Source: an uncultured bacterium (GTDB lineage Bacteria > Bacillota > Clostridia > Oscillospirales > Oscillospiraceae). Taken from it: a DNA stretch of 58,438 nt. This document shows positions 1-58,438 of the stretch, one piece after another. The notes under the pieces were generated by a model. That model had not been told where the DNA came from. It was given only the letters and a program-made list of their open reading frames with translations, and searched no databases. The stretch lies in assembly GCA_949840775.1 (NCBI GenBank), contig CATKXO010000016.1, positions 1 to 58,438 on the forward strand, in the 5' to 3' direction. The stretch's first letter is position 1; every line of letters begins with the position of its first letter. The position numbers and the translations under genes are program-made.

Positions 1-372
1 TTCCTCAGCGGGGGCCGCTTCCACGGGCTCAGCGGGCTCGACGGTCTCCACCTCAATCTCCACCTCCACCTCGGGCTCGGGGTCGCCGGGCTGTTTCAGC
101 TCCGCGATACGCTCGTTGTTGGTCTCAATGAGGGCCTTGGAGGCGGTAATCTTCTCGCAGGCGGCGGCATAGGCTCCGTCGGGTGCGGCGCCATGTTCTG
201 CGTAATACAGCTTGCCCAGCTCCACATAGGCCTTCTTGATGGCGTCCTCCTCGGCCATGTTGGCGGTCTTCAGCTTGGCAATCTCCGCCAACCGCTTGGA
301 CTGGGCCACGCCCGCCTGGGCCAGATCGGTGGCTTTGTCTCTCAAATTCTCAAAGGTGCTCTTAAAATCCAT
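1..372 (-). CDS. Acidic coiled hypothetical protein, 3' end off the window
   Basis: Minus-strand reading frame opening with ATG at 370-372 and still open at position 1, so the C-terminus is missing. A strong AAGGAGG site lies 7-8 bases upstream. It begins MDFKSTFENLRDKATDLAQ and continues as a charged alpha-helical stretch rich in Ala, Lys and Glu. From about residue 95 it becomes an acidic tail of repeated Glu-Val and Glu-Pro. There is no signal peptide, membrane segment or catalytic motif, so it is probably cytoplasmic. The helical, heptad-like first 90 residues followed by an acidic disordered tail resemble small scaffold or stress proteins of clostridia, but I do not recognise a family. 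It is not co-directional with anything else close by except uracil permease upstream, from which a terminator separates it. Confidence 0.7.
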   Translation of the reverse strand, partial: MDFKSTFENLRDKATDLAQAGVAQSKRLAEIAKLKTANMAEEDAIKKAYVELGKLYYAEHGAAPDGAYAAACEKITASKALIETNNERIAELKQPGDPEPEVEVEIEVETVEPAEPVEAAPAEE

Positions 373-505
373 ACTAGTAACCTCCTTAAATTACGGTTTC
401 CCGTCTGCTGTCCCTATTCTATCCGATTTTGCCGCTGTGCGCAAGAGGCTTTGTCGTTATTTAATGATTTTTTCATGAGAAGTACATCCGCCTTTTAAAG
501 ATGCG

Positions 506-535
506 ACAAAAAGGACCTCCCGACGGGAGGTCCTT
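506..535 (-). terminator. Intrinsic terminator of the uracil permease transcript
   Basis: An 11-bp perfect stem (511-521 with 525-535) with a 3-base loop, followed on the minus strand by a run of Ts. It sits directly after the permease stop codon at 541. Confidence 0.85.
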
Positions 536-540
536 GTCCA

Positions 541-1887
541 TCAATACCGGCCGAAGTCGCCGGAGCGGCCCTGGGTCACGTCGGAGCCGAACTCGTAATC
601 CTTGCCGGGCAGGATGGCGTTGAGCGCGATGCCTGCAATGGCGGCGATGGCCAGAGAGGTGAGGGTGATGGAGGCGGATCCGATGGTGAAGGTGAGGCCG
701 GAGAACTCGTTGTTAAAGCCCCAGATTTTAAAGCCCAGGCCGCACACCATGATAACGGCGGCGATAATCAGATTCCGGGAGTTGGTGAAGTCCACCCGGT
801 TCTCCACCACATTGCGCACGCCGATGGCGGAGATCATGCCGTAGAGGATGAAGGACACCCCGCCGATGATGGCGGTGGGGATGGAGTTGATGACGGCGGC
901 GAACTTGGGGGAGAAGGACAGCACCACCGCGTAGACGGCGGCCAGGCGGACCACCTTGGGGTCAAAGACCTGGGACAGCTCCAGCACGCCGGTGTTTTCG
1001 CCGTAAGTGGTGTTGGCGGGGCCGCCGAACATGCCGGCCAGAGAGGTGGCAATCCCATCACCGATGAGGGTGCGGTGGAGGCCGGGGTCCTCGATAAAGT
1101 TCTCCTCCACGGTGGCAGAGATGGCGGACATGTCGCCGATGTGCTCCATCATGGCGGCGATGGCGATGGGGGCCATGACCAGGATGGAGGTGAGGTCAAA
1201 CTTGGCCAGCACAAAGGGCTGAACGCCCACGGCGTTGGCGGCGGCCACGCCGGAGAAGTCCACCTGCCTTGTCACCAGGGCCACCACATAGGGGATGACC
1301 ACACCCAGCAGAATGGGGATGATTTTCACCATGCCCTTGCCCCAGATGTTGGCCGCCACGATCACGGCGATGGACAGAATGGCCAGCCACCAGTTGGTGG
1401 AGGCGTTGTTGATGGCGCTGGGGGCCAGGGACAGGCCGATGAGGATGATGATGGGCCCGGTGACCACCGGGGGCAGGAAGCGCATCACCTTGTGGACCCC
1501 CACCGCCTTGATGAGCCCGGCCAGCGCCAGGTAGAGCAGGCCGGCCACCACAATGCCGCCCAAGGCGTAGGGCAGCTTCTCCTGGCCGGACATACCGGCG
1601 TAAATTCCGGAGTTCAGCTCGGCCACGGCGGCAAAGCCGCCCAGGTAAGCGAAGGAGGAGCCCAGGAAGGCGGGAACCTTAAACTTGGTGCACCAGTGGA
1701 AAAACAGGGTGCCCAGGCCGGCAAAGAGCAGCGTGGTCTGAATGCTCAGGGGCAGGCCGTAGCCCTGGACCAGGATGGGCACCAGAACGGTGGCCCCGAA
1801 CATGGCGAACATGTGCTGAAGGCCCAGAATCAGCATTTTGGGCAGGCCCAGCTGCCGGGCGTCGCGGATGGGTTGATTGTCGTTCAT
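541..1887 (-). CDS. uraA: Uracil permease (NCS2 / uracil-xanthine permease family)
   Basis: 448-residue integral membrane symporter taking up uracil, feeding pyrimidine salvage. The start is the ATG at 1885-1887 (MNDNQPIRDARQLGLPK) behind GGAG; the upstream in-frame extension has no ribosome site and runs back through the attenuator. The protein shows the family's hydrophobic segments, the half-helix motif HMFAMFGATVLVP near the N-terminus, the MEHIGDMSA motif carrying the substrate-binding Glu, and GGPANTTYGENTGVL carrying the second conserved Glu. Length is typical for UraA/PyrP. The product could prefer xanthine, but the MEHIGD and TYGENTG signatures and the pyrimidine-style attenuator upstream favour uracil. 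It is transcribed alone between its own promoter, leader peptide and terminator. Confidence 0.93.
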   Translation of the reverse strand: MNDNQPIRDARQLGLPKMLILGLQHMFAMFGATVLVPILVQGYGLPLSIQTTLLFAGLGTLFFHWCTKFKVPAFLGSSFAYLGGFAAVAELNSGIYAGMSGQEKLPYALGGIVVAGLLYLALAGLIKAVGVHKVMRFLPPVVTGPIIILIGLSLAPSAINNASTNWWLAILSIAVIVAANIWGKGMVKIIPILLGVVIPYVVALVTRQVDFSGVAAANAVGVQPFVLAKFDLTSILVMAPIAIAAMMEHIGDMSAISATVEENFIEDPGLHRTLIGDGIATSLAGMFGGPANTTYGENTGVLELSQVFDPKVVRLAAVYAVVLSFSPKFAAVINSIPTAIIGGVSFILYGMISAIGVRNVVENRVDFTNSRNLIIAAVIMVCGLGFKIWGFNNEFSGLTFTIGSASITLTSLAIAAIAGIALNAILPGKDYEFGSDVTQGRSGDFGRY

Positions 1888-1909
1888 TTTGTTCTCCTTT
1901 CTCTCTCCG

Positions 1910-1925
1910 ATGGCCCCGCGGCCAT
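1910..1925 (-). promoter_or_regulatory. Short perfect hairpin between attenuator and uraA ribosome site
   Basis: ATGGCC...GGCCAT, 6-bp arms around a 4-base loop, placed between the attenuator T-tract and the uraA Shine-Dalgarno. It may protect the 5' end of the processed message or act as part of the regulatory leader; the sequence shows only the hairpin. Confidence 0.45.
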
Positions 1926-1952
1926 AAAAAAAGCAACCACAAACGTGATTGC
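1926..1952 (-). terminator. Attenuator terminator in the uraA leader
   Basis: 8-bp stem (GCAATCAC at 1945-1952 pairing with GTGGTTGC at 1933-1940, one G-U pair), 4-base loop, then seven Ts on the minus strand. It lies between the leader peptide and uraA. The stem begins two bases after the leader stop codon, so a ribosome sitting at that stop would cover the 5' arm and prevent termination. Confidence 0.8.
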
Positions 1953-1954
1953 CG

Positions 1955-2014
1955 TCAACAAATAGAAATAGAGAGGGTGCTCTGCGCCGGGTTCCCAAAC
2001 ATCAGCACAAACAT
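1955..2014 (-). CDS. Leader peptide of the uraA attenuator (19 residues)
   Basis: Short open frame ATG (2012-2014) to TGA (1955-1957) encoding MFVLMFGNPAQSTLSISIC. It has an excellent ribosome site, AAAAGGAGGA, about 7 bases upstream of ATG, and starts within roughly 25 bases of the predicted transcription start. The last seven codons are written almost entirely in pyrimidines (CUCUCUAUUUCUAUUUG), the kind of tract at which RNA polymerase pauses when UTP or CTP is scarce. The frame ends just before the attenuator stem. By analogy with the pyrBI leader of enterobacteria, its translation rather than its product is probably what matters. It is too short for a normal gene call. Confidence 0.7.
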   Translation of the reverse strand: MFVLMFGNPAQSTLSISIC

Positions 2015-2042
2015 GGCAGCTCCTCCTTTTTCTATCCGAGGC

Positions 2043-2071
2043 ATTATAGCAGAAACCGCCCGGCTCCGCAA
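2043..2071 (-). promoter_or_regulatory. Sigma-A promoter of the uraA leader
   Basis: -35 TTGCGG (complement of 2066-2071), 17-bp spacer and -10 TATAAT (complement of 2043-2048) preceded by TGC, giving an extended -10. Transcription should begin near 2036, just ahead of the leader ribosome site. Confidence 0.85.
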
Positions 2072-2091
2072 GGGAAAACGGGCGGTTTTTT
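2049..2091 (-). terminator. Terminator of the TIGR01906 gene, overlapping the uraA promoter
   Basis: 9-bp stem (2053-2061 with 2080-2088) lying just downstream of the membrane-protein gene on the minus strand. The tail on that strand is short (TTTCT). The uraA -35 element lies inside the loop side of this structure, so the two transcription units share DNA. On the plus strand the same stem is followed by a better T-run. Confidence 0.5.
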
Positions 2092-2115
2092 CCTTTTTGG
2101 CGGTTTCTACAAATT

Positions 2116-2778
2116 TCAGCCCCTTCTCCCCCGCTTTCCCGCCAGCAGGTCGGACCCGATGAGGACCCCGCACCAGAGCAGCAGCAGGGCCAGAATCAGC
2201 AGAGCGCAGTTGCGGAAGAAGTCCTGGGGCAGGAACAGGATGATGGGGTCGGTCTGCCAGTCAAAAATCCAGTTGTCCTTGCCGGGAAAAAAGATGCTGT
2301 GGAAGATGACGAAGGCCCGGTCGAAGTCCAGGGCGGCCAGACCGCCCACAAGCAGGAAGGAGGCTCCCAGCCCTGCCGCCGCCCAGAAGCCGGGGCCCCG
2401 GCTCCGAAAACGGTGGGGGCGCACCTTCCCAACCACACACCAGCCCAGCAGAAGCCCCAGGGCCGCGGCGGAAAGCTTCAGCACCCGCAGGTCCAGCAAA
2501 AACAGCCCCCGCACATCAGCGAAGTGGTCCGCCCCGGACTGGGAGAAGGCCAGCGCCCCGGCGGCAAAGTCCGTCCGCTTTCCCAGGCAGAAGTCCATCA
2601 TCTCGTCGTAGGCCCGCCGGATTTCCTCCCGGGGCAAACCCCAGTCCTCCAGGCCCATGGGCCCGATGTGGGCGTAGTAGAAGGACCGGCACAGCAGGGG
2701 GACGGCGATGGAGCCCGTCAGCACCACCAGGGCGATGAGGACGGACAAAATGACGGACAGAAACTTGCTGGTTTTCAT
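2116..2778 (-). CDS. TIGR01906 family integral membrane protein (DUF1461)
   Basis: 220 residues from the ATG at 2776-2778 (MKTSKFLSVILSVLIALVVL). The upstream extension of the frame overlaps cstA and the intergenic repeat and is not real. There are about five hydrophobic segments: one N-terminal helix, a soluble outer loop containing GADHFADV, then helices near residues 90-108, 125-145 and the C-terminus. The conserved signature LFFPGKDNWIFD...DPIILFLPQDFF fits the TIGR01906/DUF1461 family, whose function is not established. It follows cstA on the same strand but is separated from it by a terminator and a repeat, so it is probably expressed on its own. Confidence 0.85.
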   Translation of the reverse strand: MKTSKFLSVILSVLIALVVLTGSIAVPLLCRSFYYAHIGPMGLEDWGLPREEIRRAYDEMMDFCLGKRTDFAAGALAFSQSGADHFADVRGLFLLDLRVLKLSAAALGLLLGWCVVGKVRPHRFRSRGPGFWAAAGLGASFLLVGGLAALDFDRAFVIFHSIFFPGKDNWIFDWQTDPIILFLPQDFFRNCALLILALLLLWCGVLIGSDLLAGKRGRRG

Positions 2779-2799
2779 GGGATCACCTTCGGTCCATTT

Positions 2800-2890
2800 T
2801 GTAGGGGGCGGCGCCCTCGCCGCCCCGCCCCAAACGAAATACATCCCGTTCCGGACGAAAGGCGGGCCGCCGAGGGCGGCGGCCCCTACA
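2800..2890. repeat. GC-rich intergenic palindromic repeat, copy 1
   Basis: Begins TGTAGGGGGCGGCGCC and ends GGCGGCGGCCCCTACA, with terminal inverted repeats and internal inverted GGCGGC/GCCGCC arms. It belongs to the same family as 5428-5621, 9278-9340, 11033-11160, 12531-12636, 17541-17771 and 20654-20725. This copy lacks the longer flanks seen in copies 2, 4 and 6. Confidence 0.8.
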
Positions 2891-2922
2891 GTATACCACA
2901 TCCCTCCCTCCTGCGCAATCAG

Positions 2923-2955
2923 AAAGCGGGCCCGGTATTCCGGACCCGCTTTTTG
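2923..2955 (-). terminator. Terminator after cstA
   Basis: 13-bp stem with one mismatch (2923-2935 with 2940-2952), 4-base loop, in the gap after the cstA stop codon. The T-run on the minus strand is only three bases, while on the plus strand it is followed by TTTTT. Confidence 0.6.
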
Positions 2956-2980
2956 CTCTGTTTGGATGGAACAGGGATAT

Positions 2981-4714
2981 TTAGGCTTTCTTCTTCTTGA
3001 AGAAGATAGTCTGGATGCCCTCCCAGGCCAGCACCAGGGCCAGGATGATGAGCAGGGTGCCCAGGATGGCCTGAGCGTAGGTGCCCCAGTCCACGCCCTC
3101 GGCGCCGGCCATGATCTTGCCGAAACGGTTGGTGACGGTCTGGAGCAGGGAGCAGATGGTGACAATCATCATGAAGATCATGGGAACATAGAACATCTTG
3201 TTGTTCCGGCCGATGTTGCCCAGCCAGGCGCAGACGGTGAGCAGGGCCAGGCCGGCCAGCAGCTGATTGGCGGCGCCGAACAGGGGCCAGATCTTGCTGT
3301 AGCCCGTCATGCCCAGGCCCACGCCCAGCACCACGGTAATGGCGGTGGCCACCAGGGGGTTGCACAGGGTGGCCTTGAAGCCGGTAACGTCCTTATAGGT
3401 CTCGCCGGGCTTGAGCCAGAACTCCTGGAACATGTACCGGGCCAGACGGGTGGCGGTATCCAGGGAGGTGAGGCAGAAGGCAGAGACGGTCAGAACCAGC
3501 AGGGCGCTGACGGTCTGCTGGGTAGAGGCCAGGCCGGGGATAGAGGCCACCATCCGGGAGATGCCGGTGGCGAAGACCTGGGTGGGGGTGCGGATGTCGC
3601 CGGCGGCGTACTCCTGCCAGATGAAGGAGACGGCGGCCAGGGAGATCAGGGCCAGGGCGCACTCAATAAGCATACCGCCGTAGGCGATGGGCTTGGCGTC
3701 CCGCTCGTGGTCCAGCTGCTTGGCGGTGGTGCCGGAGCCCACCAGGGAGTGGAAGCCGGAGATGGCGCCGCAGGCGATGGTGACGAACAGGGCGGGGAAC
3801 AGGGTGCCCAGGCCGGTCATGGTGTCGGTAAAGCCGGTAAAGGCGGGCATATCCATGTGGGCGGCGTCCGCACCGGTGAGGCCAGCGCCAATCACGCCCA
3901 CGGCGGCGATGATCATCATGCCGTAGAGCAGGAAGGAGCTGAGGTAGTCACGGGGCTGGAGCAGAATCCACACCGGGGCCACCGAGGCGATGAGGATGTA
4001 CACGCCGATGATCCACATCCATGCGGTGTTGGACAGGTAGATGGGGTGGAAGTTCAGGCCGATGACCAGGCAGATGATGATGCCGATGACGCCCACGACG
4101 GTGGCCACCGACAGGGGGGCGCCCCGGCGGTAGACGGCCAGGCCGAAGATGATGGCCATGATGATGAACAGAATGGAGATCATAGCCACGGCGGCGTTGG
4201 TGTTGGCGGAGGCCTCGATTACGTTGCCCTCCTTATCCAGGGGGAAGCCGTTGAAGGTGCTGGCCACGATGGAGGCAAAAGCGGCCACCACCAGCACCAG
4301 GGTCAGGTAAGAGAAGACCAGGAAGAGCTTCTTGGCCCGCTCGCCGATGTTGAGGGCCACCACCTCGCCCAGGGACTGGCCCTTGTGGCGGATAGAGGCG
4401 AACAGAGCGCCATAGTCATGGACAGCGCCGAAGAAGATGCCGCCGATGAGGACCCACAGCACCACAGGCACCCAGCCGAAGACGGCCGCCTGGATGGGGC
4501 CGTTGATGGGGCCGGCGCCGGCGATGGAGGAAAAGTGGTGTCCCATCAGGACAGGGGCTTTGGCAGGGACGTAGTCCATGCCGTCCTCCAGCTCATGAGC
4601 TGGGGTGACCTTGGTGTCGTCCACGCCCCACTGCTTGGCAAGCCAGCCGCCGTAGAAGATATAGCCTACGACCAGGATGGCAATGCCGACAATGACAACT
4701 AACATTGCATTCAT
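2981..4714 (-). CDS. cstA: Carbon starvation protein CstA family transporter
   Basis: 577-residue multi-pass inner-membrane protein, the CstA/BtsT family of peptide or pyruvate transporters. The start is the ATG at 4712-4714 (MNAMLVVIVGIAILVVGY), which overlaps the TGA of the upstream gene as ATGA. Family hallmarks are visible: the early VPAKAPVLMGHHFSSIAGAGPINGP block, the following GWVPVVLWVLIGGIFFGAVHDYGALFASIRHKGQS, and the later FHSLVGSGTTAKQL and LDTATRLARYMFQEF motifs. Fifteen or more hydrophobic segments are evident. The length sits at the shorter end of the family (CstA of Escherichia coli is about 700), close to the short clostridial form. It is translationally coupled to the 184-residue partner upstream; both run from the promoter near 5317-5345. 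Confidence 0.95.
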   Translation of the reverse strand: MNAMLVVIVGIAILVVGYIFYGGWLAKQWGVDDTKVTPAHELEDGMDYVPAKAPVLMGHHFSSIAGAGPINGPIQAAVFGWVPVVLWVLIGGIFFGAVHDYGALFASIRHKGQSLGEVVALNIGERAKKLFLVFSYLTLVLVVAAFASIVASTFNGFPLDKEGNVIEASANTNAAVAMISILFIIMAIIFGLAVYRRGAPLSVATVVGVIGIIICLVIGLNFHPIYLSNTAWMWIIGVYILIASVAPVWILLQPRDYLSSFLLYGMMIIAAVGVIGAGLTGADAAHMDMPAFTGFTDTMTGLGTLFPALFVTIACGAISGFHSLVGSGTTAKQLDHERDAKPIAYGGMLIECALALISLAAVSFIWQEYAAGDIRTPTQVFATGISRMVASIPGLASTQQTVSALLVLTVSAFCLTSLDTATRLARYMFQEFWLKPGETYKDVTGFKATLCNPLVATAITVVLGVGLGMTGYSKIWPLFGAANQLLAGLALLTVCAWLGNIGRNNKMFYVPMIFMMIVTICSLLQTVTNRFGKIMAGAEGVDWGTYAQAILGTLLIILALVLAWEGIQTIFFKKKKA

Positions 4715-5265
4715 TGGGTTTTCTCCTCTCCTATTTGATTTGCAGAGATGATGCGGTCCGTCAGCCGTTTCAGGTCCTTTGCCAGGGCTTTCCCGGCCCG
4801 GTTGACGGTAATTTCGCCATTGGACAGGTCCACGGCGGCTATTCTGAACTCCATCCATCCATGGAGCGATAGCTTAAATTCCCGGCGCCGTTTCAGCTTT
4901 TTCAGCTGAGCCAGGGCGTCCGGTTGGGCGCTGTCATACAGCGCCACGGCGGTGAGGTAGGTATACATGTGCTGGGAGTGGGGACGTACCCGGGGCTCGC
5001 CGTCGGCCAGGGTCCGGCAGAAAATCTCCTCCACCAGGCCGGCGTCCAGATGGCCCGCATCCCAGAGATAGAGGTACTCATGGTTCTCCGCCGCCCACAG
5101 CTCCGCCTTTTTCACCAGCACATACTGGCTGTCCCGCATGTGGTAGGCGCACAGGGCCTTCAAGGCTGTGCCGTCGTGAATCTCCTCAATGTCAAAATAG
5201 GCGGCGTAGGCCTTTTTCAGTCCTTCCAGGACCCTTTCGCTGAGCTGGGACACGGTCTTCCTCAC
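4711..5265 (-). CDS. Hypothetical protein co-translated with CstA
   Basis: 184 residues, GTG start (5263-5265) with GGAGG only a few bases away. It reads MRKTVSQLSERVLEGLKKAYAAYFD and is soluble, mixed alpha/beta and basic in its C-terminal third (LKKLKRRREFKLS, then KALAKDLKRLTDRI). No signal peptide or membrane helix is seen. I do not recognise catalytic motifs. The ATGA overlap with cstA shows tight coupling, so a role with the transporter (regulator, sensor or membrane-associated helper) is likely but is inference from position only. It is first in the operon, directly downstream of a strong promoter. Confidence 0.85.
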   Translation of the reverse strand: MRKTVSQLSERVLEGLKKAYAAYFDIEEIHDGTALKALCAYHMRDSQYVLVKKAELWAAENHEYLYLWDAGHLDAGLVEEIFCRTLADGEPRVRPHSQHMYTYLTAVALYDSAQPDALAQLKKLKRRREFKLSLHGWMEFRIAAVDLSNGEITVNRAGKALAKDLKRLTDRIISANQIGEEKTQ

Positions 5266-5316
5266 TTTCCTCCCCGCCCCCGGCGGGACTTTGTGAATAA
5301 ATTATGAAGTAGAGTT

Positions 5317-5345
5317 ATCATAGCAGATTTCTCCACTTTTTTCAA
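5317..5345 (-). promoter_or_regulatory. Promoter of the cstA operon
   Basis: -35 TTGAAA (complement 5340-5345), 17-bp spacer, extended -10 TGCTATGAT (TATGAT is the complement of 5317-5322). It lies about 50 bases upstream of the GTG start at 5265. Confidence 0.8.
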
Positions 5346-5427
5346 GTAAATTCCTTGGTGGATATACACAAAATATGAGTGAATGCAGGGGGATTTTTTG
5401 CACTGGTGCACAGTACCGTGAAAGCAG

Positions 5428-5621
5428 GAATTGTCCTTTTCACAGAGTTTTATGTAGGGGCCGCCGCCCTCGGCGGCCCACAAAAATACAACGACTCACT
5501 TGCTTTCGGGCCGCCCAGGGGGGCGGCCCACAAAAATACAACGACTCACTTGCTTTCGGGCCGCCCAGGGGGGCGGCCCCTACGGCTGATCTCCGAATAA
5601 AATGCGCGTGAGAACACTCCC
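5428..5621. repeat. GC-rich intergenic repeat, copy 2 (full length, with flanks)
   Basis: Left flank GAATTGTCCTTTTCACAG followed by TGTAGGGGCCGCCGCCC, then two tandem units of about 50 bases containing CAACGACTCACTTGCTTTCG and GGGCCGCCC arms. It closes with CCCCTACGGCTGATCTCCG and AATAAAATGCGCGTGAG. Copies 4 (inverted) and 6 share the flanks, which defines the element ends. The 5266-5689 gap holds only this element and the cstA promoter. Confidence 0.85.
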
Positions 5622-5689
5622 CTGAAAGTACGCGCCGTTGACAAGCGGTGGGCAATCCAGTAAAATAGCCAGCAAAGGAGGTGATCCTC

Positions 5690-7756
5690 TTGAAAAATGA
5701 AAGAAACGCTCCCCCCGCCCTGTGGGAGAAGTGGGGGCGGCTGACCGCCCCCTCCCTCTTTTTTCTGGCGGTAATCTACTACGAGGAGCTGTTTTTAAAG
5801 CTCTACTGCTTCCGCAGCTTAACGGTAGAGGGGGCTTTCTTCACCCTTCTGTTTACGGTTCCGGTGGCCCTGCTGCTGGGTCTGCTGTGCGGAGGGGTGT
5901 CCCCCAGGCGGGGCCGTGTCCTGCTGGTGCTGTGCACCGGACTGGCCTCCCTGTGGATTGGCGCCCAGCTGGTCTATTTCCATATGTTCAAAGCCTTTCT
6001 CTCCCTCTTTTCCCTGACCAAGATGGCCATGGTGGCCAAGTCCTTCGGAGAGACGGCAGTGGGCAACGTACTGGCCAGCTGGTTCCCCATTCTGATGATG
6101 GCCACCCCCACGGTGCTGGCCTGGGTGTTCCGGGCCCGGCTGGTCCCTGACGGGCCTGACGCCGGCAAGGGCCGGCGTCTGCGCTGGGCGGCCATGGCCG
6201 CCGCCGTCCAGCTGGCCTCCATGGGGCTGGTGCTGCTGTGCGGCAGCGGGGTAATCTCCCTGCGGTACATCTACTACCGCACCGCCACCCCGGAGCTGGA
6301 GGTGCAGAACTTCGGGGTCTTCACCCAGACTGAGCTGGAGCTCTACCGGGTGCTCTTCGGCATCAAGCCGGACAGCCCGGACATCTCCGCCGAGCCCGAA
6401 CCCGACAAGGCGCCCCCCGACCTGGAAGCCACCCTGCCCCCGGAGGACGATCCTCCCCCCAGCGGCAGCGTCTTTCGCCCGGAGGTCATCCCCGGCTACC
6501 ACACCCTGCCCATCGGCTTTGACGCCCTCATCGCCGGCGAGGAGGACGAGGGACTGAAAAGCGCCCACCTCTGGTTCTCCCAGCGTCCCCCCACCCCGGA
6601 AAATCTGTGGACGGGATATTTCGAGGGGAAAAACCTGGTGTGGATCGTGGCGGAGGGCTTTTCCACCCTGGCCATGGACCCCCAGCGCACCCCCACCCTG
6701 TGGAAGCTGTCCCACCAGGGCTTTGTCTTTGACCACTTCTACACCCCTCTGTGGGGGGTATCCACCTCCGACGGGGAGTACGTCACCACCACCGGGCTCA
6801 TCCCCAAGCCGGGGGTTTGGAGCTACTCCCTGTCCTCAGAGAACTACATGCCCTTCGCTCTGGGCAACCAGTTCCGGAAGGAGGGGTACAAAACCTACGC
6901 CTTCCACGACTACCTCTATAACTACTACGACCGGGACAAGTCCCACCCCAATATGGGCTACGACTACTACGCCCTGGGCCAGGGGCTGGAGCTGGAGTCG
7001 GGGGACACCTTCCCTCCCTCCGACCTGGAGATGATGGAGCAGATCGTCCCCATGTTCGTCAGCGAGGAGAAATTTGCCGTCTACTGCCTCACCGTCAGCG
7101 GCCACCTGACCTACACCCTGGATACCAACGCCATGTCCGCCCGCCACTGGGACGCGGTAAAGGACCTGCCCTACAGCGAGGAGGTGCGGTGCTACCTGGC
7201 CTGCCAGCTGGAGCTGGAACTGGCCATGGAGAGCCTGCTCCGCCAGCTGGAGGAGGCGGGCAGGCTGGAAGACACCGTGATCGTCCTGTCCGCCGACCAC
7301 TACCCCTACGGCCTCACCGACCTGCAGTACAGCGAGCTGCTGGGCCACGAGGTGGACCCGGTGTTTGAGATTTTCCAGAACACCCTCATCCTCTGGAGCG
7401 GGGATATGGAGGGCACCGCCGTCCACGTGGACAAATACTGCTCCTCCCTGGACGTGATGCCCACCCTGTCCAACCTCTTCGGCCTGGATTACGACTCCCG
7501 GCTGATTATGGGGTCCGACATTCTCTCCCCCGCCGACCCCCTGGTTATTTTCGCCAACTACAGCTTTATCAACCGGGAGGGCTACTACAACTCCATCCTG
7601 GACCAGTTCACCCGGTGGGACGGGGAGGAGCCCGACCTGGAGGCGGTGGCCGGGATGGTGGCCGAGGTGCAAAACCGGGTGGCCTACTCGGGAACGATTC
7701 TGGATACCGATTACTACCGCCTTATTTTGGAGTGGGCCGGGATGATCGGACCGTGA
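5690..7756 (+). CDS. LTA synthase family phosphoglycerol transferase (sulfatase fold)
   Basis: 688 residues from a TTG at 5690, 8 bases after AAAGGAGG; the in-frame GTG at 5681 lies inside the ribosome site and is unlikely to be the start. The N-terminal 200 residues hold about five membrane helices, as in LtaS-type enzymes. A Pro/Glu-rich linker (about 225-270) follows, then an extracellular alkaline-phosphatase/sulfatase-fold domain. Visible catalytic features: the metal-binding Glu in NLVWIVAEGFS, the nucleophile Thr in GVSTSDGEYVTTTG, and later SGHLTY and SADHYPYG supplying metal-binding His and Asp. These enzymes transfer glycerol-phosphate from phosphatidylglycerol to teichoic-acid-type polymers outside the cell. 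It could make LTA or modify another glycopolymer. It is a single gene with no obvious operon partner. Confidence 0.88.
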   Translation: MKNERNAPPALWEKWGRLTAPSLFFLAVIYYEELFLKLYCFRSLTVEGAFFTLLFTVPVALLLGLLCGGVSPRRGRVLLVLCTGLASLWIGAQLVYFHMFKAFLSLFSLTKMAMVAKSFGETAVGNVLASWFPILMMATPTVLAWVFRARLVPDGPDAGKGRRLRWAAMAAAVQLASMGLVLLCGSGVISLRYIYYRTATPELEVQNFGVFTQTELELYRVLFGIKPDSPDISAEPEPDKAPPDLEATLPPEDDPPPSGSVFRPEVIPGYHTLPIGFDALIAGEEDEGLKSAHLWFSQRPPTPENLWTGYFEGKNLVWIVAEGFSTLAMDPQRTPTLWKLSHQGFVFDHFYTPLWGVSTSDGEYVTTTGLIPKPGVWSYSLSSENYMPFALGNQFRKEGYKTYAFHDYLYNYYDRDKSHPNMGYDYYALGQGLELESGDTFPPSDLEMMEQIVPMFVSEEKFAVYCLTVSGHLTYTLDTNAMSARHWDAVKDLPYSEEVRCYLACQLELELAMESLLRQLEEAGRLEDTVIVLSADHYPYGLTDLQYSELLGHEVDPVFEIFQNTLILWSGDMEGTAVHVDKYCSSLDVMPTLSNLFGLDYDSRLIMGSDILSPADPLVIFANYSFINREGYYNSILDQFTRWDGEEPDLEAVAGMVAEVQNRVAYSGTILDTDYYRLILEWAGMIGP

Positions 7757-7867
7757 GCTCCAGCGCATACAAAATATTCGCTCTCATGTTAATGATATTT
7801 CATTAGCCTCCGCTTTTTAATTATACTTCGAAAATGCAATATGCTGGAAAACAGAGAGGAAATTGCA

Positions 7868-8605
7868 ATGGAACTTTTTGCGCTTCTTGCCCTCATCTTC
7901 ATCCTAATCGGCATCCCAATCATAGCTAAAAACAAACGAGAAGAAGACCGCAAGCAATATTACCAAACAGAATATGCTCTCCAAACGCAAAATTCCTATG
8001 AACAAGTCATAAGCAACGAAGGTCTTTGGGGCGAATTTTTGATTTATAAGGTCTTAGAGTCCCTAGAGCAGCCTCGAAAATTTCTTTTTAATCTTTATTT
8101 ACCCAAGTGGAACGGTGGCACTACCGAATTGGACATAGTCCTTCTACATGAATCCGGTATATATGTGTTTGAGTCTAAAAACTATGGCGGCTGGATTTTT
8201 GGCTCAGAAAAACAACAGTATTGGACTCAGACCCTTCCAGCAGGCCGGGGACAATCGCAAAGATACCGTTTTTATAACCCTATTTTACAAAATAGCGGAC
8301 ATTTGGACAGACTGTATCAGATATTACGCCCACTTCGTTTTTTGGGTGGCCCACCTCCCTATCATTCTTTTATTGTATTCAGCGACCGTTGTACGCTCAA
8401 GCAAGTCCCTTTAAAAAGCGGAACCCATCATATTCTCCATCTTTATGAACTTTTTTCTGCTGTACAGGAACAGGCTACAAAATCCGGGGCAAGACTGACG
8501 GCTACAGAAATTGAAATGCTATATGAACAGCTTGAGCCATATACCCATGTAAATGATGCTATAAAAATGGCGCATATTGAAGATATTCGGTTAAAGTACC
8601 GATAA
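7868..8605 (+). CDS. NERD domain protein, membrane anchored
   Basis: 245 residues from ATG 7868 (MELFALLALIFILIGIPII) behind AGAGAGGA; the ATG at 7841 has no ribosome site. One N-terminal membrane helix (residues 2-20) is followed by a nuclease-related (NERD) domain. The core motif LDIVLLHESGIYVFESKNYGG shows the Asp and the E-x-K triad of PD-(D/E)xK-like folds, preceded by a conserved Glu in NEGLWGEFLIYK. Related NERD proteins occur alone or fused to helicases and are thought to act on nucleic acid, but the biochemical role of the stand-alone form is unclear. Codon use is visibly AT-rich compared with both neighbours, which points to recent acquisition. Confidence 0.85.
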   Translation: MELFALLALIFILIGIPIIAKNKREEDRKQYYQTEYALQTQNSYEQVISNEGLWGEFLIYKVLESLEQPRKFLFNLYLPKWNGGTTELDIVLLHESGIYVFESKNYGGWIFGSEKQQYWTQTLPAGRGQSQRYRFYNPILQNSGHLDRLYQILRPLRFLGGPPPYHSFIVFSDRCTLKQVPLKSGTHHILHLYELFSAVQEQATKSGARLTATEIEMLYEQLEPYTHVNDAIKMAHIEDIRLKYR

Positions 8606-8667
8606 CATAGGGGATAACAGATTTGAAGGACCCGCCGGCCTCCCGGCAGTCCCCTCCATTCCCCAAA

Positions 8668-8704
8668 AACCGTCAAAGCCCCCGGCCTTGGCCGGGGGCT
8701 TTGA
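8668..8704. terminator. Strong palindromic terminator
   Basis: 15-bp perfect stem (8673-8687 with 8690-8704) with a 2-base loop. The better T-run (GGTTTTTGG) is on the minus-strand side. It can end the NERD transcript and, on the minus strand, any RNA from 8716-8960. Confidence 0.75.
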
Positions 8705-8715
8705 TGGAAAAGAGA

Positions 8716-8960
8716 GGGGGAGGCGTATCCATATGATAAACCGTCTGAAGACGGGGGTTTTTGGTCTGCCGCGCCAGGGCGGATGCCTTGTGGGGCGGCA
8801 GTGGGGCGCATACCTCGCGCCGTGAGGCTTTGGAAACCTGTGGGGAGTCACCAAATATGTCTGGTCTTCGCGCGTTCTGCCAGACCATGGGGCAGCTGCT
8901 GCCGCCCCGGAGGGAGATCCGATCAATGCCTTGATCTGTAAACAGGATACCACCTCTCCC
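8716..8960. ncRNA. Candidate structured non-coding RNA, unidentified
   Basis: A 245-base region with nested long-range pairing. The terminal stem joins 8716-8723 plus 8725-8730 to 8945-8950 plus 8953-8960 (14 pairs, small internal loop). A perfect 10-bp stem joins 8792-8801 to 8899-8908. Local hairpins lie at 8741-8754 and 8921-8936, and an arm GTCTGG...CCAGAC lies within. No credible open frame covers it. I looked for features of tmRNA, RNase P, SRP RNA and T-box and found none. The strand is uncertain; the terminator at 8668-8704 would end a minus-strand transcript well. It could instead be a degenerate mobile hairpin element. Confidence 0.4.
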
Positions 8961-9013
8961 CCCTGCAATCTTCACCATATTTGGAACTTTTTGTGAAGAA
9001 TGTGTAAATAGTG

Positions 9014-9037
9014 CCGGGACGGTTTCCACCGCCCCGG
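9014..9037 (-). terminator. Terminator hairpin after the 55-residue gene
   Basis: 9-bp arms (9014-9022 with 9029-9037; one G-U on the minus strand) and a 6-base loop, immediately after the stop codon at 9044. The T-tract is weak (CACTATTT). Confidence 0.5.
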
Positions 9038-9043
9038 TCATTT

Positions 9044-9211
9044 TTACATATCGTGTCCTTCCCGCTTCATCCGCATCTCCAGGTTGTCCGCCATGGGGTT
9101 CTGGGCGTTGGTAGCGGTGTCGGTGCGGTTCTGGCCGGCGATGGGGGCGGAGCCTTGGAGGGACCGGCCGGTGCGGGGGTCGCGGTTCTTCTGGTTCTTG
9201 GACTTGCTCAT
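9044..9211 (-). CDS. Small basic, Asn/Gln-rich hypothetical protein (55 residues)
   Basis: ATG at 9209-9211 behind AAGGAGG at 7-8 bases; stop TAA at 9044-9046. The product is MSKSKNQKNRDPRTG... ending EMRMKREGHDM. It is hydrophilic, rich in Asn, Gln, Arg and Lys, with no Cys and no hydrophobic segment. This composition is reminiscent of small spore-associated or nucleic-acid-coating proteins of clostridia, but I cannot assign a family. It is below the usual length cut-off for gene calling. The near-perfect ribosome site and the hairpin after the stop are the main reasons to call it. Confidence 0.7.
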   Translation of the reverse strand: MSKSKNQKNRDPRTGRSLQGSAPIAGQNRTDTATNAQNPMADNLEMRMKREGHDM

Positions 9212-9277
9212 GGGGAAGACCTCCTTATTTCAGATGGCCCTAGTATGCCCCGGAACCTGGAAAATATTCTGACAAGC

Positions 9278-9340
9278 GGGTCGGCCAGGGGGCCGACCCC
9301 TACAGGCAGTGTGTAGGGGCCGCCGCCTTCGGCGGCCCGA
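9278..9340. repeat. GC-rich intergenic repeat, copy 3 (partial)
   Basis: Two short palindromic units: GGTCGGCC...GGCCGACCCCTACA (9278-9305) and TGTAGGGGCCGCCGCC...GGCGGCCC (9311-9340). The central unit matches the family core; the long flanks are missing. Confidence 0.7.
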
Positions 9341-9367
9341 TACTAACGCTCTAACCGCCGCCGTCAC

Positions 9368-10945
9368 TTACCGCGACGCCACCGCCTCAGCCACCCGGAT
9401 GCCGTCCACGGCGGCGGAGACAATCCCCCCGGCGTAGCCCGCCCCCTCTCCGCAGGGGTAGAGCCCCCGCAGGGCGGACTGGAAAGTCCCGTCCCGCAGA
9501 ATACGCACCGGGGAGGAGGACCGGGTCTCCACCCCGGTGAGGACCCCGTCCGGGGCGGCAAAGCCCCGGAGCTTCCGGTCCAGCAGGGGCAGGGACTGGC
9601 GCAGGGTGTCCGTCACATAGCCGGGCAGACAGCCCGACAGATCGGTCCAGGCCACGCCAGGCCGGTAGGTAGGCGCAACACCCCCCGGCCCCTCCGAGGG
9701 ACGTTGCAGAAGAAAGTCCTCCACCCGCTGGACGGGGGCGCAAAAGCCTCCGCCCCCCAGACGGAAGGCCGCCCGCTCCCACTCCTCCTGAAACCGCACC
9801 CCGGCCAGAACGTCCCCCGGAAAATCCTCCGGACCCACCCCCACCAGCAGCCCGCCGTTGATGTTCTCCCCGTCCCGGGCCCGGCGGCTCATGCCGTTTG
9901 TGACCACGCCCCCCTGCTGGGAGGCCGCCGCCACCACCTGTCCCCCGGGGCAGACGCAGAAGGTGAAGGCCGACCGGCCGTTGGGCAGATGGCAGGCCAG
10001 CTTATAGTCGGAGGGGGGCAGCTTCTCCCAGGCCGGGCCGTACTGCCGGAGGCTGATGTCCCTCTGCCGGTGCTCGATGCGCAGGCCGACGGCAAATTTC
10101 TTCTGCTCCATGGGCACTCCCGCCTCCCGGAGCATGGCAAAGGTGTCACGGGCGGAGTGGCCGGGGGCCAGGATAAGGGTGTCCGCCGCCAGCAGATAGC
10201 GCCCCTGGGGCCCCTCCACCTCCACCCCGGCCAAAGCGTCTCCCCTCGCCGTCAGTCCGGTCAGCCTGTGGCCAAAGCGGATGTCGCAGCCCATGGCAAT
10301 GAGCGACTTCCGGATGGTCTTCACCACCTCCCGGAGGATGTCGGTGCCGATGTGGGGCTTGTGGGAGTATTTCACGTCGGCGGGGGCCCCCGCATTCACC
10401 AAAACGTCCAGTACGGCGGAAATCCGGGGATCGTGGGTGCCGGTGGTCAGCTTGCCGTCGGAGAAGGTACCCGCGCCCCCCTCCCCGAACTGGACGTTGG
10501 ACGCCCCGTCCAGGGCGCCGGTGGCCAAGAAGTCCCCCACGTCCAAGGTGCGCCGGTCCACGTCCTGCCCCCGCTCCAGAATGATGCAGGGCAGGCCGTT
10601 CCCGGCCAGAAACAGGGCGGCGAACAGCCCCGCCGGGCCCATCCCCACCACCACGGGGGCCAGGGGCGACTTCCGCCTGACCGCCGGGAACACGTAGGGG
10701 ACCCGCTCCGCCAGGGTGACGTTCCGCCCCGGCGCGGACCGCGCCAGCGCCCCCTCGTTGGGCAGGGAGGTCTCCACGGTGTACACATAGTGGACATCCC
10801 CCTTATTCCGGGCGTCAATGGACTGCCGGACGATCTCCAGCTCCCCCAGGGCCCCGAGACGCACCCCCAGCGCCCGGGCCGCCTGTCTGCGCAGCTGGTC
10901 CATATCTCCCCCAATGGGCAGGGACAGGTTTCCGATCCGCAGCAT
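9368..10945 (-). CDS. FAD-dependent dehydrogenase (COG2509-type)
   Basis: 525 residues from ATG at 10943-10945 (MLRIGNLSLPIGGDMDQLRRQAARALG), 6 bases after AGGAGGG; the upstream in-frame ATG lacks a site. The N-terminal 80 residues carry a small alpha/beta domain typical of this family. The dinucleotide-binding signature VVVGMGPAGLFAALFLA (about residue 95) follows and then ILERG with the ribose-binding Glu. Later come VQFGEGGAGTFSDGKLTT and the C-terminal FAD-contact motif LYPCGEGAGYAGGIVSAAVDGIRVAE. The length fits the family (about 520-540). It is predicted to be a cytoplasmic flavoprotein oxidoreductase; the substrate is unknown. It is monocistronic with repeats on both sides. Confidence 0.92.
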   Translation of the reverse strand: MLRIGNLSLPIGGDMDQLRRQAARALGVRLGALGELEIVRQSIDARNKGDVHYVYTVETSLPNEGALARSAPGRNVTLAERVPYVFPAVRRKSPLAPVVVGMGPAGLFAALFLAGNGLPCIILERGQDVDRRTLDVGDFLATGALDGASNVQFGEGGAGTFSDGKLTTGTHDPRISAVLDVLVNAGAPADVKYSHKPHIGTDILREVVKTIRKSLIAMGCDIRFGHRLTGLTARGDALAGVEVEGPQGRYLLAADTLILAPGHSARDTFAMLREAGVPMEQKKFAVGLRIEHRQRDISLRQYGPAWEKLPPSDYKLACHLPNGRSAFTFCVCPGGQVVAAASQQGGVVTNGMSRRARDGENINGGLLVGVGPEDFPGDVLAGVRFQEEWERAAFRLGGGGFCAPVQRVEDFLLQRPSEGPGGVAPTYRPGVAWTDLSGCLPGYVTDTLRQSLPLLDRKLRGFAAPDGVLTGVETRSSSPVRILRDGTFQSALRGLYPCGEGAGYAGGIVSAAVDGIRVAEAVASR

Positions 10946-11032
10946 AAGTATCCCTCCTGTCATTTGCTTTATCTTATCATAAAAGCGCGTTCAGGAAAAG
11001 AGAAACTCCCAATTTGGAAGTGTCCTAACGTT

Positions 11033-11160
11033 CAGTTTATCCGGAGGCCGTCTGTAGGGGCCGCCCCCCTGGACGGCCCGAAACCAGGGAAGGCGCTGCA
11101 CTTTGGTAGGCCGCCGAGGGTGGCGGCCCCTGCATTTCAATCTGCGAAAAGGACAATCCC
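11033..11160. repeat. GC-rich intergenic repeat, copy 4 (inverted, full length)
   Basis: In reverse orientation relative to copies 2, 5 and 6: it opens with TTTATCCGGAGGCCGTC then TGTAGGGG (the right flank inverted). It closes with CCCCTGCATTTCAATCTGCG and AAAAGGACAATCC (the left flank inverted). The rest of the 10946-11294 gap shows no gene. Confidence 0.85.
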
Positions 11161-11294
11161 GCCCACAAATTTCGACAAATTTCGCAAAAAATCTTGCTTC
11201 ATCTCATATTTATAGTCCATTATTTTTATCAGGGAAGATTTTCCATCAATTCCGGTGGAACAGCGCCCTCAGATAAAGATATGGAGGTATCACT

Positions 11295-12425
11295 ATGGCA
11301 AGAAAAAGAGTAGAACGCAACATTTCCTATGACGACCAGCGGAAACTGTACTATGTAAGCATGGACCTGGGCAAGGACGGCAGCGGCAAGCGGATGAAGC
11401 GGTACCAGACCTACCGCACCCTCTACGCCGCCCGGCAGGGCCTGCGGCAGTTTCTGATGCACCGGGAGGAGGAGCTGCGTACCCCCCGCCACGACCTGAC
11501 CCTGGGGGACTGGCTGGAGAGCTGGATGGAGAACATCGTCCAGCCCACCCGGGCCGAAACCACCGTCTACGGCTACCAGAAGATCATCGAGAACCACATC
11601 CTCCCCGCCCTGGGGGACATCCCCCTGCTCAAGCTCACCCCCATGGACATTCAGCAGTACTACATCCAGGTCCAGCAGAACGCCAACCTCTCCAACAACA
11701 CCCTGCGGCGGCACCACGACCTGCTCTCCTCCTCCCTGCGCTCGGCGGTGCGGCAGGACAAGCTGCTCAACTCCCCCATGGACCGGGTGGAGCCCCCCCG
11801 GGCCAAGCAGAAGGAAGCGTCCTACTACCGCCCGGAGGAGCTGAAACGGCTGTACGCCCTGGTGGAGGGCCACCCCCTGGAGCTGTGCGTCAAGCTGGCG
11901 GGCAGCCTGGGGCTCCGCCGGGAGGAGGTCTGCGGCCTGAAGTGGGAGTGCATCGACTACCAGCGGCAGCTGCTCTTCGTCCGGGAGGCCCGCACCGCCT
12001 TCGGCGCCACCATCGTCCAGAAGGAGACCAAGACCCGCTCCTCGGTGCGCACCCTGTTCCTGCCCGAGGACGTGGACCGGCTGCTCCGGGCGGAGCAGGA
12101 ACGGCAGCAGGAGCTGTACCGCTCCGGAAAGCTGAAGGAGCCCAGCCAGTTCGTGGTGCTGGACCACAAGGGACTGCCCTACTCCCCCAACGCCCTGTCT
12201 CTGGCCTTCACCCGGTTCGTCAAAAAGAACGGCCTGCCCCGGGTCACCCTCCACGGCCTGCGCCACTCCTTCGCCACCGTGGCCTCCTTCCAGGGGGTGC
12301 CCCTGTTCGACATCGGCAAGGCCCTGGGCCATGCCACACCCGCCACCACGGGAAAAATCTACACCCACCTGGTGGACCACACCCATGAAGAGACCCTGAT
12401 GAAGGTGTCTGACGCACTGAAATAA
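11295..12425 (+). CDS. Tyrosine recombinase / phage-type integrase
   Basis: 376 residues from ATG 11295, behind GGAGG at 8 bases. An N-terminal AP2-like DNA-binding segment (MARKRVERNISYDDQRKLYYV) is followed by an SAM-like core-binding domain (about 65-160, LGDWLESWMENIVQPTRAETTV) and a catalytic domain. The catalytic residues are visible: Arg in GSLGLRREEVCGLKW, Lys in ETKTRSSVRTL, HGLRHSFAT, LGHATPATT and the nucleophile in GKIYTHL. The length and architecture match integrases of Gram-positive prophages and Tn916-like elements. No excisionase, cargo or attachment duplication is visible next to it. The gene is bracketed by oppositely oriented intergenic repeats, and its codon use matches the chromosome, so it is either resident for a long time or a domesticated recombinase. 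Confidence 0.93.
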   Translation: MARKRVERNISYDDQRKLYYVSMDLGKDGSGKRMKRYQTYRTLYAARQGLRQFLMHREEELRTPRHDLTLGDWLESWMENIVQPTRAETTVYGYQKIIENHILPALGDIPLLKLTPMDIQQYYIQVQQNANLSNNTLRRHHDLLSSSLRSAVRQDKLLNSPMDRVEPPRAKQKEASYYRPEELKRLYALVEGHPLELCVKLAGSLGLRREEVCGLKWECIDYQRQLLFVREARTAFGATIVQKETKTRSSVRTLFLPEDVDRLLRAEQERQQELYRSGKLKEPSQFVVLDHKGLPYSPNALSLAFTRFVKKNGLPRVTLHGLRHSFATVASFQGVPLFDIGKALGHATPATTGKIYTHLVDHTHEETLMKVSDALK

Positions 12426-12441
12426 TAGCTCCCTTTCCTGT

Positions 12442-12466
12442 GGGGCCCGCCCCCTTGGGCGGGCCA
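12442..12466 (+). terminator. Hairpin after the integrase
   Basis: GGGCCCGCCC and GGGCGGGCC arms separated by a short loop directly after the integrase stop codon. The T-tract is poor (ATCTT). Confidence 0.45.
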
Positions 12467-12530
12467 TCTTCAAGCAATGACCCGCCGGACCGGTCTTGTT
12501 CAAGCAATGCCCCGCCGAGGGCGGCGGGTC

Positions 12531-12636
12531 GGGATTGTCCTTTTCGCAGATTGAAATGTAGGGGCCGCCGCCCTCGGCGGCCCGACAAAGCGCAGCGTCT
12601 TCTCTGGTTTCGGGCCGCCCAGGGGGCGGCCCCTAC
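12531..12636. repeat. GC-rich intergenic repeat, copy 5
   Basis: Opens with the conserved left flank GGATTGTCCTTTTCGCAG and GATTGAAATGTAGGGG, then GCCGCCGCCCTCGGCGGC and a spacer with the GGTTTCGGGCCGCCC arm, ending GGCCCCTAC. The right flank beyond CCCCTAC is absent. Confidence 0.85.
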
Positions 12637-12708
12637 TTGCTAAAACAGATGAAATGTAGTATGATGTACCAGACAAAAAATCGCCAACCGGCGAAAGGAG
12701 AGATATTT

Positions 12709-14022
12709 ATGTGGTTTGACGAGACAGTCATCTACCAAATCTACCCTCTGGGTCTGTGCGGCGCGCCGGCGGACAACGACGGGGCCGTGACTCCCCGCAT
12801 CCTGCGTCTGCTGGACTGGGTGGAGCATATCAAACAGACCGGGGCGGACACCGTCCTGCTCAATCCGGTCTTCGACAGCGACCGCCACGGCTACGACACC
12901 CGGGACTACTTCCACCTGGACCCCCGGCTGGGAACCGATGATGACCTGGCCCAGGTGTGCAAGGCCTTCCACAGCGCCGGACTGCGGGTGATGCTGGACG
13001 GGGTCTTCAACCATGTGGGCCGGGGCTTCTGGGCCTTCAGGGATGTGCAGGAGAAGAAGTGGGACAGCCCCTACAAGGACTGGTTCCACATCAATTTCGA
13101 CGGCAATACCAACTACAATGACGGCTTCTGGTACGAGGCTTGGGAGGGCCACAATGAGCTGGTCAAGCTGAATCTGTTCAATCCCGCGGTGGTCCAGCAT
13201 CAGTTTGAGGCCATCCGCTCCTGGGTGGACCGGTTTGAGGTGGACGGCCTGCGGCTGGACGTGGCCTACTGTCTGCCCCCGGAGTACCTGAAGCAGCTGC
13301 GGTCCTTCGCCAACTCGGTCAAGCCCGATTTTGTTCTGATGGGCGAGACCCTCCACGGGGACTACAACCGCTGGATGGGGGAGGACATGTGCCACTCCGT
13401 CACCAACTACGAGTGCTACAAGGGGCTGTGGTCCGCCTTCAACTCCATGAACATGTTTGAAATCGGCCACTCCCTGGCCCGGCAGTTCGGCCCGGAGCAG
13501 TGGACCCTATACAAGGGCAGGCACCTGCTGTCCTTCCTGGACAACCACGACGTGGACCGCATCGCCTCCAAGCTGACCAATCCCGACCACCTGCGCCCCG
13601 CCTGGGCCATGGCCTTCGGGATGCCCGGGGTGCCCGCGGTGTACTACGGCAGCGAGTGGGGCATGAAGGGCGCCAAGGGACACGGCAGCGACGCGGAGCT
13701 CCGCCCCGCCCTGGAAAAGCCGGAGCGGAACGAGCTGACCACATGGATTTCCCAGCTGGCCCAGGCCAAAAAGGGCAGTCAGGCCCTGTGCTACGGAGCC
13801 TACCGCAACGTGGTGCTCACCAACAAGCAGATCATCTTTGAGCGGGCCTGCGAGGGCGAGCGGGTGCTGGTGGCCATCAACGCCGACGGCGCCCCCTACA
13901 CCGCCCACTTCGACGCCGGCTGCGGCATGGCCGTGGATCTGATTTCCGGGGAGAAGCACGACTTCGGCGGCGGCAGTGAGCTGCCCCCCTACAGCGCGTT
14001 CTTCTGGAAATGTGAGCACTAA
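12709..14022 (+). CDS. GH13 alpha-amylase family glycosidase (maltodextrin-type)
   Basis: 437 residues, ATG 12709 behind GAAAGGAGA. It is a cytoplasmic (beta/alpha)8 enzyme acting on alpha-glucans; no signal peptide is present. The conserved GH13 regions are in order: DGVFNHVG (region I), GLRLDVAY with the catalytic nucleophile Asp (region II), MGETLHGDY with the general acid Glu (region III), and FLDNHDVDR (region IV). The Trp-rich loop FWYEAWEGHNEL resembles neopullulanase or cyclomaltodextrinase-like enzymes, but the protein is shorter than those and has no N-terminal beta-sandwich. Substrate preference cannot be read from the sequence. It is monocistronic with a strong terminator 18 bases after the stop. 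Confidence 0.93.
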   Translation: MWFDETVIYQIYPLGLCGAPADNDGAVTPRILRLLDWVEHIKQTGADTVLLNPVFDSDRHGYDTRDYFHLDPRLGTDDDLAQVCKAFHSAGLRVMLDGVFNHVGRGFWAFRDVQEKKWDSPYKDWFHINFDGNTNYNDGFWYEAWEGHNELVKLNLFNPAVVQHQFEAIRSWVDRFEVDGLRLDVAYCLPPEYLKQLRSFANSVKPDFVLMGETLHGDYNRWMGEDMCHSVTNYECYKGLWSAFNSMNMFEIGHSLARQFGPEQWTLYKGRHLLSFLDNHDVDRIASKLTNPDHLRPAWAMAFGMPGVPAVYYGSEWGMKGAKGHGSDAELRPALEKPERNELTTWISQLAQAKKGSQALCYGAYRNVVLTNKQIIFERACEGERVLVAINADGAPYTAHFDAGCGMAVDLISGEKHDFGGGSELPPYSAFFWKCEH

Positions 14023-14039
14023 CCCAATCCATAGGAACA

Positions 14040-14061
14040 GGCCCCGCCAACCGGCGGGGCC
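14040..14061. terminator. Bidirectional terminator between convergent genes
   Basis: Perfect 9-bp GC stem (14040-14048 with 14053-14061), 4-base loop. It serves both the glycosidase and the convergent small gene at 14068. Confidence 0.75.
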
Positions 14062-14067
14062 CTGTGC

Positions 14068-14271
14068 TTATACCTGTTCCAGGCAGGTATTCAGACAAAT
14101 TTGAAACGCCTGTTCCGCACTGGAGAGATACTCCCAAATCGCATACAACGCGCCTGTATACTGACTGTCCATCCCGTCCATACCCAGAATCATAATATGA
14201 ATCGCTGACAGGCCATCGGCAATACGCCGCGCGGACTCTTCCAGTTCCAGCAGGCTTTTTTGAATATCCAT
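14068..14271 (-). CDS. Small hypothetical protein of the duplicated RHH cassette, copy A
   Basis: 67 residues from the ATG at 14269-14271 (MDIQKSLLELEESARRIADGLSAIHIMILGMDG), which has AAGGAGG 5 bases upstream. An in-frame ATG at 14310 (MIPQLLVKCKEG) is also possible, with its AAGGAGG further away. The paralogue at 18128-18331 is about 60 percent identical and ends at the same relative position, and both copies keep both ribosome sites. It is mostly helical, acidic and soluble with no known motif. Its constant partner is the ribbon-helix-helix gene just upstream, so it may be an accessory or partner protein of that regulator (inference). Confidence 0.75.
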   Translation of the reverse strand: MDIQKSLLELEESARRIADGLSAIHIMILGMDGMDSQYTGALYAIWEYLSSAEQAFQICLNTCLEQV

Positions 14272-14376
14272 GATTCCCTCCTTGCATTTCACCAGGAGCT
14301 GTGGTATCATCAGATTTACCAGACCTCCTTGGTGTGGTGTTTAGAGTGTTGGATGCTTGCTAGGGCGGCCAGCACT

Positions 14377-14541
14377 CTATTTTTTGACCGATTCGATCCC
14401 CTTGTATAAAAGTTCCAGCAGTGTATATCCGGTTCTTTTCGCAAAATCATAGATTTGAAGCTTTTCTTCTGGTGTGACCCGAATATATAAACGCTCACTT
14501 TTGGGATTATCGAGTTTCGGCCTTCCCATTTTTGACGACAT
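14377..14541 (-). CDS. Ribbon-helix-helix transcriptional regulator, copy A
   Basis: 54 residues from ATG at 14539-14541, 7 bases after AAGGAGG. It reads MSSKMGRPKLDNPKSERLYIRVTPEE: a GRPK basic arm, a beta-strand (RLYIRV) and two helices, as in Arc/CopG-type DNA-binding proteins of mobile elements. The region upstream carries a plausible -10 and the sequence CGTACGATAATTATACTA. It forms a cassette with the 67-residue gene downstream; the linker between them is strongly conserved with the second cassette at 17848-18331 and folds as a 10-bp stem. Confidence 0.85.
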   Translation of the reverse strand: MSSKMGRPKLDNPKSERLYIRVTPEEKLQIYDFAKRTGYTLLELLYKGIESVKK

Positions 14542-14656
14542 TGATTCGCCTCCTTTTTGTCGTACGATAATTATACTATTTGTCCGACGAAATGTCAAGT
14601 AATTTTTGAGAAAAAATAAAAATTGCCCCGCCGGTGGCGGGGCTTGGTTATATATG

Positions 14657-14965
14657 TCACCCAAATAGAATTGACATGTAATCCTGCCGCCCGTCTAGGA
14701 CACGAACGACAGAAATCTGTGCTTCATTTTCAATTCGATAGAATACCAACTGCTTAGAAATAATCAGAAAACGCAAATCTGACTCCACATCAAATTTGCC
14801 GTTGAGAGGAACTCCCATTCTGGGATTGTCCGCCAAAAGCGATACCCCACGAAGAATAGAGGCTGTCAGCTTTTGAGCGGCTGGTCTATTCTTCAAAACG
14901 GTTGAAATATACTCCTCTTTCTGTTTAATATCTCGGAGAGCAGTACTTTTATATTTAATTTTCAC
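14657..14965 (-). CDS. RelE/ParE family toxin
   Basis: 102 residues, ATG at 14963-14965 overlapping the antitoxin TGA by 4 bases. It reads MKIKYKSTALRDIKQKEEYISTV and shows the ParE/RelE fold signature: the basic N-terminal strand, a long first helix pair, then NPRMGVPL and DVESDLRFLIISKQLVFYRI and SVVRVLDGRQDYMSIL. Such toxins inhibit gyrase (ParE) or cleave mRNA on the ribosome (RelE). The LRFLIISKQLVFYRIE segment and terminal RQDYMSIL look closer to ParE. It is neutralised by the product of the gene directly upstream. Confidence 0.88.
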   Translation of the reverse strand: MKIKYKSTALRDIKQKEEYISTVLKNRPAAQKLTASILRGVSLLADNPRMGVPLNGKFDVESDLRFLIISKQLVFYRIENEAQISVVRVLDGRQDYMSILFG

Positions 14966-15261
14966 CGCTCCACTCCGAACATCTGATAGACTTCATCCTC
15001 GGAGTAGGAAATTGGATCGTCTATCCCTTCATCCAGTTCTTTCATCAGCCTGTTCAAAGCCTTCGCTCTAATCATCTCCGCATTGTCCTCCGTAACCTGG
15101 AACGGGAACCCCCCTGCATTGAGAGACTGTTGAAAAAACACATTGACCGCATCGGTCAGCGTGAGGCCATTTTTCGCATACACACACTCTAAATTCTGCC
15201 GGACCTCTGGGTTAATCCTCATCCGGAACATATCTGTCTTCGCCGCCGAAACCACTTCCAT
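14962..15261 (-). CDS. RelB/DinJ family antitoxin
   Basis: 99 residues from ATG at 15259-15261, behind AAAGGAGGT. The N-terminus AAKTDMFRMRINPEVRQNLECVYAKNG followed by LTLTDAVNVFFQQSL is the ribbon-helix-helix DNA-binding domain of RelB/DinJ antitoxins, and the acidic C-terminus binds the toxin. It is the first gene of a two-gene operon with a textbook promoter, and a perfect 11-bp inverted repeat overlaps the -35 element, consistent with autorepression. Confidence 0.88.
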   Translation of the reverse strand: MEVVSAAKTDMFRMRINPEVRQNLECVYAKNGLTLTDAVNVFFQQSLNAGGFPFQVTEDNAEMIRAKALNRLMKELDEGIDDPISYSEDEVYQMFGVER

Positions 15262-15285
15262 ATTGAAACCTCCTTTGATATTGCC

Positions 15286-15314
15286 ATTATAGCATACCCA
15301 GGTTCACGCGTCAA
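15286..15314 (-). promoter_or_regulatory. Promoter of the RelBE-type operon
   Basis: -35 TTGACG (complement 15309-15314), 17-bp spacer, -10 TATAAT (complement 15286-15291), with the antitoxin ribosome site about 15 bases further on. Confidence 0.88.
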
Positions 15315-15347
15315 TACATGTGGCTACATTGTGGCTACATGTATTGA
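15311..15347. promoter_or_regulatory. Palindromic operator overlapping the toxin-antitoxin -35
   Basis: Perfect 11-bp inverted repeat TCAATACATGT (15311-15321) and ACATGTATTGA (15337-15347), with an internal direct repeat GTGGCTACAT. The left arm overlaps the -35 element. The likely ligand is the RelB-type antitoxin; it also directly abuts the stop codon of the barnase-like gene. Confidence 0.65.
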
Positions 15348-15349
15348 TT

Positions 15350-15979
15350 CTACGGCTCCCCATACAGCAGCTCAAAGCTCTCGTAGTGGTCGTCGGTGTA
15401 GTAGACCAGCCCGTCGTTGGAAAAGACGATGCGCTTGGCCCCCCGGGAGTTTTCCCCTGGGGTGTCGATGTCGCACTCGGTGTAGGTCCTCCCCTGCTCC
15501 TTGGGCAGCAGGCCCTCCCGGTTGCCGAAGCGGGACCCGCCGATGGCGGTGCCCTCTCCGGTGTAGCGCTCCACATTGCCGCCGCTCCAGCCGGCGTCCT
15601 CCGCCTCGTCCTTGGTGACGTAGTTGTCGGGCAAATCGCCGTACAGATGGATGTACAGGGCCACCTCCTCCTTAGAGGTATACCAGCCATCCTCGTCGAC
15701 GGACGCGTTGCCCTCATCGCTCTTACCGCCGGGCTGGTTGCCCTCCAGCACATCGCCGTTGCCCCCGGCGTTGGATGGGGCCTGACTGCCGTCATGGGTA
15801 TTCCCGTCCTCCGGGGCAGCAGAGCCGTCCGGAATGACGGCCACGGTCACGTCGCTGGAGGCCACGGGCTCGAAATAGTGGATTTCTGTGCTGGAGACCG
15901 CGTCAGGCGCTCCGCCGCAGGCGGTGAGGGTCAGCAGAAGCAGCAGGGACAGCAAAAAGCTGGGAATCCGTCGTTTCAT
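15350..15979 (-). CDS. Barnase-like extracellular ribonuclease, lipoprotein
   Basis: 209 residues from ATG at 15977-15979. A lipoprotein signal (residues 1-21, LTLTACGG lipobox) is followed by a disordered Gly/Asn/Asp-rich linker and a C-terminal guanyl-specific ribonuclease domain (about 100-209). The barnase landmarks are conserved: LPDNYVTKDEAEDAGW, SRFGNREGLLP, the catalytic Glu in YTECDI, the Arg in AKRIVFSND and the catalytic His in TDDHYESFELL. It would cleave RNA outside the membrane while tethered by lipid. Free barnases come with a cytoplasmic barstar inhibitor; none is visible in neighbouring genes. It lies 6 bases downstream of ruvX, probably in the same transcript. Confidence 0.9.
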   Translation of the reverse strand: MKRRIPSFLLSLLLLLTLTACGGAPDAVSSTEIHYFEPVASSDVTVAVIPDGSAAPEDGNTHDGSQAPSNAGGNGDVLEGNQPGGKSDEGNASVDEDGWYTSKEEVALYIHLYGDLPDNYVTKDEAEDAGWSGGNVERYTGEGTAIGGSRFGNREGLLPKEQGRTYTECDIDTPGENSRGAKRIVFSNDGLVYYTDDHYESFELLYGEP

Positions 15980-15985
15980 GTCAAA

Positions 15986-16408
15986 TCACTCCCGTTTCAT
16001 CCGTTTATAGTCCAGATAGTTCTCCAAAATCAGGGAGGCGGCCATAGCGTCCACGATTTTCTTCCGTTTCCGGCCGTCCTTGCCCTGGTTGAACAGAATC
16101 TGATGGGCGTCGATGGTGGTCCGCCGCTCGTCCCAGAGAATCACCTTCATCCCGGTGACCTCCTCCAGGGCGGCGGCCAGCTCCCGGTAGAGGTCCGCCT
16201 TCCGCCCGTCGGTGCCGTCCATATTTTTGGGAAAGCCCAGCACCACCTCGTCCGGGCGGTGCTTCTCGATGAGCTTAGCCAGCTCGTCCACCACCACCTC
16301 CTGCCGCCAGCTGTTGATGGTGGTGGTGGTCCCCGCCAGAAAGCCGGTGGGATCAGAAACGGCCACCCCAGTGTGGGCATCGCCGTAGTCAATGGCCATA
16401 ATGCGCAT
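15986..16408 (-). CDS. ruvX: Putative pre-16S rRNA nuclease / Holliday junction resolvase RuvX (YqgF)
   Basis: 140 residues, ATG at 16406-16408 behind GGGAGGAG. RNase H-fold protein: MRIMAIDYGDAHTGVAVSD carries the first catalytic Asp, VVLGFPKNMDGTDG the central Glu/Gly region, WDERRTT the conserved Glu/Arg, and KKIVDAMAASLILENYL the final Asp. The family processes the 5' end of 16S rRNA and has been linked to transcription and recombination. Length is typical. It is transcribed from its own promoter (16458-16486) and is followed immediately by the barnase-like gene, an unusual neighbour. Confidence 0.92.
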   Translation of the reverse strand: MRIMAIDYGDAHTGVAVSDPTGFLAGTTTTINSWRQEVVVDELAKLIEKHRPDEVVLGFPKNMDGTDGRKADLYRELAAALEEVTGMKVILWDERRTTIDAHQILFNQGKDGRKRKKIVDAMAASLILENYLDYKRMKRE

Positions 16409-16457
16409 AAAAGCTCCTCCCTCGTAACGCCTCCCTTTGCAAAGGGGCCTTTCCCGC

Positions 16458-16486
16458 ATTATACCGGAAAAATCTTCAAAGGGCAA
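16458..16486 (-). promoter_or_regulatory. ruvX promoter
   Basis: -35 TTGCCC (complement 16481-16486), 17-bp spacer, -10 TATAAT (complement 16458-16463). Its -35 lies only 3 bases from the -35 of the divergent promoter at 16490-16518. Confidence 0.75.
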
Positions 16487-16489
16487 CCC

Positions 16490-16518
16490 TTGACTTCCAT
16501 CCCCGCAGCCCTCATAAT
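16490..16518 (+). promoter_or_regulatory. Promoter of the pyruvate-kinase-like gene
   Basis: -35 TTGACT (16490-16495), 17-bp spacer, -10 CATAAT (16513-16518). Back to back with the ruvX promoter. Confidence 0.75.
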
Positions 16519-16549
16519 AGAAAAAAAGGACGGATTGGGGGAAAATCGT

Positions 16550-17533
16550 ATGGAATTTTACGCCACTCTGGGGGACCCCTGCGCCAAGCGGGATATTCTG
16601 GAGAAGCTGTTCCGGGCGGGGATGACGGGTATCCGGGTCAACCTGTCCCACACCAGCCTGCAAAAGTGCGCCCCCCTGCTGGAAAAGCTGTACTGGCCCG
16701 CCGCCCGGGCCGCAGGGCGGGCGGACGCCCACCTGATTCTGGACCTCCAGGGCCCGGAGCTGCGGGTGGGGGAACTGCCCCGGCCCATCCCCCTGCGGGA
16801 GGGGGAGGACATTCTGCTGGGAGACGGCGGAATCCCCGTCCCTCAGAGCATCCTCCAGACCGCCCGGCAGGGCCAGCAGCTCTCCATCGACGACGGCGCC
16901 CTGCTGCTGGAGGTCCGCCGGTCCAGCCCCACCGTACTGCTGTGCCGGGTGGTCCGGGGCGGGCCCCTGCTCAGCCGCAAGAGCCTGTCCCTGCTGGGGA
17001 CAGAGGTACATACCCCCACCCTCACCGGGGACGATCTGGAAAATCTGAGGCAGGCGGGGCGGTACGGCACGACCCACATCCTCCAGCCCTTTGTCCGGGA
17101 CCGGCAGGACATCCAGGTTCTGCGGGAGACGCTGGACTCCCTGGGGCTGGAGCGGGTGCAGATTATGGCCAAGATTGAGGAGCAGCAGGGCTACGGCCAC
17201 TTGGATGAGATCATCGCGGCGGCGGACCAGGTGTGCATCGCCCGGGGGGACCTGGGCAACGCCATGCCCCTGTGGAAGCTGCCCGCCATTCAAAAGGACA
17301 TCGCCCGGCGGTGCCGGGAGGCCGGCCGCCCCTTCTGCCTGGTGACACAGCTGCTGTGGTCCATGGAGCAGCGGCCCGTCCCCACCCGGGCGGAGGTGAG
17401 CGACATCTACAACGGCGTGCTGGACGGGGCTTCCTCCCTCATGCTCACCGGCGAGACCGCCTCGGGAAAATGGCCGGTGCAGGCGATGGAATACTTGGTG
17501 AGAACGGCCAGCGAAGCACGAAAAGCGGTGTAA
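16550..17533 (+). CDS. Pyruvate kinase-like protein lacking the C-terminal domain
   Basis: 327 residues from ATG 16550; the ribosome site (GGGGG) is weak. Pyruvate kinase landmarks in order: a degenerate N-terminus ATLGDPC instead of TIGPAS, GIRVNLSHTS with the conserved Arg, LDLQGPELRVG, a shortened B-domain region (about 75-150), the active-site KIEEQQGYGHLDEI and ARGDLGN, then VSDIYNGVLDGASSLMLTGETASGKWP. It ends after the barrel, so the allosteric C domain of normal enzymes (470 residues or more) is absent. The MxESM-type motif reads LVTQLLWSMEQ in place of ATQMLESM. It may retain some activity or act as a regulator; it is not the main cellular pyruvate kinase (inference). A repeat follows the gene. 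Confidence 0.8.
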   Translation: MEFYATLGDPCAKRDILEKLFRAGMTGIRVNLSHTSLQKCAPLLEKLYWPAARAAGRADAHLILDLQGPELRVGELPRPIPLREGEDILLGDGGIPVPQSILQTARQGQQLSIDDGALLLEVRRSSPTVLLCRVVRGGPLLSRKSLSLLGTEVHTPTLTGDDLENLRQAGRYGTTHILQPFVRDRQDIQVLRETLDSLGLERVQIMAKIEEQQGYGHLDEIIAAADQVCIARGDLGNAMPLWKLPAIQKDIARRCREAGRPFCLVTQLLWSMEQRPVPTRAEVSDIYNGVLDGASSLMLTGETASGKWPVQAMEYLVRTASEARKAV

Positions 17534-17540
17534 AACATTA

Positions 17541-17771
17541 CCCTTTTTGCAGATTGCAATGTAGGGGCCGCCGCCCTCGGCGGCCCGCCCAAACACAACG
17601 CCTCCCCTGGTTCCGGGCCGCCCAGGGGGGCGGCCCAAACACAACGCCTCCCCTGGTTTCGGGCCGCCCTCGGCGGCCCGCCCAAACACAACGCCTCCCC
17701 TGATTTCGGGCCGCCCAGGGGGGCGGCCCCTACAGCTGATCTCCGGATAAAATGCGCGTCAGGGCACTCCC
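17541..17771. repeat. GC-rich intergenic repeat, copy 6 (longest, tandem units)
   Basis: Left flank CCCTTTTTGCAGATTGCAAT then GTAGGGGCCGCCGCCC. About three tandem units follow, each with AAACACAACGCCTCCCCTG and the GGGCCGCCC arm. It closes with CCCCTACAGCTGATCTCCGG and ATAAAATGCGCGTCAGGGCA. The closing flank matches copy 2 almost base for base. Differences in unit number between copies suggest slippage or recombination. Confidence 0.85.
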
Positions 17772-17787
17772 TTTCTCAAAAAAACTC

Positions 17788-17831
17788 TTGACATTCTGAG
17801 TTCCATAATCTATTATTACATTGTGGAACTC
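17788..17831 (+). promoter_or_regulatory. Promoter and operator of RHH cassette B
   Basis: -35 TTGACA (17788-17793), 17-bp spacer, -10 TATTAT (17811-17816). A perfect inverted repeat, GAGTTCCA (17798-17805) and TGGAACTC (17824-17831), flanks the -10 element, which fits autorepression by the RHH protein encoded next. Confidence 0.8.
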
Positions 17832-17847
17832 GAAAAGAGGTGACAAA

Positions 17848-18021
17848 GTGTCTCCACGAACAGGCAGGCCAAAAATGGAAAACCCCAAGAGGAACGACAT
17901 CAAGGTCAGAATCGACGACCAAACATTAAAACTGCTTGACGAATACTGCAACACGCACGAGGTAACACGTGCGGAAGCAATCAGGCAAGGGGTAGTTCTA
18001 CTTTTGGCACAAAAAAAATAG
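17848..18021 (+). CDS. Ribbon-helix-helix transcriptional regulator, copy B
   Basis: 57 residues from GTG 17848, which sits 5 bases after AGAGGTG; the upstream TTG at 17821 falls inside the operator and is unlikely. It reads MSPRTGRPKMENPKRNDIKVRIDDQTLKLLDEY: the same GRPK..NPK arm as copy A, strand DIKVRI, then helices ending EAIRQGVVLLLAQKK. The N-terminal arm is shared with copy A while the rest has diverged, so the two may recognise different operators. It is followed by the paralogue of the 67-residue protein. Confidence 0.85.
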   Translation: MSPRTGRPKMENPKRNDIKVRIDDQTLKLLDEYCNTHEVTRAEAIRQGVVLLLAQKK

Positions 18022-18127
18022 AGTGCTGGCGGCCCTAACAAACTACCAACACCCTATTCACCACACCAAGGAGGAAGTGGTAAATCTAATGATACCACAA
18101 CTCCTGGTGAAAAACAAGGAGAGAATG

Positions 18128-18331
18128 ATGGATATTCGAGACAATCTACTGGAGCTGGAGGAGTCCGCCCGACGGATTTCCGATGGACTGTCGGCAATCC
18201 ACGTCATGGTCCTGGGGCTGGACGGGGTGGAGGATCAGTACGCGGGGGCATTTCATGCGGTTTGGAAATACCTCTCCGATGCCGAACAGGAATTTCAAAG
18301 GCACCTGACCGCCTGCCTGAATACGATCTGA
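18128..18331 (+). CDS. Small hypothetical protein of the duplicated RHH cassette, copy B
   Basis: 67 residues from ATG 18128 (MDIRDNLLELEESARRISDGLSAIHVMVLGLDG), with AAGGAG 7 bases before; an alternative start at 18089 (MIPQLLVKNKER) has its own AAGGAGG further upstream. It is the paralogue of 14068-14271, equal in length after the internal start. Conserved core: LLELEESARRI-DGLSAIH, then EQ(E/A)FQ near the end. No enzymatic motif is visible. It is convergent with ftsH across a shared terminator. Confidence 0.75.
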   Translation: MDIRDNLLELEESARRISDGLSAIHVMVLGLDGVEDQYAGAFHAVWKYLSDAEQEFQRHLTACLNTI

Positions 18332-18339
18332 GCACAAGA

Positions 18340-18365
18340 AAGCGCCGCCCGGCCGGGCGGCGCTT
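18340..18365. terminator. Bidirectional terminator between cassette B and ftsH
   Basis: Near-perfect 13-bp palindrome AAGCGCCGCCCGG/CCGGGCGGCGCTT with TTTT on the plus side, in the 39-base gap between convergent genes. Confidence 0.85.
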
Positions 18366-18370
18366 TTGCG

Positions 18371-20503
18371 TTATTCGGGTTTTTCCTCCTCCGGAGGCTG
18401 CTCCGGCGGGGCGGACTCCTCCTTGGAGGTGCCCTCCTCCTCAGCGGGCTTCTCCTCCGCAGGGGCCGGGGGCTTGATCTCCTCGCTGACCATGTGGATG
18501 GCCTTGGCGGGGGGCTCGATGTCTCCAGGCAGGGGCTTGGGCCTGGACTTGGTGGAGGCGTAGGCGTCTTCCACCAGGGCGGGGTCCCGGCCCTCAATGA
18601 TAGCCACCATCTCGCCGCCGGTGATGGTCTCCTTCTCCAACAGATAGGCCACCACCTTGTCCATGTCCTCCCGGTTTTCCTTGATGACCTCCACCGCGTC
18701 CCGGTAGCACACATCCAAAATGGCCTTCACCGCCTTATCCATGACGGCGGCGGTGTCCTGGGCGCAGTCCAGGCCGTAGCCCCCATCCAGATACTGGCTG
18801 CGGACAGACCCCAGGGCCATCATGCCGAACTCCTCGCTCATGCCGTACATGGCCACCATATTCCGGGCAATGTTGGTGGCCTCCTGAATGTCCTGGGAGG
18901 CGCCGTTGGTCATGGTGTCCATCACCACCTCCTCGGCGGCCCGGCCGCCCATGGAGACGGCAATCTTTGCCATCAGCTCCTCCTTGGTGCGCAGGTTGGT
19001 CTTGTCCTCCTCGGGCATGAGCAGGGTGTAGCCCAGGGAGCCCTCGGTGTGGGGGACGATGGTAATTTTCTGCACCGGCTCGGCGTTCTTCTGCTTGTAG
19101 GCCACCATGGCGTGGCCCACCTCGTGGTAGGCCACCAGCTTGCGCTCAAACTGGGTGAGGACGGAGTTTTTCTTCTCGCTGCCGGCGATGACGAACTCGA
19201 AGGAGGCCAGCAGGTCCTCCTGGTTGACGGCCCGCCGTCCCTGACGGACGGCCCGGAGGGCGGCCTCGTTGACCAGATTGGCCAGGTCGGCGCCCACGGT
19301 CCCTGCGGTGGCCAGGGCGATCTTCTTCAGGTCCACATCCTCGCTGAGGCGGATGTTCCGGGTGTGCACCTGGAGGGTGGCCAGGCGGCCGGCCAGGTTG
19401 GGCCGGTCGATGGTAATCCGCCGGTCGAACCGTCCGGGGCGGAGGAGGGCCTTGTCCAGCACCTCGGGCCGGTTGGTGGCCCCCAGGACGATAACGCCCT
19501 TGCCGGGGTCGAAGCCGTCCAGCTCGGCCAGCAGCTGGTTCAGGGTCTGCTCCCGCTCGTCGTTGCCCCCCATGCGGTTGTCCCGGGACTTGCCGATGGT
19601 GTCGATCTCGTCGATGAAGATGATGCAGGGGGCCATTTTGCTGGCCTCCTTGAACAGGTCCCGGACGCGGCTTGCGCCCACGCCCACGAACATCTCCACA
19701 AAGTCAGAGCCGCTGATGGAGAAGAAGGGGACCCCCGCCTCCCCGGCCACGGCCTTGGCCAGCAGGGTCTTGCCGGTGCCCGGAGGGCCCACCAGCAGGG
19801 CGCCCTTGGGCAGCTTGGCGCCGATTTCGGTGTACTTCTGGGGGTTGTGGAGGATGTCGATGATCTCCTCCAGGCTCTCCTTGGCCTCGTCCTGGCCGGC
19901 CACATCCCTAAAGGTGACGCCCGTCTTTTTCTCCACATACACCTTGGCGTTGGCCTTGCCCACGCCGCCGATGCCGCCCATGCCCCCCTTGCCGCCGATG
20001 CCCCGCATGAGGAAGATCATGGCGCCCACCATAATCACCAGGGGCAGGACGGTGGTAAGCAGCAGGTAGAGAATCTCTCCGGAGCTGTCCGGGGGATTGC
20101 GGTAGAAGTTCACCCCGTGTTCGTCCATCATGGACAGGATTTCCAGGTCACTCACCGGGGGCGGGGTGGTGACATACTCCGTCTCCTGGTTGTTCTGAAT
20201 GGGCATCCAGGCGAACATGCCGTTCCCCTGGGCGTGGTTCTCGTCCTCCGGGATGTAGGACAGGGCCTCCTGCTCCTTGCCCTCCTTCAGGGTGATGGTG
20301 TACACGCCGCTCTCCATGTGGACCTCCTCCACAAGCTCGGCCACCACCCACTGGCGGAAGACGGAGTAGTCCACCTGGACCTGATTGGAGTTGGCGTAGG
20401 AGCTGGTGCAGCTGCGGAAGAGCAGGGTCAGCATCAGGGCCCACAAAATCAGCGAAATCAGGCCGAAGGTGTTCTTTTTGTTGTTTCCTTTATCTGGTTT
20501 CAA
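18371..20503 (-). CDS. ftsH: ATP-dependent zinc metalloprotease FtsH
   Basis: 710 residues. The start is taken as TTG at 20501-20503 (MKPDKGNNKKNTFGLISLILWALM), 8 bases after GGAGG; the upstream in-frame ATG has no site. Two membrane helices (about 14-33 and 150-170) bracket an outer domain. The AAA+ domain has Walker A GPPGTGKT, Walker B CIIFIDEID and the second region of homology ending RPGRFDRR. The zinc protease motif is AYHEVGHAMVAY, with a downstream Asp in the helical domain. It degrades misfolded and regulatory membrane proteins. The C-terminal 60 residues are Pro/Glu/Lys-rich and probably disordered, longer than in Escherichia coli. It is monocistronic with a shared terminator. Confidence 0.96.
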   Translation of the reverse strand: MKPDKGNNKKNTFGLISLILWALMLTLLFRSCTSSYANSNQVQVDYSVFRQWVVAELVEEVHMESGVYTITLKEGKEQEALSYIPEDENHAQGNGMFAWMPIQNNQETEYVTTPPPVSDLEILSMMDEHGVNFYRNPPDSSGEILYLLLTTVLPLVIMVGAMIFLMRGIGGKGGMGGIGGVGKANAKVYVEKKTGVTFRDVAGQDEAKESLEEIIDILHNPQKYTEIGAKLPKGALLVGPPGTGKTLLAKAVAGEAGVPFFSISGSDFVEMFVGVGASRVRDLFKEASKMAPCIIFIDEIDTIGKSRDNRMGGNDEREQTLNQLLAELDGFDPGKGVIVLGATNRPEVLDKALLRPGRFDRRITIDRPNLAGRLATLQVHTRNIRLSEDVDLKKIALATAGTVGADLANLVNEAALRAVRQGRRAVNQEDLLASFEFVIAGSEKKNSVLTQFERKLVAYHEVGHAMVAYKQKNAEPVQKITIVPHTEGSLGYTLLMPEEDKTNLRTKEELMAKIAVSMGGRAAEEVVMDTMTNGASQDIQEATNIARNMVAMYGMSEEFGMMALGSVRSQYLDGGYGLDCAQDTAAVMDKAVKAILDVCYRDAVEVIKENREDMDKVVAYLLEKETITGGEMVAIIEGRDPALVEDAYASTKSRPKPLPGDIEPPAKAIHMVSEEIKPPAPAEEKPAEEEGTSKEESAPPEQPPEEEKPE

Positions 20504-20653
20504 AGGAGCGTACCTCCAATTTTTGCGTTTTCTGCAATAGGTCAAAGGGTATCATACCACACTCACGGAATAAAAACAAGAAAATACCGTGTAAACTTCC
20601 GGTGAATTTTCTGTGACGGGATTTCGACGGAATCCGAAAAACTGATTCCGCTC

Positions 20654-20725
20654 CGTGTAGGGGCGGCTATCAGCCGCCCGAAATCTATGCAGACACAGCG
20701 GGCGGATGATATCCGCCCCTACACG
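20654..20725. repeat. GC-rich intergenic repeat, copy 7 (divergent)
   Basis: CGTGTAGGGGCGG...CCGCCCCTACACG: 13-base terminal inverted repeats, with inner arms GGCTATCAGCC and GCGGATGATATCCGC. It shares the TGTAGGGG ends with the other copies but has a different interior. The 20504-20830 gap contains nothing else I can name beyond promoter-like AT-rich sequence near 20780-20800. Confidence 0.75.
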
Positions 20726-20830
20726 CCGACAAGTTGGCGTCTATTGTCAAAATTCCCACTTCCCACCAGGGAGCAAATATGGTAAAATATATTTTGTATG
20801 TGAATTTGACACCGGAAGGACTGGATTCCT

Positions 20831-21613
20831 ATGAACAAACGCCCCCCTCTGCGCCGCTCCGCCCCTGTAGAGCAGGAGAACGACGGCATCATCGAGGGCC
20901 GCAACGCCGTCATCGAGGCCCTGCGGGCCGGGGTGACCATCGACAAAATTTTCATCGCCAGGGGGGAGACCGACGCCGCCCTGGGCCACATCGCCTCCGC
21001 CGCCAGGGAGAAGGGCATCGTGGTGGCAGACGCCGACCGGCGCAAGCTGGACAACATGAGCCGCACCCACGCCCACCAGGGGGTCATCGCCCAGGCCGCC
21101 GTCCGGGAGTACGCCAGCGTGGACGACATCCTCAATGTCGCCCGGGAGAAGGGGGAACCCCCCCTCATCGTGGTGTGCGACGAGCTCAGCGACCCCCATA
21201 ACCTGGGGGCAGTCATCCGCACCGCCGACGCCGCCGGGGCCCACGGGGTCATCATCCCCAAGCGCCGCTCCGCCGGGCTGACGGCCATTGTGGGCAAAAC
21301 CTCCGCCGGGGCGGTGGCCCACGTCCCCGTAGCCCGGGTGCCCAACCTCCCCGCCCTGCTCAAGGAGCTGAAGGAGGAGGGGGTCTGGGTCTTCGGGGCC
21401 ACCATGGGCGGGACCACCCCCCTCTACCAGGCCGATCTGAAGGGCCCCGCCGCCATCGTCATCGGCAGTGAGGGCTCCGGCCTGGGCCGGCTGGTGGAGG
21501 AGAATTGCGACTTCACCGTATCCATCCCCATGTTCGGCAAGATTAACTCCCTCAACGCCTCCGCCGCCGCCGCTGTGCTGCTCTACGAGGCGGTCCGGCA
21601 GAGAACGAATTGA
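20831..21613 (+). CDS. rlmB: 23S rRNA 2'-O-methyltransferase RlmB / TrmH family
   Basis: 260 residues, ATG 20831. An N-terminal substrate-binding domain (DGIIEGRNAVIEALRAG, the standard family opening) is followed by a SPOUT methyltransferase domain. SPOUT motifs: DELSDPHNLGAVIRTADAAGAHGVI (motif 1), IVIGSEGSGLGRLV (motif 2) and IPMFGKINSLNASAAAAVLLYEAVR (motif 3, forming the S-adenosylmethionine knot). It methylates a guanosine ribose in 23S rRNA, G2251 in Escherichia coli. Length and motifs are typical. It is followed after 16 bases by the pseudo-ATPase gene, likely the same transcript. Confidence 0.94.
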   Translation: MNKRPPLRRSAPVEQENDGIIEGRNAVIEALRAGVTIDKIFIARGETDAALGHIASAAREKGIVVADADRRKLDNMSRTHAHQGVIAQAAVREYASVDDILNVAREKGEPPLIVVCDELSDPHNLGAVIRTADAAGAHGVIIPKRRSAGLTAIVGKTSAGAVAHVPVARVPNLPALLKELKEEGVWVFGATMGGTTPLYQADLKGPAAIVIGSEGSGLGRLVEENCDFTVSIPMFGKINSLNASAAAAVLLYEAVRQRTN

Positions 21614-21629
21614 CCAAGGAGTCCCGCTC

Positions 21630-23789
21630 ATGAGCGACCGAGATAAAAAACTGAACAAGGGTGAGCTCATCGACATCAAATCGCTGATCGGAGATGCCGA
21701 CGGCGGGGACTTCACCCTGGACGACATCATGGCCGAATACGGCCATCCCGCCCCCCCCGCGGAGGGGCCGGTCCCGGATAACGTGGTGGCCTTTCCCGGC
21801 CGGCAGGCCGTCCCCCCTCCCGACGGGGAGCCGGAGCTTCCGGAAGAGGCCCCTCCCCCCGGAGCGCTTCCCCCGGAGCAGCCCCTCCCCCAGGAGGCCC
21901 CCGGCCCGGAGGAGGAGAAGATTACCCCCTTCCCCAAAAAGCGAAACGCCCTGTCCGCCCTGGTCCACGACCTGAACCGGAGGGCGGACGACTACGCCGA
22001 CCACATGTTTGAGGAGGACGAATCCATCGACCGGGCGGAGGTCCGCCGGCTGGAGCGCCTCATCCCCGGCACCGACCAGGAGGAGGTATCAGAGGAGTCC
22101 CCCGGCCGCCAGCGGCGCCTTCCCAGGCGGGAGGAGCCCCCTCTCCCGGACGTGCCGCCCCAGGAGCTGGCCCGGCGGTACGGCAAAGGGCTGGGCTGGC
22201 TGCGCACCAGGACCCTGGCAGTCCTTCTTCTGGCCGTCCTGGCCCTGATTCAGACCCTGATTCCCGCGGCGGGCGCCGCCCTCCCGGAGCCGCTGGACCA
22301 GCCCGCCCTCCAGTGCGCCCTGTCCGCCGGCCTGCTGGGGCTGGGCGTCCTGCTCTCCGCCGACGTGCTGCTCACCGGCCTGGTCCGGGCCTGCCTGCTG
22401 AAATTCGGCATGGACACTCTGGCCGCCCTGGCCTGCCTCTTCACCCTGGCCGACGGCCTCCGGCTGACCTCCGCCCCGGAGGACCCCCAGCGTCTGCCCT
22501 ACTCCCTGGTCTGTCTGGCCGGGCTGTTCTTCCTCCTCCACGGCTCCTACCATAAAAAGTGCGCCCTGCGGCTGTCCTGCCGCACCGCCGCCTCCGCCGC
22601 CTCCCCCTACCGCATCACCCTGGACCCGGGCAAGTGGAACGACAAGAACACCTATGCCAAGTGGTCGGGCACCCAGGGGGACTTTGGCAGCCAGATTCAG
22701 GCCGACGACGGCGCCCAGCGCATTTTCCGCCGGATCTGCCCCCTGCTGTTCCTGGGTGACATCGCCTTCGCCCTGATGGCCTCCACCGGCGCCGGCCACC
22801 CTGAGCGGCTGCTCTGGGCCCTGTCCGCCCTGTTCACCGCCACCGCCGCCTTCGGCTCGGCGCTGGTCTGCGGCCGGCCCTTCCACAAAACGGCCCGCCG
22901 CCTGTCCGTCAGCGGCGCCGCCCTGGCCGGGTGGCCGGGGATTGCCGCCTCCCGGAGAGGCTGCTGCGTTCTCCTCACTGACGGTGACCTCTTCCCCCCC
23001 GGCTACGTGGAGCTCAACGGCTACAAGGTGATGTCCGACTTCCCCGCCGAGCGGGTGGTGGCCTACACCGCCACCCTCATCCGGGACTCGGGCAGCGGCC
23101 TGACTACCCTGTTCCACAATCAGCTGCGGGCCATGGGCGGGCTGATGCGCAACGCCGAGGCCCTCCAGTTCCATGCGGGGGGCGGGCTGTCCGCCAACAT
23201 CCGGGGGGACCAGGTGCTGGTGGGCTCCGCCGCCTTCATGAAGCTGATGGAGGTCCGCCTGCCCCAGGGGCTGAACGTAAAAAATGCCGTCTTCTGCGCC
23301 ATCGACGGCGAGCTGGCCGGCATCTTCGCCCTGAACTACACCCTGCCGGACACCGTCTTCCCCGCTCTGGAGGCCCTGATGATGGAAAAGGTGGAGCCGG
23401 TACTGGCCACCCGTGACTTCAACCTGATTCCCGCCATGCTCCAGCAGCGGTTTAAGCTGGCGGCGGACAAGATGGTCTTTCCCGACGTGGAGCGCCGCAG
23501 GCAGCTGTCCGACCCGGCGCAGGAGCACGACGGCGTACTCGCCGCCCTGCTGTGCCGTGAGGGGCTGCTCCCCTTCGCCGAAGCCATTACCGCCGCCAAG
23601 CGCCTGCGCTGGGCGGTCCGTCTGGGGGCCACCCTGTGTTGCGCCTCCTCCCTGCTGGGCCTCGCCCTGGCCGCCTATCTCACCAGCCTGGGGGCCTATA
23701 CCTCCCTGTCCCCCCTGAATCTGCTCATCTACATGCTTACCTGGCTGGCCCCGGTCTGGTTCCTGTCCGGTTGGGTACACAGGTTTTAG
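21630..23789 (+). CDS. P-type-ATPase-like membrane protein without catalytic motifs
   Basis: 719 residues, ATG 21630 behind AAGGAG. The first 190 residues are a soluble Pro/Glu-rich disordered stretch (opening MSDRDKKLNKGELIDIKSLIGD). Paired membrane helices follow (about 197-300 and 375-420), then a segment that lines up with a P1-type ATPase core: SGAALAGWPGIAASRRGCCVLLTDGD, where DKTGT is expected, then a nucleotide-domain-like region (NIRGDQVLVGSAAFM), AIDGELAGIFALNYTLPD, and LATRDFN where TGD is expected. Two C-terminal helices end it. The phosphorylated Asp motif, TGES and GDGxND are all absent, so ion pumping by the usual cycle is unlikely. It is probably a degenerate paralogue with a structural or regulatory role. 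Confidence 0.7.
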   Translation: MSDRDKKLNKGELIDIKSLIGDADGGDFTLDDIMAEYGHPAPPAEGPVPDNVVAFPGRQAVPPPDGEPELPEEAPPPGALPPEQPLPQEAPGPEEEKITPFPKKRNALSALVHDLNRRADDYADHMFEEDESIDRAEVRRLERLIPGTDQEEVSEESPGRQRRLPRREEPPLPDVPPQELARRYGKGLGWLRTRTLAVLLLAVLALIQTLIPAAGAALPEPLDQPALQCALSAGLLGLGVLLSADVLLTGLVRACLLKFGMDTLAALACLFTLADGLRLTSAPEDPQRLPYSLVCLAGLFFLLHGSYHKKCALRLSCRTAASAASPYRITLDPGKWNDKNTYAKWSGTQGDFGSQIQADDGAQRIFRRICPLLFLGDIAFALMASTGAGHPERLLWALSALFTATAAFGSALVCGRPFHKTARRLSVSGAALAGWPGIAASRRGCCVLLTDGDLFPPGYVELNGYKVMSDFPAERVVAYTATLIRDSGSGLTTLFHNQLRAMGGLMRNAEALQFHAGGGLSANIRGDQVLVGSAAFMKLMEVRLPQGLNVKNAVFCAIDGELAGIFALNYTLPDTVFPALEALMMEKVEPVLATRDFNLIPAMLQQRFKLAADKMVFPDVERRRQLSDPAQEHDGVLAALLCREGLLPFAEAITAAKRLRWAVRLGATLCCASSLLGLALAAYLTSLGAYTSLSPLNLLIYMLTWLAPVWFLSGWVHRF

Positions 23790-23793
23790 ACAT

Positions 23794-23825
23794 AAAAATT
23801 CCCCGGCCCGGCCGGGGAATTTTTT
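23794..23825. terminator. Bidirectional terminator
   Basis: 14-bp stem AAAAATTCCCCGGC / GCCGGGGAATTTTT with a 3-base loop between convergent genes; T-runs on both sides. Confidence 0.9.
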
Positions 23826-23830
23826 ATGCC

Positions 23831-26800
23831 TCAATAGGTCAGCACGCGGTAGAGAATCTCAGCCATATCCACCCTGGTAAGGGGCTGATAGGGAGACAGC
23901 CACCCTCCGGAGGTGGGCAGATAACCCCGCTGCACAGCCATAGCCATAGCCCCCTGGGCATAGCCGGCCACGCTGCTGCCGTCGCTGTAGCCGTACAGCG
24001 TGGATATGGAGCCGTCCTCGGCGCTCCGCCCCGTGGCGCGCATGGCCCGCTGCACCATGCAGACGGCGTCCTGCCGGGTCAGGGTACTGTCGGGCGCGTA
24101 ATAGCCGCCGCCGATCCCGCTGACCACGCCCCTCGCGTAGAGCGCATTCACCGCCTCGGCGTAGTAGACCCCCGCAGGAACATCCACAAACGCCTGGGTC
24201 ATACCGCTGGGCGCAAAGCCAAACGCCTGATAAATCATCCGGGCGAAGTCCCCCCGGCGGATGGAGTTCTGGGGGCCGTACTGTCCGGTGGTCAGGCCCC
24301 GGGTGACGTTGCGCTCATAGAGGAAATCCACCGCCGCCTGCTGAACGGAGCTGTACCCTGCCATGTCGCTGAAATAGCGGGAGCCCTGGCCATAGCCTCT
24401 GCCCACCACAACCTCCACCGTTCCGGTAAAGGTCCCGCCGCTTCCGGAGGCGGTGGCAGTAAAGTCGACGTAGGCCGTCCCTTCAAATCCGGAGGCAGGG
24501 ACAAAGGCCACCCGGTCCAAATCACTGGCGTTTACGGTGGTGTCAGAGGTGATGCGCGTCCCCATATTGCTGCTGGAGCGGTAATTCCGGTACAGCGTGC
24601 CCTCACTGCTGAGGGGGGGCTTAAAGCGCACAGAGCTGATGTTCCGGTCGGTCTCCCACTGGGAGAGGTCGTCAAAGTCCACCCGGTTAAAAACCGCAGT
24701 GCTTCCATAATCGGTGTTGTAGTAGATGCTGTACCGGCCGCTGCTGCCGCCGCCGGAGCTGCTGGTCCCAATGGTCACCACCCCGTAGAAGCTGCTCCCG
24801 TTGGCGGAGCGCCCCTCAAAGGGGATGTCCACCGCACCGGAGAAGCTGTTGGACGCCCGGAAGGACAGCCGGCCGATGTTGCTGTTGCGGTACTGCGACC
24901 CGGTGCTGGTAATCCGGGAGCTGCCGTAGTACAGGGTCCCGTCCACGCTGCTGGGCAGGCTGCGGAAGACGATGTAGTCGATGGTGCGGCCGGTCAGGGT
25001 ATTGCTCAGGCCGGCAAAGTCACTGCTCCGGAAGTTCACCGTCCGCCCAGGGGCGCAGGTGTAATAGATATCCCCGGAGCCTGTGCCGCTGCGGACGTTG
25101 ATCTCCACATTGCCGCCAAAGCTGGTGCCGTCGGCGGACCAGCCGGTAAAGGGAATCTTCACCGTCCCGGTAAAGTCCGCCGCCGGGACAAAGGCCAGCC
25201 GGTCGATGCGGGGATTACGGGCGCCGTAGTAGTAGCTGGTACCGGCAGCCGCCCTGGTCCCGGTGTTGACAGAGGAGCGGTAGTCGTAGTACAGCACGCC
25301 TTCGCTCTCGCTGGGCAGGGCGTCAAAGCGGATCAGGCTCAGGTCCTGCCACCGGTCCAGGATTTCCTGGCAGTAGTCGTTAAAGTCCTCGTCGTCAAAG
25401 TGGGCCACGCCCCCCTTGGAGATGTCATAGGCCAGGCCGCCGTTGGCCACGCCGCCCTCCCGGCCCACCTGGATGGTCACCTGGCTGGCGTAGGAGCCGG
25501 CGTTGGCCCCCACGCCGTAGGCGGTGTAGTAGACGGTGACGGGACCGCTGTAGCCCGGAGCGGGGACAAACCAGATGTCGTCCAGCTCCTTCAGGCTGTA
25601 CTTCCGCTGCGTGTCAACCACTCTGCCGTAGTTCCCCGCGCCCGCGTAGTTCGTATACAGCTTGCCCTCCCGCTCCGGGGGCTGGGAGAAGACCACATGG
25701 TCCAGCTTAACCCCCAGCCGCTCCCGGCAGACCCGATTGAAGTCGTCGCCGCTGAAGCGCAGGGCGGTGTTGTAGTCGGTGCTGAGGGAGATGCCCGCGT
25801 TGGAGCCGCTGCCCGGATCGACCGTAATCTCCAGCCTACAGGCGTAGTTGCTGCCTGGGCCGTTGCTGTCCCCCTCAGACACGCCTGTGTAGTAAACAGT
25901 CACCTTCCCGGCAAATCCGGGCTTGGGCACAAAGGTGATGTCCTCAATGGACCGCTCCCCGGTGGGGACGCCTCCGCTGCGGTAGGGGTGGTAGTAGCTG
26001 CCGGAACCCACTCCCGCGCCGGTGCCGTTGGACTCGTTGTACCGGTAATAGAGGGTACCCTTGCTGGCGTCCACATTCAGGCCGGTGATGTGGGACAGGC
26101 TTCCCCCCGCCTGCCGGCGGAACCGGGAGAGCAGCTCGGAGAAGCTCAGGGACTTTTTGGTCTGGGTATACAGGGTGCCGTAGTCGATGGTGGCGTCGGG
26201 GTCGGGGATAACCTTCACATCAAAGTTGGCCCGGAAGCCCCGCTTGGTGTCGCTGACGGTAAATCTGGTTTTGCCGGGTGTATAGCCCACCACCTTGCCG
26301 TTGACATAGCCAGCCACGGTGGAGTTGTCCGACCAGCAGGTCAGTTCGCTGATATTGGCGTCGCCGAAGGCCTCCACCAGCTCGCTTAATTCCCTGGTCG
26401 TATTTTCTATCAGCTCGATTTCCTGCTCTGCTTCCTCCGTCAGCTTAAAGCCCTTGACCTCAACCGTCAAAGAAGCCGTCGCTCCTGCTATGGGCCCGTC
26501 CTTATCCTTCAGCCCCACGGTCAGCACCGCCTGGCCGGGCTGCCTGGCCGTGATTCTGAAACTCTGGTTCCCCACTCCCACCTGGGCAATATTTTTGTCG
26601 CTGGTCTCCCAATAGATGGGCAGCTCACACCGGTTGCCGCCCGTCGGATTGTACACAACGATAGCGCTGTTTCCATCCCGTGAAATCTGAATCTGACCGG
26701 AAACAGGGGTTTCGGAGCCCTTGCGGAAGCTGACCTCCACAGTCGCGTCCACGGTCCCCGGGTCCATGGGGTAGGGATCACCCGTGGGGGAGGTAATCGA

Positions 26801-27928
26801 GATGCTCGCCGTAACATCGGTGGGCAGCTTGGAGTCGGTGGTGGGCGTGTCAGGGTTGTCGGGGTCGGTCGTCCCGGAGCCGCCGCCGGACTTTGTGACG
26901 ATGCAGGTTACCGTACTCTTTGTGCCGTCTGTATATTTGGCCTCAAGCTTTGTTTCGCCTTCTTTTGCAGGGGTCAGTTCAACTCTTCCATTTGTGAGCG
27001 GTCTGATAGTAACGCTGTCCCCCTCAGTAATGCTCCATGAAATACCATTGGAAGTTACATACTCGTTATTCTCTGCATAATAGGCCTGCAATGTCTTCGT
27101 TTGAGCAATGTTGCCGTCACTCAGCGTCAGATACACTTCTTCTTTCGCAACGCTGTACTCGGTGATAACCACCTGCTTGCTGGAGCCCACTGTAATGTCG
27201 CACTTGATTGTTTCCGATGCCGGCTCAACGCCGGTGCCTATATTTTTATAAGTAACCTCGATTTCAATCTCGGCCTTTTCGTTTGTACCGGTGGCCCTTT
27301 TGCCATCCACCCTGACCTTGGCCTGGGCAGGGGAGGTCCCGCTCCCGTTTCCTTTTGTATAGGGCAGACTGATAAACTCGCTGCCGCTGACAATTCTGGC
27401 GGTCCAGGTCAGGTTCTTTAATTGGCCATCCGTAAATTTACCGCTTGTCGTGGAGTTGCTCCATGTGGGGGTAATATTTACATCCACAACACATGATTCC
27501 CCAACAGGAGTTGTCTTCGGCTGCGTCCCGTCAATCTCAAGCTCAAGTGTATCCACCGCCGCAGAAGTAACCTTAACGTAATACGACGCAGTCTCTTTTG
27601 TCGTCGTACCAGTATGGGTATAGGTCGCCGTAATGGTGGTTTCGCCCACTCCCTTAGCTGTTACCGTACCGTTGCTAACTGTGGCAACACTTTCATTGCT
27701 GCTTTTCCATTCAATGCCTGATGGGTTCGTCTGGGGCGTACCGTTGTCCACTGTAACGATAGCGGTCAGCGTTCTGGTCTTTCCCACGGGGAGGGAACCG
27801 GATTCCGTTGCACTGATCTGCACGCTGATGTTCGGAGCTGCCGCAGCCAGGGCAACTGTCCCCAGCATCACGGCCAAAACCGGTGCCAGAAGCAGGGAAA
27901 CACAGCACCGAACAAAGGTCTTTTTCAT
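23831..27928 (-). CDS. SLH-anchored surface protein with Ig-like and tandem repeat domains
   Basis: 1365 residues, ATG at 27926-27928 (MKKTFVRCCVSLLLAPVLAV, a signal peptide cut near ALAAAAP) behind AAAAGGAG. The N-terminal third holds bacterial Ig-like (Big_2) domains with the EWKSSNESVATVSNGTVTAKGVG type sequence and further Ig-like units. From about residue 600 there are five repeats of 105-120 residues sharing EGTLYYxY, FVPAxxFTG and the closing VEIxV strand. The C-terminal 180 residues are three S-layer homology domains (YFSDMAGYSSVQQAAVDFLYE and so on) that bind pyruvylated cell-wall polymer. It is the last gene of the surface operon. The repeats suggest an adhesin or stalk; the ligand is unknown. 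Confidence 0.88.
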   Translation of the reverse strand: MKKTFVRCCVSLLLAPVLAVMLGTVALAAAAPNISVQISATESGSLPVGKTRTLTAIVTVDNGTPQTNPSGIEWKSSNESVATVSNGTVTAKGVGETTITATYTHTGTTTKETASYYVKVTSAAVDTLELEIDGTQPKTTPVGESCVVDVNITPTWSNSTTSGKFTDGQLKNLTWTARIVSGSEFISLPYTKGNGSGTSPAQAKVRVDGKRATGTNEKAEIEIEVTYKNIGTGVEPASETIKCDITVGSSKQVVITEYSVAKEEVYLTLSDGNIAQTKTLQAYYAENNEYVTSNGISWSITEGDSVTIRPLTNGRVELTPAKEGETKLEAKYTDGTKSTVTCIVTKSGGGSGTTDPDNPDTPTTDSKLPTDVTASISITSPTGDPYPMDPGTVDATVEVSFRKGSETPVSGQIQISRDGNSAIVVYNPTGGNRCELPIYWETSDKNIAQVGVGNQSFRITARQPGQAVLTVGLKDKDGPIAGATASLTVEVKGFKLTEEAEQEIELIENTTRELSELVEAFGDANISELTCWSDNSTVAGYVNGKVVGYTPGKTRFTVSDTKRGFRANFDVKVIPDPDATIDYGTLYTQTKKSLSFSELLSRFRRQAGGSLSHITGLNVDASKGTLYYRYNESNGTGAGVGSGSYYHPYRSGGVPTGERSIEDITFVPKPGFAGKVTVYYTGVSEGDSNGPGSNYACRLEITVDPGSGSNAGISLSTDYNTALRFSGDDFNRVCRERLGVKLDHVVFSQPPEREGKLYTNYAGAGNYGRVVDTQRKYSLKELDDIWFVPAPGYSGPVTVYYTAYGVGANAGSYASQVTIQVGREGGVANGGLAYDISKGGVAHFDDEDFNDYCQEILDRWQDLSLIRFDALPSESEGVLYYDYRSSVNTGTRAAAGTSYYYGARNPRIDRLAFVPAADFTGTVKIPFTGWSADGTSFGGNVEINVRSGTGSGDIYYTCAPGRTVNFRSSDFAGLSNTLTGRTIDYIVFRSLPSSVDGTLYYGSSRITSTGSQYRNSNIGRLSFRASNSFSGAVDIPFEGRSANGSSFYGVVTIGTSSSGGGSSGRYSIYYNTDYGSTAVFNRVDFDDLSQWETDRNISSVRFKPPLSSEGTLYRNYRSSSNMGTRITSDTTVNASDLDRVAFVPASGFEGTAYVDFTATASGSGGTFTGTVEVVVGRGYGQGSRYFSDMAGYSSVQQAAVDFLYERNVTRGLTTGQYGPQNSIRRGDFARMIYQAFGFAPSGMTQAFVDVPAGVYYAEAVNALYARGVVSGIGGGYYAPDSTLTRQDAVCMVQRAMRATGRSAEDGSISTLYGYSDGSSVAGYAQGAMAMAVQRGYLPTSGGWLSPYQPLTRVDMAEILYRVLTY

Positions 27929-27960
27929 AAAAGCACTCCTTTTCCAATGAAATAAGGCAG

Positions 27961-27987
27961 CGGGAGCGGACCGGGGGCCCGCTCCCG
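27961..27987 (-). terminator. Hairpin between the two surface genes
   Basis: 9-bp arms CGGGAGCGG and CCGCTCCCG in the 67-base gap between the two SLH genes. The T-tract is poor, so it may attenuate or stabilise rather than fully terminate. Confidence 0.5.
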
Positions 27988-27995
27988 TGTTGGAA

Positions 27996-30900
27996 TTACT
28001 TAGTGGTTCCCTTATCTGTCCAGGTCTTGTTGCCCCAGGAGACATCCGTATAGAAATTATTCACCTTCATGTTCGTCTGGTTGGACTCCGTCCGTTTTTC
28101 GACCTGAATGGTCAGCGGCTCCGCCGCGGCCTGGCCTGCGGAGTTGGTCAGCTTGCCGCCGTTGATTTTCAGCGACACGTCCTCCGCCTTGCCGTTCAGC
28201 TTGAGCACCAGCGTCGTGCTGTCGCCGGTGGTGATCACCTGGCTCCTGTTCACGTCGATGCCCTTCACCTCGTCGGCAACGCTGGCCAGCTGCCTCACGC
28301 TGGTCACCGGCTCGTCCTCGCCCACATACAGCGGCGCGCTGAAGCTGATCCGGGCCTGACCGTCTACCGTGTCGTTGCTGCTCACGGTAAAGCTCGTCTT
28401 GGCCCCCTGGGCCGCAGGGATGGCGGTTCTGGTGGTATCTGCCGGCTTGCCGGGGCCGCTGCCCCGAACGGGCCACGCATTTCCTTCGTTGGCTGTAACG
28501 TTTCCTGTTCCCCAGAACACATTAATCATGTAATATCCCAAATCCTCTGTAAGTCCCGTCGGGTCCGGCCACTTAGACAGCGAGTGCATAATGTACAGTG
28601 CCTCAGGCGCAGATATTTTTCCCGAGTTTGCCAGGATACTGGATGCAATCTGGGCGTTAACGATAGGTCCTGTCAGCACAAGGGAAATCGTTGTTCTTCC
28701 ATCAGCGCCAACCGAAACTGTACTGGCATCCAAGTCAATGCCGTCATTATAGGCAAAAACATCTTCAAGGTTATTATTTGTGCCGTCTGCAACAACCTCG
28801 GTTCCATCTGCCAGATACAGTTTTCTGTCAAAGGTCAGCGTAATACGTCCGCTGGTAACCTTCTTGTTAGGATCTTCAACCGTAAAGCTGCCGCCAACGC
28901 CGTCCAGCTTCGGCGGGCTCGAAAGGCCCAGATTGAGCTCCTCGCCCTTGAAGGAGTAGCGCTGGCCGATGGATTTCTGCTGATCCGTATCGTCCTCCGG
29001 GTTTTTCACACCCATCGCAATCACATAATACGTCTGGTTATGATAGAGCTTGTACTGGCCCCACAGGGGAGTACCGGCTGCCCTTGCCTGTTCAAAGCTC
29101 TCATCCGTCGGGTTCTGGTTCTTCAGCTCAATCCATTCCTTCAGCTTCGTTTTCGCATCGTTCGAGGCGTAGATATCAAACACGGAGTACTTCTTTTTAT
29201 ACCCCTCCGGGCTGCCTGTACCAACCGTGGGGAAATAGCCGTCCTTGCCCTGGCTGGACGCGTCGTCATAATCGTAATATCTCCACAGCGCGTCATAGAT
29301 TCTCAAATCCTGGTAAGCTTTCGGCAGCTGGCCTCTCAGGCTGCTGTCCACCACCTCTTTCAGCTTGGAGGTCAGGGTTATGTTTGTACCCCCTATTCTC
29401 ATCCAGGCATAGCTCTCGGCGTCCTTTTTAGAAAAAACCTTATAGGACAGCTTGGCGCCCATATTGGTAGAGGTCACGCTGGCCCGGCCGGGATTGGCGC
29501 TGCCGTCGCTGCCGATTTGGAGCTCAGGCCGGCTTACCGGGTCGGTTTTGAACTTATAAATCTCCACCGCAGAGGGTACCTCGCTGGCTCCGGTGATGAC
29601 AAAATAGACGTAGTAGGTCCGGTCGGGCATCAGGTCCTCAAGCTTGATCTCTCTGGGCGCGCCGGGCGAATACTCCAGATACCCGTGGTCCACCACCATG
29701 TTCTCCTGAATCCAGCTTCCGCTGGGGCTCTGGATATTGGTGGCCAGGGGGAGATTTCTGTCCAGCTCAGGCAGGGGCGGGTCGCTGTTCTCCCGGTCTC
29801 TGCCGCCGCCGGGCACCAGCTCCGGCCTGATCCTGCCTCCGTCTGCCAGCTTCGTGGTCACAGAGGGCTCCCAGTCCGACGTATCCGCCGTTTCCGCCTC
29901 GTTGATGTTCTTGTTGGCGTAGCCCACCACGTAGTAGATGGTGCCGGCCCGGTTGTCGGCCAGGCCCAGCCACATGCTCATCTTGGTCTCGTCCATGGGG
30001 TCGGAGCGGAACTCCGGCATGGTGTCGCTGAACTCGGGCTGGATTCTGTCCTCAGCCTCCCACTCCATCACCAGCTGCCTGGGGTCCTTCTCGTATTTTT
30101 CCGCCGAGCCCAGCGACTCGCCGCCGCCGCCGCCCAGCTTATCCGCCAGGAACTTATCCCACTTTCCGATAAACACATTCTCGGTGCCCAGAGCGGCCAG
30201 ATTAGAGGGGTAGCCCGCCGCCACGTCAACATAGAGCTTGACCTGCTTGCCCCAGGTGTCCGGGTTGGTCTGACCGTCCACTTCCCGCACCACAACGGCA
30301 AAGTCATAATACACCTGCTGGCCTTCTTCCTGACCGTCTCCCGCCTTCGTCTTGCTGAGCAGGGTGTTCAGGTCGGGCAGGCCGTCGCCCGTGTTGCTCC
30401 GGCAGTTGTTAAAGGTGTAGTGCATCCGCTTGCCGGGGCGGCCCTGGCTGCTGGCGCCGAAGTTGTACGTGCCGCTGTTGCCCAGCTTGACCCAGCCGTT
30501 CCTATCCGGGTTGGCGGCCATATTGGGCATACCGTAGATAAACTTGTTGTCCGTATCGTCCCGCTTTGCGGTAAGCGCCGTTTCCTTCCCCGGGTCGCCG
30601 GTCACGGCCCGGTAGTACAGGTCGTACACGATATTGCTGTCGGTCCACAGCAGCAGGTCATAGGCGATGCCGTCGGCCACCAGCTCGGTATCCTCCGGAA
30701 TCAGTCGGAACTTGAAGTCCACCTTGTAGGGACCCACGTTCAGCCCCTGGTTGTTCGTATTCTCCGTTTTGATTGCCTCGGGCCAGTGCTCGTCGAGCAG
30801 CGTAAAGCTGTCAGAGATCAGGCCCACCTGGGCAAACACCACGGGGAACTCATCCAGCACCGTGGGCGAGGGGTCCATCTCATGCCCGCTCAGGTCGGTG

Positions 30901-33803
30901 ATTTTGTTGGCGGGGTCGATGCTGACCTCAAAGTAGTAGGTGCCGCCGCTCTCCAGCCGCAGGCCCTCCTGCTTCTGGCCATTCTCCTTCTCCACCTGAT
31001 TGGGGAAGGTGAGCTGAATCTTGCCGCCCACGTTGGCCACCGTAGCCAGCGAGAAGTCGATGGCCCACTTGTCCTCGCTCACATTCGGGTTTCCCTTGAC
31101 AACGGAGACGCCCTTGCCGTTCTCCTTCATTTTCAGGTCGATGTTCCTCCGCAGGGCGTTGACAAACTCCGTCAGGGCCGCCTCCCGTTCGGAGGTGGTG
31201 CCCGTCTGGGTGGCCTCATACATGGCCAGCAGGTCCGCTTTGCACCCGCCCAGCCGGACGTTCTCGCTGAACTCCAGAATGATGGAGGTATTCCGTCTGG
31301 GGCGGGTCGGGTCCTGGGGGTCCACGCTGGTAAAGATCTGCCGGACGGTGGGGGCGCCGGTATCCAGCGTTCGGATGCCGCCCTGAAGCTTGTAGACACT
31401 CACGGAGTAGTTTCCGGCGGCATCCTGGATCACGAAGTAGACATCGTAGGATGTCTCCGCCTGCAAGCCGGTGATGTTGAAGTTTACCGGGGTGTTGGCG
31501 GTGGCGTTCACCCGTCCGCTGGCCACGGCGTTCATGCCATTGGCCACCTGGAGCTTGGCATAGGCGCTGTCCAGCAGGGCGGTCTTGCCGTCCTCCGTGT
31601 TCTCCTTGTCGTTGTTGGGGTTGGGATAGGGGTAGTCAGCCCCCGACGCCACCGCCACCCAGAAGATGGTGCCGTTTTCGTCAATGGTGGCCGTCATGGG
31701 AACGGATGCGGCCAGGGCGTTTCCGTTCGTCTTGGGCTCGCTTACAAATTTGGGCGGGGTCACGTCCGGGGTTCTGAAAGCCAGGCTGGTGACCGCGGAG
31801 TTATTCACCCCGTCGGTGAGCCACAGGTAGAGGACGTAGTCCTTCTGCTCATCCAGCCGGCGGCTGACGATGATGGCCTGGTCCCCGTCCCACACATAGT
31901 TCTTTTCCAGCTCCACCACGCCGTAACCCAGGTTGGAGGTGACGGAGGCGGAACGCAGCTCATCCATGGTGGGGGCCGCGGCGCCGGCGGGCAGAACGGC
32001 GTAGTACATCCGGCAGGTCTTGGTGGCCATCACCGCCACCTGGGCCGTAACCTTGCTGTCGTACTCACTGGCCTTGCCCACAAAGGACATATAGGGGTAG
32101 CCCTGTCCGAAGGCGGGAACGGTGTTGTCCGGTGTGGCGAAGGAGACCACCTTCACCGGGCTGCGGTTGCCCTGGTCGTCCACCAGCATGGCGGACAGGT
32201 AGTAGGACCCGCCCACCGTCAGTCCGGTAATCTGGGCGTTGACCTCGTCCCCGCCGACGGGGGCGGCTACGGACCCGTTGCGGATGGCCTTGGAGCCGTA
32301 GGAGGGCGGGGAGATCAGGTCGTCCTCACCGATGGAGCCGTCGGTAATGCTGCTCACCGCCCAGTAGACGGTGCCCTTCTTGTTGCCGGCAAAGTCGGCC
32401 CGCAGGCCGGTGGGAGTAATGTCCTTGGCCGCCGGGTAGCCGGACAGCAGCCGCGGGTCAAGGGAGCCCTCCTCCGCTGCCTGGTGGTCCATAACCACCC
32501 CGGCAATGTTGGCGGTCAGGCCGGGCCGGATGTAGATTTTATCAGGCAGCATAGACACCACACAGCCGGGGGCGTTGACGTTCAGCTGGCCGATGTCGCC
32601 GTCGCCGGTAACGTTGGTGGCCACGTCCAGGTTCATCTCCTTGACCTCGGTGTTCCGGTCAAGCTGGACGGTGGAGTTGACGGCGGCCTCGTCCACAGTG
32701 AGCTTGGCCACAGTGCCCTTGGCCACCTGCACATAGGAGTTGGGGGTCTTGTCAACCACATCCTTGATCCGGCCGGCCAGGGTCAGGCGGGTGCCCGACT
32801 CGCCGTCCAGCTCAATGTTCATCAGGCCCTTGTCGTCGGTGTTGTTGTCCTCCAGATAGGCAGAGGTGCGTACGGTGGTTTTGGCAATATCGGTGATGCC
32901 GTCGGCCCGGATGGTGACGGTCTTGTTGCGCATATTGTCCACCAGCATCTCATTGGCGGTTACATTGCGCATGACCACGCTGGCGTCGCCGGCCTCGCTC
33001 TCGCCGGTGCCGCTGACGATAATCCGCCCCAGCACATTCACATTTTCCAGTTTAATGCCGCCCAGGCCCACGCCGCCGGAGACATACAGGTCGCCGCTGA
33101 TGGTGGTGTTGCGCAGGGTGACGTTGGGAGAGGTGATGGTCACGTTGCCGAACACGCCGCCCAGCTCATAGGCGCCGCTCTGCTGAATGGGAGTACCCAC
33201 GCACTGGGTAATCAGCACAGCCATCTGGGCCTTGGAGATGGACGCCCGGGGGTGGAAGGTGTTGTCCGGGTAGCCGGAGATGATGTAGTTGTCCACCGCC
33301 GTCTTGACGGTGCCCCGGGCCCAGTCGCTCACGTCCCGGCTGTCGGCAAAGGCCAGGCTCTCGCCGGGGGTCTCCTTCATCATCATGTTCCGCCCCAGGA
33401 TGCACACCGCCTGTTCCCGGGTCAGGGTGGCATTGGGGGAGGCGGTAATCTCTGAGGTGCCCGCCATATAGCCGGCCGTGTAGGCGATGGAGACATCGTC
33501 ATAAAACCAGTCTGTGGTTTTCACGTCCTCAAAGGGGATCGGGCCTGTCTCGGTGTAGCCGTAAGCCCGGTTGATTACGGCCATAAACTCGGCCCGGGTG
33601 AGGGCGGCGTCCGGGTTGGAGGTCTGATCCGCCCGGAGGACGCCCCAGTCCACCAACTGGTCCAGATAGGTGTCGGCCCAGTGCTCAGCCGAGACGGGCA
33701 GGGCCAGCCCGGGCGCAAGCCCGAGCACCATCACGGCGGCCAAAAGCAGGGAAAGCGCCCGCTCCTTCCAGGTGCGGCGCTGCATACTGGTTCTGTGGGA
33801 CAT
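27996..33803 (-). CDS. Giant SLH-domain surface protein (1935 residues)
   Basis: ATG at 33801-33803 behind AAAGGAG. Signal peptide (about 1-39, ending LALPVSA), then three N-terminal SLH domains (about 40-205, for example HWADTYLDQLVDWGVL and ISKAQMAVLITQCVG). A parallel beta-helix-like region follows (about 215-420, NVTITSPNVTLRNTTISGDL). A long array of Fn3/Ig-like units comes next (GLRADFAGNKKGTVYWAVSS, then NTSIILEFSENVRLGG) with tyrosine- and aspartate-rich loops. Few Cys are seen. The SLH anchor is at the N-terminus here but at the C-terminus in the neighbouring gene. The layout suggests a cell-wall-bound structural protein or adhesin. It lies 38 bases downstream of the PilZ-like gene in the same operon, linking it to possible c-di-GMP control. 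Confidence 0.88.
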   Translation of the reverse strand: MSHRTSMQRRTWKERALSLLLAAVMVLGLAPGLALPVSAEHWADTYLDQLVDWGVLRADQTSNPDAALTRAEFMAVINRAYGYTETGPIPFEDVKTTDWFYDDVSIAYTAGYMAGTSEITASPNATLTREQAVCILGRNMMMKETPGESLAFADSRDVSDWARGTVKTAVDNYIISGYPDNTFHPRASISKAQMAVLITQCVGTPIQQSGAYELGGVFGNVTITSPNVTLRNTTISGDLYVSGGVGLGGIKLENVNVLGRIIVSGTGESEAGDASVVMRNVTANEMLVDNMRNKTVTIRADGITDIAKTTVRTSAYLEDNNTDDKGLMNIELDGESGTRLTLAGRIKDVVDKTPNSYVQVAKGTVAKLTVDEAAVNSTVQLDRNTEVKEMNLDVATNVTGDGDIGQLNVNAPGCVVSMLPDKIYIRPGLTANIAGVVMDHQAAEEGSLDPRLLSGYPAAKDITPTGLRADFAGNKKGTVYWAVSSITDGSIGEDDLISPPSYGSKAIRNGSVAAPVGGDEVNAQITGLTVGGSYYLSAMLVDDQGNRSPVKVVSFATPDNTVPAFGQGYPYMSFVGKASEYDSKVTAQVAVMATKTCRMYYAVLPAGAAAPTMDELRSASVTSNLGYGVVELEKNYVWDGDQAIIVSRRLDEQKDYVLYLWLTDGVNNSAVTSLAFRTPDVTPPKFVSEPKTNGNALAASVPMTATIDENGTIFWVAVASGADYPYPNPNNDKENTEDGKTALLDSAYAKLQVANGMNAVASGRVNATANTPVNFNITGLQAETSYDVYFVIQDAAGNYSVSVYKLQGGIRTLDTGAPTVRQIFTSVDPQDPTRPRRNTSIILEFSENVRLGGCKADLLAMYEATQTGTTSEREAALTEFVNALRRNIDLKMKENGKGVSVVKGNPNVSEDKWAIDFSLATVANVGGKIQLTFPNQVEKENGQKQEGLRLESGGTYYFEVSIDPANKITDLSGHEMDPSPTVLDEFPVVFAQVGLISDSFTLLDEHWPEAIKTENTNNQGLNVGPYKVDFKFRLIPEDTELVADGIAYDLLLWTDSNIVYDLYYRAVTGDPGKETALTAKRDDTDNKFIYGMPNMAANPDRNGWVKLGNSGTYNFGASSQGRPGKRMHYTFNNCRSNTGDGLPDLNTLLSKTKAGDGQEEGQQVYYDFAVVVREVDGQTNPDTWGKQVKLYVDVAAGYPSNLAALGTENVFIGKWDKFLADKLGGGGGESLGSAEKYEKDPRQLVMEWEAEDRIQPEFSDTMPEFRSDPMDETKMSMWLGLADNRAGTIYYVVGYANKNINEAETADTSDWEPSVTTKLADGGRIRPELVPGGGRDRENSDPPLPELDRNLPLATNIQSPSGSWIQENMVVDHGYLEYSPGAPREIKLEDLMPDRTYYVYFVITGASEVPSAVEIYKFKTDPVSRPELQIGSDGSANPGRASVTSTNMGAKLSYKVFSKKDAESYAWMRIGGTNITLTSKLKEVVDSSLRGQLPKAYQDLRIYDALWRYYDYDDASSQGKDGYFPTVGTGSPEGYKKKYSVFDIYASNDAKTKLKEWIELKNQNPTDESFEQARAAGTPLWGQYKLYHNQTYYVIAMGVKNPEDDTDQQKSIGQRYSFKGEELNLGLSSPPKLDGVGGSFTVEDPNKKVTSGRITLTFDRKLYLADGTEVVADGTNNNLEDVFAYNDGIDLDASTVSVGADGRTTISLVLTGPIVNAQIASSILANSGKISAPEALYIMHSLSKWPDPTGLTEDLGYYMINVFWGTGNVTANEGNAWPVRGSGPGKPADTTRTAIPAAQGAKTSFTVSSNDTVDGQARISFSAPLYVGEDEPVTSVRQLASVADEVKGIDVNRSQVITTGDSTTLVLKLNGKAEDVSLKINGGKLTNSAGQAAAEPLTIQVEKRTESNQTNMKVNNFYTDVSWGNKTWTDKGTTK

Positions 33804-33841
33804 ATGCGGTTCTCCTTTCTGTTCCCCAGGGGAAGGGGCTG

Positions 33842-34426
33842 TCAGTCTGCGTTGTCAATCTGGATGCAGAACACCGCCTTGCGGATCAAGGCTTCCTCGT
33901 CCTGAATCAGGTCCACAAACTTGGTGGCGTACAGGGGCTGGTCCGAGGTCTCGTCGGGAAGCTCCCGGAGGACCTGGGTCTTGACCAGCAGGGGGGAATC
34001 GGTCACAGAGAGGACCAGCTCCACGATCTCCCGCTCCTCCAGGGGAATGCTGCTCCAAAAGGCAATGCCGCCGCAGCTCAGGTCCTTGGCCCTGACCCCC
34101 TTCTGCCCTCTCCAGCGCCCGGTGACGGGGTACATCACGCTCTCAAAGTCGGTGAGGATGCGCAGGTTCTCCCGGGCGTTGGGGCCCAGGGCGGCGGTGG
34201 GCTGAATCACCATCTTCTCATCCCGCTGGCGGATGATAACGCCCACCCGGTTGGGGGTAGAGTCGTCCATGCCGATGAGCTGAATCTCCCGGTGCTCGGC
34301 CACCTTGTCCTCCTTGCCGCCCAGAATGCGGATCTGGAGCACCTCGGAGTTGGGCGGGGACTCCAGCACCGCATTGGCCAGCGGGGTCCCCTGGCTGTCC
34401 AGAATCAAATAGAGGCGTTCTGCCAT
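33842..34426 (-). CDS. PilZ-like protein (possible c-di-GMP receptor)
   Basis: 194 residues, ATG at 34424-34426, directly following the FlhB-like gene. An N-terminal half (about 1-90, MAERLYLILDSQGTPLANAVLE) resembles the YcgR-type N-terminal barrel. The C-terminal half has VTGRWRGQKGVRAKDLSCGGIAFWSS, which matches the PilZ signature D-x-S-x-x-G, with Arg residues upstream, although the RxxxR spacing is imperfect. PilZ proteins bind cyclic di-GMP and regulate flagella or exopolysaccharide. Its position between a FlhB-like gene and SLH genes supports a motility or surface switch. The call rests on the short motif, so I am moderately sure. Confidence 0.7.
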   Translation of the reverse strand: MAERLYLILDSQGTPLANAVLESPPNSEVLQIRILGGKEDKVAEHREIQLIGMDDSTPNRVGVIIRQRDEKMVIQPTAALGPNARENLRILTDFESVMYPVTGRWRGQKGVRAKDLSCGGIAFWSSIPLEEREIVELVLSVTDSPLLVKTQVLRELPDETSDQPLYATKFVDLIQDEEALIRKAVFCIQIDNAD

Positions 34427-34792
34427 TTAAGACTCTCCTTTCTCTTCCACAGGGAGGGAAACGGGCTGGGCCGCCTCGTCTGCCTGCCTGGCCAGCGCCT
34501 GGCGCTGCCGCCGGGCCTTGTCCGGGTCGTTGGGGTCAAAATTCAAAAAGTAGACGTAAATCTCCACAATGGCCTGATACAGCGCGTCCGGAATCTCCTG
34601 CCCCAGAGCCAGCTGGGACAGCATCGTGGCCAGGGAGTTGTCCTCGTAGACGGGGACGCCGCTCTCAGTGGCCACCTCCACCATCCGCTCGGCCAGAAAG
34701 CCCATGCCGGAGGCCACCACCACCGGGGCGCCCTCCCCCTCGTATTTCAGGGCCACAGCCCGGTTGGTGGCCCGGTTATCATATCTTGACAT
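34427..34792 (-). CDS. FlhB C-terminal domain-like protein (YlqH-type)
   Basis: 121 residues from ATG at 34790-34792 (MSRYDNRATNRAVALKYEGEG); it overlaps the FliK-like gene by 14 bases. The sequence VALKYEGEGAPVVVASGMGFLAERMVEVATESGVPVYEDNSLATML matches the cytoplasmic C-terminal domain of FlhB/FhlX export-switch proteins. The NPTH autocleavage site and the membrane part are absent. In Bacillus a similar stand-alone gene, ylqH, follows ylqG. It may interact with the FliK-like partner, as FlhB and FliK do in hook-length control (known for the family; inferred here). The C-terminal 30 residues are charged and disordered. Confidence 0.85.
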   Translation of the reverse strand: MSRYDNRATNRAVALKYEGEGAPVVVASGMGFLAERMVEVATESGVPVYEDNSLATMLSQLALGQEIPDALYQAIVEIYVYFLNFDPNDPDKARRQRQALARQADEAAQPVSLPVEEKGES

Positions 34793-36209
34793 TGATGCTG
34801 TTCTCCCCCTCAAAGATCCGGGGAAATACCCCGGAGATTGTCAGCGGCCGGACCATCTGCTGGACCTGGACCGCGTTGGCGGTTAAGCCGTTGTCGGTGA
34901 TGATGCGGGCCAGCTCCCCCTGCACCAGCTGGGAGAAGGGGGCCACCCGCTCCGGACAGAAGACCTGCACGTCAACCTTCTCTCCCTGGCAGGTGAGCAC
35001 CATATCAAAAAAGCCCAAGTCCTGAATGTCAATCTTGAACAGGAAGCGCTGGATGTTTTCCTTTTCGCCCCTGCCCTTTTTCAGGTTTTCCCCGGCGTCC
35101 GGGTCCACCCACATCTCGGAAAAGGCCATTTTCCCCTCCCACTCCATGGGCAGGAGGATATGGTTCAGGGGCATGTGGACGCTCTCATTCACCAGGAAGG
35201 CGGAGACGATATTGCGGAAGGCCTCCTGCACCTCCTTGCCCGCGCCGCTCTGGAGGGCGGACTGGGCGGCCCTGGCCAGCTGGGCGGCAAACTGGTCGCT
35301 GTCAGCGGCCTTGGCAAAGTTGGTGCTGTTCAGCAGGCGGAGCAGGGCCTCGTCAGACAGGCCGCCCAGCTTCTCCCGCAGGCCGGGGCTGCTGATCAGC
35401 TGGTGGAAGGCCTGGAGCAGGCCGTCCTCGCTGCCGTTCTCATAGCGGGCCACGTCCAAGGCCAGCATGGAGATCAGGGTGCGGGACAGGCCCATGTCGT
35501 TGGTCTTGCTGGTGTAGCCGGACAGGAAGGTGAGGATGGAGCCCTGGAGCAGCTTCAGCGCCCCCTGCCGGTCGCCGGCGTTCATCTTCTCCTCCAGCTG
35601 AGACACCATGGGCAGCAGCTGGCTGCCGTAGCTGGCAGGGATGGCCCTGGTCAGCTTGGTCAGGATGCGCAGCAGGTTGCCCTGGATATGTCCGGTGGAG
35701 GAGTAGTCGGTATACCTCTTCAAAAATTGCAGGATGTTGCTGCGCACCGCCTCGGAGTTGCCCGAGGCAAAGGCCTCCCGCAGGATGTTGAACAGGGCCC
35801 CGCCGAACCGGGTGCCGTTGGCCATCTGGGCGTTCAAAAACTTGGCCAGCGCGGCCTCGTCCATCTTCAGCATATTGAGCAGGGCGCCCATCTCGCCGGC
35901 CAGCCCCTCCTCGATGCCGGAGGAGACCACCTTGCCCTCGTACAGGGCGAAGAGGGTGGTCAGGCTCTCCCGCAGGTCAGGGGTGTCGGCCAGCCGCTGG
36001 AGGAAGGATGCAAAGTTAGAGTCGTAGCGCAGGCCCTGGGCGGAGTCGCCGGTGTCCTGCCGCTCCGTCCGGTTGTCCGGACGGGCCACCCGGTCCAGGT
36101 CCGGTGCGTTCTGGATTCGGGTGTCGCTGGGGGATACGGGGAGGTTTCGGTTCACATTGCTGTTGTCATGACCCGGTACCGGGTTCGTCACACCAAGCAG
36201 GTCTGGCAT
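34779..36209 (-). CDS. FliK/YlqG-like flagellar hook-length control-type protein
   Basis: 476 residues from ATG at 36207-36209 (MPDLLGVTNPVPGH), with GGAG 7-8 bases before; a TTG 10 codons upstream is less likely. The N-terminal 70 residues are disordered and Asp/Asn-rich. A long helical middle (about 75-370) contains repeated Leu-rich helices. The C-terminal 100 residues (FKIDIQDLGFFDMVLTCQGEKVDVQVFC and onward) resemble FliK_C: a beta-strand-rich domain with LG-x-x-x-V/M followed by a helix. The adjacent FlhB C-domain gene matches the ylqG-ylqH arrangement of Bacillus. The function of that pair is not established; flagellar export regulation is the analogy. It is the first gene of the surface operon. 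Confidence 0.75.
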   Translation of the reverse strand: MPDLLGVTNPVPGHDNSNVNRNLPVSPSDTRIQNAPDLDRVARPDNRTERQDTGDSAQGLRYDSNFASFLQRLADTPDLRESLTTLFALYEGKVVSSGIEEGLAGEMGALLNMLKMDEAALAKFLNAQMANGTRFGGALFNILREAFASGNSEAVRSNILQFLKRYTDYSSTGHIQGNLLRILTKLTRAIPASYGSQLLPMVSQLEEKMNAGDRQGALKLLQGSILTFLSGYTSKTNDMGLSRTLISMLALDVARYENGSEDGLLQAFHQLISSPGLREKLGGLSDEALLRLLNSTNFAKAADSDQFAAQLARAAQSALQSGAGKEVQEAFRNIVSAFLVNESVHMPLNHILLPMEWEGKMAFSEMWVDPDAGENLKKGRGEKENIQRFLFKIDIQDLGFFDMVLTCQGEKVDVQVFCPERVAPFSQLVQGELARIITDNGLTANAVQVQQMVRPLTISGVFPRIFEGENSINVKI

Positions 36210-36260
36210 TGGCGACACTCCATTTCCAAATTCATTCAAATAGGGGCGGACGCGGGGGCC

Positions 36261-36312
36261 GGTCCGGCGGGGCAGAAAACGGGCCGGGACAGCGCCCGGC
36301 CCCTGCCGGACC
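36261..36312 (-). promoter_or_regulatory. Nested hairpin in the leader of the surface operon
   Basis: Outer arms GGTCCGGC (36261-36268) and GCCGGACC (36305-36312) enclose inner arms GGGCCGGG (36281-36288) and CCCGGCCC (36295-36302), all perfect. It is 50-100 bases upstream of the FliK-like start and may be a leader RNA element or protein site. No T-tract is present. Confidence 0.5.
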
Positions 36313-36377
36313 TGGTCATAACTATTTTAAGCCAGCGCCGGCCAAAAGTCCATCCCCAGTTTTTTTTACAGAAAACT

Positions 36378-36416
36378 TAATTTTCTCATTGACACTGCCG
36401 ATATATCGAGTATGAT
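36378..36416 (+). promoter_or_regulatory. Overlapping sigma-D/sigma-28-type and sigma-A-type promoters of the che operon
   Basis: TAAT (36378-36381), 15 bases, then GCCGATAT (36397-36404): a near-exact match to the motility promoter TAAA-N15-GCCGATA(T/A). The same DNA holds TTGACA (36389-36394), 16 bases, TATGAT (36411-36416), a good sigma-A promoter. Both would start upstream of cheA. Confidence 0.8.
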
Positions 36417-36497
36417 TAGATATGGGCGGGTGTACTATGCCTGCGGGCTGTCCTCCCCCGCCCCACAACCAAAACCAAATGAAAAGGTGGCGTTTTT

Positions 36498-38597
36498 ATG
36501 GGCAGCGGCAACGACAGCATCCTGGATATGTATCTCTACGAGACCAACACCCTGCTGGAACAGCTGGACGGCATTCTGCTGACGGCGGAACAGGCGGATA
36601 CATTCTCCGAGGACAGCGTCAACGAGATATTCCGTATTATGCACACGATCAAGGGCTCCTCCGCCATGATGGAGTTCAGCTCCCTGATGACTGTGGCCCA
36701 CCGGATTGAAGACATGTTCTTCATCGTCCGGGAGAAGGGCATGGATGTGGTCCCGGAGGCGACCCGCCCGGATCTGTTCGACATGCTGTTCCAGGCTGTG
36801 GACTTTTTCCGCGGTGAGATCGAGAAGGTGGAGAACGATGAACCACTCTCTCAGTCTATCGACCACATAGTTAATAAAATTAATAGCCTGATCGATAAAA
36901 TTCAGGGCAATCCTACCTCCTCTGAGCCCGAGCCTGCGGCAGAGGCCGAGAGCGCCCCGGCCGCCCCGGCGGAGAGCGCCCCCGCCGTCGGCGTGGTGGA
37001 TCAGGACTACTTATTCGGCATCCACGTCTACTTTGACGAGGGCAGCGGCATGGAGAACCTGCGCGCCTTCATGCTGACCAACAGCGTAAAGGACTACTGC
37101 AGCGACTTTATCTGCTTCCCCGCCAACGTGGAGACCGACCCCTCCACCTCCGACATCATCGCCGACCAGGGCTTCCTGGTCTGGTTCCGCACCGCCGAGG
37201 AGCGCAACGCGGCCATCCCCGCCGTACAGGCCGGCGCCTCCGTCCGGGAGTACCAGCCGGTAGATGCCCCCAAGCCCGCTCCCGCCCACGACGATGACGC
37301 AAAGCCCGCTCAGGCCCAGGCAGACGCCCCTAAGCCCTCCCAGGATGCCCCCAAGGCAGACGCCCCCGCCTCCAAGCCCGCTCCCGCCCCGGCCGCCGGC
37401 CAGCAGCACGCCAAAGAGAGCCTCATCAGCGTCAACCTGTCCAAGCTGGACCAGCTGCTGGCCGTGGTCAGCGAGATTGTCATTACCGAGTCCATGGTCA
37501 CCGCCTCCCCCGACCTGAAGGGGCTGCGGCTGGACAACTTCACCAAGTCCGCCCGTGACCTGCGCAAGCTCACCGACGACCTTCAGGACGTGTCCATGTC
37601 CCTGCGGATGGTGCCCGTATCCGGCACCTTCCAGAAGATGAACCGCATCGTCCGTGACATGAGCAAGAAGCTGGGCAAAAAGGCCAAGCTCACCCTCATC
37701 GGTGAAGACACCGAGGTGGACAAGACCATTGTAGACGCCATCGGCGACCCCATCATGCACATCGTCCGCAACTCCATGGACCACGGCCTGGAGGAGAACG
37801 AGGCCGACCGCATCGCCGCCGGCAAAGACCCGGTGGGCGAGGTGATTCTCTCCGCCCGGCACACCGGCAGCGAGGTCATCATCGAGATCAAGGACGACGG
37901 CCAGGGGGTAGACACCCAGGCTGTTCTGAACAAGGCCATCCGCCAGGGCCTGGCCGCCCCCGACCACGAGTACAGCCAGAAGGAGATTCTCAATTTCCTG
38001 ATGATGCCCGGCTTCTCCACCAACACCGAGGTCACCGAGTATTCCGGCCGCGGCGTGGGCATGGACGTGGTCAAAAAGAACGTGGCGGACGTGGGCGGCA
38101 CCGTGTCCATCTCCAGCGAGTGGGGCAAGGGCATGACCACCACCCTGAAAATCCCCCTGACCATGGCCATCATGGACGGCATGGAGGTCTCGGTGGGCAA
38201 GTCCATGTTCACCATCCCCATCAACAGCATTCAGTCCTCCCTGAAGGTGTCCGCCGAAGACGTAATCCACGACCCCGCCCAGGGCGAGATGGTCAAAATC
38301 CGCGACAATTTCTACCCCATCATCCGGGCCAAAGAGCTGTTCTGCATGGAGCAGGGCTGCGACAACATCGAAGACGGCATCCTCATGTGGGTGGAATCCG
38401 GCGAGCACTCCTACTGCCTGTTTGTGGATGAGCTGCTGGGCGAGCAGCAGATCGTGGTAAAGCCCCTGCCCAACTATGTGAACGGCTTCGGCGTAAAGAA
38501 CTACGGCATCACCGGCTGCAGCATCCTGGGCGACGGCAGCATCAGCATCATCCTGGATGTAATCAACGTATACACCGCCGCCCACAACGCCTTTTGA
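36498..38597 (+). CDS. cheA: Chemotaxis histidine kinase CheA
   Basis: 699 residues, ATG 36498. P1 phosphotransfer domain (1-125) with the phosphorylatable His49 in IMHTIKGSSAMM. A CheY/CheB-binding P2-like region follows (about 165-255), then a Pro/Ala/Lys linker (about 260-305). The dimerisation helices are around 310-370 (LSKLDQLLAVVSEIVITESM). The ATPase domain has N box HIVRNSMDHGLEE, G1 DDGQGVD and G2 GRGVGMDVVKKN. The C-terminal CheW-like domain is about 565-699. All catalytic motifs are intact. It phosphorylates CheB (encoded three genes on) and probably a CheY outside the window. First gene of the cheA-W-R-B operon. Confidence 0.96.
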   Translation: MGSGNDSILDMYLYETNTLLEQLDGILLTAEQADTFSEDSVNEIFRIMHTIKGSSAMMEFSSLMTVAHRIEDMFFIVREKGMDVVPEATRPDLFDMLFQAVDFFRGEIEKVENDEPLSQSIDHIVNKINSLIDKIQGNPTSSEPEPAAEAESAPAAPAESAPAVGVVDQDYLFGIHVYFDEGSGMENLRAFMLTNSVKDYCSDFICFPANVETDPSTSDIIADQGFLVWFRTAEERNAAIPAVQAGASVREYQPVDAPKPAPAHDDDAKPAQAQADAPKPSQDAPKADAPASKPAPAPAAGQQHAKESLISVNLSKLDQLLAVVSEIVITESMVTASPDLKGLRLDNFTKSARDLRKLTDDLQDVSMSLRMVPVSGTFQKMNRIVRDMSKKLGKKAKLTLIGEDTEVDKTIVDAIGDPIMHIVRNSMDHGLEENEADRIAAGKDPVGEVILSARHTGSEVIIEIKDDGQGVDTQAVLNKAIRQGLAAPDHEYSQKEILNFLMMPGFSTNTEVTEYSGRGVGMDVVKKNVADVGGTVSISSEWGKGMTTTLKIPLTMAIMDGMEVSVGKSMFTIPINSIQSSLKVSAEDVIHDPAQGEMVKIRDNFYPIIRAKELFCMEQGCDNIEDGILMWVESGEHSYCLFVDELLGEQQIVVKPLPNYVNGFGVKNYGITGCSILGDGSISIILDVINVYTAAHNAF

Positions 38598-38628
38598 TCC
38601 GGGATTTTGAAAGAAGGGAGAACTTACT

Positions 38629-39108
38629 ATGCAGCAAACTGAGGAAGTCATGTTCGCGACCGAGGCTCAAATGGACGACTATAACGACCAGCTGCCCGAG
38701 ATCGCCAGCGAAAAATACCTGATCTTCTCCTCCGACGGGCTGATGTACGGCATCAAGGCCGAGCAGGTGAACGATATTATCACCGACTACGCCATCACCT
38801 ACCTCCCCCGGGTGCCCGGCTATGTGCGGGGGGTCATCAATCTCCGGGGCCAGATCGTCCCCATGGTAGACATCCGCCTGCGCCTTGGCAAGATGCCCCA
38901 GGACAACTTCTGCGGCATCGTGGTCAACGTAGACGGCAACAACGTGGGCATCCTGGTGGACATGGTGGAGCAGATGGTAGACGTTCCCCTGGACGCCATC
39001 CTGCCCATTCCCACCAGCAGCGGCCAGGCCATGGTGTCCGGCATGTGCACCCTGCCGGACGGCAATACCATGCTGGAGCTGGACTGCGAGCAGCTGCTCC
39101 ACGACTGA
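38629..39108 (+). CDS. cheW: Chemotaxis coupling protein CheW
   Basis: 159 residues, ATG 38629 behind GAAGGGAG. Two-lobed beta-barrel adaptor: SEKYLIFSSDGLMYGIKAEQVNDII opens lobe 1 and LPRVPGYVRGVINLRGQIVPMVDIRLRLG is the family signature. The second lobe contains VVNVDGNNVGILVDMVEQMVDVPLDAI. It links CheA to chemoreceptors at the membrane. The first 27 residues are a short extra tail. It is 31 bases downstream of cheA and 39 before cheR. No chemoreceptor gene is in the window. Confidence 0.95.
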   Translation: MQQTEEVMFATEAQMDDYNDQLPEIASEKYLIFSSDGLMYGIKAEQVNDIITDYAITYLPRVPGYVRGVINLRGQIVPMVDIRLRLGKMPQDNFCGIVVNVDGNNVGILVDMVEQMVDVPLDAILPIPTSSGQAMVSGMCTLPDGNTMLELDCEQLLHD

Positions 39109-39147
39109 TTACCGTGATACTTATAGTTCAAGGGAGGGAGCCCTGAG

Positions 39148-39954
39148 ATGATCCAGACCATCTCGGATGAAGATTTCCGCAAGCTGACAACCTTTATCAA
39201 GTCCCAATACGGCATCACTCTCCAGGAGAAGCGGCAGCTGGTTACAAGCCGGCTGTCCTCCCTGGTGATGGAACAGGGCTTCAACGACTTTGGCCCTTTT
39301 GTCAGCAATCTGCTGAAGGAGCGGGACCCCCAGAAGATGGAGCTGGTGCTCAACCGCCTGACCACCAATTACACCTTCTTCATGCGTGAGACAGAGCACT
39401 TCGACTTCTTCACCAAGGTCATCATGCCCGAGCTGGTGCACAAGTACCAGAAGAAGAAATCCATTGCCATCTGGAGCGCCGGCTGCTCCAGCGGGGAAGA
39501 GCCCTACAACCTCACCATGTGCATCAAGGAATTTCTGGGCCTCCAGGCCAGCCAGTGGGACACCCGCATCCTGGCCACCGACATCTCCCAGCAGGCCCTG
39601 GCCAAGGCCAAAAAGGGCATCTACGAGGTGCCGGACACCGTCCCCGCCCTCTGGCGGAAGAAGTATTTCAAGAAGATCGAGGGCAGCCGGTACGCCGTCA
39701 CCCCCGAGGTGCGCAGCAATGTGATCTTCCAGACCTTTAACCTGATGGACCCCATCAAGTTCCGCACCAAATTCGACGTAATCTTCTGCCGCAACGTAAT
39801 GATCTACTTTGACCAGCCCACCAAAGACGCCCTGGTGCGCCGGTTTTACGACGCCACCAACCCCGGGGGCTACCTGATGATCAGCCACTCCGAGAACCTG
39901 AGCAAAGACGCCCCCTATGCCACGGTGGCCCCGTCCACCTTCCAGAAAAAATAG
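39148..39954 (+). CDS. cheR: Chemotaxis methyltransferase CheR
   Basis: 268 residues, ATG 39148 behind AGGGAGG. An N-terminal helical domain (MIQTISDEDFRKLTTFIKSQYGITL, typical CheR start) precedes the SAM-dependent methyltransferase domain. Motifs: FMRETEHFDFF, the SAM-binding WSAGCSSGEEPYNLTM, TDISQQALAKAKKGIY and FCRNVMIYFDQP, closing GGYLMISHSENL. It methylates Glu residues of chemoreceptors for adaptation, opposed by CheB. Length is typical. Confidence 0.96.
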   Translation: MIQTISDEDFRKLTTFIKSQYGITLQEKRQLVTSRLSSLVMEQGFNDFGPFVSNLLKERDPQKMELVLNRLTTNYTFFMRETEHFDFFTKVIMPELVHKYQKKKSIAIWSAGCSSGEEPYNLTMCIKEFLGLQASQWDTRILATDISQQALAKAKKGIYEVPDTVPALWRKKYFKKIEGSRYAVTPEVRSNVIFQTFNLMDPIKFRTKFDVIFCRNVMIYFDQPTKDALVRRFYDATNPGGYLMISHSENLSKDAPYATVAPSTFQKK

Positions 39955-39958
39955 CCCT

Positions 39959-39985
39959 GTCCCGACCCGGACTCCGGGTCGGGAC
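39959..39985 (+). terminator. Hairpin between cheR and cheB
   Basis: Perfect 12-bp stem (39959-39970 with 39974-39985) with a 3-base loop and GAGTTTG afterwards. It may lower cheB expression relative to cheA-W-R. Confidence 0.6.
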
Positions 39986-40017
39986 GAGTTTGAATCTCTG
40001 TAAAAGGAGAGATCGAT

Positions 40018-41124
40018 ATGTTTCCAGCCAACAAAAAGATCCGTGTCCTGGTGGTAGACGACTCTGTCCTGGCCCGCACCATGATCTCCAACGGCCTGAA
40101 CACCTCCCCCCGGATCGAGGTGGTGGGCACCGCCTTCAACGCCAAAGACGCCCGAACCAAGATCGACCAGCTCAAGCCCGACGTGATGACCCTGGACGTG
40201 GAGATGCCCGGCATGAACGGCATCGACTTTCTCAAGCAGCTGCTCCCCGCCGTCCCTCTGCCCGTCATTCTGGTGTCCTCCCTGGACCTGCGGGTGTTCG
40301 ACGCCCTGTCCGCCGGCGCGGTGGACTTTGTCCGCAAGCCGGAGCCGGGGAAAAATGAGGAGTTCATCCGCTCCCTCAGCGGCAAGGTGATCTCCGCCGC
40401 CGGGGCCAAGGTGCGCCCCAGGCCGGGAGCCCCCGCCCTGGCCGGCTCCAAGGCCGCCGCCGGGTTCCCCGCCGGCGGTCCCCGCCTGCCCACCACCGGC
40501 GCCGCCCCGGCCCTCCCCGCCCCGCCCCTGCTGGGCAGCCGCCCCTCCCTGGACGCCGCCATCATCGCTCTGGGGGCCTCCACCGGCGGCACCGAGGCCA
40601 CCCTGGAGGTGATGAAGCGCCTGCCCGCCGACATCCCCCCCATGCTCATCGTCCAGCACATGCCCATCGGCTTCACCCAGATGTACGCCGAACGGCTCAA
40701 CCGCCTGTGCCACATGGAGGTCCGTGAGGCCAGGAACGGCGACGAGCTCCACCGGGGACTGGCCCTGCTGGCCCCGGCGGACTACCAGATGCGCGTGGTC
40801 CGCTCCGGAACCCGGTACTCGGTCTCCTGCCAGCCGGGAGAAAAGGTGAGCGGCCACCGCCCCTCGGTCGACGCCCTGTTCTTCTCCATGGCGGAGCAGG
40901 TAAAGTGCAAGATGGCCGGCATCATCATGACCGGCATGGGCCGTGACGGCGCCGACGGCCTGCTGAAAATGCGCCAGGCCGGGGCCTACACCATCGGCCA
41001 GGATAAGGAGTCCTCCGTGGTGTACGGGATGCCCATGGTGGCCTACAACATCGGGGCCGTTCAGATTCAGGGCTCCTGCGAAGACATCGCGGGCATTCTG
41101 CTGCGGCAGCTGCAAAAGTGGTAA
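40018..41124 (+). CDS. cheB: Chemotaxis response regulator / protein-glutamate methylesterase CheB
   Basis: 368 residues, ATG 40018 behind AAAGGAGAG. Receiver domain (1-125) with the acidic pocket VVDDS and phospho-acceptor Asp60 in LDVEMPG. A Pro/Ala-rich linker (about 128-172) follows, then the methylesterase domain with the catalytic triad visible as GASTGGTEA (Ser), IVQHMPIGFT (His) and MTGMGRDGADG (Asp). It removes receptor methyl groups and deamidates glutamines; phosphorylation by CheA switches it on. It ends the operon with a strong terminator. Confidence 0.96.
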   Translation: MFPANKKIRVLVVDDSVLARTMISNGLNTSPRIEVVGTAFNAKDARTKIDQLKPDVMTLDVEMPGMNGIDFLKQLLPAVPLPVILVSSLDLRVFDALSAGAVDFVRKPEPGKNEEFIRSLSGKVISAAGAKVRPRPGAPALAGSKAAAGFPAGGPRLPTTGAAPALPAPPLLGSRPSLDAAIIALGASTGGTEATLEVMKRLPADIPPMLIVQHMPIGFTQMYAERLNRLCHMEVREARNGDELHRGLALLAPADYQMRVVRSGTRYSVSCQPGEKVSGHRPSVDALFFSMAEQVKCKMAGIIMTGMGRDGADGLLKMRQAGAYTIGQDKESSVVYGMPMVAYNIGAVQIQGSCEDIAGILLRQLQKW

Positions 41125-41157
41125 AAAAACGGAACGCCTCGGGCGTTCCGTTTTTTT
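41123..41157. terminator. Bidirectional terminator between cheB and the Asp23 gene
   Basis: AAAAAAACGGAACGCC pairs with GGGCGTTCCGTTTTTTT around a short loop; A and T runs on both sides. Confidence 0.92.
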
Positions 41158-41165
41158 GCTGTTTT

Positions 41166-41516
41166 TTACTGCTCCTTCTGCGGGAAGACGATGCCGCCCA
41201 CGCTCACGTTGACGGCGGCCACCTCCAGCCCGGTCATGGACTCGATGGCGTTCTTCACCGCCTCCTGAACGGCCCGGCCCATCTCCGGGATGGTGTGGCC
41301 GTAGGCCATGAGGACGGACATGGCAACCACCACCCGCTCCTCCTCCAGCTTCACGTGAACCCCCTTGGCGGCGTTCTTCTTACTGGGGTTGGTCAGGCTG
41401 CTGACCCCCTCCACCTCCAGCGCCGCGGCGGCCGAAATCGCCGCCAGCACCTCCTCGGAGATGTGGATGTTGCCCAGCTCGTCAGTGCGGGAGACGTAAT
41501 CCTTGCTTTCGCCCAT
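41166..41516 (-). CDS. Asp23/Gls24 family envelope stress protein
   Basis: 116 residues, ATG at 41514-41516 behind GGAGTGG. Typical features: GNIHISEEVLAAISAAAALEVEGVSSLTNP, VHVKLEEERVVVAMSVLMAYGHTIPEMGRAVQEAVKNAIESMTGLEV and NVSVGGIVFP. The family is associated with alkaline shock and envelope stress and is soluble, often tied to the membrane by partners. Complete length. It is the last clearly chromosomal gene before the mobile region. Confidence 0.94.
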   Translation of the reverse strand: MGESKDYVSRTDELGNIHISEEVLAAISAAAALEVEGVSSLTNPSKKNAAKGVHVKLEEERVVVAMSVLMAYGHTIPEMGRAVQEAVKNAIESMTGLEVAAVNVSVGGIVFPQKEQ

Positions 41517-41731
41517 GTTGTTACCACTCCTGTTTCCAGTTTTGCAACGGTGTCCCTATTTTACCACACTTTCCCCCGTTTGACAACCGCAGGAGGGAAA
41601 AACTTTTGAAAGCCCGCCGGTCTCCCGGCGTGTCTGGACTGGCATCCCGTCCGCAGACGAAAAGGCCCCTTTGCATTACAAAAGGACACTTACAAAAACC
41701 GCAGAACTGCGGCGCTTTTAAGATTGATTAG

Positions 41732-41763
41732 ACAGGGAGGCCAACCCCGGCCCCCTGTTTTTT
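41732..41763 (+). terminator. Intrinsic terminator without an assigned upstream gene
   Basis: ACAGGG-A-GGCC pairs with GGCC-CCCTGT (one bulge) followed by TTTTTTC on the plus strand. A second hairpin CCGCAG/CTGCGG followed by CGCTTTT lies just before it (41697-41719). No gene or recognisable RNA lies upstream, so it may be left over from an earlier insertion or end an unseen small RNA. Confidence 0.7.
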
Positions 41764-41999
41764 CATGCTCCAGCGTCCCCGCCTAAAATCCCCATGGTCC
41801 GCAGACCATCAGAGCGACGCAATCCCCACGGGGGCCACTCCCCAGGTCTTGCCAGCCTATCGACGGGGGATTGCATGGAGCGAAACATACCTATAACCCC
41901 GCCTTGCGCCCAGCCACCGATAACCGCCCAGCCGTCAGCCGTGGCGGGCCACTCAGCCAACCACACCACAACAAGGTCACTTTCAAAACAAAAATTCCC

Positions 42000-42028
42000 T
42001 TGCACATTTTTCCTCTATCGGCTATAAT
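42000..42028 (+). promoter_or_regulatory. Promoter of the structured leader and lipoprotein pair
   Basis: -35 TTGCAC (42000-42005), 17-bp spacer, -10 TATAAT (42023-42028). It is placed 313 bases before the lipoprotein ATG, which leaves a long untranslated leader. Confidence 0.8.
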
Positions 42029-42033
42029 TGAAA

Positions 42034-42245
42034 CAAGAGACAGCAGAAGCATAAAAGGCAGGCCAAGGAGGGTTGCCGCCCTCCAAGGCCCTATGCAGGA
42101 GACCGAACCTCCCACACAGCAAGAAACTTGCGCCACGCCCATTTTATCAAATAATCACAGTTTTATCAAGCACGAAATGGGTATGTGTGTTTAGCTTTCG
42201 GCGGTGTAGGGACAGCAAAAACCCTGCGCCGCTTTTGTTGTCTTG
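42034..42245 (+). ncRNA. Candidate structured leader or small RNA
   Basis: Starts at the predicted transcription start. The ends pair (CAAGA 42034-42038 with TCTTG 42241-42245; AGAAGC with GCTTTT 42231-42236). A composite hairpin at 42049-42096 has GCATA/TATGC, GGCC/GGCC and GGAGGG/CCCTCC stacked with AA/AA internal loops. A second arm at 42199-42231 (CGGCG, AGGG, CCCT, CGCCG) is followed by CTTTTGTTGTCTT and may terminate. It does not match a riboswitch class I know. It could be a leader controlling the two lipoprotein genes or a stand-alone small RNA. Confidence 0.4.
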
Positions 42246-42340
42246 ATGGGAAAGCCTACGGGGGCCGGGAACGTCCCACCCCCAAGGGCCCAACCATTGG
42301 GACAGAATAACCGTATCAAAAAACGGAAGGAGAAAACACA

Positions 42341-43018
42341 ATGAAAAAGGCGCTGATATATACCCTTTCCCTAGCCCTTGCCCTATCCCTAGCCGCTTGC
42401 AGTAAGCCCCAAGCAGACCAGCAGGAACCCAACCAGCCAGACCCGGCTACCACATCAACCTCAGCAGACATATCCACCCCGGAGCCGCCAGCAGACCCCG
42501 AACCCGAACCCCCGGCACCCCCTATCCCGGAACCGCTTTCCGACAAGGCCCCGGATGAACTGGACACCACCCAGGCCCCGGAGAATACCACCCCCCAAGA
42601 GACAGCCGAACTAGCCCCTGAGCCTAAAGCGACCCAAGAACCTGTCAAAACTGAGGCCCCCAAGCAGACCACGCCCCCCAAAGAGCAGGAGCCGTCCAAA
42701 ACTTCCGATACCGAGCCAACCCCGGACTTTTCTGAAGCAGATGAAGATTTGGAGCAAAAGATAGTTGAGACACAGGCACCCTCAGAACAACAAAAACCAG
42801 CAGAGCAACAGGAACCAGCTGAACAGAAGCCGGTTGAGCAGAAACCCGTAGAACAACAGAAACCAGTAGAGCAAGCACCAATAGACCAAGCCAGAAGAGA
42901 CGAAATAGCAAACAACCCTAACTCTATCCTAGGTGGTGGAGGCTACATAGGTGAAGACGGAACTTGGTGGATGGGAAACGGAATCGGAGCAAATGATTAC
43001 GGAGAGATAATGAACTAA
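42341..43018 (+). CDS. Pro/Glu-rich putative lipoprotein A
   Basis: 225 residues, ATG 42341 behind GGAAGGAG. Lipoprotein signal (MKKALIYTLSLALALSLAAC, Cys20 in SLAAC). Nearly all of the mature part (21-190) is disordered and low-complexity: Pro, Glu, Thr and Gln, with repeated KPVEQ units at the end. The last 35 residues are different: NPNSILGGGGYIGEDGTWWMGNG, a Gly/Trp-rich patch that could be a wall-binding or peptide-like end. It would sit on the outer face of the membrane. It shares its lipoprotein plan with the next gene. No enzyme motif is visible. Confidence 0.8.
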   Translation: MKKALIYTLSLALALSLAACSKPQADQQEPNQPDPATTSTSADISTPEPPADPEPEPPAPPIPEPLSDKAPDELDTTQAPENTTPQETAELAPEPKATQEPVKTEAPKQTTPPKEQEPSKTSDTEPTPDFSEADEDLEQKIVETQAPSEQQKPAEQQEPAEQKPVEQKPVEQQKPVEQAPIDQARRDEIANNPNSILGGGGYIGEDGTWWMGNGIGANDYGEIMN

Positions 43019-43048
43019 CCATCCACCCTATTGAAAGGAGGCATACCA

Positions 43049-43711
43049 GTGAAAATACCTATCATTTATATATTGTCCGTGGCTATGCTTTTTGCTTCTC
43101 TCACAGCTTGCGGACGCACAGCCCCCCAGCAGGCACCCGCCGCCACGTCCACCCCGGCCCCGGAGCCAGCCGCAACCCCGACCCCGGAACCTCTTGCAGA
43201 CACGGAACCAGAACCGGAAGAAATGAGCCAAGCGGAATTAACAAAACTTTTCCAGGGGGCTTATGATTCCCGTTCGTATACCACTTTTAATACGGAGCAA
43301 GAATCAATCAATTTTGAGCTACAATATATCGAGGTAGAAGCGGAAATAGCAAAGAAAACACTTCCCCCGGATTACACGGAACAATATGCTTTGTGGCGTG
43401 CCGAACAGGAAGAGGCCCAAAAACCTGCCGATTCCAGCGAACCCGTCCAACAGCCCCAGCAGAGCCCGCCCGCCCAGAATGTCAACAAAAAAGAATTAGA
43501 CCAAGACTTAGTAGATGCAGGCTTCACAGCAATAGAAAATCCCGATGTAGATGGTGGTTATGAGTATGTTAATGAAAACATAGAGGTAACAGAAGACAGA
43601 GGTTCTACAACAGATCCAGCGAGACAAGGAACAAAAGAAGATTTAACTGCAGGAGCAGAACAATGGGATCCATTCCAAAATACACTTGGAGTTACCCTGG
43701 AATATGGATAA
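43049..43711 (+). CDS. Putative lipoprotein B
   Basis: 220 residues from GTG 43049, 7-8 bases after AAAGGAGG; the TTG at 43031 overlaps the ribosome site and is rejected. Signal MKIPIIYILSVAMLFASLTAC (lipobox LTAC), then a Pro/Ala/Glu-rich linker (22-60) and a mostly helical, acidic body with EMSQAELTKLFQGAYDSRSY and a second Pro/Gln-rich linker near residue 140. The C-terminal segment NVNKKELDQDLVDAGFTAIENPDVDGGYEYV is more ordered. It is 30 bases after lipoprotein A and ends at a strong terminator, so the pair is one operon. No family recognised. Confidence 0.8.
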   Translation: MKIPIIYILSVAMLFASLTACGRTAPQQAPAATSTPAPEPAATPTPEPLADTEPEPEEMSQAELTKLFQGAYDSRSYTTFNTEQESINFELQYIEVEAEIAKKTLPPDYTEQYALWRAEQEEAQKPADSSEPVQQPQQSPPAQNVNKKELDQDLVDAGFTAIENPDVDGGYEYVNENIEVTEDRGSTTDPARQGTKEDLTAGAEQWDPFQNTLGVTLEYG

Positions 43712-43757
43712 TATTTCCAGCTCGCCGCATAGCCACAATCAAATACATATAGCCTAT

Positions 43758-43788
43758 GAGGTCCCCCCAACCGGGGGGCCTCTTTTTT
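43758..43788 (+). terminator. Terminator of the lipoprotein operon
   Basis: 10-bp stem (GAGG-CCCCCC with GGGGGG-CTC), 4-base loop, then TTTTTT. Confidence 0.9.
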
Positions 43789-43798
43789 GCCGCCGCCC

Positions 43799-43980
43799 GA
43801 CAAGCCATAACCCCCGAGCGGCGGACCCCAGACCGCCGCCGATAGTGGGGGCAAGCGGGAGTGAGAGCGTGGAGCGGAGCGGAGCGCCGAGCGGGAGCGG
43901 CCCCCGCTATCGCATGGCTTGTCCCCCGTTCAGCGGCGGCAGAGCCGCCAGGGCTAAAGGTGTAGTGTTACCCTTTAGCC
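43799..43980. repeat. GC-rich multi-hairpin block
   Basis: Perfect outer stem GACAAGCCAT (43799-43808) / ATGGCTTGTC (43914-43923) encloses a hairpin GCGGCGG/CCGCCGC and a 12-bp stem 43841-43852 / 43900-43911 whose loop carries repeated GAGCG units. Two more perfect hairpins follow: GGCGGC/GCCGCC (43935-43949) and a 9-bp one at 43952-43960 / 43972-43980. No open frame is credible here. It may be a structured RNA or a protein-binding region of the mobile DNA. The rest of 43981-44191 is AT-richer with no gene seen. Confidence 0.6.
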
Positions 43981-44191
43981 AACTTCTGTCGCCTGTCGCA
44001 AAACCAGAATCTTCCATTGCTAAATTGGCAACACACTTTGCCATTTCTGGCATTACAATCGCTATCTTCATCCCCTATAATAAAGCCAGACAGGGGGTGA
44101 TATATGGCGACAGACCCAAGCGTATAGTTCCTAATAACGGCCCCGCTGGGCCGGTCCTTTGAAAAAAATAAAATAAAAAAGGGGTGGAACA

Positions 44192-44389
44192 ATGCAAAAT
44201 GTATATTCAAACCCAGAGCCGGACACATATGAGGGCCTAAGTTGGGATACACCAATCACAGCACTACAAGAATCGCTTGCGGTGGTGTGTGAAAAAACGG
44301 TTGTCCTGGTCCGTCACCACTACGCAGAGACGGGAGACGTTGAAAAAATTTTCAACGAATATTTAGACGAGAAAGCAGGCGAAAAGTAA
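44192..44389 (+). CDS. Small hypothetical protein (65 residues)
   Basis: ATG 44192 behind AAGGGGTGG. Acidic, helical protein with MQNVYSNPEPDTYEGLSWDTPITALQESL and a C-terminal EKIFNEYLDEKAGEK. No signal peptide, membrane helix or known motif. It lies between the multi-hairpin block and a recombinase remnant, so it probably belongs to the older mobile element interrupted at about 44600. Confidence 0.6.
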   Translation: MQNVYSNPEPDTYEGLSWDTPITALQESLAVVCEKTVVLVRHHYAETGDVEKIFNEYLDEKAGEK

Positions 44390-44397
44390 GATAATCC

Positions 44398-44426
44398 TTG
44401 CAATATGAGCGGTTTTGTGGTACAAT
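44398..44426 (+). promoter_or_regulatory. Promoter of the truncated recombinase
   Basis: -35 TTGCAA (44398-44403), 17-bp spacer, -10 TACAAT (44421-44426), 55 bases before the ATG. Confidence 0.6.
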
Positions 44427-44480
44427 AACAGTATCTTAAAAGTGCTTCGGTTCTGCAAGGAAGAAGGAAGGAGCGTAAAA

Positions 44481-44684
44481 ATGAACTTGCAGAACAACAC
44501 AGCGAAAGCCGCCATATATGCCCGGAGGAGCCCCGAGGACCGGGCCAACCGACAGAATCAATTCCGTGGTGATGGAGTTTCAGACAGCATAGAAAGTCAA
44601 GAGTTACTATGTAAAGGGTGGAGTCACCACCTAATACATATGACTGCGGTTCATTTGTGGCAAAATGGTACATTGCAGTTGTAA
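44481..44684 (+). pseudogene. Truncated serine recombinase (N-terminal stub)
   Basis: ATG 44481 behind GAAGGAAGGAG. The first 40 residues, NTAKAAIYARRSPEDRANRQ and on to GVSDSIESQ, are the start of the resolvase catalytic domain, with the nucleophile Ser in YARRS and the SIESQ motif. After SIESQELL the frame continues into unrelated sequence and stops at 44684, about 67 codons in total. A full large serine recombinase would be 450-600 residues. The break near 44605 looks like the insertion point of the Tn4451-like element, in which case the rest of this gene should lie beyond the right edge of the window. Confidence 0.75.
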
Positions 44685-44762
44685 GAAAGGCGGTGAGAAC
44701 GCGAAAACAAGCGTTTTCCGCAACTGCAATCCACATTTTGCTATAAATGAAAGGAAATGATT

Positions 44763-45113
44763 ATGGAACTGACCTATACAAAAGTTGGAGATTACTACAT
44801 CCCTGACCTTGCCCTTGACGATGACACCGAGTACGAGATCGGCATATATGGCCGGATGCGGGAGAAGTTCCTAAAAGAGCATCACCCTGGCGTTTACAAT
44901 CGGATGCTGCTCTATGGAGAATTGTGGAAGCATCTAGCTGAAATTGATGCCGCTTGTCATGAGCGCATGGATTTCCTAATTCCGGCCATGGCAAAACAGG
45001 AGGGCGTAACCGAAGCCCTAAAAGCATCTAGTCAGATGGAATGGGTGGGGCGTATGAATAATATCCGCAACCGGGCGGAAGAAATCATACTCCACGAACT
45101 GGTCTACGCATGA
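44763..45113 (+). CDS. TnpV-type transposon protein
   Basis: 116 residues from ATG 44763, behind GAAAGGAA; an ATG two codons upstream is possible. MELTYTKVGDYYIPDLAL then GIYGRMREKFLKEHHPGVYNRML and MEWVGRMNNIRNRAEEIILHEL are typical of the TnpV proteins found in Tn4451-like and other clostridial mobilizable elements. The function is not established. It is soluble and mostly helical. It is transcribed alone and ended by a strong terminator, the first gene inside the inserted element. Confidence 0.88.
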   Translation: MELTYTKVGDYYIPDLALDDDTEYEIGIYGRMREKFLKEHHPGVYNRMLLYGELWKHLAEIDAACHERMDFLIPAMAKQEGVTEALKASSQMEWVGRMNNIRNRAEEIILHELVYA

Positions 45114-45123
45114 AAATTATGAT

Positions 45124-45165
45124 GGGAGTGGCTGTGCTCATGGAGTATAGCCACTCCCCGTTTTT
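45124..45165. terminator. Bidirectional terminator after tnpV
   Basis: Perfect 10-bp stem GGGAGTGGCT (45124-45133) / AGCCACTCCC (45149-45158) then CGTTTTT; the convergent UPF0158-like gene ends at 45164. Confidence 0.85.
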
Positions 45166-45592
45166 ATTCTGTTTCTATGTATTCAATTTCCTCATCCCGG
45201 CACCAGCGAATGGCGATCTCCCGATACGCCGCCGCCTGATAATCATACCACTGCTGTTCAATTCGATGATAATAGATGCCATTTTTGAAACGGCGGAACG
45301 CACCTTTTCCTCGAATCGCGTGAGCCAGCTCCTGACGGGCCGCACCGGGCGGCAGCGATTCAATAAAGCTCTCCATAATGCTATATTCGTGAATATCGTA
45401 TTTTGTTGGGAATCGCAGGAACCGGCCACTCGGTGAGTTTTCAATCAATTCTTCCAATGCCTCATCACGTTCTCCCGTAATCATCTCGTCCTGAACATAA
45501 ACCGTTTCGCCGGTCTGTGTGTCATAGAAATAGGTAAACGCATCATTGGCGGTTTCGATTGCCTCAATTACCTGTTCCAGCTTAATTTTCAT
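45164..45592 (-). CDS. UPF0158 family protein
   Basis: 142 residues from ATG at 45590-45592 (MKIKLEQVIEAIETANDAFTYFYD), which overlaps the end of the sigma-factor gene by 11 bases. UPF0158 features: DTQTGETVYV, FLRFPTKYDIHEYSIMESFIESLP, HAIRGKGAFRRFKNGIYYHRIEQQWYDYQAAAYREIAIRWCRDEEIEY. The family is widespread with no known activity; the FRRFKN and W-C-x-x-x-x-I signatures are clear. Third gene of the XRE-sigma-UPF0158 operon of the mobile element. Confidence 0.88.
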   Translation of the reverse strand: MKIKLEQVIEAIETANDAFTYFYDTQTGETVYVQDEMITGERDEALEELIENSPSGRFLRFPTKYDIHEYSIMESFIESLPPGAARQELAHAIRGKGAFRRFKNGIYYHRIEQQWYDYQAAAYREIAIRWCRDEEIEYIETE

Positions 45593-46613
45593 CACGGCCA
45601 CTCCAATCATCTATTATCACCTGTTCAAGCGGCAATTTATCGCTTGAACAAAGCTGCTCAGGCCCTATAAATGTCAGCATAAATTTCTCCGGCAGTTTGG
45701 TTATAGGAACCTTTTGAAGATGCTCGACAGCCCGCATCGCAAACCTATGACTGACTACCGTATCCCATTCGGCCAGCAGAATGATCTCCGCTGTGCCGCC
45801 CTTGAAATCATAGTGAAGTTCGCCCCAAGCGCCGTCGCAGTCCGCGAGATATTCGTAGACTGCGGCGATTATTTTTTTGCCCTGTTTCTTCTGCGACTTT
45901 AGGCGGAGTTCCACCGCATGAAGTTCGCCCACCGCGACCAGTGCCTTTGTCAGTTTATCCTCCGCTCTGGTATAGGCCCGCTCCGGTATTTCAAAAAGAA
46001 GTTCCTGCCGCAACAGCTTCAGCGCGGAACGCTCCACGCTTTTTGCGCGGCTCTCCGTCAAATGGAAATACCGCGCCGTTTCGGTGAGCGGGTGATCTTC
46101 GCTGTTCCCAAAGCCAAAACGGTACTGAACATAGACATTTTCCCGATCCGGCAGTGCATCCATGGCCTCATGGAGTTCTTCCATTGTCTCCTGCTCAATA
46201 TAAATCTGCTCCGGCTGGGTCTTGCTGGGTAACATCATTAGATTCCGGATAGCGTCATTGTGGGCATCATTCAGAGATACAATCTCACCGGAAGTATCTT
46301 CACCTTGCCTATACTGGCGAATCAGATCAATCATAGCCCGCTTGATTGCAGGGGCAGCATAGGTCAGAAATTTATGGCCACTGGAAAAATCATAGCCAGC
46401 TACTGCTTTCCAAAGGCCGATAGAGCCCGCTTGTATGAGATCGTCAGTTTCGATTCCACAAGAGCAAAGATAACTTTCTCTCGCAGGACTACCAATAATC
46501 TGATTGGCCGTCTGCCGGATAAAGGGAAGATTGGCCTCAATGAGCCGGGATACGGCCTGTCTATCTCCCGATTGAGCCAATGTGCAAAGCTGCTCATTCG
46601 TTAGGGTATCCAT
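45582..46613 (-). CDS. Sigma-70 family RNA polymerase sigma factor with C-terminal extension
   Basis: 343 residues, ATG at 46611-46613, overlapping the XRE gene by 20 bases. Region 2 is visible (IETDDLIQAGSIGLWKAVAGYDFSSGHKFLTYAAPAIKRAMIDLIR), as is a region 4 HTH (HPLTETARYFHLTESRAKSVERSALKLLRQELL). The last 120 residues (ELHAVELRLKSQKKQGKKII onwards) are an extra alpha/beta domain not found in standard sigma factors. It may direct transcription of element genes or be a regulator derived from a sigma factor. It is flanked by the XRE repressor and the UPF0158 gene. Confidence 0.88.
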   Translation of the reverse strand: MDTLTNEQLCTLAQSGDRQAVSRLIEANLPFIRQTANQIIGSPARESYLCSCGIETDDLIQAGSIGLWKAVAGYDFSSGHKFLTYAAPAIKRAMIDLIRQYRQGEDTSGEIVSLNDAHNDAIRNLMMLPSKTQPEQIYIEQETMEELHEAMDALPDRENVYVQYRFGFGNSEDHPLTETARYFHLTESRAKSVERSALKLLRQELLFEIPERAYTRAEDKLTKALVAVGELHAVELRLKSQKKQGKKIIAAVYEYLADCDGAWGELHYDFKGGTAEIILLAEWDTVVSHRFAMRAVEHLQKVPITKLPEKFMLTFIGPEQLCSSDKLPLEQVIIDDWSGRDEN

Positions 46614-47451
46614 TTGCTAAGCCCTGCTTTTGAGCAATATCTCTGTAGTCCCTGATAAAGTTTTTGATAAGTTCCGCAAACTGCGTACCCGATTCAGGCA
46701 TTGCGCCTGGAAGCGTGGAGTATGCCCCGGCAAGCTGTTCAAGAGTGATCCGCGGTGTCAACGGTTGTTGGCCGCTGCCCTTCACCATATTTTTCATCAT
46801 CGCCTCGGTGAACTGTGCCGTTGCTAATTCGGTCGTTGGCGTCTGCGTCTGGATACCAGTTTTGATGTCCCGGAGCATAGTCATTAGAGCAGACCGAATT
46901 GCCTCAACATCCCTTTCATGGGGAGCGGTTTTCATCATACCGAGAATCTGCATCGCGGCTTCTGTCCCCTCCTGCGGGTTTGCCAGATGGCTTGTGTCCA
47001 ACGTGCCAATCATCTGCTGCATAGTATCCCACATGGCATTCAGTCCCGCAGGGCCTTCGGCATTGCTGTCCCTAAAATACCGGGCGATCATGCGCGTAAT
47101 TTCCGGGAACTGAGGATTCTCCAGAATACGGTTGACCACATCAGTGTCCACCTCTCTGGTATACAGCGCCATTGCCGCCTTATAGGACAGGCCCAATTCC
47201 TCTATATCATAGTTGCGGCGCTCCGGGAAATCCGTCTGACCGAGAATAAAGTCGGTGGACACCCCCAGGAAGTTCGCAATTTTAATGATGTACTCGTCCC
47301 CGATCTTATCTGTTTTCTCACTCAGGAACCGGCTGAGAGAACTTTCTGCCATACCAATCTCCGCAGCGAGTTCAACCTGTGTGATTTTCCGCTCCTTGAT
47401 AAGTTCCTGTATCCTTTGCCGGACGGTTCCCGGTAAATATGCCTGCTCCAT
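46594..47451 (-). CDS. XRE family transcriptional regulator of the mobile element
   Basis: 285 residues from ATG at 47449-47451 (MEQAYLPGTVRQRIQELIKER), 7 bases after GGGAGGG. The N-terminal helix-turn-helix (about 8-65) reads TQVELAAEIGMAESSLSRFLSEKTDKIGDEYIIKIANFLGVSTDFILG, a classic Cro/CI/XRE domain. The 200 C-terminal residues are helical and Met/Gln-rich and probably mediate oligomerisation or sense a signal. A TATAAT -10 box lies just upstream (complement of 47478-47483). First gene of the minus-strand operon, so probably the master repressor of mobility. Confidence 0.9.
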   Translation of the reverse strand: MEQAYLPGTVRQRIQELIKERKITQVELAAEIGMAESSLSRFLSEKTDKIGDEYIIKIANFLGVSTDFILGQTDFPERRNYDIEELGLSYKAAMALYTREVDTDVVNRILENPQFPEITRMIARYFRDSNAEGPAGLNAMWDTMQQMIGTLDTSHLANPQEGTEAAMQILGMMKTAPHERDVEAIRSALMTMLRDIKTGIQTQTPTTELATAQFTEAMMKNMVKGSGQQPLTPRITLEQLAGAYSTLPGAMPESGTQFAELIKNFIRDYRDIAQKQGLANGYPNE

Positions 47452-47682
47452 TTCGACACCCTCCCCCATGATACCTGATTATACTACATCCCACGCCAAA
47501 AATTAAGTCGAATTTTGTATCTTGCATTTTTGCAATTTCCATGACTGAAACGGCCTCAACTTGCAATAACGCCATATTTTTTTCGCCCGGCACCATTTTC
47601 TCCGTATATTGGTATCAGAGGGTAAAACCTTTGAATCAATGCAGAAGGGAGAACTGTATGTTATAGCGAGTATCTGCGGAAG

Positions 47683-47713
47683 CGCCGCCTCTGAGTTGCC
47701 GGGGCGGCGTTTT
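47683..47713 (+). terminator. Terminator-like hairpin upstream of tnpW
   Basis: CGCCGCC (47683-47689) / GGCGGCG (47703-47709) then TTTTCG. It sits in the leader of the tnpW-recombinase unit and could attenuate its expression. Confidence 0.5.
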
Positions 47714-47786
47714 CGCGCCCACAACTGAATACGGACAACGGACCACCGGCGGGGAATCCCCCTACAAACAAGGAAAGAGAGGTACA

Positions 47787-47993
47787 ATGACGAAAAACAC
47801 CAGCGCCACCATGACCCGGCGAATCGGAAGCACAGTTTTCAAAGTGAATATTTTTACCAAAGAGGACGGAGCGGACACGATGGAGGACAAAATCTTGCGG
47901 CTGATTCAAAATGAAGGGTTGGCATCACCAGCAGAATGTGGTATGATGAATGTGCCACAAATGAACCGTCAGTCTGAAAGGAGCGCATCATGA
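47787..47993 (+). CDS. TnpW-type small transposon protein
   Basis: 68 residues, ATG 47787 behind GAAAGAGAGG. MTKNTSATMTRRIGSTVFKV then METMEDKILRLI-like sequence is typical of TnpW proteins that precede large serine recombinases in clostridial mobilizable transposons. No catalytic motif. It overlaps the recombinase start by 4 bases (ATGA), so the two are co-translated; a role as excision or recombination helper is plausible. Confidence 0.85.
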   Translation: MTKNTSATMTRRIGSTVFKVNIFTKEDGADTMEDKILRLIQNEGLASPAECGMMNVPQMNRQSERSAS

Positions 47994-50017
47994 GCGCCAG
48001 ACAGACGGAGAAAATCACAGCTTTATATGAGCGCCTGTCCCGTGACGATGAATCTTTAGGGGACAGCAATTCGATCATCAATCAAAAACGATACCTGGAG
48101 GGCTATGCCGTTGACCATGGTTATGGCAACATCGTCCATTACACGGATGACGGCTGGTCCGGCGGCAATTTTGACCGTCCCGCATGGAAGCAGTTGATTG
48201 CCGACATTGAGGCCGGGAAGGTAGAACATCTTCTGGTCAAGGACCTCAGCCGGGTGGGGAGAGATTATCTTCAGACGGGCTTTTACACAGAGGTCGTTTT
48301 CAAACGCTATGGTATCCACTTCGTCGCCATTGGGAACAGCATTGACAGCAACGATCCCAGCTCTGGCGAGTTTGCCCCCTTTGTCAATATCATGTCCGAG
48401 TGGTACTTGCGCGATCTGAGCCGGAAGCAGCGCACCGCCATCAGGGTCAAAGGGGAATCCGGCAAGCCGACCACCAATCAGGCTATTTACGGCTACAAGA
48501 AAGACCCCAGCGACAAGTATCATTGGCTGGTTGACGAGGAAGCGGCGGCAGTCGTGCGGCGTATCTACCAGTTGTCCATTGAGGGACACGGCCTGACCGA
48601 TATTGCGAACATTTTGTATCGGAACAAGGTTGAATCCCCAGCGGCTTACCTGGCAAAGCAGGGGCGCGGTCCTTGGAAAAGCAAAGAGAATATTAACCGA
48701 CCCTACGCTTGGAGCGACTTTATCGTGGGGAAAATTCTCTCTAAGCCTGAGTATATGGGACATACAGTCAACTTTCGTTCTCACAAGGAATCCTATAAGG
48801 ATAAGCAGCCGGTTTACCATGCCCCGGAGGACTGGCTGGTTTTTGAAAACACCCACGAGGCTATCGTGGACAAGGACACATGGGAGCTTGTTCAGAAGCT
48901 GCGGGGAACTCCGCGCCGGATTGACACCCTCGGCGAAGCCAATCCCCTGACCGGGTTGGTGTTCTGCGCGGACTGCGGCTCGAAAATGTATAATCACCGG
49001 CAGCGAGGCAACAGCAATAAGCCTTATCCGACGGATTTCTATGATTGCTCCGCCTACACGCTTGGCAGGCAAAAGAGGCAGGATATGACTTGCAGCAATC
49101 ATCATATCTCCACAAAATCTCTGCGGGCGTTAATTTTAGAAACTATCAAGGTCACCAGCACCTACGCCATTTCCAATGGGGCTGAGTTCATTCAAAAGGT
49201 TCGGGCAGCGTCCGAGGTTCAGCAAGCGCAGGCGGCAAAGGACTTAAAGCGTAAGCTGAACAAAACCAAGCGACGCTTTGACGAACTGGACACCATCATC
49301 AAGAAGCTGTACGAATCCTATGCGGTGGGGCGGATTTCCGAGGAACGCTTTGACGGGTTGTTGGCGGAGTATGAAGCGGAGCAGAGATCGCTTCGGGATG
49401 ACGCGGCTGAGGCGGAGCGGCAGATCGTCACCTTCGAGGAAGAAACCGCTAACGCCGGACAGTTTTTGGAGTTGGCGAAGAAGTACACCGACTTTTCCGA
49501 ACTGACCACGCCGATGATCAACGAGTTCATTGAGAAGATTATGGTCCACGCCCCTGACCGCTCTGACGGTGACCGGGTGCAGGAGGTGGACATATATCTG
49601 AAGTTCATCGGCAAGTTTGATGCCCCTATGCCAGAACCTACCCCGGAAGAGATCGCAGAGCAGGAGCGATTGCAAAAGGAGCGTATCCGCAGCCGGGAGC
49701 GGTATCGGCGGTTAAAGGCGGGGGAGAACATGAGCCCGCCATTTGAGAGGATCTGCGAGCAGTGCGGGAAAACCTTCATGGCGGGCATTCCGAATGCCAG
49801 ATTCTGTCACCCTAACTGTCGGGCTAAATTTTACTGCCGCCAAGCGGCGGAAAACAGGCGGCGCGATTGCACCTGTGCGAATTGTGGGAAGGTATTCTCG
49901 ACCACGAGAATGGATGTCAAATACTGCTCTGACGATTGCAGGGTGGAAGCCAATCGCATGATGCAAAAGCGGCGGAACGCAAAAAAGCGCGATATGTCAA
50001 ATGAAAAGATAGCATAA
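47990..50017 (+). CDS. tnpX: Large serine recombinase (TnpX/TndX family)
   Basis: 675 residues, ATG 47990 behind AAAGGAG. N-terminal resolvase domain (1-155) with the nucleophile Ser17 in YERLSRDD, SNSIINQKRYLEGYA, GWSGGNFDRPAW and VGRDYLQTGFYTE. The recombinase domain follows (about 165-290, AIYGYKKD and NKVESPAAYLAK), then a zinc ribbon (CADCGSKMYNH ... CSNHHIS). A long coiled-coil comes next (about 405-490). The last 75 residues carry two more Cys-x2-Cys...Cys-x3/4-Cys fingers (CEQCGKTF and CANCGKVF), an extension not typical of the family. It excises and integrates the element, generally at GA dinucleotides for TnpX. Confidence 0.92.
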   Translation: MSARQTEKITALYERLSRDDESLGDSNSIINQKRYLEGYAVDHGYGNIVHYTDDGWSGGNFDRPAWKQLIADIEAGKVEHLLVKDLSRVGRDYLQTGFYTEVVFKRYGIHFVAIGNSIDSNDPSSGEFAPFVNIMSEWYLRDLSRKQRTAIRVKGESGKPTTNQAIYGYKKDPSDKYHWLVDEEAAAVVRRIYQLSIEGHGLTDIANILYRNKVESPAAYLAKQGRGPWKSKENINRPYAWSDFIVGKILSKPEYMGHTVNFRSHKESYKDKQPVYHAPEDWLVFENTHEAIVDKDTWELVQKLRGTPRRIDTLGEANPLTGLVFCADCGSKMYNHRQRGNSNKPYPTDFYDCSAYTLGRQKRQDMTCSNHHISTKSLRALILETIKVTSTYAISNGAEFIQKVRAASEVQQAQAAKDLKRKLNKTKRRFDELDTIIKKLYESYAVGRISEERFDGLLAEYEAEQRSLRDDAAEAERQIVTFEEETANAGQFLELAKKYTDFSELTTPMINEFIEKIMVHAPDRSDGDRVQEVDIYLKFIGKFDAPMPEPTPEEIAEQERLQKERIRSRERYRRLKAGENMSPPFERICEQCGKTFMAGIPNARFCHPNCRAKFYCRQAAENRRRDCTCANCGKVFSTTRMDVKYCSDDCRVEANRMMQKRRNAKKRDMSNEKIA

Positions 50018-50027
50018 CACAGCCATC

Positions 50028-50066
50028 ACGGGCTTGGAAATCGTTGAGGTTTCCAGGCCCGTTTTG
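50028..50066 (+). terminator. Terminator after the recombinase
   Basis: 13-bp stem ACGGGC-TGGAAA / TTTCCA-GCCCGT (one mismatch) followed by TTTGATTTTC. Confidence 0.88.
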
Positions 50067-50104
50067 ATTTTCATTACACTACTTTAATTGGAGGTATTAC
50101 ATCA

Positions 50105-50995
50105 ATGCTTATCAATATTAACGATATTAAAATCAACCCCGGACGCCGTGAGGCCGCGCCAGAGGATGTGCAGAGGCTCTCGGAAAGCATCGCGGAGGTC
50201 GGCATGATGAACCCGATCACCATTACCAGCGATCACAACCTGATCGCTGGCCTGCACCGCCTGGAGGCGGCAAAGCGGCTGGGATGGACGGAGATCGAGT
50301 GTACAATCAGCGACATGGACGAGCTTCATACGGAACTGGCGGAGATCGACGAGAACGTGATTCGTACCGGGCTATCTGATTTGGAACTGAGTGATCTGCT
50401 GGCACGCCGGAAGAAGATTTATGAAACGCTGCACCCTGCCACGATTGCGCGCAACCTGCCTGGTCATGCCAGCAACTATGAATCTTCAAGCGACAAATTG
50501 ACGGGCAAAGAAAAACCGTTTTCCCAGGACACCGCCGAGAAGATGGGCGTCTCGCCGCGCACGGTGGAGCGCCATGTCCAAATCGGGGAAAATCTGACGC
50601 CGGATACAAAGGAAATCCTGCGCGGCGCGGACACGAAGATTACGAAGCAGAATTTGACAAAACTCTCCCGCTTGGAGCCGGAGCAGCAGTCGGAGGCTGC
50701 TAAACGGCTGACGGAGGGTACGATCAAGTCTGTCGATGAGTTCACGGCAGAGGGCACGGCCATGGTGCGCGAAAACAATTATTATCGAACCGGCGCGTTT
50801 ATCGTGGACGCCTTTTCAGAGCAAAACGACGCCCTGGGCCGTGTCCCGGAAGCCTACAAATTACGTCTGGAACACTATCGGGAAATCCTGTCCTCTGAAC
50901 AAATTAAGACCATGATCGGTATTGCTGAAGGTTCTATCAAAATGTTGGAGGATTATATCGCTTTTCTGAATAACGAATTGGAGGTAGCGGAATGA
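50105..50995 (+). CDS. parB: ParB/RepB/Spo0J family protein
   Basis: 296 residues, ATG 50105. The N-terminal ParB nucleotide-binding fold opens MLININDIKINPGRREAAPEDVQRLSESIAEVGMMNPITIT and includes the box II-like HNLIAGLHRLEAAKRLG, the CTPase motif region. A helix-turn-helix follows (KPFSQDTAEKMGVSPRTVERHVQIG, about 140-165). The C-terminal half is helical. It belongs to the plasmid or mobile-element branch with no ParA nearby. It overlaps the ParM-like gene by 4 bases and so is co-translated with it. It may act in partition or as a transcriptional regulator of the element. Confidence 0.9.
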   Translation: MLININDIKINPGRREAAPEDVQRLSESIAEVGMMNPITITSDHNLIAGLHRLEAAKRLGWTEIECTISDMDELHTELAEIDENVIRTGLSDLELSDLLARRKKIYETLHPATIARNLPGHASNYESSSDKLTGKEKPFSQDTAEKMGVSPRTVERHVQIGENLTPDTKEILRGADTKITKQNLTKLSRLEPEQQSEAAKRLTEGTIKSVDEFTAEGTAMVRENNYYRTGAFIVDAFSEQNDALGRVPEAYKLRLEHYREILSSEQIKTMIGIAEGSIKMLEDYIAFLNNELEVAE

Positions 50996-51918
50996 GCATA
51001 CTCAATAACCACCCCATCATCATTGGCATCGACCACGGCTATGGCAACATCAAGACGGCTAACTGCTGCTTCAAAACCGGCGTGGCCTCCTTCGACAAAG
51101 AGCCGACCTTCAAGAGCAATCTGCTGATTTATGAGGGCCGCTATTATCTGATTGGGGAGGAACACAAGGAGTTCACCGCCGACAAAATGGCGGACAGCGA
51201 CTACTACATCCTGACCCTCGCCGCTATCGGGCGGGAGTTGAATATCCGCAAGCAGACCTCGGCCCGCATCCACTTGGCGGCGGGTCTGCCCCTCACTTGG
51301 GTCAGTGAGCAGAAGGACGCTTTTAAGAAGTATCTGCTTCAGCGGGACAGCGTGGACTTCAATTTCCGAGGCGTGGAGTATCACGTTGATTTTGTTGGGG
51401 CTGATATTTTTCCCCAGGGTTTTGCTGCCGTTGCTGACCATCTGCGGGACTTTCAGGGAGTAAATATGCTGGCCGACATCGGCAACGGCACCATGAATGT
51501 CATGTACATCAATGACCGCCGCCCCCAGGAGAAAAAGTGCTTCACCGAGAAATACGGGACGCATCAATGTATGTTAACGGTCCGGGAGAATCTGCTGAAG
51601 CTCTACGGCTCCGCCGCTGACGAGACGATCATCGACCAGGTGCTCCGTCATGGGACCGCGAGTATCAGCGAACGCTACCTGTCCGCGATCCAAGCGACCG
51701 CCAGGGACTATGTGGCGGGTATCTTCCGCCGTCTGCGGGAGCATGAGTATGACCCGGAACTGATGAAGCTGTATGTGGTTGGCGGCGGTGGCTGTCTGAT
51801 TAAGAATTTCGGAGAGTTCGATGCTGGCCGGGTGGTTATCAACGAGGATGTCTGCGCCACCGCCAAAGGGTATGAATATCTGGCCCACCTCCGCGCCAAG
51901 AAGGGCGGTATGGTATGA
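50992..51918 (+). CDS. parM: ParM/Alp-type plasmid segregation actin
   Basis: 308 residues, ATG 50992, ATGA overlap with parB. The actin fold ATPase motifs are visible: phosphate 1 IIGIDHGYGNIKTA, connect and phosphate 2 LADIGNGTMNVMYI, and adenosine motif VVGGGGCLIKNF. Such proteins form dynamic filaments that push plasmid copies apart when captured by an adaptor bound to the centromere. It is adjacent to the likely adaptor (51915-52307). Segregation actins on an integrative element imply a circular, replicating phase (inference). Confidence 0.9.
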   Translation: MSILNNHPIIIGIDHGYGNIKTANCCFKTGVASFDKEPTFKSNLLIYEGRYYLIGEEHKEFTADKMADSDYYILTLAAIGRELNIRKQTSARIHLAAGLPLTWVSEQKDAFKKYLLQRDSVDFNFRGVEYHVDFVGADIFPQGFAAVADHLRDFQGVNMLADIGNGTMNVMYINDRRPQEKKCFTEKYGTHQCMLTVRENLLKLYGSAADETIIDQVLRHGTASISERYLSAIQATARDYVAGIFRRLREHEYDPELMKLYVVGGGGCLIKNFGEFDAGRVVINEDVCATAKGYEYLAHLRAKKGGMV

Positions 51919-52307
51919 GCGGACGGATCGTCAGCACCAATATCCGCTTCAACCTGGAGAAGGAGGCGGATCGGACGGCCTGGGACTACCTCCAACAGAG
52001 GGACAAGGGACAGCACCGCTCTTACAGCAGGGCGGTGATTGCCGCCGTCAATGACTATTTTGAGCGCCGGGGGCGGTTAGCCTCTGACCCGTATCTGGAA
52101 ACCCGTGAGAAAGAGGACGCTTTCCTCCTGCGGGTGCTGGAAACCATCCGAGCCGGGTTCAATCACGCCGCGCTTGTCAGCGCAGCGGACACGTTTCTCC
52201 AATTTTTGCAGGGGGTTCAGCCACAGGCCGCTCCCGCTGGGGGAGTTATTCAGGAGGACCAGCAGGAGGCGGACGATACGGCGTTGGATTTCGTGGACAG
52301 TTTTTGA
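51915..52307 (+). CDS. ParR-like centromere-binding adaptor
   Basis: 130 residues, ATG 51915, 4-base overlap with parM. The first 60 residues form a ribbon-helix-helix (MSGRIVSTNIRFNLEKEADRTAWDYLQQRDK) with RSYSRAVIAAVNDYFER as the helix pair. The C-terminal half is helical and Asp/Glu-rich, suited to binding actin filaments. The next 150 bases contain GATACCA iterons, which would be its site. No sequence family was confirmed beyond RHH; the ParR role rests on position and size. Confidence 0.75.
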   Translation: MSGRIVSTNIRFNLEKEADRTAWDYLQQRDKGQHRSYSRAVIAAVNDYFERRGRLASDPYLETREKEDAFLLRVLETIRAGFNHAALVSAADTFLQFLQGVQPQAAPAGGVIQEDQQEADDTALDFVDSF

Positions 52308-52458
52308 TACCACAGCGGGCCATTTTGATACCAAAACGAATTGAATTAGCACCAAAAATATGAGCACCAGATACCAGATTTCTTGTATTTGCACGAGGAA
52401 TTTGTATCTGGTGCTATTTTTCGCTCTTTATGATACCAACTTGCAGAATCTTGGTATC
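52306..52458. repeat. GATACCA iterons, candidate parC centromere
   Basis: GATACCA at 52306-52312, 52327-52333, 52370-52376 and 52432-52438 and inverted TGGTATC at 52452-52458. A 12-bp perfect inverted repeat AGCACCAGATAC (52363-52374) / GTATCTGGTGCT (52404-52415), with ATTTTT after it, is centred among them. The motif GCACC/GGTGC also recurs. The layout fits a centromere just after parMR; the inverted repeat could also terminate the par operon. Confidence 0.7.
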
Positions 52459-52512
52459 AAAATCAGGCGTTTTCGGTGCTAACAGGCCAATTAAGGTCGG
52501 AAAGGAACGAGT

Positions 52513-52710
52513 ATGACGGATAACGAAAAGAAGCTGATCCAGGCCCGACATCGTTTGGAAGAAGCCCAGGCCCGTGACCGGGTGAAGCAGCGCAAGGCCC
52601 GGACAAGACGTCTGATCCAGGAGGGAGCCGTTTTGGAAAAGGCTCTGCCGCAGACAGTAATCATGAGCTTGAACGAGTTAGAAACATATCTTCACGAACT
52701 TATAAATTGA
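52513..52710 (+). CDS. DUF3847-type small protein
   Basis: 65 residues, ATG 52513 behind GGAAAGGAA. Almost wholly helical and charged: MTDNEKKLIQARHRLEEAQARDRVKQRKARTRRLIQEGAVLEKAL. It resembles the DUF3847 proteins that commonly precede MobA/MobL relaxases in clostridial elements. It has the composition of a DNA-binding accessory protein. A role in relaxosome assembly is likely but unproven. It is followed by the oriT region. Confidence 0.8.
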   Translation: MTDNEKKLIQARHRLEEAQARDRVKQRKARTRRLIQEGAVLEKALPQTVIMSLNELETYLHELIN

Positions 52711-52765
52711 GTACGCAAAGCAGGAGTGTCCCGGTTCGCCGGGGCGCTCCGCTATTTTTTCCCCG

Positions 52766-52802
52766 AAGGGCGCACTTACTCACCACCCGCAAGCGGGCGG
52801 TG
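52766..52802 (-). other. oriT: IncQ/MobQ-type nic site with adjacent hairpin
   Basis: Minus strand TAAGTGCGCCCTT (complement 52766-52778) matches the nic sequence used by MobQ relaxases of RSF1010 and pIP501/pSK41-type plasmids. Immediately 5' of it on the same strand is a hairpin of CACC-CCCGC / GCGGG-GGTG (52781-52802, 2-base loop, one mismatch), as in IncQ oriTs where an inverted repeat abuts nic. The relaxase gene begins about 210 bases away. Confidence 0.85.
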
Positions 52803-53000
52803 GTACTGCCTTCGGCAGTCGTGCGCTCTCCGAGGGGGATTGCGCTTTCTGCGGAAAGCGCCCGCCGATGCCTTCCGGCATCGACGGCGCAACAGGCGAT
52901 GACGCGGGAGCGACTTCGCCTGTTGCCAGTGAAAACCTGCCCCCGGCAGTTTTTCACTGTTTGCGGGGGACGTTGGACGAGGGACGGGAGACGAAGGACG
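52803..53000. repeat. Array of short perfect hairpins between oriT and the relaxase
   Basis: ACTGCC/GGCAGT, GCGCTTTC/GAAAGCGC, GATGCC/GGCATC, CAGGCGA/TCGCCTG and a longer CAGTGAAAA/TTTTCACTG arm follow one another in 200 bases. No gene is present. These may be secondary-structure sites used in transfer or single-strand conversion. Confidence 0.6.
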
Positions 53001-53013
53001 GAGGTAATAAAAA

Positions 53014-54705
53014 CTGGCAATCTATCATCTGGAGGCAAAGGTTATCAGCCGGGGGACAGGCCGCTCTGCCGTCGCGGCAGCGGCTTACATGAGTTGCTCC
53101 CGGATTTACAATGATTATGATGGCGTACAGCATGACTACACCCGAAAGCAAGGGCTTGTGTGGCAGCAAATCTTTCTGCCGAATATGGCACCGGCAGAGT
53201 GGTCAGATCGTGAAATCCTCTGGAACGCCGTGGAGGAAGCGGAGAAAACGAGGGACAGCCGCCTTGCCCGCGAGTTTGTGGTGGCGCTGCCCGTTGAACT
53301 GAACCGGGACAAGTGGATTGCTTTGCTGACTGATTTTATCCAGGCCAACTTTGTGGCGGATGGTATGTGCGCCGACGTGTGCATCCATGATACGGATGGT
53401 CACAATCCCCATGCCCATATCTTGCTGACCGTGCGGCCTCTGACCAAGGATGGCAAATGGCGGCATAAGACGGAGAAGGAGTATCTTTGCGTCAAGGGCG
53501 ATGAGGAACGGGGCTTTACTGCGGCGGAGTTTAAAGCGGTGCAGTCCGAGGGCTGGGAGAAACAATACCAGTACAAGGTTGGCAGAAAGAAGGTCTATAT
53601 AACGCCCTCTCAGGCTGAGGCGCAAGGCTATGAACGCATCTCCAAGTATCCCAAAAGCACAAAATATGGCAGACAAAATCCAATTTCTGAACGCTGGAAT
53701 AGCGAGGATCAGTTTGTCCTCTGGCGGGCGGCATGGGCCGATGTGACCAATCGATTCCTTGAGCGGGCCGGAAGCCAGGAGCGTGTCGATCACCGCAGTC
53801 ATGCGGAACGAGGGCTGGATGAGCAACCCACCATTCATGAGGGTGTGGCCGCCCGTGCAATGGAAAAGAAGGGCATCATTTCTGATCGCTGTGAACTGAA
53901 CCGGCAGATTAAAGCGGACAATGCCCTACTGCGGGAGTTAAAATCGCTGGTTAAGAAATTGATGGACGCAGTAAAGAACACTATTCCGGCAATAGCGGAG
54001 GCGATGGAAACCATTCGGCAAAAGATGATCATTTTCCGGTATCATCTTTTGCACATTGGGGCCGGGAAGAAAAATATTTCCAACACGCTCCAAGTTGTCA
54101 AGCCTGATCTCAGGAGATATGAGAACATCGTCAAGCAACTCAAAACCAAGGTTCGGGAGTGTCGGATATTGCTGGATGAGAAGAAAGGTGTCCCGGCAAT
54201 CCAGGTGTTCCGGCATCGAGAATTGGTGCAGAAAATCGCTGGTCTGACGGAAGATATTGAGGAGTTAAAAAGCGAGAAGGCTCTGCTGCTGAATCAGTTT
54301 AATTGTACGGACGATCACGGTATGGCTAAAGTCAAAAAACATATTGCTTCTATGGAATCCTCTTTGGAAAAGCTGAACCAGCAGGAGACAAAGTATTCTG
54401 ATGAACTGGAAGCGGCACTGGCACAGTACACCGAGTTGCAACAACAGGCGGCAGATATGGACACCCTGGAACTGGAAGCTGCCCGTCGCACTATTCGATC
54501 TGATAAGGAGCAGGAAACAGCACAGCGCCTACAATCCGCCTATGGCAAGAAGTTTGATTCGGGGACGCTGGCGCAGAGCCGAATGGATGTTGCCGAAATG
54601 TTGGGCGAGGCGGTGGAATCGGTATCTATCCGCCAGACTCTTCAACAGTTACAGGTACAGCAGAGTAAGCAAAGTCACGAGAAGGAACGTAGCCAGGAGC
54701 GGTGA
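53014..54705 (+). CDS. MobQ (MobA/MobL family) relaxase
   Basis: 563 residues if it starts at CTG 53014, 8 bases after GGAGG. In-frame stops sit just upstream, and starting at the first ATG (53089) would remove the catalytic motif. The motif I region LAIYHLEAKVISRGTGRSAV then AAAAYMS supplies the catalytic Tyr25. Motif III, HDTDGHNPHAHILL, gives the metal-binding His residues. The C-terminal 300 residues are coiled-coil and helical. It nicks oriT and leads the strand into the recipient. There is no coupling protein in the window, so the element is mobilizable rather than self-transmissible, as far as can be seen. Confidence 0.9.
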   Translation: MAIYHLEAKVISRGTGRSAVAAAAYMSCSRIYNDYDGVQHDYTRKQGLVWQQIFLPNMAPAEWSDREILWNAVEEAEKTRDSRLAREFVVALPVELNRDKWIALLTDFIQANFVADGMCADVCIHDTDGHNPHAHILLTVRPLTKDGKWRHKTEKEYLCVKGDEERGFTAAEFKAVQSEGWEKQYQYKVGRKKVYITPSQAEAQGYERISKYPKSTKYGRQNPISERWNSEDQFVLWRAAWADVTNRFLERAGSQERVDHRSHAERGLDEQPTIHEGVAARAMEKKGIISDRCELNRQIKADNALLRELKSLVKKLMDAVKNTIPAIAEAMETIRQKMIIFRYHLLHIGAGKKNISNTLQVVKPDLRRYENIVKQLKTKVRECRILLDEKKGVPAIQVFRHRELVQKIAGLTEDIEELKSEKALLLNQFNCTDDHGMAKVKKHIASMESSLEKLNQQETKYSDELEAALAQYTELQQQAADMDTLELEAARRTIRSDKEQETAQRLQSAYGKKFDSGTLAQSRMDVAEMLGEAVESVSIRQTLQQLQVQQSKQSHEKERSQER

Positions 54706-54729
54706 TGCTCCTGGCCTGCGATCATTCTA

Positions 54730-54972
54730 TCAACAAATTTCTTGCTCAAGTGCGTCAAATTCTGGTGTAGAGAAAAACTCGCCCAATGTTATTTCAAAGC
54801 CATCGCAAAGTTTTTTAATAGTTACTGTACCGGGATTCTGGCTTTCTCCGTTAAGAATGCTTTTAATCGTCGCTTGCGGAACAGCGGAAATGTTGCTCAA
54901 TCCGTTGGGCGTAATTCCACGTTCTCTACATAATTTCAAAATTCGGGCCGCAATCGCTTCACGAGTATTCAT
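54730..54972 (-). CDS. XRE family transcriptional regulator (80 residues)
   Basis: ATG at 54970-54972 behind AAGGGGG. A compact helix-turn-helix protein, MNTREAIAARILKLCRERGITPNGLSNISAVPQATIKSILNGES, then QNPGTVTIKKLCDGFEITLGEFF. Only the Cro/CI-type domain is present. It is divergent from the SLOG gene, and three GTGATA/TATCAC inverted repeats lie in the 127-base gap, so it very probably represses both itself and the SLOG gene. Confidence 0.88.
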   Translation of the reverse strand: MNTREAIAARILKLCRERGITPNGLSNISAVPQATIKSILNGESQNPGTVTIKKLCDGFEITLGEFFSTPEFDALEQEIC

Positions 54973-54991
54973 ATTGCGCCCCCTTCAAGTG

Positions 54992-55084
54992 ATTTATCAC
55001 TATGATAAATTATTTGAAGTTTGCTTGTTAGTGATACTTCACTACAAATGAGACTTATGATAATATAGTGATATATCACTATAT
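54992..55084. promoter_or_regulatory. Three operator sites between the XRE and SLOG genes
   Basis: Site 1: ATTTATCA / TGATAAAT at 54992-55010 (3-base spacer). Site 2: AGTGA / TCACT at 55030-55043. Site 3: a 22-bp perfect palindrome at 55063-55084 centred on GTGATATATCAC, overlapping the -10 region (TAATAT) of the SLOG promoter. The shared half-site is GTGATA. Confidence 0.8.
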
Positions 55085-55099
55085 TGGAGGGCAATAGTT

Positions 55100-55552
55100 A
55101 TGAGTACCTGTTTTTTCATCGGACACCGCGAGGCTCCGAATAGTCTCCTACCTCAATTATCTGCTGAAATTGAGCGGCATATCACTGAATACGGTGTGAC
55201 CGAGTTCGTCGTAGGCAAGTATGGACACTTTGATACACTGGCGGCAAAATGCGTCAAGGCCGCAAAGAAGCGCCACCCAGAGGTGACGCTTACATTGCTG
55301 CTACCTTATCATCCGTATGACCGCCCTACTCCAACACCGCCCGGTTTTGATGGTACATTTTACCCGCCGGGGATGGAGACTGTTCCGAAACGTGCCGCTA
55401 TCGTTCGCGCCAACCGCTATATGGTGGCTCACAGCGAATATCTGATTGCCTATGTGCAACATTCAGTCAGCAATGCGTGGGATTTAGTGGAATATGCCCG
55501 AAGATACGAAAAGCAAGGGACTATTACGATTACCGCATTGTTAAAGCCATAA
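55100..55552 (+). CDS. SLOG / DUF1273-like Rossmann-fold protein
   Basis: 150 residues, ATG 55100 behind TTGGAGGG. MSTCFFIGHREAPNSLLPQLSAEIERHI begins with the FxGHR motif typical of SLOG/YpsA-type folds (related to DprA and nucleotide-sensing proteins). VVGKYGHFDTLAAK follows, and the C-terminal part is SNAWDLVEYARRYEKQG. SLOG proteins bind nucleotide derivatives and occur in phage-defence signalling. The predicted ligand is unknown. It is the first plus-strand cargo gene and is controlled by the XRE operators. Confidence 0.75.
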   Translation: MSTCFFIGHREAPNSLLPQLSAEIERHITEYGVTEFVVGKYGHFDTLAAKCVKAAKKRHPEVTLTLLLPYHPYDRPTPTPPGFDGTFYPPGMETVPKRAAIVRANRYMVAHSEYLIAYVQHSVSNAWDLVEYARRYEKQGTITITALLKP

Positions 55553-55689
55553 GCACAGTGAATATAAACGCTTTATGGGAATTGAAATTTTCATCGAAAA
55601 CTGATACAATACTACAAAAAAGTGGTTCCTGGGAACATTCTCCATAAACCCTACAAAAATATACCGTGGTGTTCAAAGAGGTGCAACGT

Positions 55690-56535
55690 ATGCGACAGTT
55701 AAATGAACAGCAACTAAAGTCAATTTGTGGAATTTTGGCTGATACAAACAGAGGCTTAACGAAAACAGAACTCAAAAGCACTTTGCACAATTGCGGTATT
55801 GGCGAAGTTGATGATGGTAATAGGTCAATCAATGGTGGGATGTTTTATCAAATCGGCTTTAACAAACGCGATTGGCTTTATAAATGTTTTGTTGCAGATA
55901 TAAATAAAAACCGTTCTTGCGTGAATGTATTCAGATTTATTGAAAGTGCCTTGTCTCCTATAAGCTACACTCTTGAAGAAAAACGGGAAAAGCACTTGTG
56001 GAGATTAGACGAAATTAACAAGGTGCTCATGCTTTTGGGGATGCAAGTAGGAAACGACGGAAAACTTAAGCAGACAGTGAAGGCTAATACGCTTGATGAG
56101 GTTGATCGCAGGGTAAATAAACTCAAAAAGAAACTATATGAAAGGGCAATTCATACCGAGGTTACTAAATATTGCGTGAATGATTATTTACAGAAGGACT
56201 ACTTTGATGCCGTCTTTGAGGCAGCAAAAGGCTTGGCAGAGCGTGTACGGCAAATAACAGGACTCACTACTGATGGCGGAAAATTGTTTCAAGAAGCATT
56301 TTCTACAAAAGACCCATTTTTATTTTTTAACTCATTAAAATCAGAAAGTGAAATCAGTGAATTTATAGGCTTGAAGGAGTTGCTAGAAGCTATTTACCAT
56401 CTTGTGCGAAATCCTGCTGCGCACACGCCTAAAATAAATTGGAAGGTTGATGAGAACAAGGCACTGGATGTACTTACATTAATTTCTTTTGCCCATAAGT
56501 ATCTTGATGAATGTCATAGGATGCCTAATAAATAG
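55690..56535 (+). CDS. TIGR02391 (Ymh) family protein, probable defence component
   Basis: 281 residues from ATG 55690 behind AGAGGTG; an in-frame GTG at 55666 is weaker. The N-terminal 130 residues form a helical domain (MRQLNEQQLKSICGILADTNRGLTKTELK). The C-terminal domain carries the family signature: LAERVRQITGLTTDGGKLFQEAF, then FIGLKELLEAIYHLVRNPAAHTP and DVLTLISFAHKYLDECHRM. Families of this type are often annotated as abortive infection or found in defence islands. The active site is not known. The gene is AT-rich and AAA-codon heavy, unlike the flanking conjugation genes, so it is separately acquired cargo. Confidence 0.8.
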   Translation: MRQLNEQQLKSICGILADTNRGLTKTELKSTLHNCGIGEVDDGNRSINGGMFYQIGFNKRDWLYKCFVADINKNRSCVNVFRFIESALSPISYTLEEKREKHLWRLDEINKVLMLLGMQVGNDGKLKQTVKANTLDEVDRRVNKLKKKLYERAIHTEVTKYCVNDYLQKDYFDAVFEAAKGLAERVRQITGLTTDGGKLFQEAFSTKDPFLFFNSLKSESEISEFIGLKELLEAIYHLVRNPAAHTPKINWKVDENKALDVLTLISFAHKYLDECHRMPNK

Positions 56536-56557
56536 AATGAGCGAAGAGGATATACAT

Positions 56558-57244
56558 ATGAGAAAATCTAAAAATGTTTTTTTGCTAATGGCAGTTATCT
56601 ATTTCGCAGTTGCAATATTAGGAAATACGGAGTATTTGACAATCTCTGAAAATATATTGCTCGGGCTTTCCTTATCCGCACTTTTGTCTTCTATCAGTGA
56701 CATTCTATACAATATAGGTAGTAGGCGTATAGCAGCTAATGAGTTAGATTATATAATTTACATTACAATGGAGTTTTTGAATGATAAAATATCAAATAAC
56801 ATATATATAGCAAATCCGAATATCAATGTTAGAAACGTGAGACTTACAGTTGGTAACATGAGCAAGGATTATCAAAAAGCTATACATCCAAATGAGTATT
56901 GCAAAAAGAAATATATTGAAATACTGTATTCATTTTCGCGAGTATGCTTTATTCTATCTCTTGGTGTTTTCATTTTAGTGCCATTTTTTCCATCATTATT
57001 CCAATCATCCTTCTCTACTTTCTTGACTCTAGCTGCTTTTTCTGCGATGAGCTTCAATCTGCACATGAGCGAGGAAATTGTGAATATATCAATAATTAGA
57101 GATAATTTTATGAATCAAGAGCAACTGATTATTCAAACGGCGTACCCCGACTTTTCGGGAATGCTAACCGCCAAACTTCACTATTATGAAGACTATGTTG
57201 CTGCGACAAAGACACAGGAGAGTGATCCAAATGCCCACACTTGA
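56558..57244 (+). CDS. Four-helix membrane protein paired with the TIGR02391 gene
   Basis: 228 residues from ATG 56558, 7 bases after GAAGAGGA; the ATG at 56537 is possible. Four hydrophobic segments: about 6-24, 32-51, 128-147 and 153-170, in two pairs separated by a soluble loop, with a C-terminal soluble tail of about 55 residues. There is no recognisable enzyme motif. The gene begins 22 bases after the TIGR02391 stop and its end overlaps the methylase stub, so it belongs to this cargo operon. A membrane effector is the obvious hypothesis but unsupported by known family. Confidence 0.75.
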   Translation: MRKSKNVFLLMAVIYFAVAILGNTEYLTISENILLGLSLSALLSSISDILYNIGSRRIAANELDYIIYITMEFLNDKISNNIYIANPNINVRNVRLTVGNMSKDYQKAIHPNEYCKKKYIEILYSFSRVCFILSLGVFILVPFFPSLFQSSFSTFLTLAAFSAMSFNLHMSEEIVNISIIRDNFMNQEQLIIQTAYPDFSGMLTAKLHYYEDYVAATKTQESDPNAHT

Positions 57245-57338
57245 ATGGATCGGTAAAGACAAAGTAGTTAACCACCACCTGGAAGGCCCATACCGGGTAT
57301 TAGATGAACAGTATACATTCAACGCGAAGCAGAGTTAA
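57231..57338 (+). pseudogene. N-terminal stub of the DNA methyltransferase, cut by an in-frame TAA
   Basis: ATG 57231 to TAA 57336-57338, 35 residues (MPTLEWIGKDKVVNHHLEGP ...). This is the standard opening of Type III Mod subunits. The frame continues without shift after the stop, so a single nonsense base would restore a full-length gene. It overlaps the membrane gene end by 14 bases. Confidence 0.75.
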
Positions 57339-57341
57339 AAC

Positions 57342-58438
57342 ATGATTATCCGGGGGGACAATCTGGAGGCGCTCAAGGCCCTGTTGCCCCGGTATGAGGG
57401 AAGGGTCAAGTGCATCTATATTGATCCGCCCTACAATACGGGCGAGGAAGGTTGGATTTACAATGACAATGTGAACGACCCAAAAATCAAAAAATGGCTG
57501 GGCGAAGTAGTTGGTAAAGAAGGAGAAGATCTGAGTCGCCATGATAAATGGTTGTGCATGATGTATCCACGATTAAAACTGCTCCAAAGGCTATTAGCAG
57601 ATGATGGAGTTATATTCATAAATATAGGTGAGGATGAACATGCTAATTTGAAACTCATTTGCGATGAAATTTTTGGAAGAAGTAATTATGTAACCGATTT
57701 TGGCCGTCAAATGAAATCCGGCGGCGCGAAAGGTCATTATTATACACCGAGTTTAGATTATGTTCTAACATATGCAAAAAATATTGATCTTCTTCCATAT
57801 TTTAGGGCTCTTATGACTCAAAAACAAATTGATGTGTTTTATAAATTTACGCAGCAAGATGGTCCACGCAAGGGTGAGAAGTATGGAGAAGAACGCCTAT
57901 TCAAATCCAGCCTAGAAGCACGGGCCAATCAAAGGTATTACATACAATGCCCTGATGGAACGTTTGCCATTCCTCCAGGTGAAACAAGACCCGAAATTCT
58001 TGAGGAAGGAATTATTGTTAAACCACTTAAAACAGACAAAGTTTGGAAGTGGATTTATCCAAGGTATCAGCAAGAATTTGCAGCAGGTAATATCATATTC
58101 AAACAGACCTCCACTTCTGGATTGGTCGATGAAAATGGACATCGGAGCAAATGGAATATATATAATAAGTTGTGGTTGAGTGAGCAACAAGAAAAGGGGG
58201 TCGTTCCTTCTAACTTAATCACAGATTTTGAAAATCGCCAGAGTGCTGCTGAATTGAAGAAACTACAATTAGACTTTAATTATGCCAAACCTGTTCGTCT
58301 AATTGAATATTTGTTGACTATATCGCAACAAGAAAAAGATGCAATCGTTTTGGATTCCTTCGCTGGTTCCGGCACCACAGCCCATGCGGTTCTGAACATG
58401 AATAAATCCGATCGCGGACACCGCAAATACATCTTAGT
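57342..58438 (+). CDS. Type III-like adenine DNA methyltransferase (Mod), 3' end off the window
   Basis: Open from ATG 57342 in the same frame as the stub, lacking only about 36 N-terminal residues. The start has no clear ribosome site, so expression after the TAA may rely on reinitiation. MIIRGDNLEALKALLPRYEGRVKCIYIDPPYNTG contains motif IV DPPY. Then come a target-recognition region and, near the right edge, the SAM-binding motif I DSFAGSGTTAHAVLNMN: the order IV then I is the beta-class arrangement of Type III Mod. The rest of Mod and any Res subunit should lie just beyond the window. It ends the cargo operon as seen here. Confidence 0.85.
   Translation, partial: MIIRGDNLEALKALLPRYEGRVKCIYIDPPYNTGEEGWIYNDNVNDPKIKKWLGEVVGKEGEDLSRHDKWLCMMYPRLKLLQRLLADDGVIFINIGEDEHANLKLICDEIFGRSNYVTDFGRQMKSGGAKGHYYTPSLDYVLTYAKNIDLLPYFRALMTQKQIDVFYKFTQQDGPRKGEKYGEERLFKSSLEARANQRYYIQCPDGTFAIPPGETRPEILEEGIIVKPLKTDKVWKWIYPRYQQEFAAGNIIFKQTSTSGLVDENGHRSKWNIYNKLWLSEQQEKGVVPSNLITDFENRQSAAELKKLQLDFNYAKPVRLIEYLLTISQQEKDAIVLDSFAGSGTTAHAVLNMNKSDRGHRKYIL

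Follow-up and report, generated by a model that had tools for sequence, protein, structure and literature searches.

The locus studied here sets chemotaxis genes opposite an operon in which FliK- and FlhB-like genes lead into two giant S-layer-homology (SLH) proteins, and it raises the question whether such a block belongs to flagellar motility or to a system of its own. A reading from the sequence only had favoured the latter, with chemosensory phosphorylation and c-di-GMP bearing on secretion or deployment of the giant wall proteins via FliK/FlhB-like parts, perhaps in place of flagellar control or in addition to it. The window, i.e. the whole stretch of 58,438 nucleotides that was analysed, contains the following genes of the block. 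Its host is a gut bacterium.

23831..27928, minus strand: SLH1, about 1,365 aa, with signal peptide, Big_2, cadherin-like repeats and C-terminal SLH domains
27996..33803, minus strand: SLH2, 1,935 aa, with signal peptide, SLH domains, CBM54-like beta-helix and FN3/Ig-like domains
33842..34426, minus strand: PilZ protein (Pfam PilZ, E 3.9e-7), RxxxR and DxSxxG c-di-GMP motif intact
34427..34792, minus strand: FlhX, about 121 aa, the FlhB C-terminal domain alone, without NPTH
34779..36209, minus strand: FliK-like protein, 476 aa, divergent, overlapping the FlhX start
36498..38597, plus strand: CheA, with Pfam Hpt, P2, dimer, HATPase and CheW domains
38629..39108, plus strand: CheW (Pfam, 1.5e-27)
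39148..39954, plus strand: CheR (Pfam, 1.1e-58)
40018..41124, plus strand: CheB (Pfam, 2.6e-57)

The gene content of the sequence-only reading was confirmed by Pfam, the FliK-like gene being recognised by position and a profile match. CheA-W-R-B diverges from a tight operon running from the FliK-like gene through FlhX, PilZ and SLH2 to SLH1; the starts at 27928 (SLH1), 34792 (FlhX) and 36209 (FliK-like) were picked by eye from ribosome-binding sites. Median spacing across the loci of relatives is operon-like (FliK-FlhX, -35 bp; FlhX-PilZ, -1; PilZ-SLH2, 33.5) and suggests co-expression. A scan of both strands between the FliK-like gene and CheA, using what we take to be the sigma-28 consensus, gave no sigma-28-type promoter in 69 intergenic sets (a weak test; background would give about 0.17 matches, and ORF calling left a few sets with gaps below zero).

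Pfam revealed no rod, hook or filament gene among the 29 window proteins scanned, in line with the sequence-only reading. However, contig C32 of the same genome carries a flagellar operon with rod, hook, hook-associated, ring and switch genes (names first given by eye, ten genes then scanned with Pfam), and the genome also encodes a full-length FlhB. The window CheA is the single PF02895 match in its genome, and CheA-W-R-B is the sole chemotaxis core found there.

Synteny was inspected in the best 80 of 160 GTDB loci found with the SLH2 core. Upstream of SLH2, wherever these 80 loci offered room, PilZ and FlhX were present in 75 of 75, the FliK-like gene in 71 of 71 and CheA in 57 of 57; a chance neighbourhood was thereby rejected. 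Linkage of SLH2, PilZ, FlhX and the FliK-like gene is kept in four families (a locus of f17, cut by its contig, was left out), even where the order has changed, as in three genomes of family f126 with SLH2 near FliK-FlhX-PilZ. Flagellar genes (flgB-flgC-fliF or flgK) lie next to the block in relatives, with flgB after SLH1 in some and flgK on the CheB side in others. Flintibacter muris DSM 110149 (locus L046) is among the relatives with the block. The proposed pairing of che genes, FliK/FlhX, PilZ and SLH2 is thus a conserved unit, but the flagellar neighbours, which the earlier reading had itself named as evidence against it, and the flagellar operon on C32 contradict a replacement of flagellar control. 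As the sole CheA operon of a flagellated genome, with flagellar genes adjoining the block in relatives, CheA-W-R-B has the features of a flagellar chemotaxis operon.

Strong SLH2 orthologues were found in 32 of 300 genomes of the family. FlhX accompanies all 32 and full-length FlhB 31, the exception being a genome of 80% completeness. A strong SLH2 match was absent from all 238 family genomes that lack PF01312 (FlhB-type genes; hypergeometric 3.6e-26, kinship ignored), so the persistence in strains without flagella for which the sequence-only reading had proposed to look was not observed. Five genera hold both kinds of genome, and SLH2 and FlhB-type genes match completely in all five; outside the family, FlhB and FlhX are present in 18 of 18 genomes of the same order selected by the SLH2 core. 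Because each of the 32 genomes inspected is rich in SLH domains, whether or not it has PF01312, the absence of SLH2 does not reflect loss of the SLH system, an explanation thus rejected for the non-flagellated congeners. The co-occurrence with flagella may derive partly from shared descent. Of the 59 family genomes that have full FlhB, 28 lack a strong SLH2 orthologue, and the five of these 28 that were examined have other SLH proteins; in genus g44, an SLH2-like gene sits away from the block in G132, and G044, also flagellated, has none. With so many flagellated relatives devoid of it, SLH2 is not a core flagellar part. Since SLH2 tracks FlhX/FlhB and its linkage is kept in four families, the pairing is real but part of flagellar motility.

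The claim that both giants are tied to the system held for SLH2 only. SLH1 (Pfam SLH, 2.1e-17; Big_2, 1.2e-8; Cadherin_5 in 18 of 23 relatives) was followed by its repeat region in a chosen set of 80 genomes rather than the whole draw of 300. The repeat was matched in 42 genomes. These comprise 31 of the 33 that have the block, 5 of the 15 that are flagellated but lack SLH2, and 6 of the 32 without PF01312 (G273, G074, G031, G118, G182 and G210). SLH1 was therefore rejected as a flagellum-specific protein.

FlhX matches positions 259-334 of the 335 in the PF01312 profile (E 2e-18), i.e. the cytoplasmic C-domain only, with no membrane part. Aligned with the full-length FlhB of its own genome, which has NPTH, it lacks this motif, which we take to be the autocleavage motif. 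A FlhX profile built from 20 sequences, including the C-part of the genome's own FlhB, matched the FlhB C-domain 3b1s (E 7.8e-24). The best NCBIfam family was TIGR00789 (flhB_rel), at 78.1 bits and below the curated cut-off of 117.35. The FliK-like protein was tentatively assigned by gene position and by a C-terminal profile match to proteins of the same slot, the FliK of other lineages (hhalign probability 73%, E 3e-5); of three such proteins, two score above the PF02120 (Flg_hook) cut-off. PF02120 itself gave no match in the window copy and matched 3 of 18 relatives (best E 0.013). The FliK-like profile did not match the main FliK, and against the PDB it gave weak unrelated matches only.

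The PilZ protein scores 30.8 bits against PF07238 (cut-off 22.5) and carries RxxxR and D/NxSxxG, presumably the defining motif of PilZ c-di-GMP receptors. Across 25 aligned orthologues the motif varies little or not at all, which suggests a c-di-GMP receptor, with binding predicted from these residues. This PilZ subfamily occurs in 33 of 300 family genomes, all FlhX-positive, and PilZ and SLH2 co-occur across genomes. Comparison of the PilZ profile with the PDB gave one chance match; no viral contig with PilZ was found, and a search of plasmids for the SLH2 core returned one partial match only.

Pfam SLH domains were detected in both giants (E 1.5e-19 in SLH2 and 2.1e-17 in SLH1) and in all 23 aligned members of each protein. 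A Sec-type signal peptide was assigned by a crude criterion to 66 of 73 SLH2 and 65 of 65 SLH1 proteins; because both carry it, secretion of the SLH proteins under FliK/FlhX control, as suggested earlier, is unlikely. The SLH2 profile matches Sap SLH and ChiW CBM-54, the beta-helix being homologous to the latter (5gzt chains A and B, E 2.1e-12 and 3.7e-10). Neither GH18 nor another catalytic glycoside hydrolase domain appears among the SLH2 Pfam matches, and at E 0.01 no vWFA or IPT/TIG family was matched in 23 SLH2 members. The C-half of SLH2 varies widely among relatives. Identity between its core and the SLH2 core of G053 is 48%, and the same comparison gave 30% for FlgL, 37% for FlgE, 40% for FlgK, 65% for FlgC and 81% for FliI; core conservation is within the range of flagellar proteins.

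Taken together, the block is probably the chemotaxis and accessory arm of a flagellar gene cluster, with SLH2 as an accessory to flagellar motility that is exported by Sec, anchored in the wall and partnered by a c-di-GMP receptor. In the assembly of the host genome this arm would be set apart from the main flagellar operon, and its operon opposite che would carry a second FliK/FlhB-type pair (FliK-like, FlhX) with PilZ and SLH2. SLH2 would (i) be exported by Sec; (ii) bind to the cell wall via its SLH domains; (iii) display a polysaccharide-binding-type beta-helix and an Ig/FN3 stalk; and (iv) serve flagella-driven movement, as do SlhA and CmoA in Paenibacillus. PilZ may tune flagellar output or the use of SLH2 to c-di-GMP. 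The exact action of SLH2 could lie in surface movement, wall passage or adhesion.

An adhesin or polysaccharide binder, co-regulated with flagella and used when swimming cells turn sessile, is an alternative that we regard as possible but unlikely. The homology to CBM-54 of ChiW, a binder of several polysaccharides in the available text of its description (PMC5132251), agrees with it, as do PilZ preceding SLH2 in all 75 loci with room among the best 80 of 160 and a PAS-GGDEF-EAL gene after SLH2 in locus L147 (the one scanned of four genes of similar size); the variable C-half speaks against it, and a purely adhesive role need not imply loss together with flagella.

Gram-positive flagella cross a thick wall, often with an S-layer, and their wall-side parts are little known. 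A giant SLH protein confined to the flagellated genomes of its family, beside PilZ and a second FliK/FlhX pair, is a testable wall-side candidate in gut bacteria. That SLH2 is a structural part, such as a bushing, an anchor or an S-layer collar around the rod, is rather doubtful: this would fit its confinement and core conservation, and also the VanY-type peptidoglycan carboxypeptidase, likewise wall-acting, that fills the slot after FlhX in some other lineages, but not its lack in 28 of 59 genomes with full FlhB, the five examined having other SLH proteins. A wider form of the accessory reading is equally speculative. It would make the block a flagellar accessory module, hitherto undescribed, of Firmicutes that bear an S-layer. 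In it SLH2, as a dedicated protein present only in flagellated species and coupled via a partner PilZ and a second FliK/FlhB-type switch pair, would act where the flagellum meets the wall, with c-di-GMP jointly governing the wall-side part and the switching of export. A literature search of open-licence papers found no published report of a che/FliK-like-FlhX-PilZ-SLH block.

Hitchhiking, by which SLH2 sits in the flagellar cluster through ancestry and is lost by shared deletion without a functional tie, appears improbable; the loci are linked by vertical descent and the SLH2-like gene of G132 is located elsewhere, yet linkage outlasts the change of order in f126, the block is kept in the host although the main flagellar operon lies on another contig, and PilZ and SLH2 occur together. 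The non-flagellar system, for which the conserved pairing and a window free of flagellar structural genes among the proteins scanned might speak, is largely refuted and barely credible in view of the flagellar operon, the flagellar neighbours in relatives, the 238 genomes without PF01312 and the Sec-type signal peptides (crude test).

The accessory arm was compared with known systems. As a stand-alone FlhB C-domain, FlhX resembles HP1575, reportedly a FlhB 'spare part'. The block gives a context for FlhX, a role of which outside H. pylori was not found in a literature search of open-licence papers. Nitratiruptor has an flhX-fliK gene pair, so that FlhX is paired with a fliK gene as in the window (PMC9321776, available text). 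Unlike known pairs, that of the window stands at the start of an operon that also encodes PilZ and the wall-anchored giants; its FliK partner is very divergent. In C. thermocellum, according to the text available, an SLH gene unrelated to SLH2 was 25-fold higher in planktonic cells, with flagellar genes also up (PMC5327387).

Paenibacillus ChiW shares with SLH2 the SLH domains, the CBM-54 beta-helix and Ig-like domains on the cell surface, as far as the available text describes it (PMC5132251). It differs in that SLH2 has no Pfam match to GH18 or another glycoside hydrolase and that the self-cleavage motif GGGxxS (N, Q, D or H before S) is not found in the window copy; by eye, additional residues precede the invariant Ser, and Ala occupies the position just in front of it in this copy. 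P. alvei SlhA, compared by description, is likewise a giant surface protein, anchored by SLH domains and bearing a region of carbohydrate-binding type, and its deletion abolishes swarming despite flagella and impairs biofilm formation. In contrast to SLH2, its SLH domains are C-terminal, slhA is flanked by the S-layer gene and the locus for the cell wall polymer and is not among flagellar genes, and the available part of the report mentions no PilZ or FlhX partner (PMC3776848). Paenibacillus CmoA resembles SLH2 in its large size, secretion signal, repeated Ig-type domains and a gene in the flagellar cluster. It differs by vWFA and IPT/TIG domains, the lack of an SLH anchor in the available description, its presence in secreted and surface fractions and a gene position after fliD-fliS. 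CmoA is reduced in a flagellin mutant and is needed for flagella-driven movement on hard agar (PMC5072692). On the best reading of these descriptions, SLH2 would be comparable in kind to SlhA and CmoA of Paenibacillus.

The block comprises nine genes in two divergent groups, the second of which ends in two giant SLH-domain proteins, SLH2 and SLH1:

within 23831-41124, + strand: CheA, CheW, CheR and CheB
within 23831-41124, - strand: a FliK-like protein, FlhX (FlhB C-terminal domain alone), PilZ, SLH2 (1,935 aa) and SLH1 (about 1,365 aa)

The FlhX gene of the window overlaps that of the FliK-like protein and directly adjoins PilZ. Median gaps in related loci were -35 bp for FliK-FlhX and -1 bp for FlhX-PilZ (70 loci each), 33.5 bp for PilZ-SLH2 (76 loci) and 72 bp for SLH2-SLH1 (65 loci), and such short or negative gaps fit the expectation for an operon. 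Convergent with SLH1 is a 773-aa ORF (21468-23789) without Pfam match; of eight related loci tested, four carry it at 69-78% identity. Beside the CheB side lies a mobile or mobilizable element (44757-56535) with TnpV, a large serine recombinase, and ParB-like, actin-like and MobA/MobL proteins.

Relatives place the block inside a flagellar cluster. A single contig of genome G053 carries CheB-R-W-A, FliK-like, FlhX, PilZ, SLH2, SLH1, FlgB, FlgC and FliF, and runs on to FlhB and CheC-CheD. In the one-contig genome G078, FlgK adjoins CheB and FlgB lies about 8 kb off. Flagellar genes in both were named by similarity to proteins of C32, another contig of the window's source genome. GTDB loci were collected with the conserved SLH2 core, and the best 80 of the 160 found were analyzed; carriers among GTDB loci include Flintibacter muris, Flavonifractor plautii ATCC 29863, Pseudoflavonifractor, Lawsonibacter, Intestinimonas and Oscillibacter. 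Within these best 80, the retrieved DNA showed FlgB downstream in 13 loci and, on the Che side, a FlgK-type gene in 12, many loci ending too early to show them. Wherever the DNA reaches, PilZ and FlhX (75/75), the FliK-like gene (71/71) and CheA (57/57) lie upstream of SLH2; in six loci with one of these genes missed in ORF calling, presence was confirmed by tblastn. SLH1 is the next gene after SLH2 in 64 of the 80. Three loci without SLH2 (L007, L033, L016) have a VanY-type carboxypeptidase after FlhX, recognized with Pfam in L007 and L016 and by eye in L033. In L007 and L033 it precedes genes that were judged by eye to be EAL/HDOD-like and PilZ-like.

The source genome has two matches to the FlhB-type family PF01312, a full-length FlhB on C32 and the window's short copy. 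Nine of ten C32 proteins scanned were backed by Pfam (FlgK, FlgC, FliF, FliI, FlgD, FliM, an FlgF/G-type rod protein, CheC and CheD); the tenth, named FlgB, had no Pfam match, and FlgL, FliJ, FlgE and others were named by eye. C32 also encodes a true FliK (PF02120, E 4.5e-14) and a PilZ protein (second PilZ protein, L003:2816-3442, adjoining FlgK and weakly related to that of the block). The window CheA is the sole CheA found in the genome. With flagellar genes on C32 and beside the block in relatives, the suggestion of the sequence-only reading that the block perhaps replaces flagellar control is not supported. A search for canonical flagellin found none in this assembly (97% complete, 64 contigs) or in G189, a flagellated congener; a 765-aa ORF (L156, contig C1:95806-98103) gave a weak partial flagellin match.

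Co-occurrence was determined in 300 genomes of the family, source genome included, many sampled genomes being incomplete or fragmented. PF01312 was present in 62 (47 both forms, 12 full-length only, three short only: G006, G028 and G056, 80-91% complete). With SLH domains left out of the query, strong SLH2 orthologues (E at most 6.7e-87) were detected in 32 genomes; 35 further genomes that matched only weakly (E 6.4e-17 or worse), mainly in the beta-helix region, were not counted. All 32 had PF01312 and FlhX, and 31 had full FlhB. The same reading had proposed looking for persistence of the block without flagella, and a strong match was absent from all 238 genomes that lack PF01312. Five genera include genomes with and without PF01312, and in each the presence of SLH2 agrees with it: g1 (G000, G189 with; G039, G128, G237, G275 without), g30 (four with; G273 without), g89 (G089 with; G160, G214 without), g64 (G284 with; G064 without) and g74 (three with; G074 without). 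The raw probability of this co-occurrence, kinship ignored, is 3.6e-26. The block-type PilZ subfamily occurred in 33 genomes, all with FlhX, namely the 32 and G222, where a contig end truncates SLH2. FlhB served as the proxy for flagellation, and a spot check of 32 genomes detected CheA in 24 of them and flagellin likewise in 24, with some disagreement between the two: G189 had CheA without a flagellin match, and G006 the reverse.

A core flagellar role of SLH2 is disfavored by 28 of the 59 full-FlhB genomes, which have no strong match. Within genus g44, the SLH2-like gene of G132 lies outside the block, and G044, which is flagellated, lacks such a gene. Together these findings indicate that SLH2 tracks one flagellated branch, not flagella in general.

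In an order-level sample of 394 genomes, the SLH2 core matched 29 (21 full; one, G379, partial). All 18 SLH2-core genomes outside the family had full FlhB and FlhX. Loci were obtained for 17 of them: 16 had PilZ and FlhX upstream of SLH2 and CheA present, and the 17th, from the sole f17 member, is cut by a contig end. SLH1 followed SLH2 in 3 of the 17. In a phylum-level sample of 398 genomes, 51 matched the core, in full in five only: the source genome, G311 and three of family f126. These three have FlhB and FlhX, and SLH2 lies near FliK-FlhX-PilZ in changed order. Linkage of SLH2, FliK, FlhX and PilZ thus extends to four families (f1, f13, f23, f126), and its survival of rearrangement argues for function. 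In G844 (f126), a serpin gene (L154:6026-7345) separates SLH2 from the FliK-like gene. In another family, a PAS-GGDEF-EAL gene (L147:13466-16507, the one scanned) directly follows SLH2; L140, L145 and L149 have genes of similar size.

SLH2 carries a Sec-type signal peptide (crude test), which suggests that export is probably via Sec rather than the flagellar machine. Its SLH domains resemble S-layer protein Sap, its FN3/Ig-like domains gave weak matches, and its beta-helix matches ChiW CBM-54. The ChiW self-cleavage motif was not found in the window copy. The first 850 residues are well kept and the remainder is variable. Identity to the G053 protein is 48% in the core and 36% overall, near that of FlgE (37%), FliF (38%) and FlgK (40%). 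All 32 genomes examined for SLH domains had many of them, whether PF01312 was present or not. As the SLH1 repeat region also matched 6 of 32 genomes that lack PF01312, SLH1 seems to be a general surface protein that became part of the operon.

The che operon, made up of established families, serves flagellar chemotaxis, and the PilZ protein, with its c-di-GMP motif intact, probably reads c-di-GMP. The FliK-like/FlhX pair is reminiscent of the switch between substrates in flagellar export, FlhX being without NPTH; elsewhere FlhX is known as a stand-alone FlhB C-domain, which pairs with FliK in Nitratiruptor (PMC9321776). SLH2 itself may, less probably, be adhesive or have a structural role on the wall side. 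We favor a role of SLH2 in surface movement driven by flagella, as an accessory anchored to the wall, by analogy with its nearest tested analogues, SlhA and CmoA. Loss of the SLH protein SlhA abolishes swarming with flagella still present (PMC3776848), and CmoA, which is large, exported and encoded in a flagellar cluster, is required on hard agar (PMC5072692).
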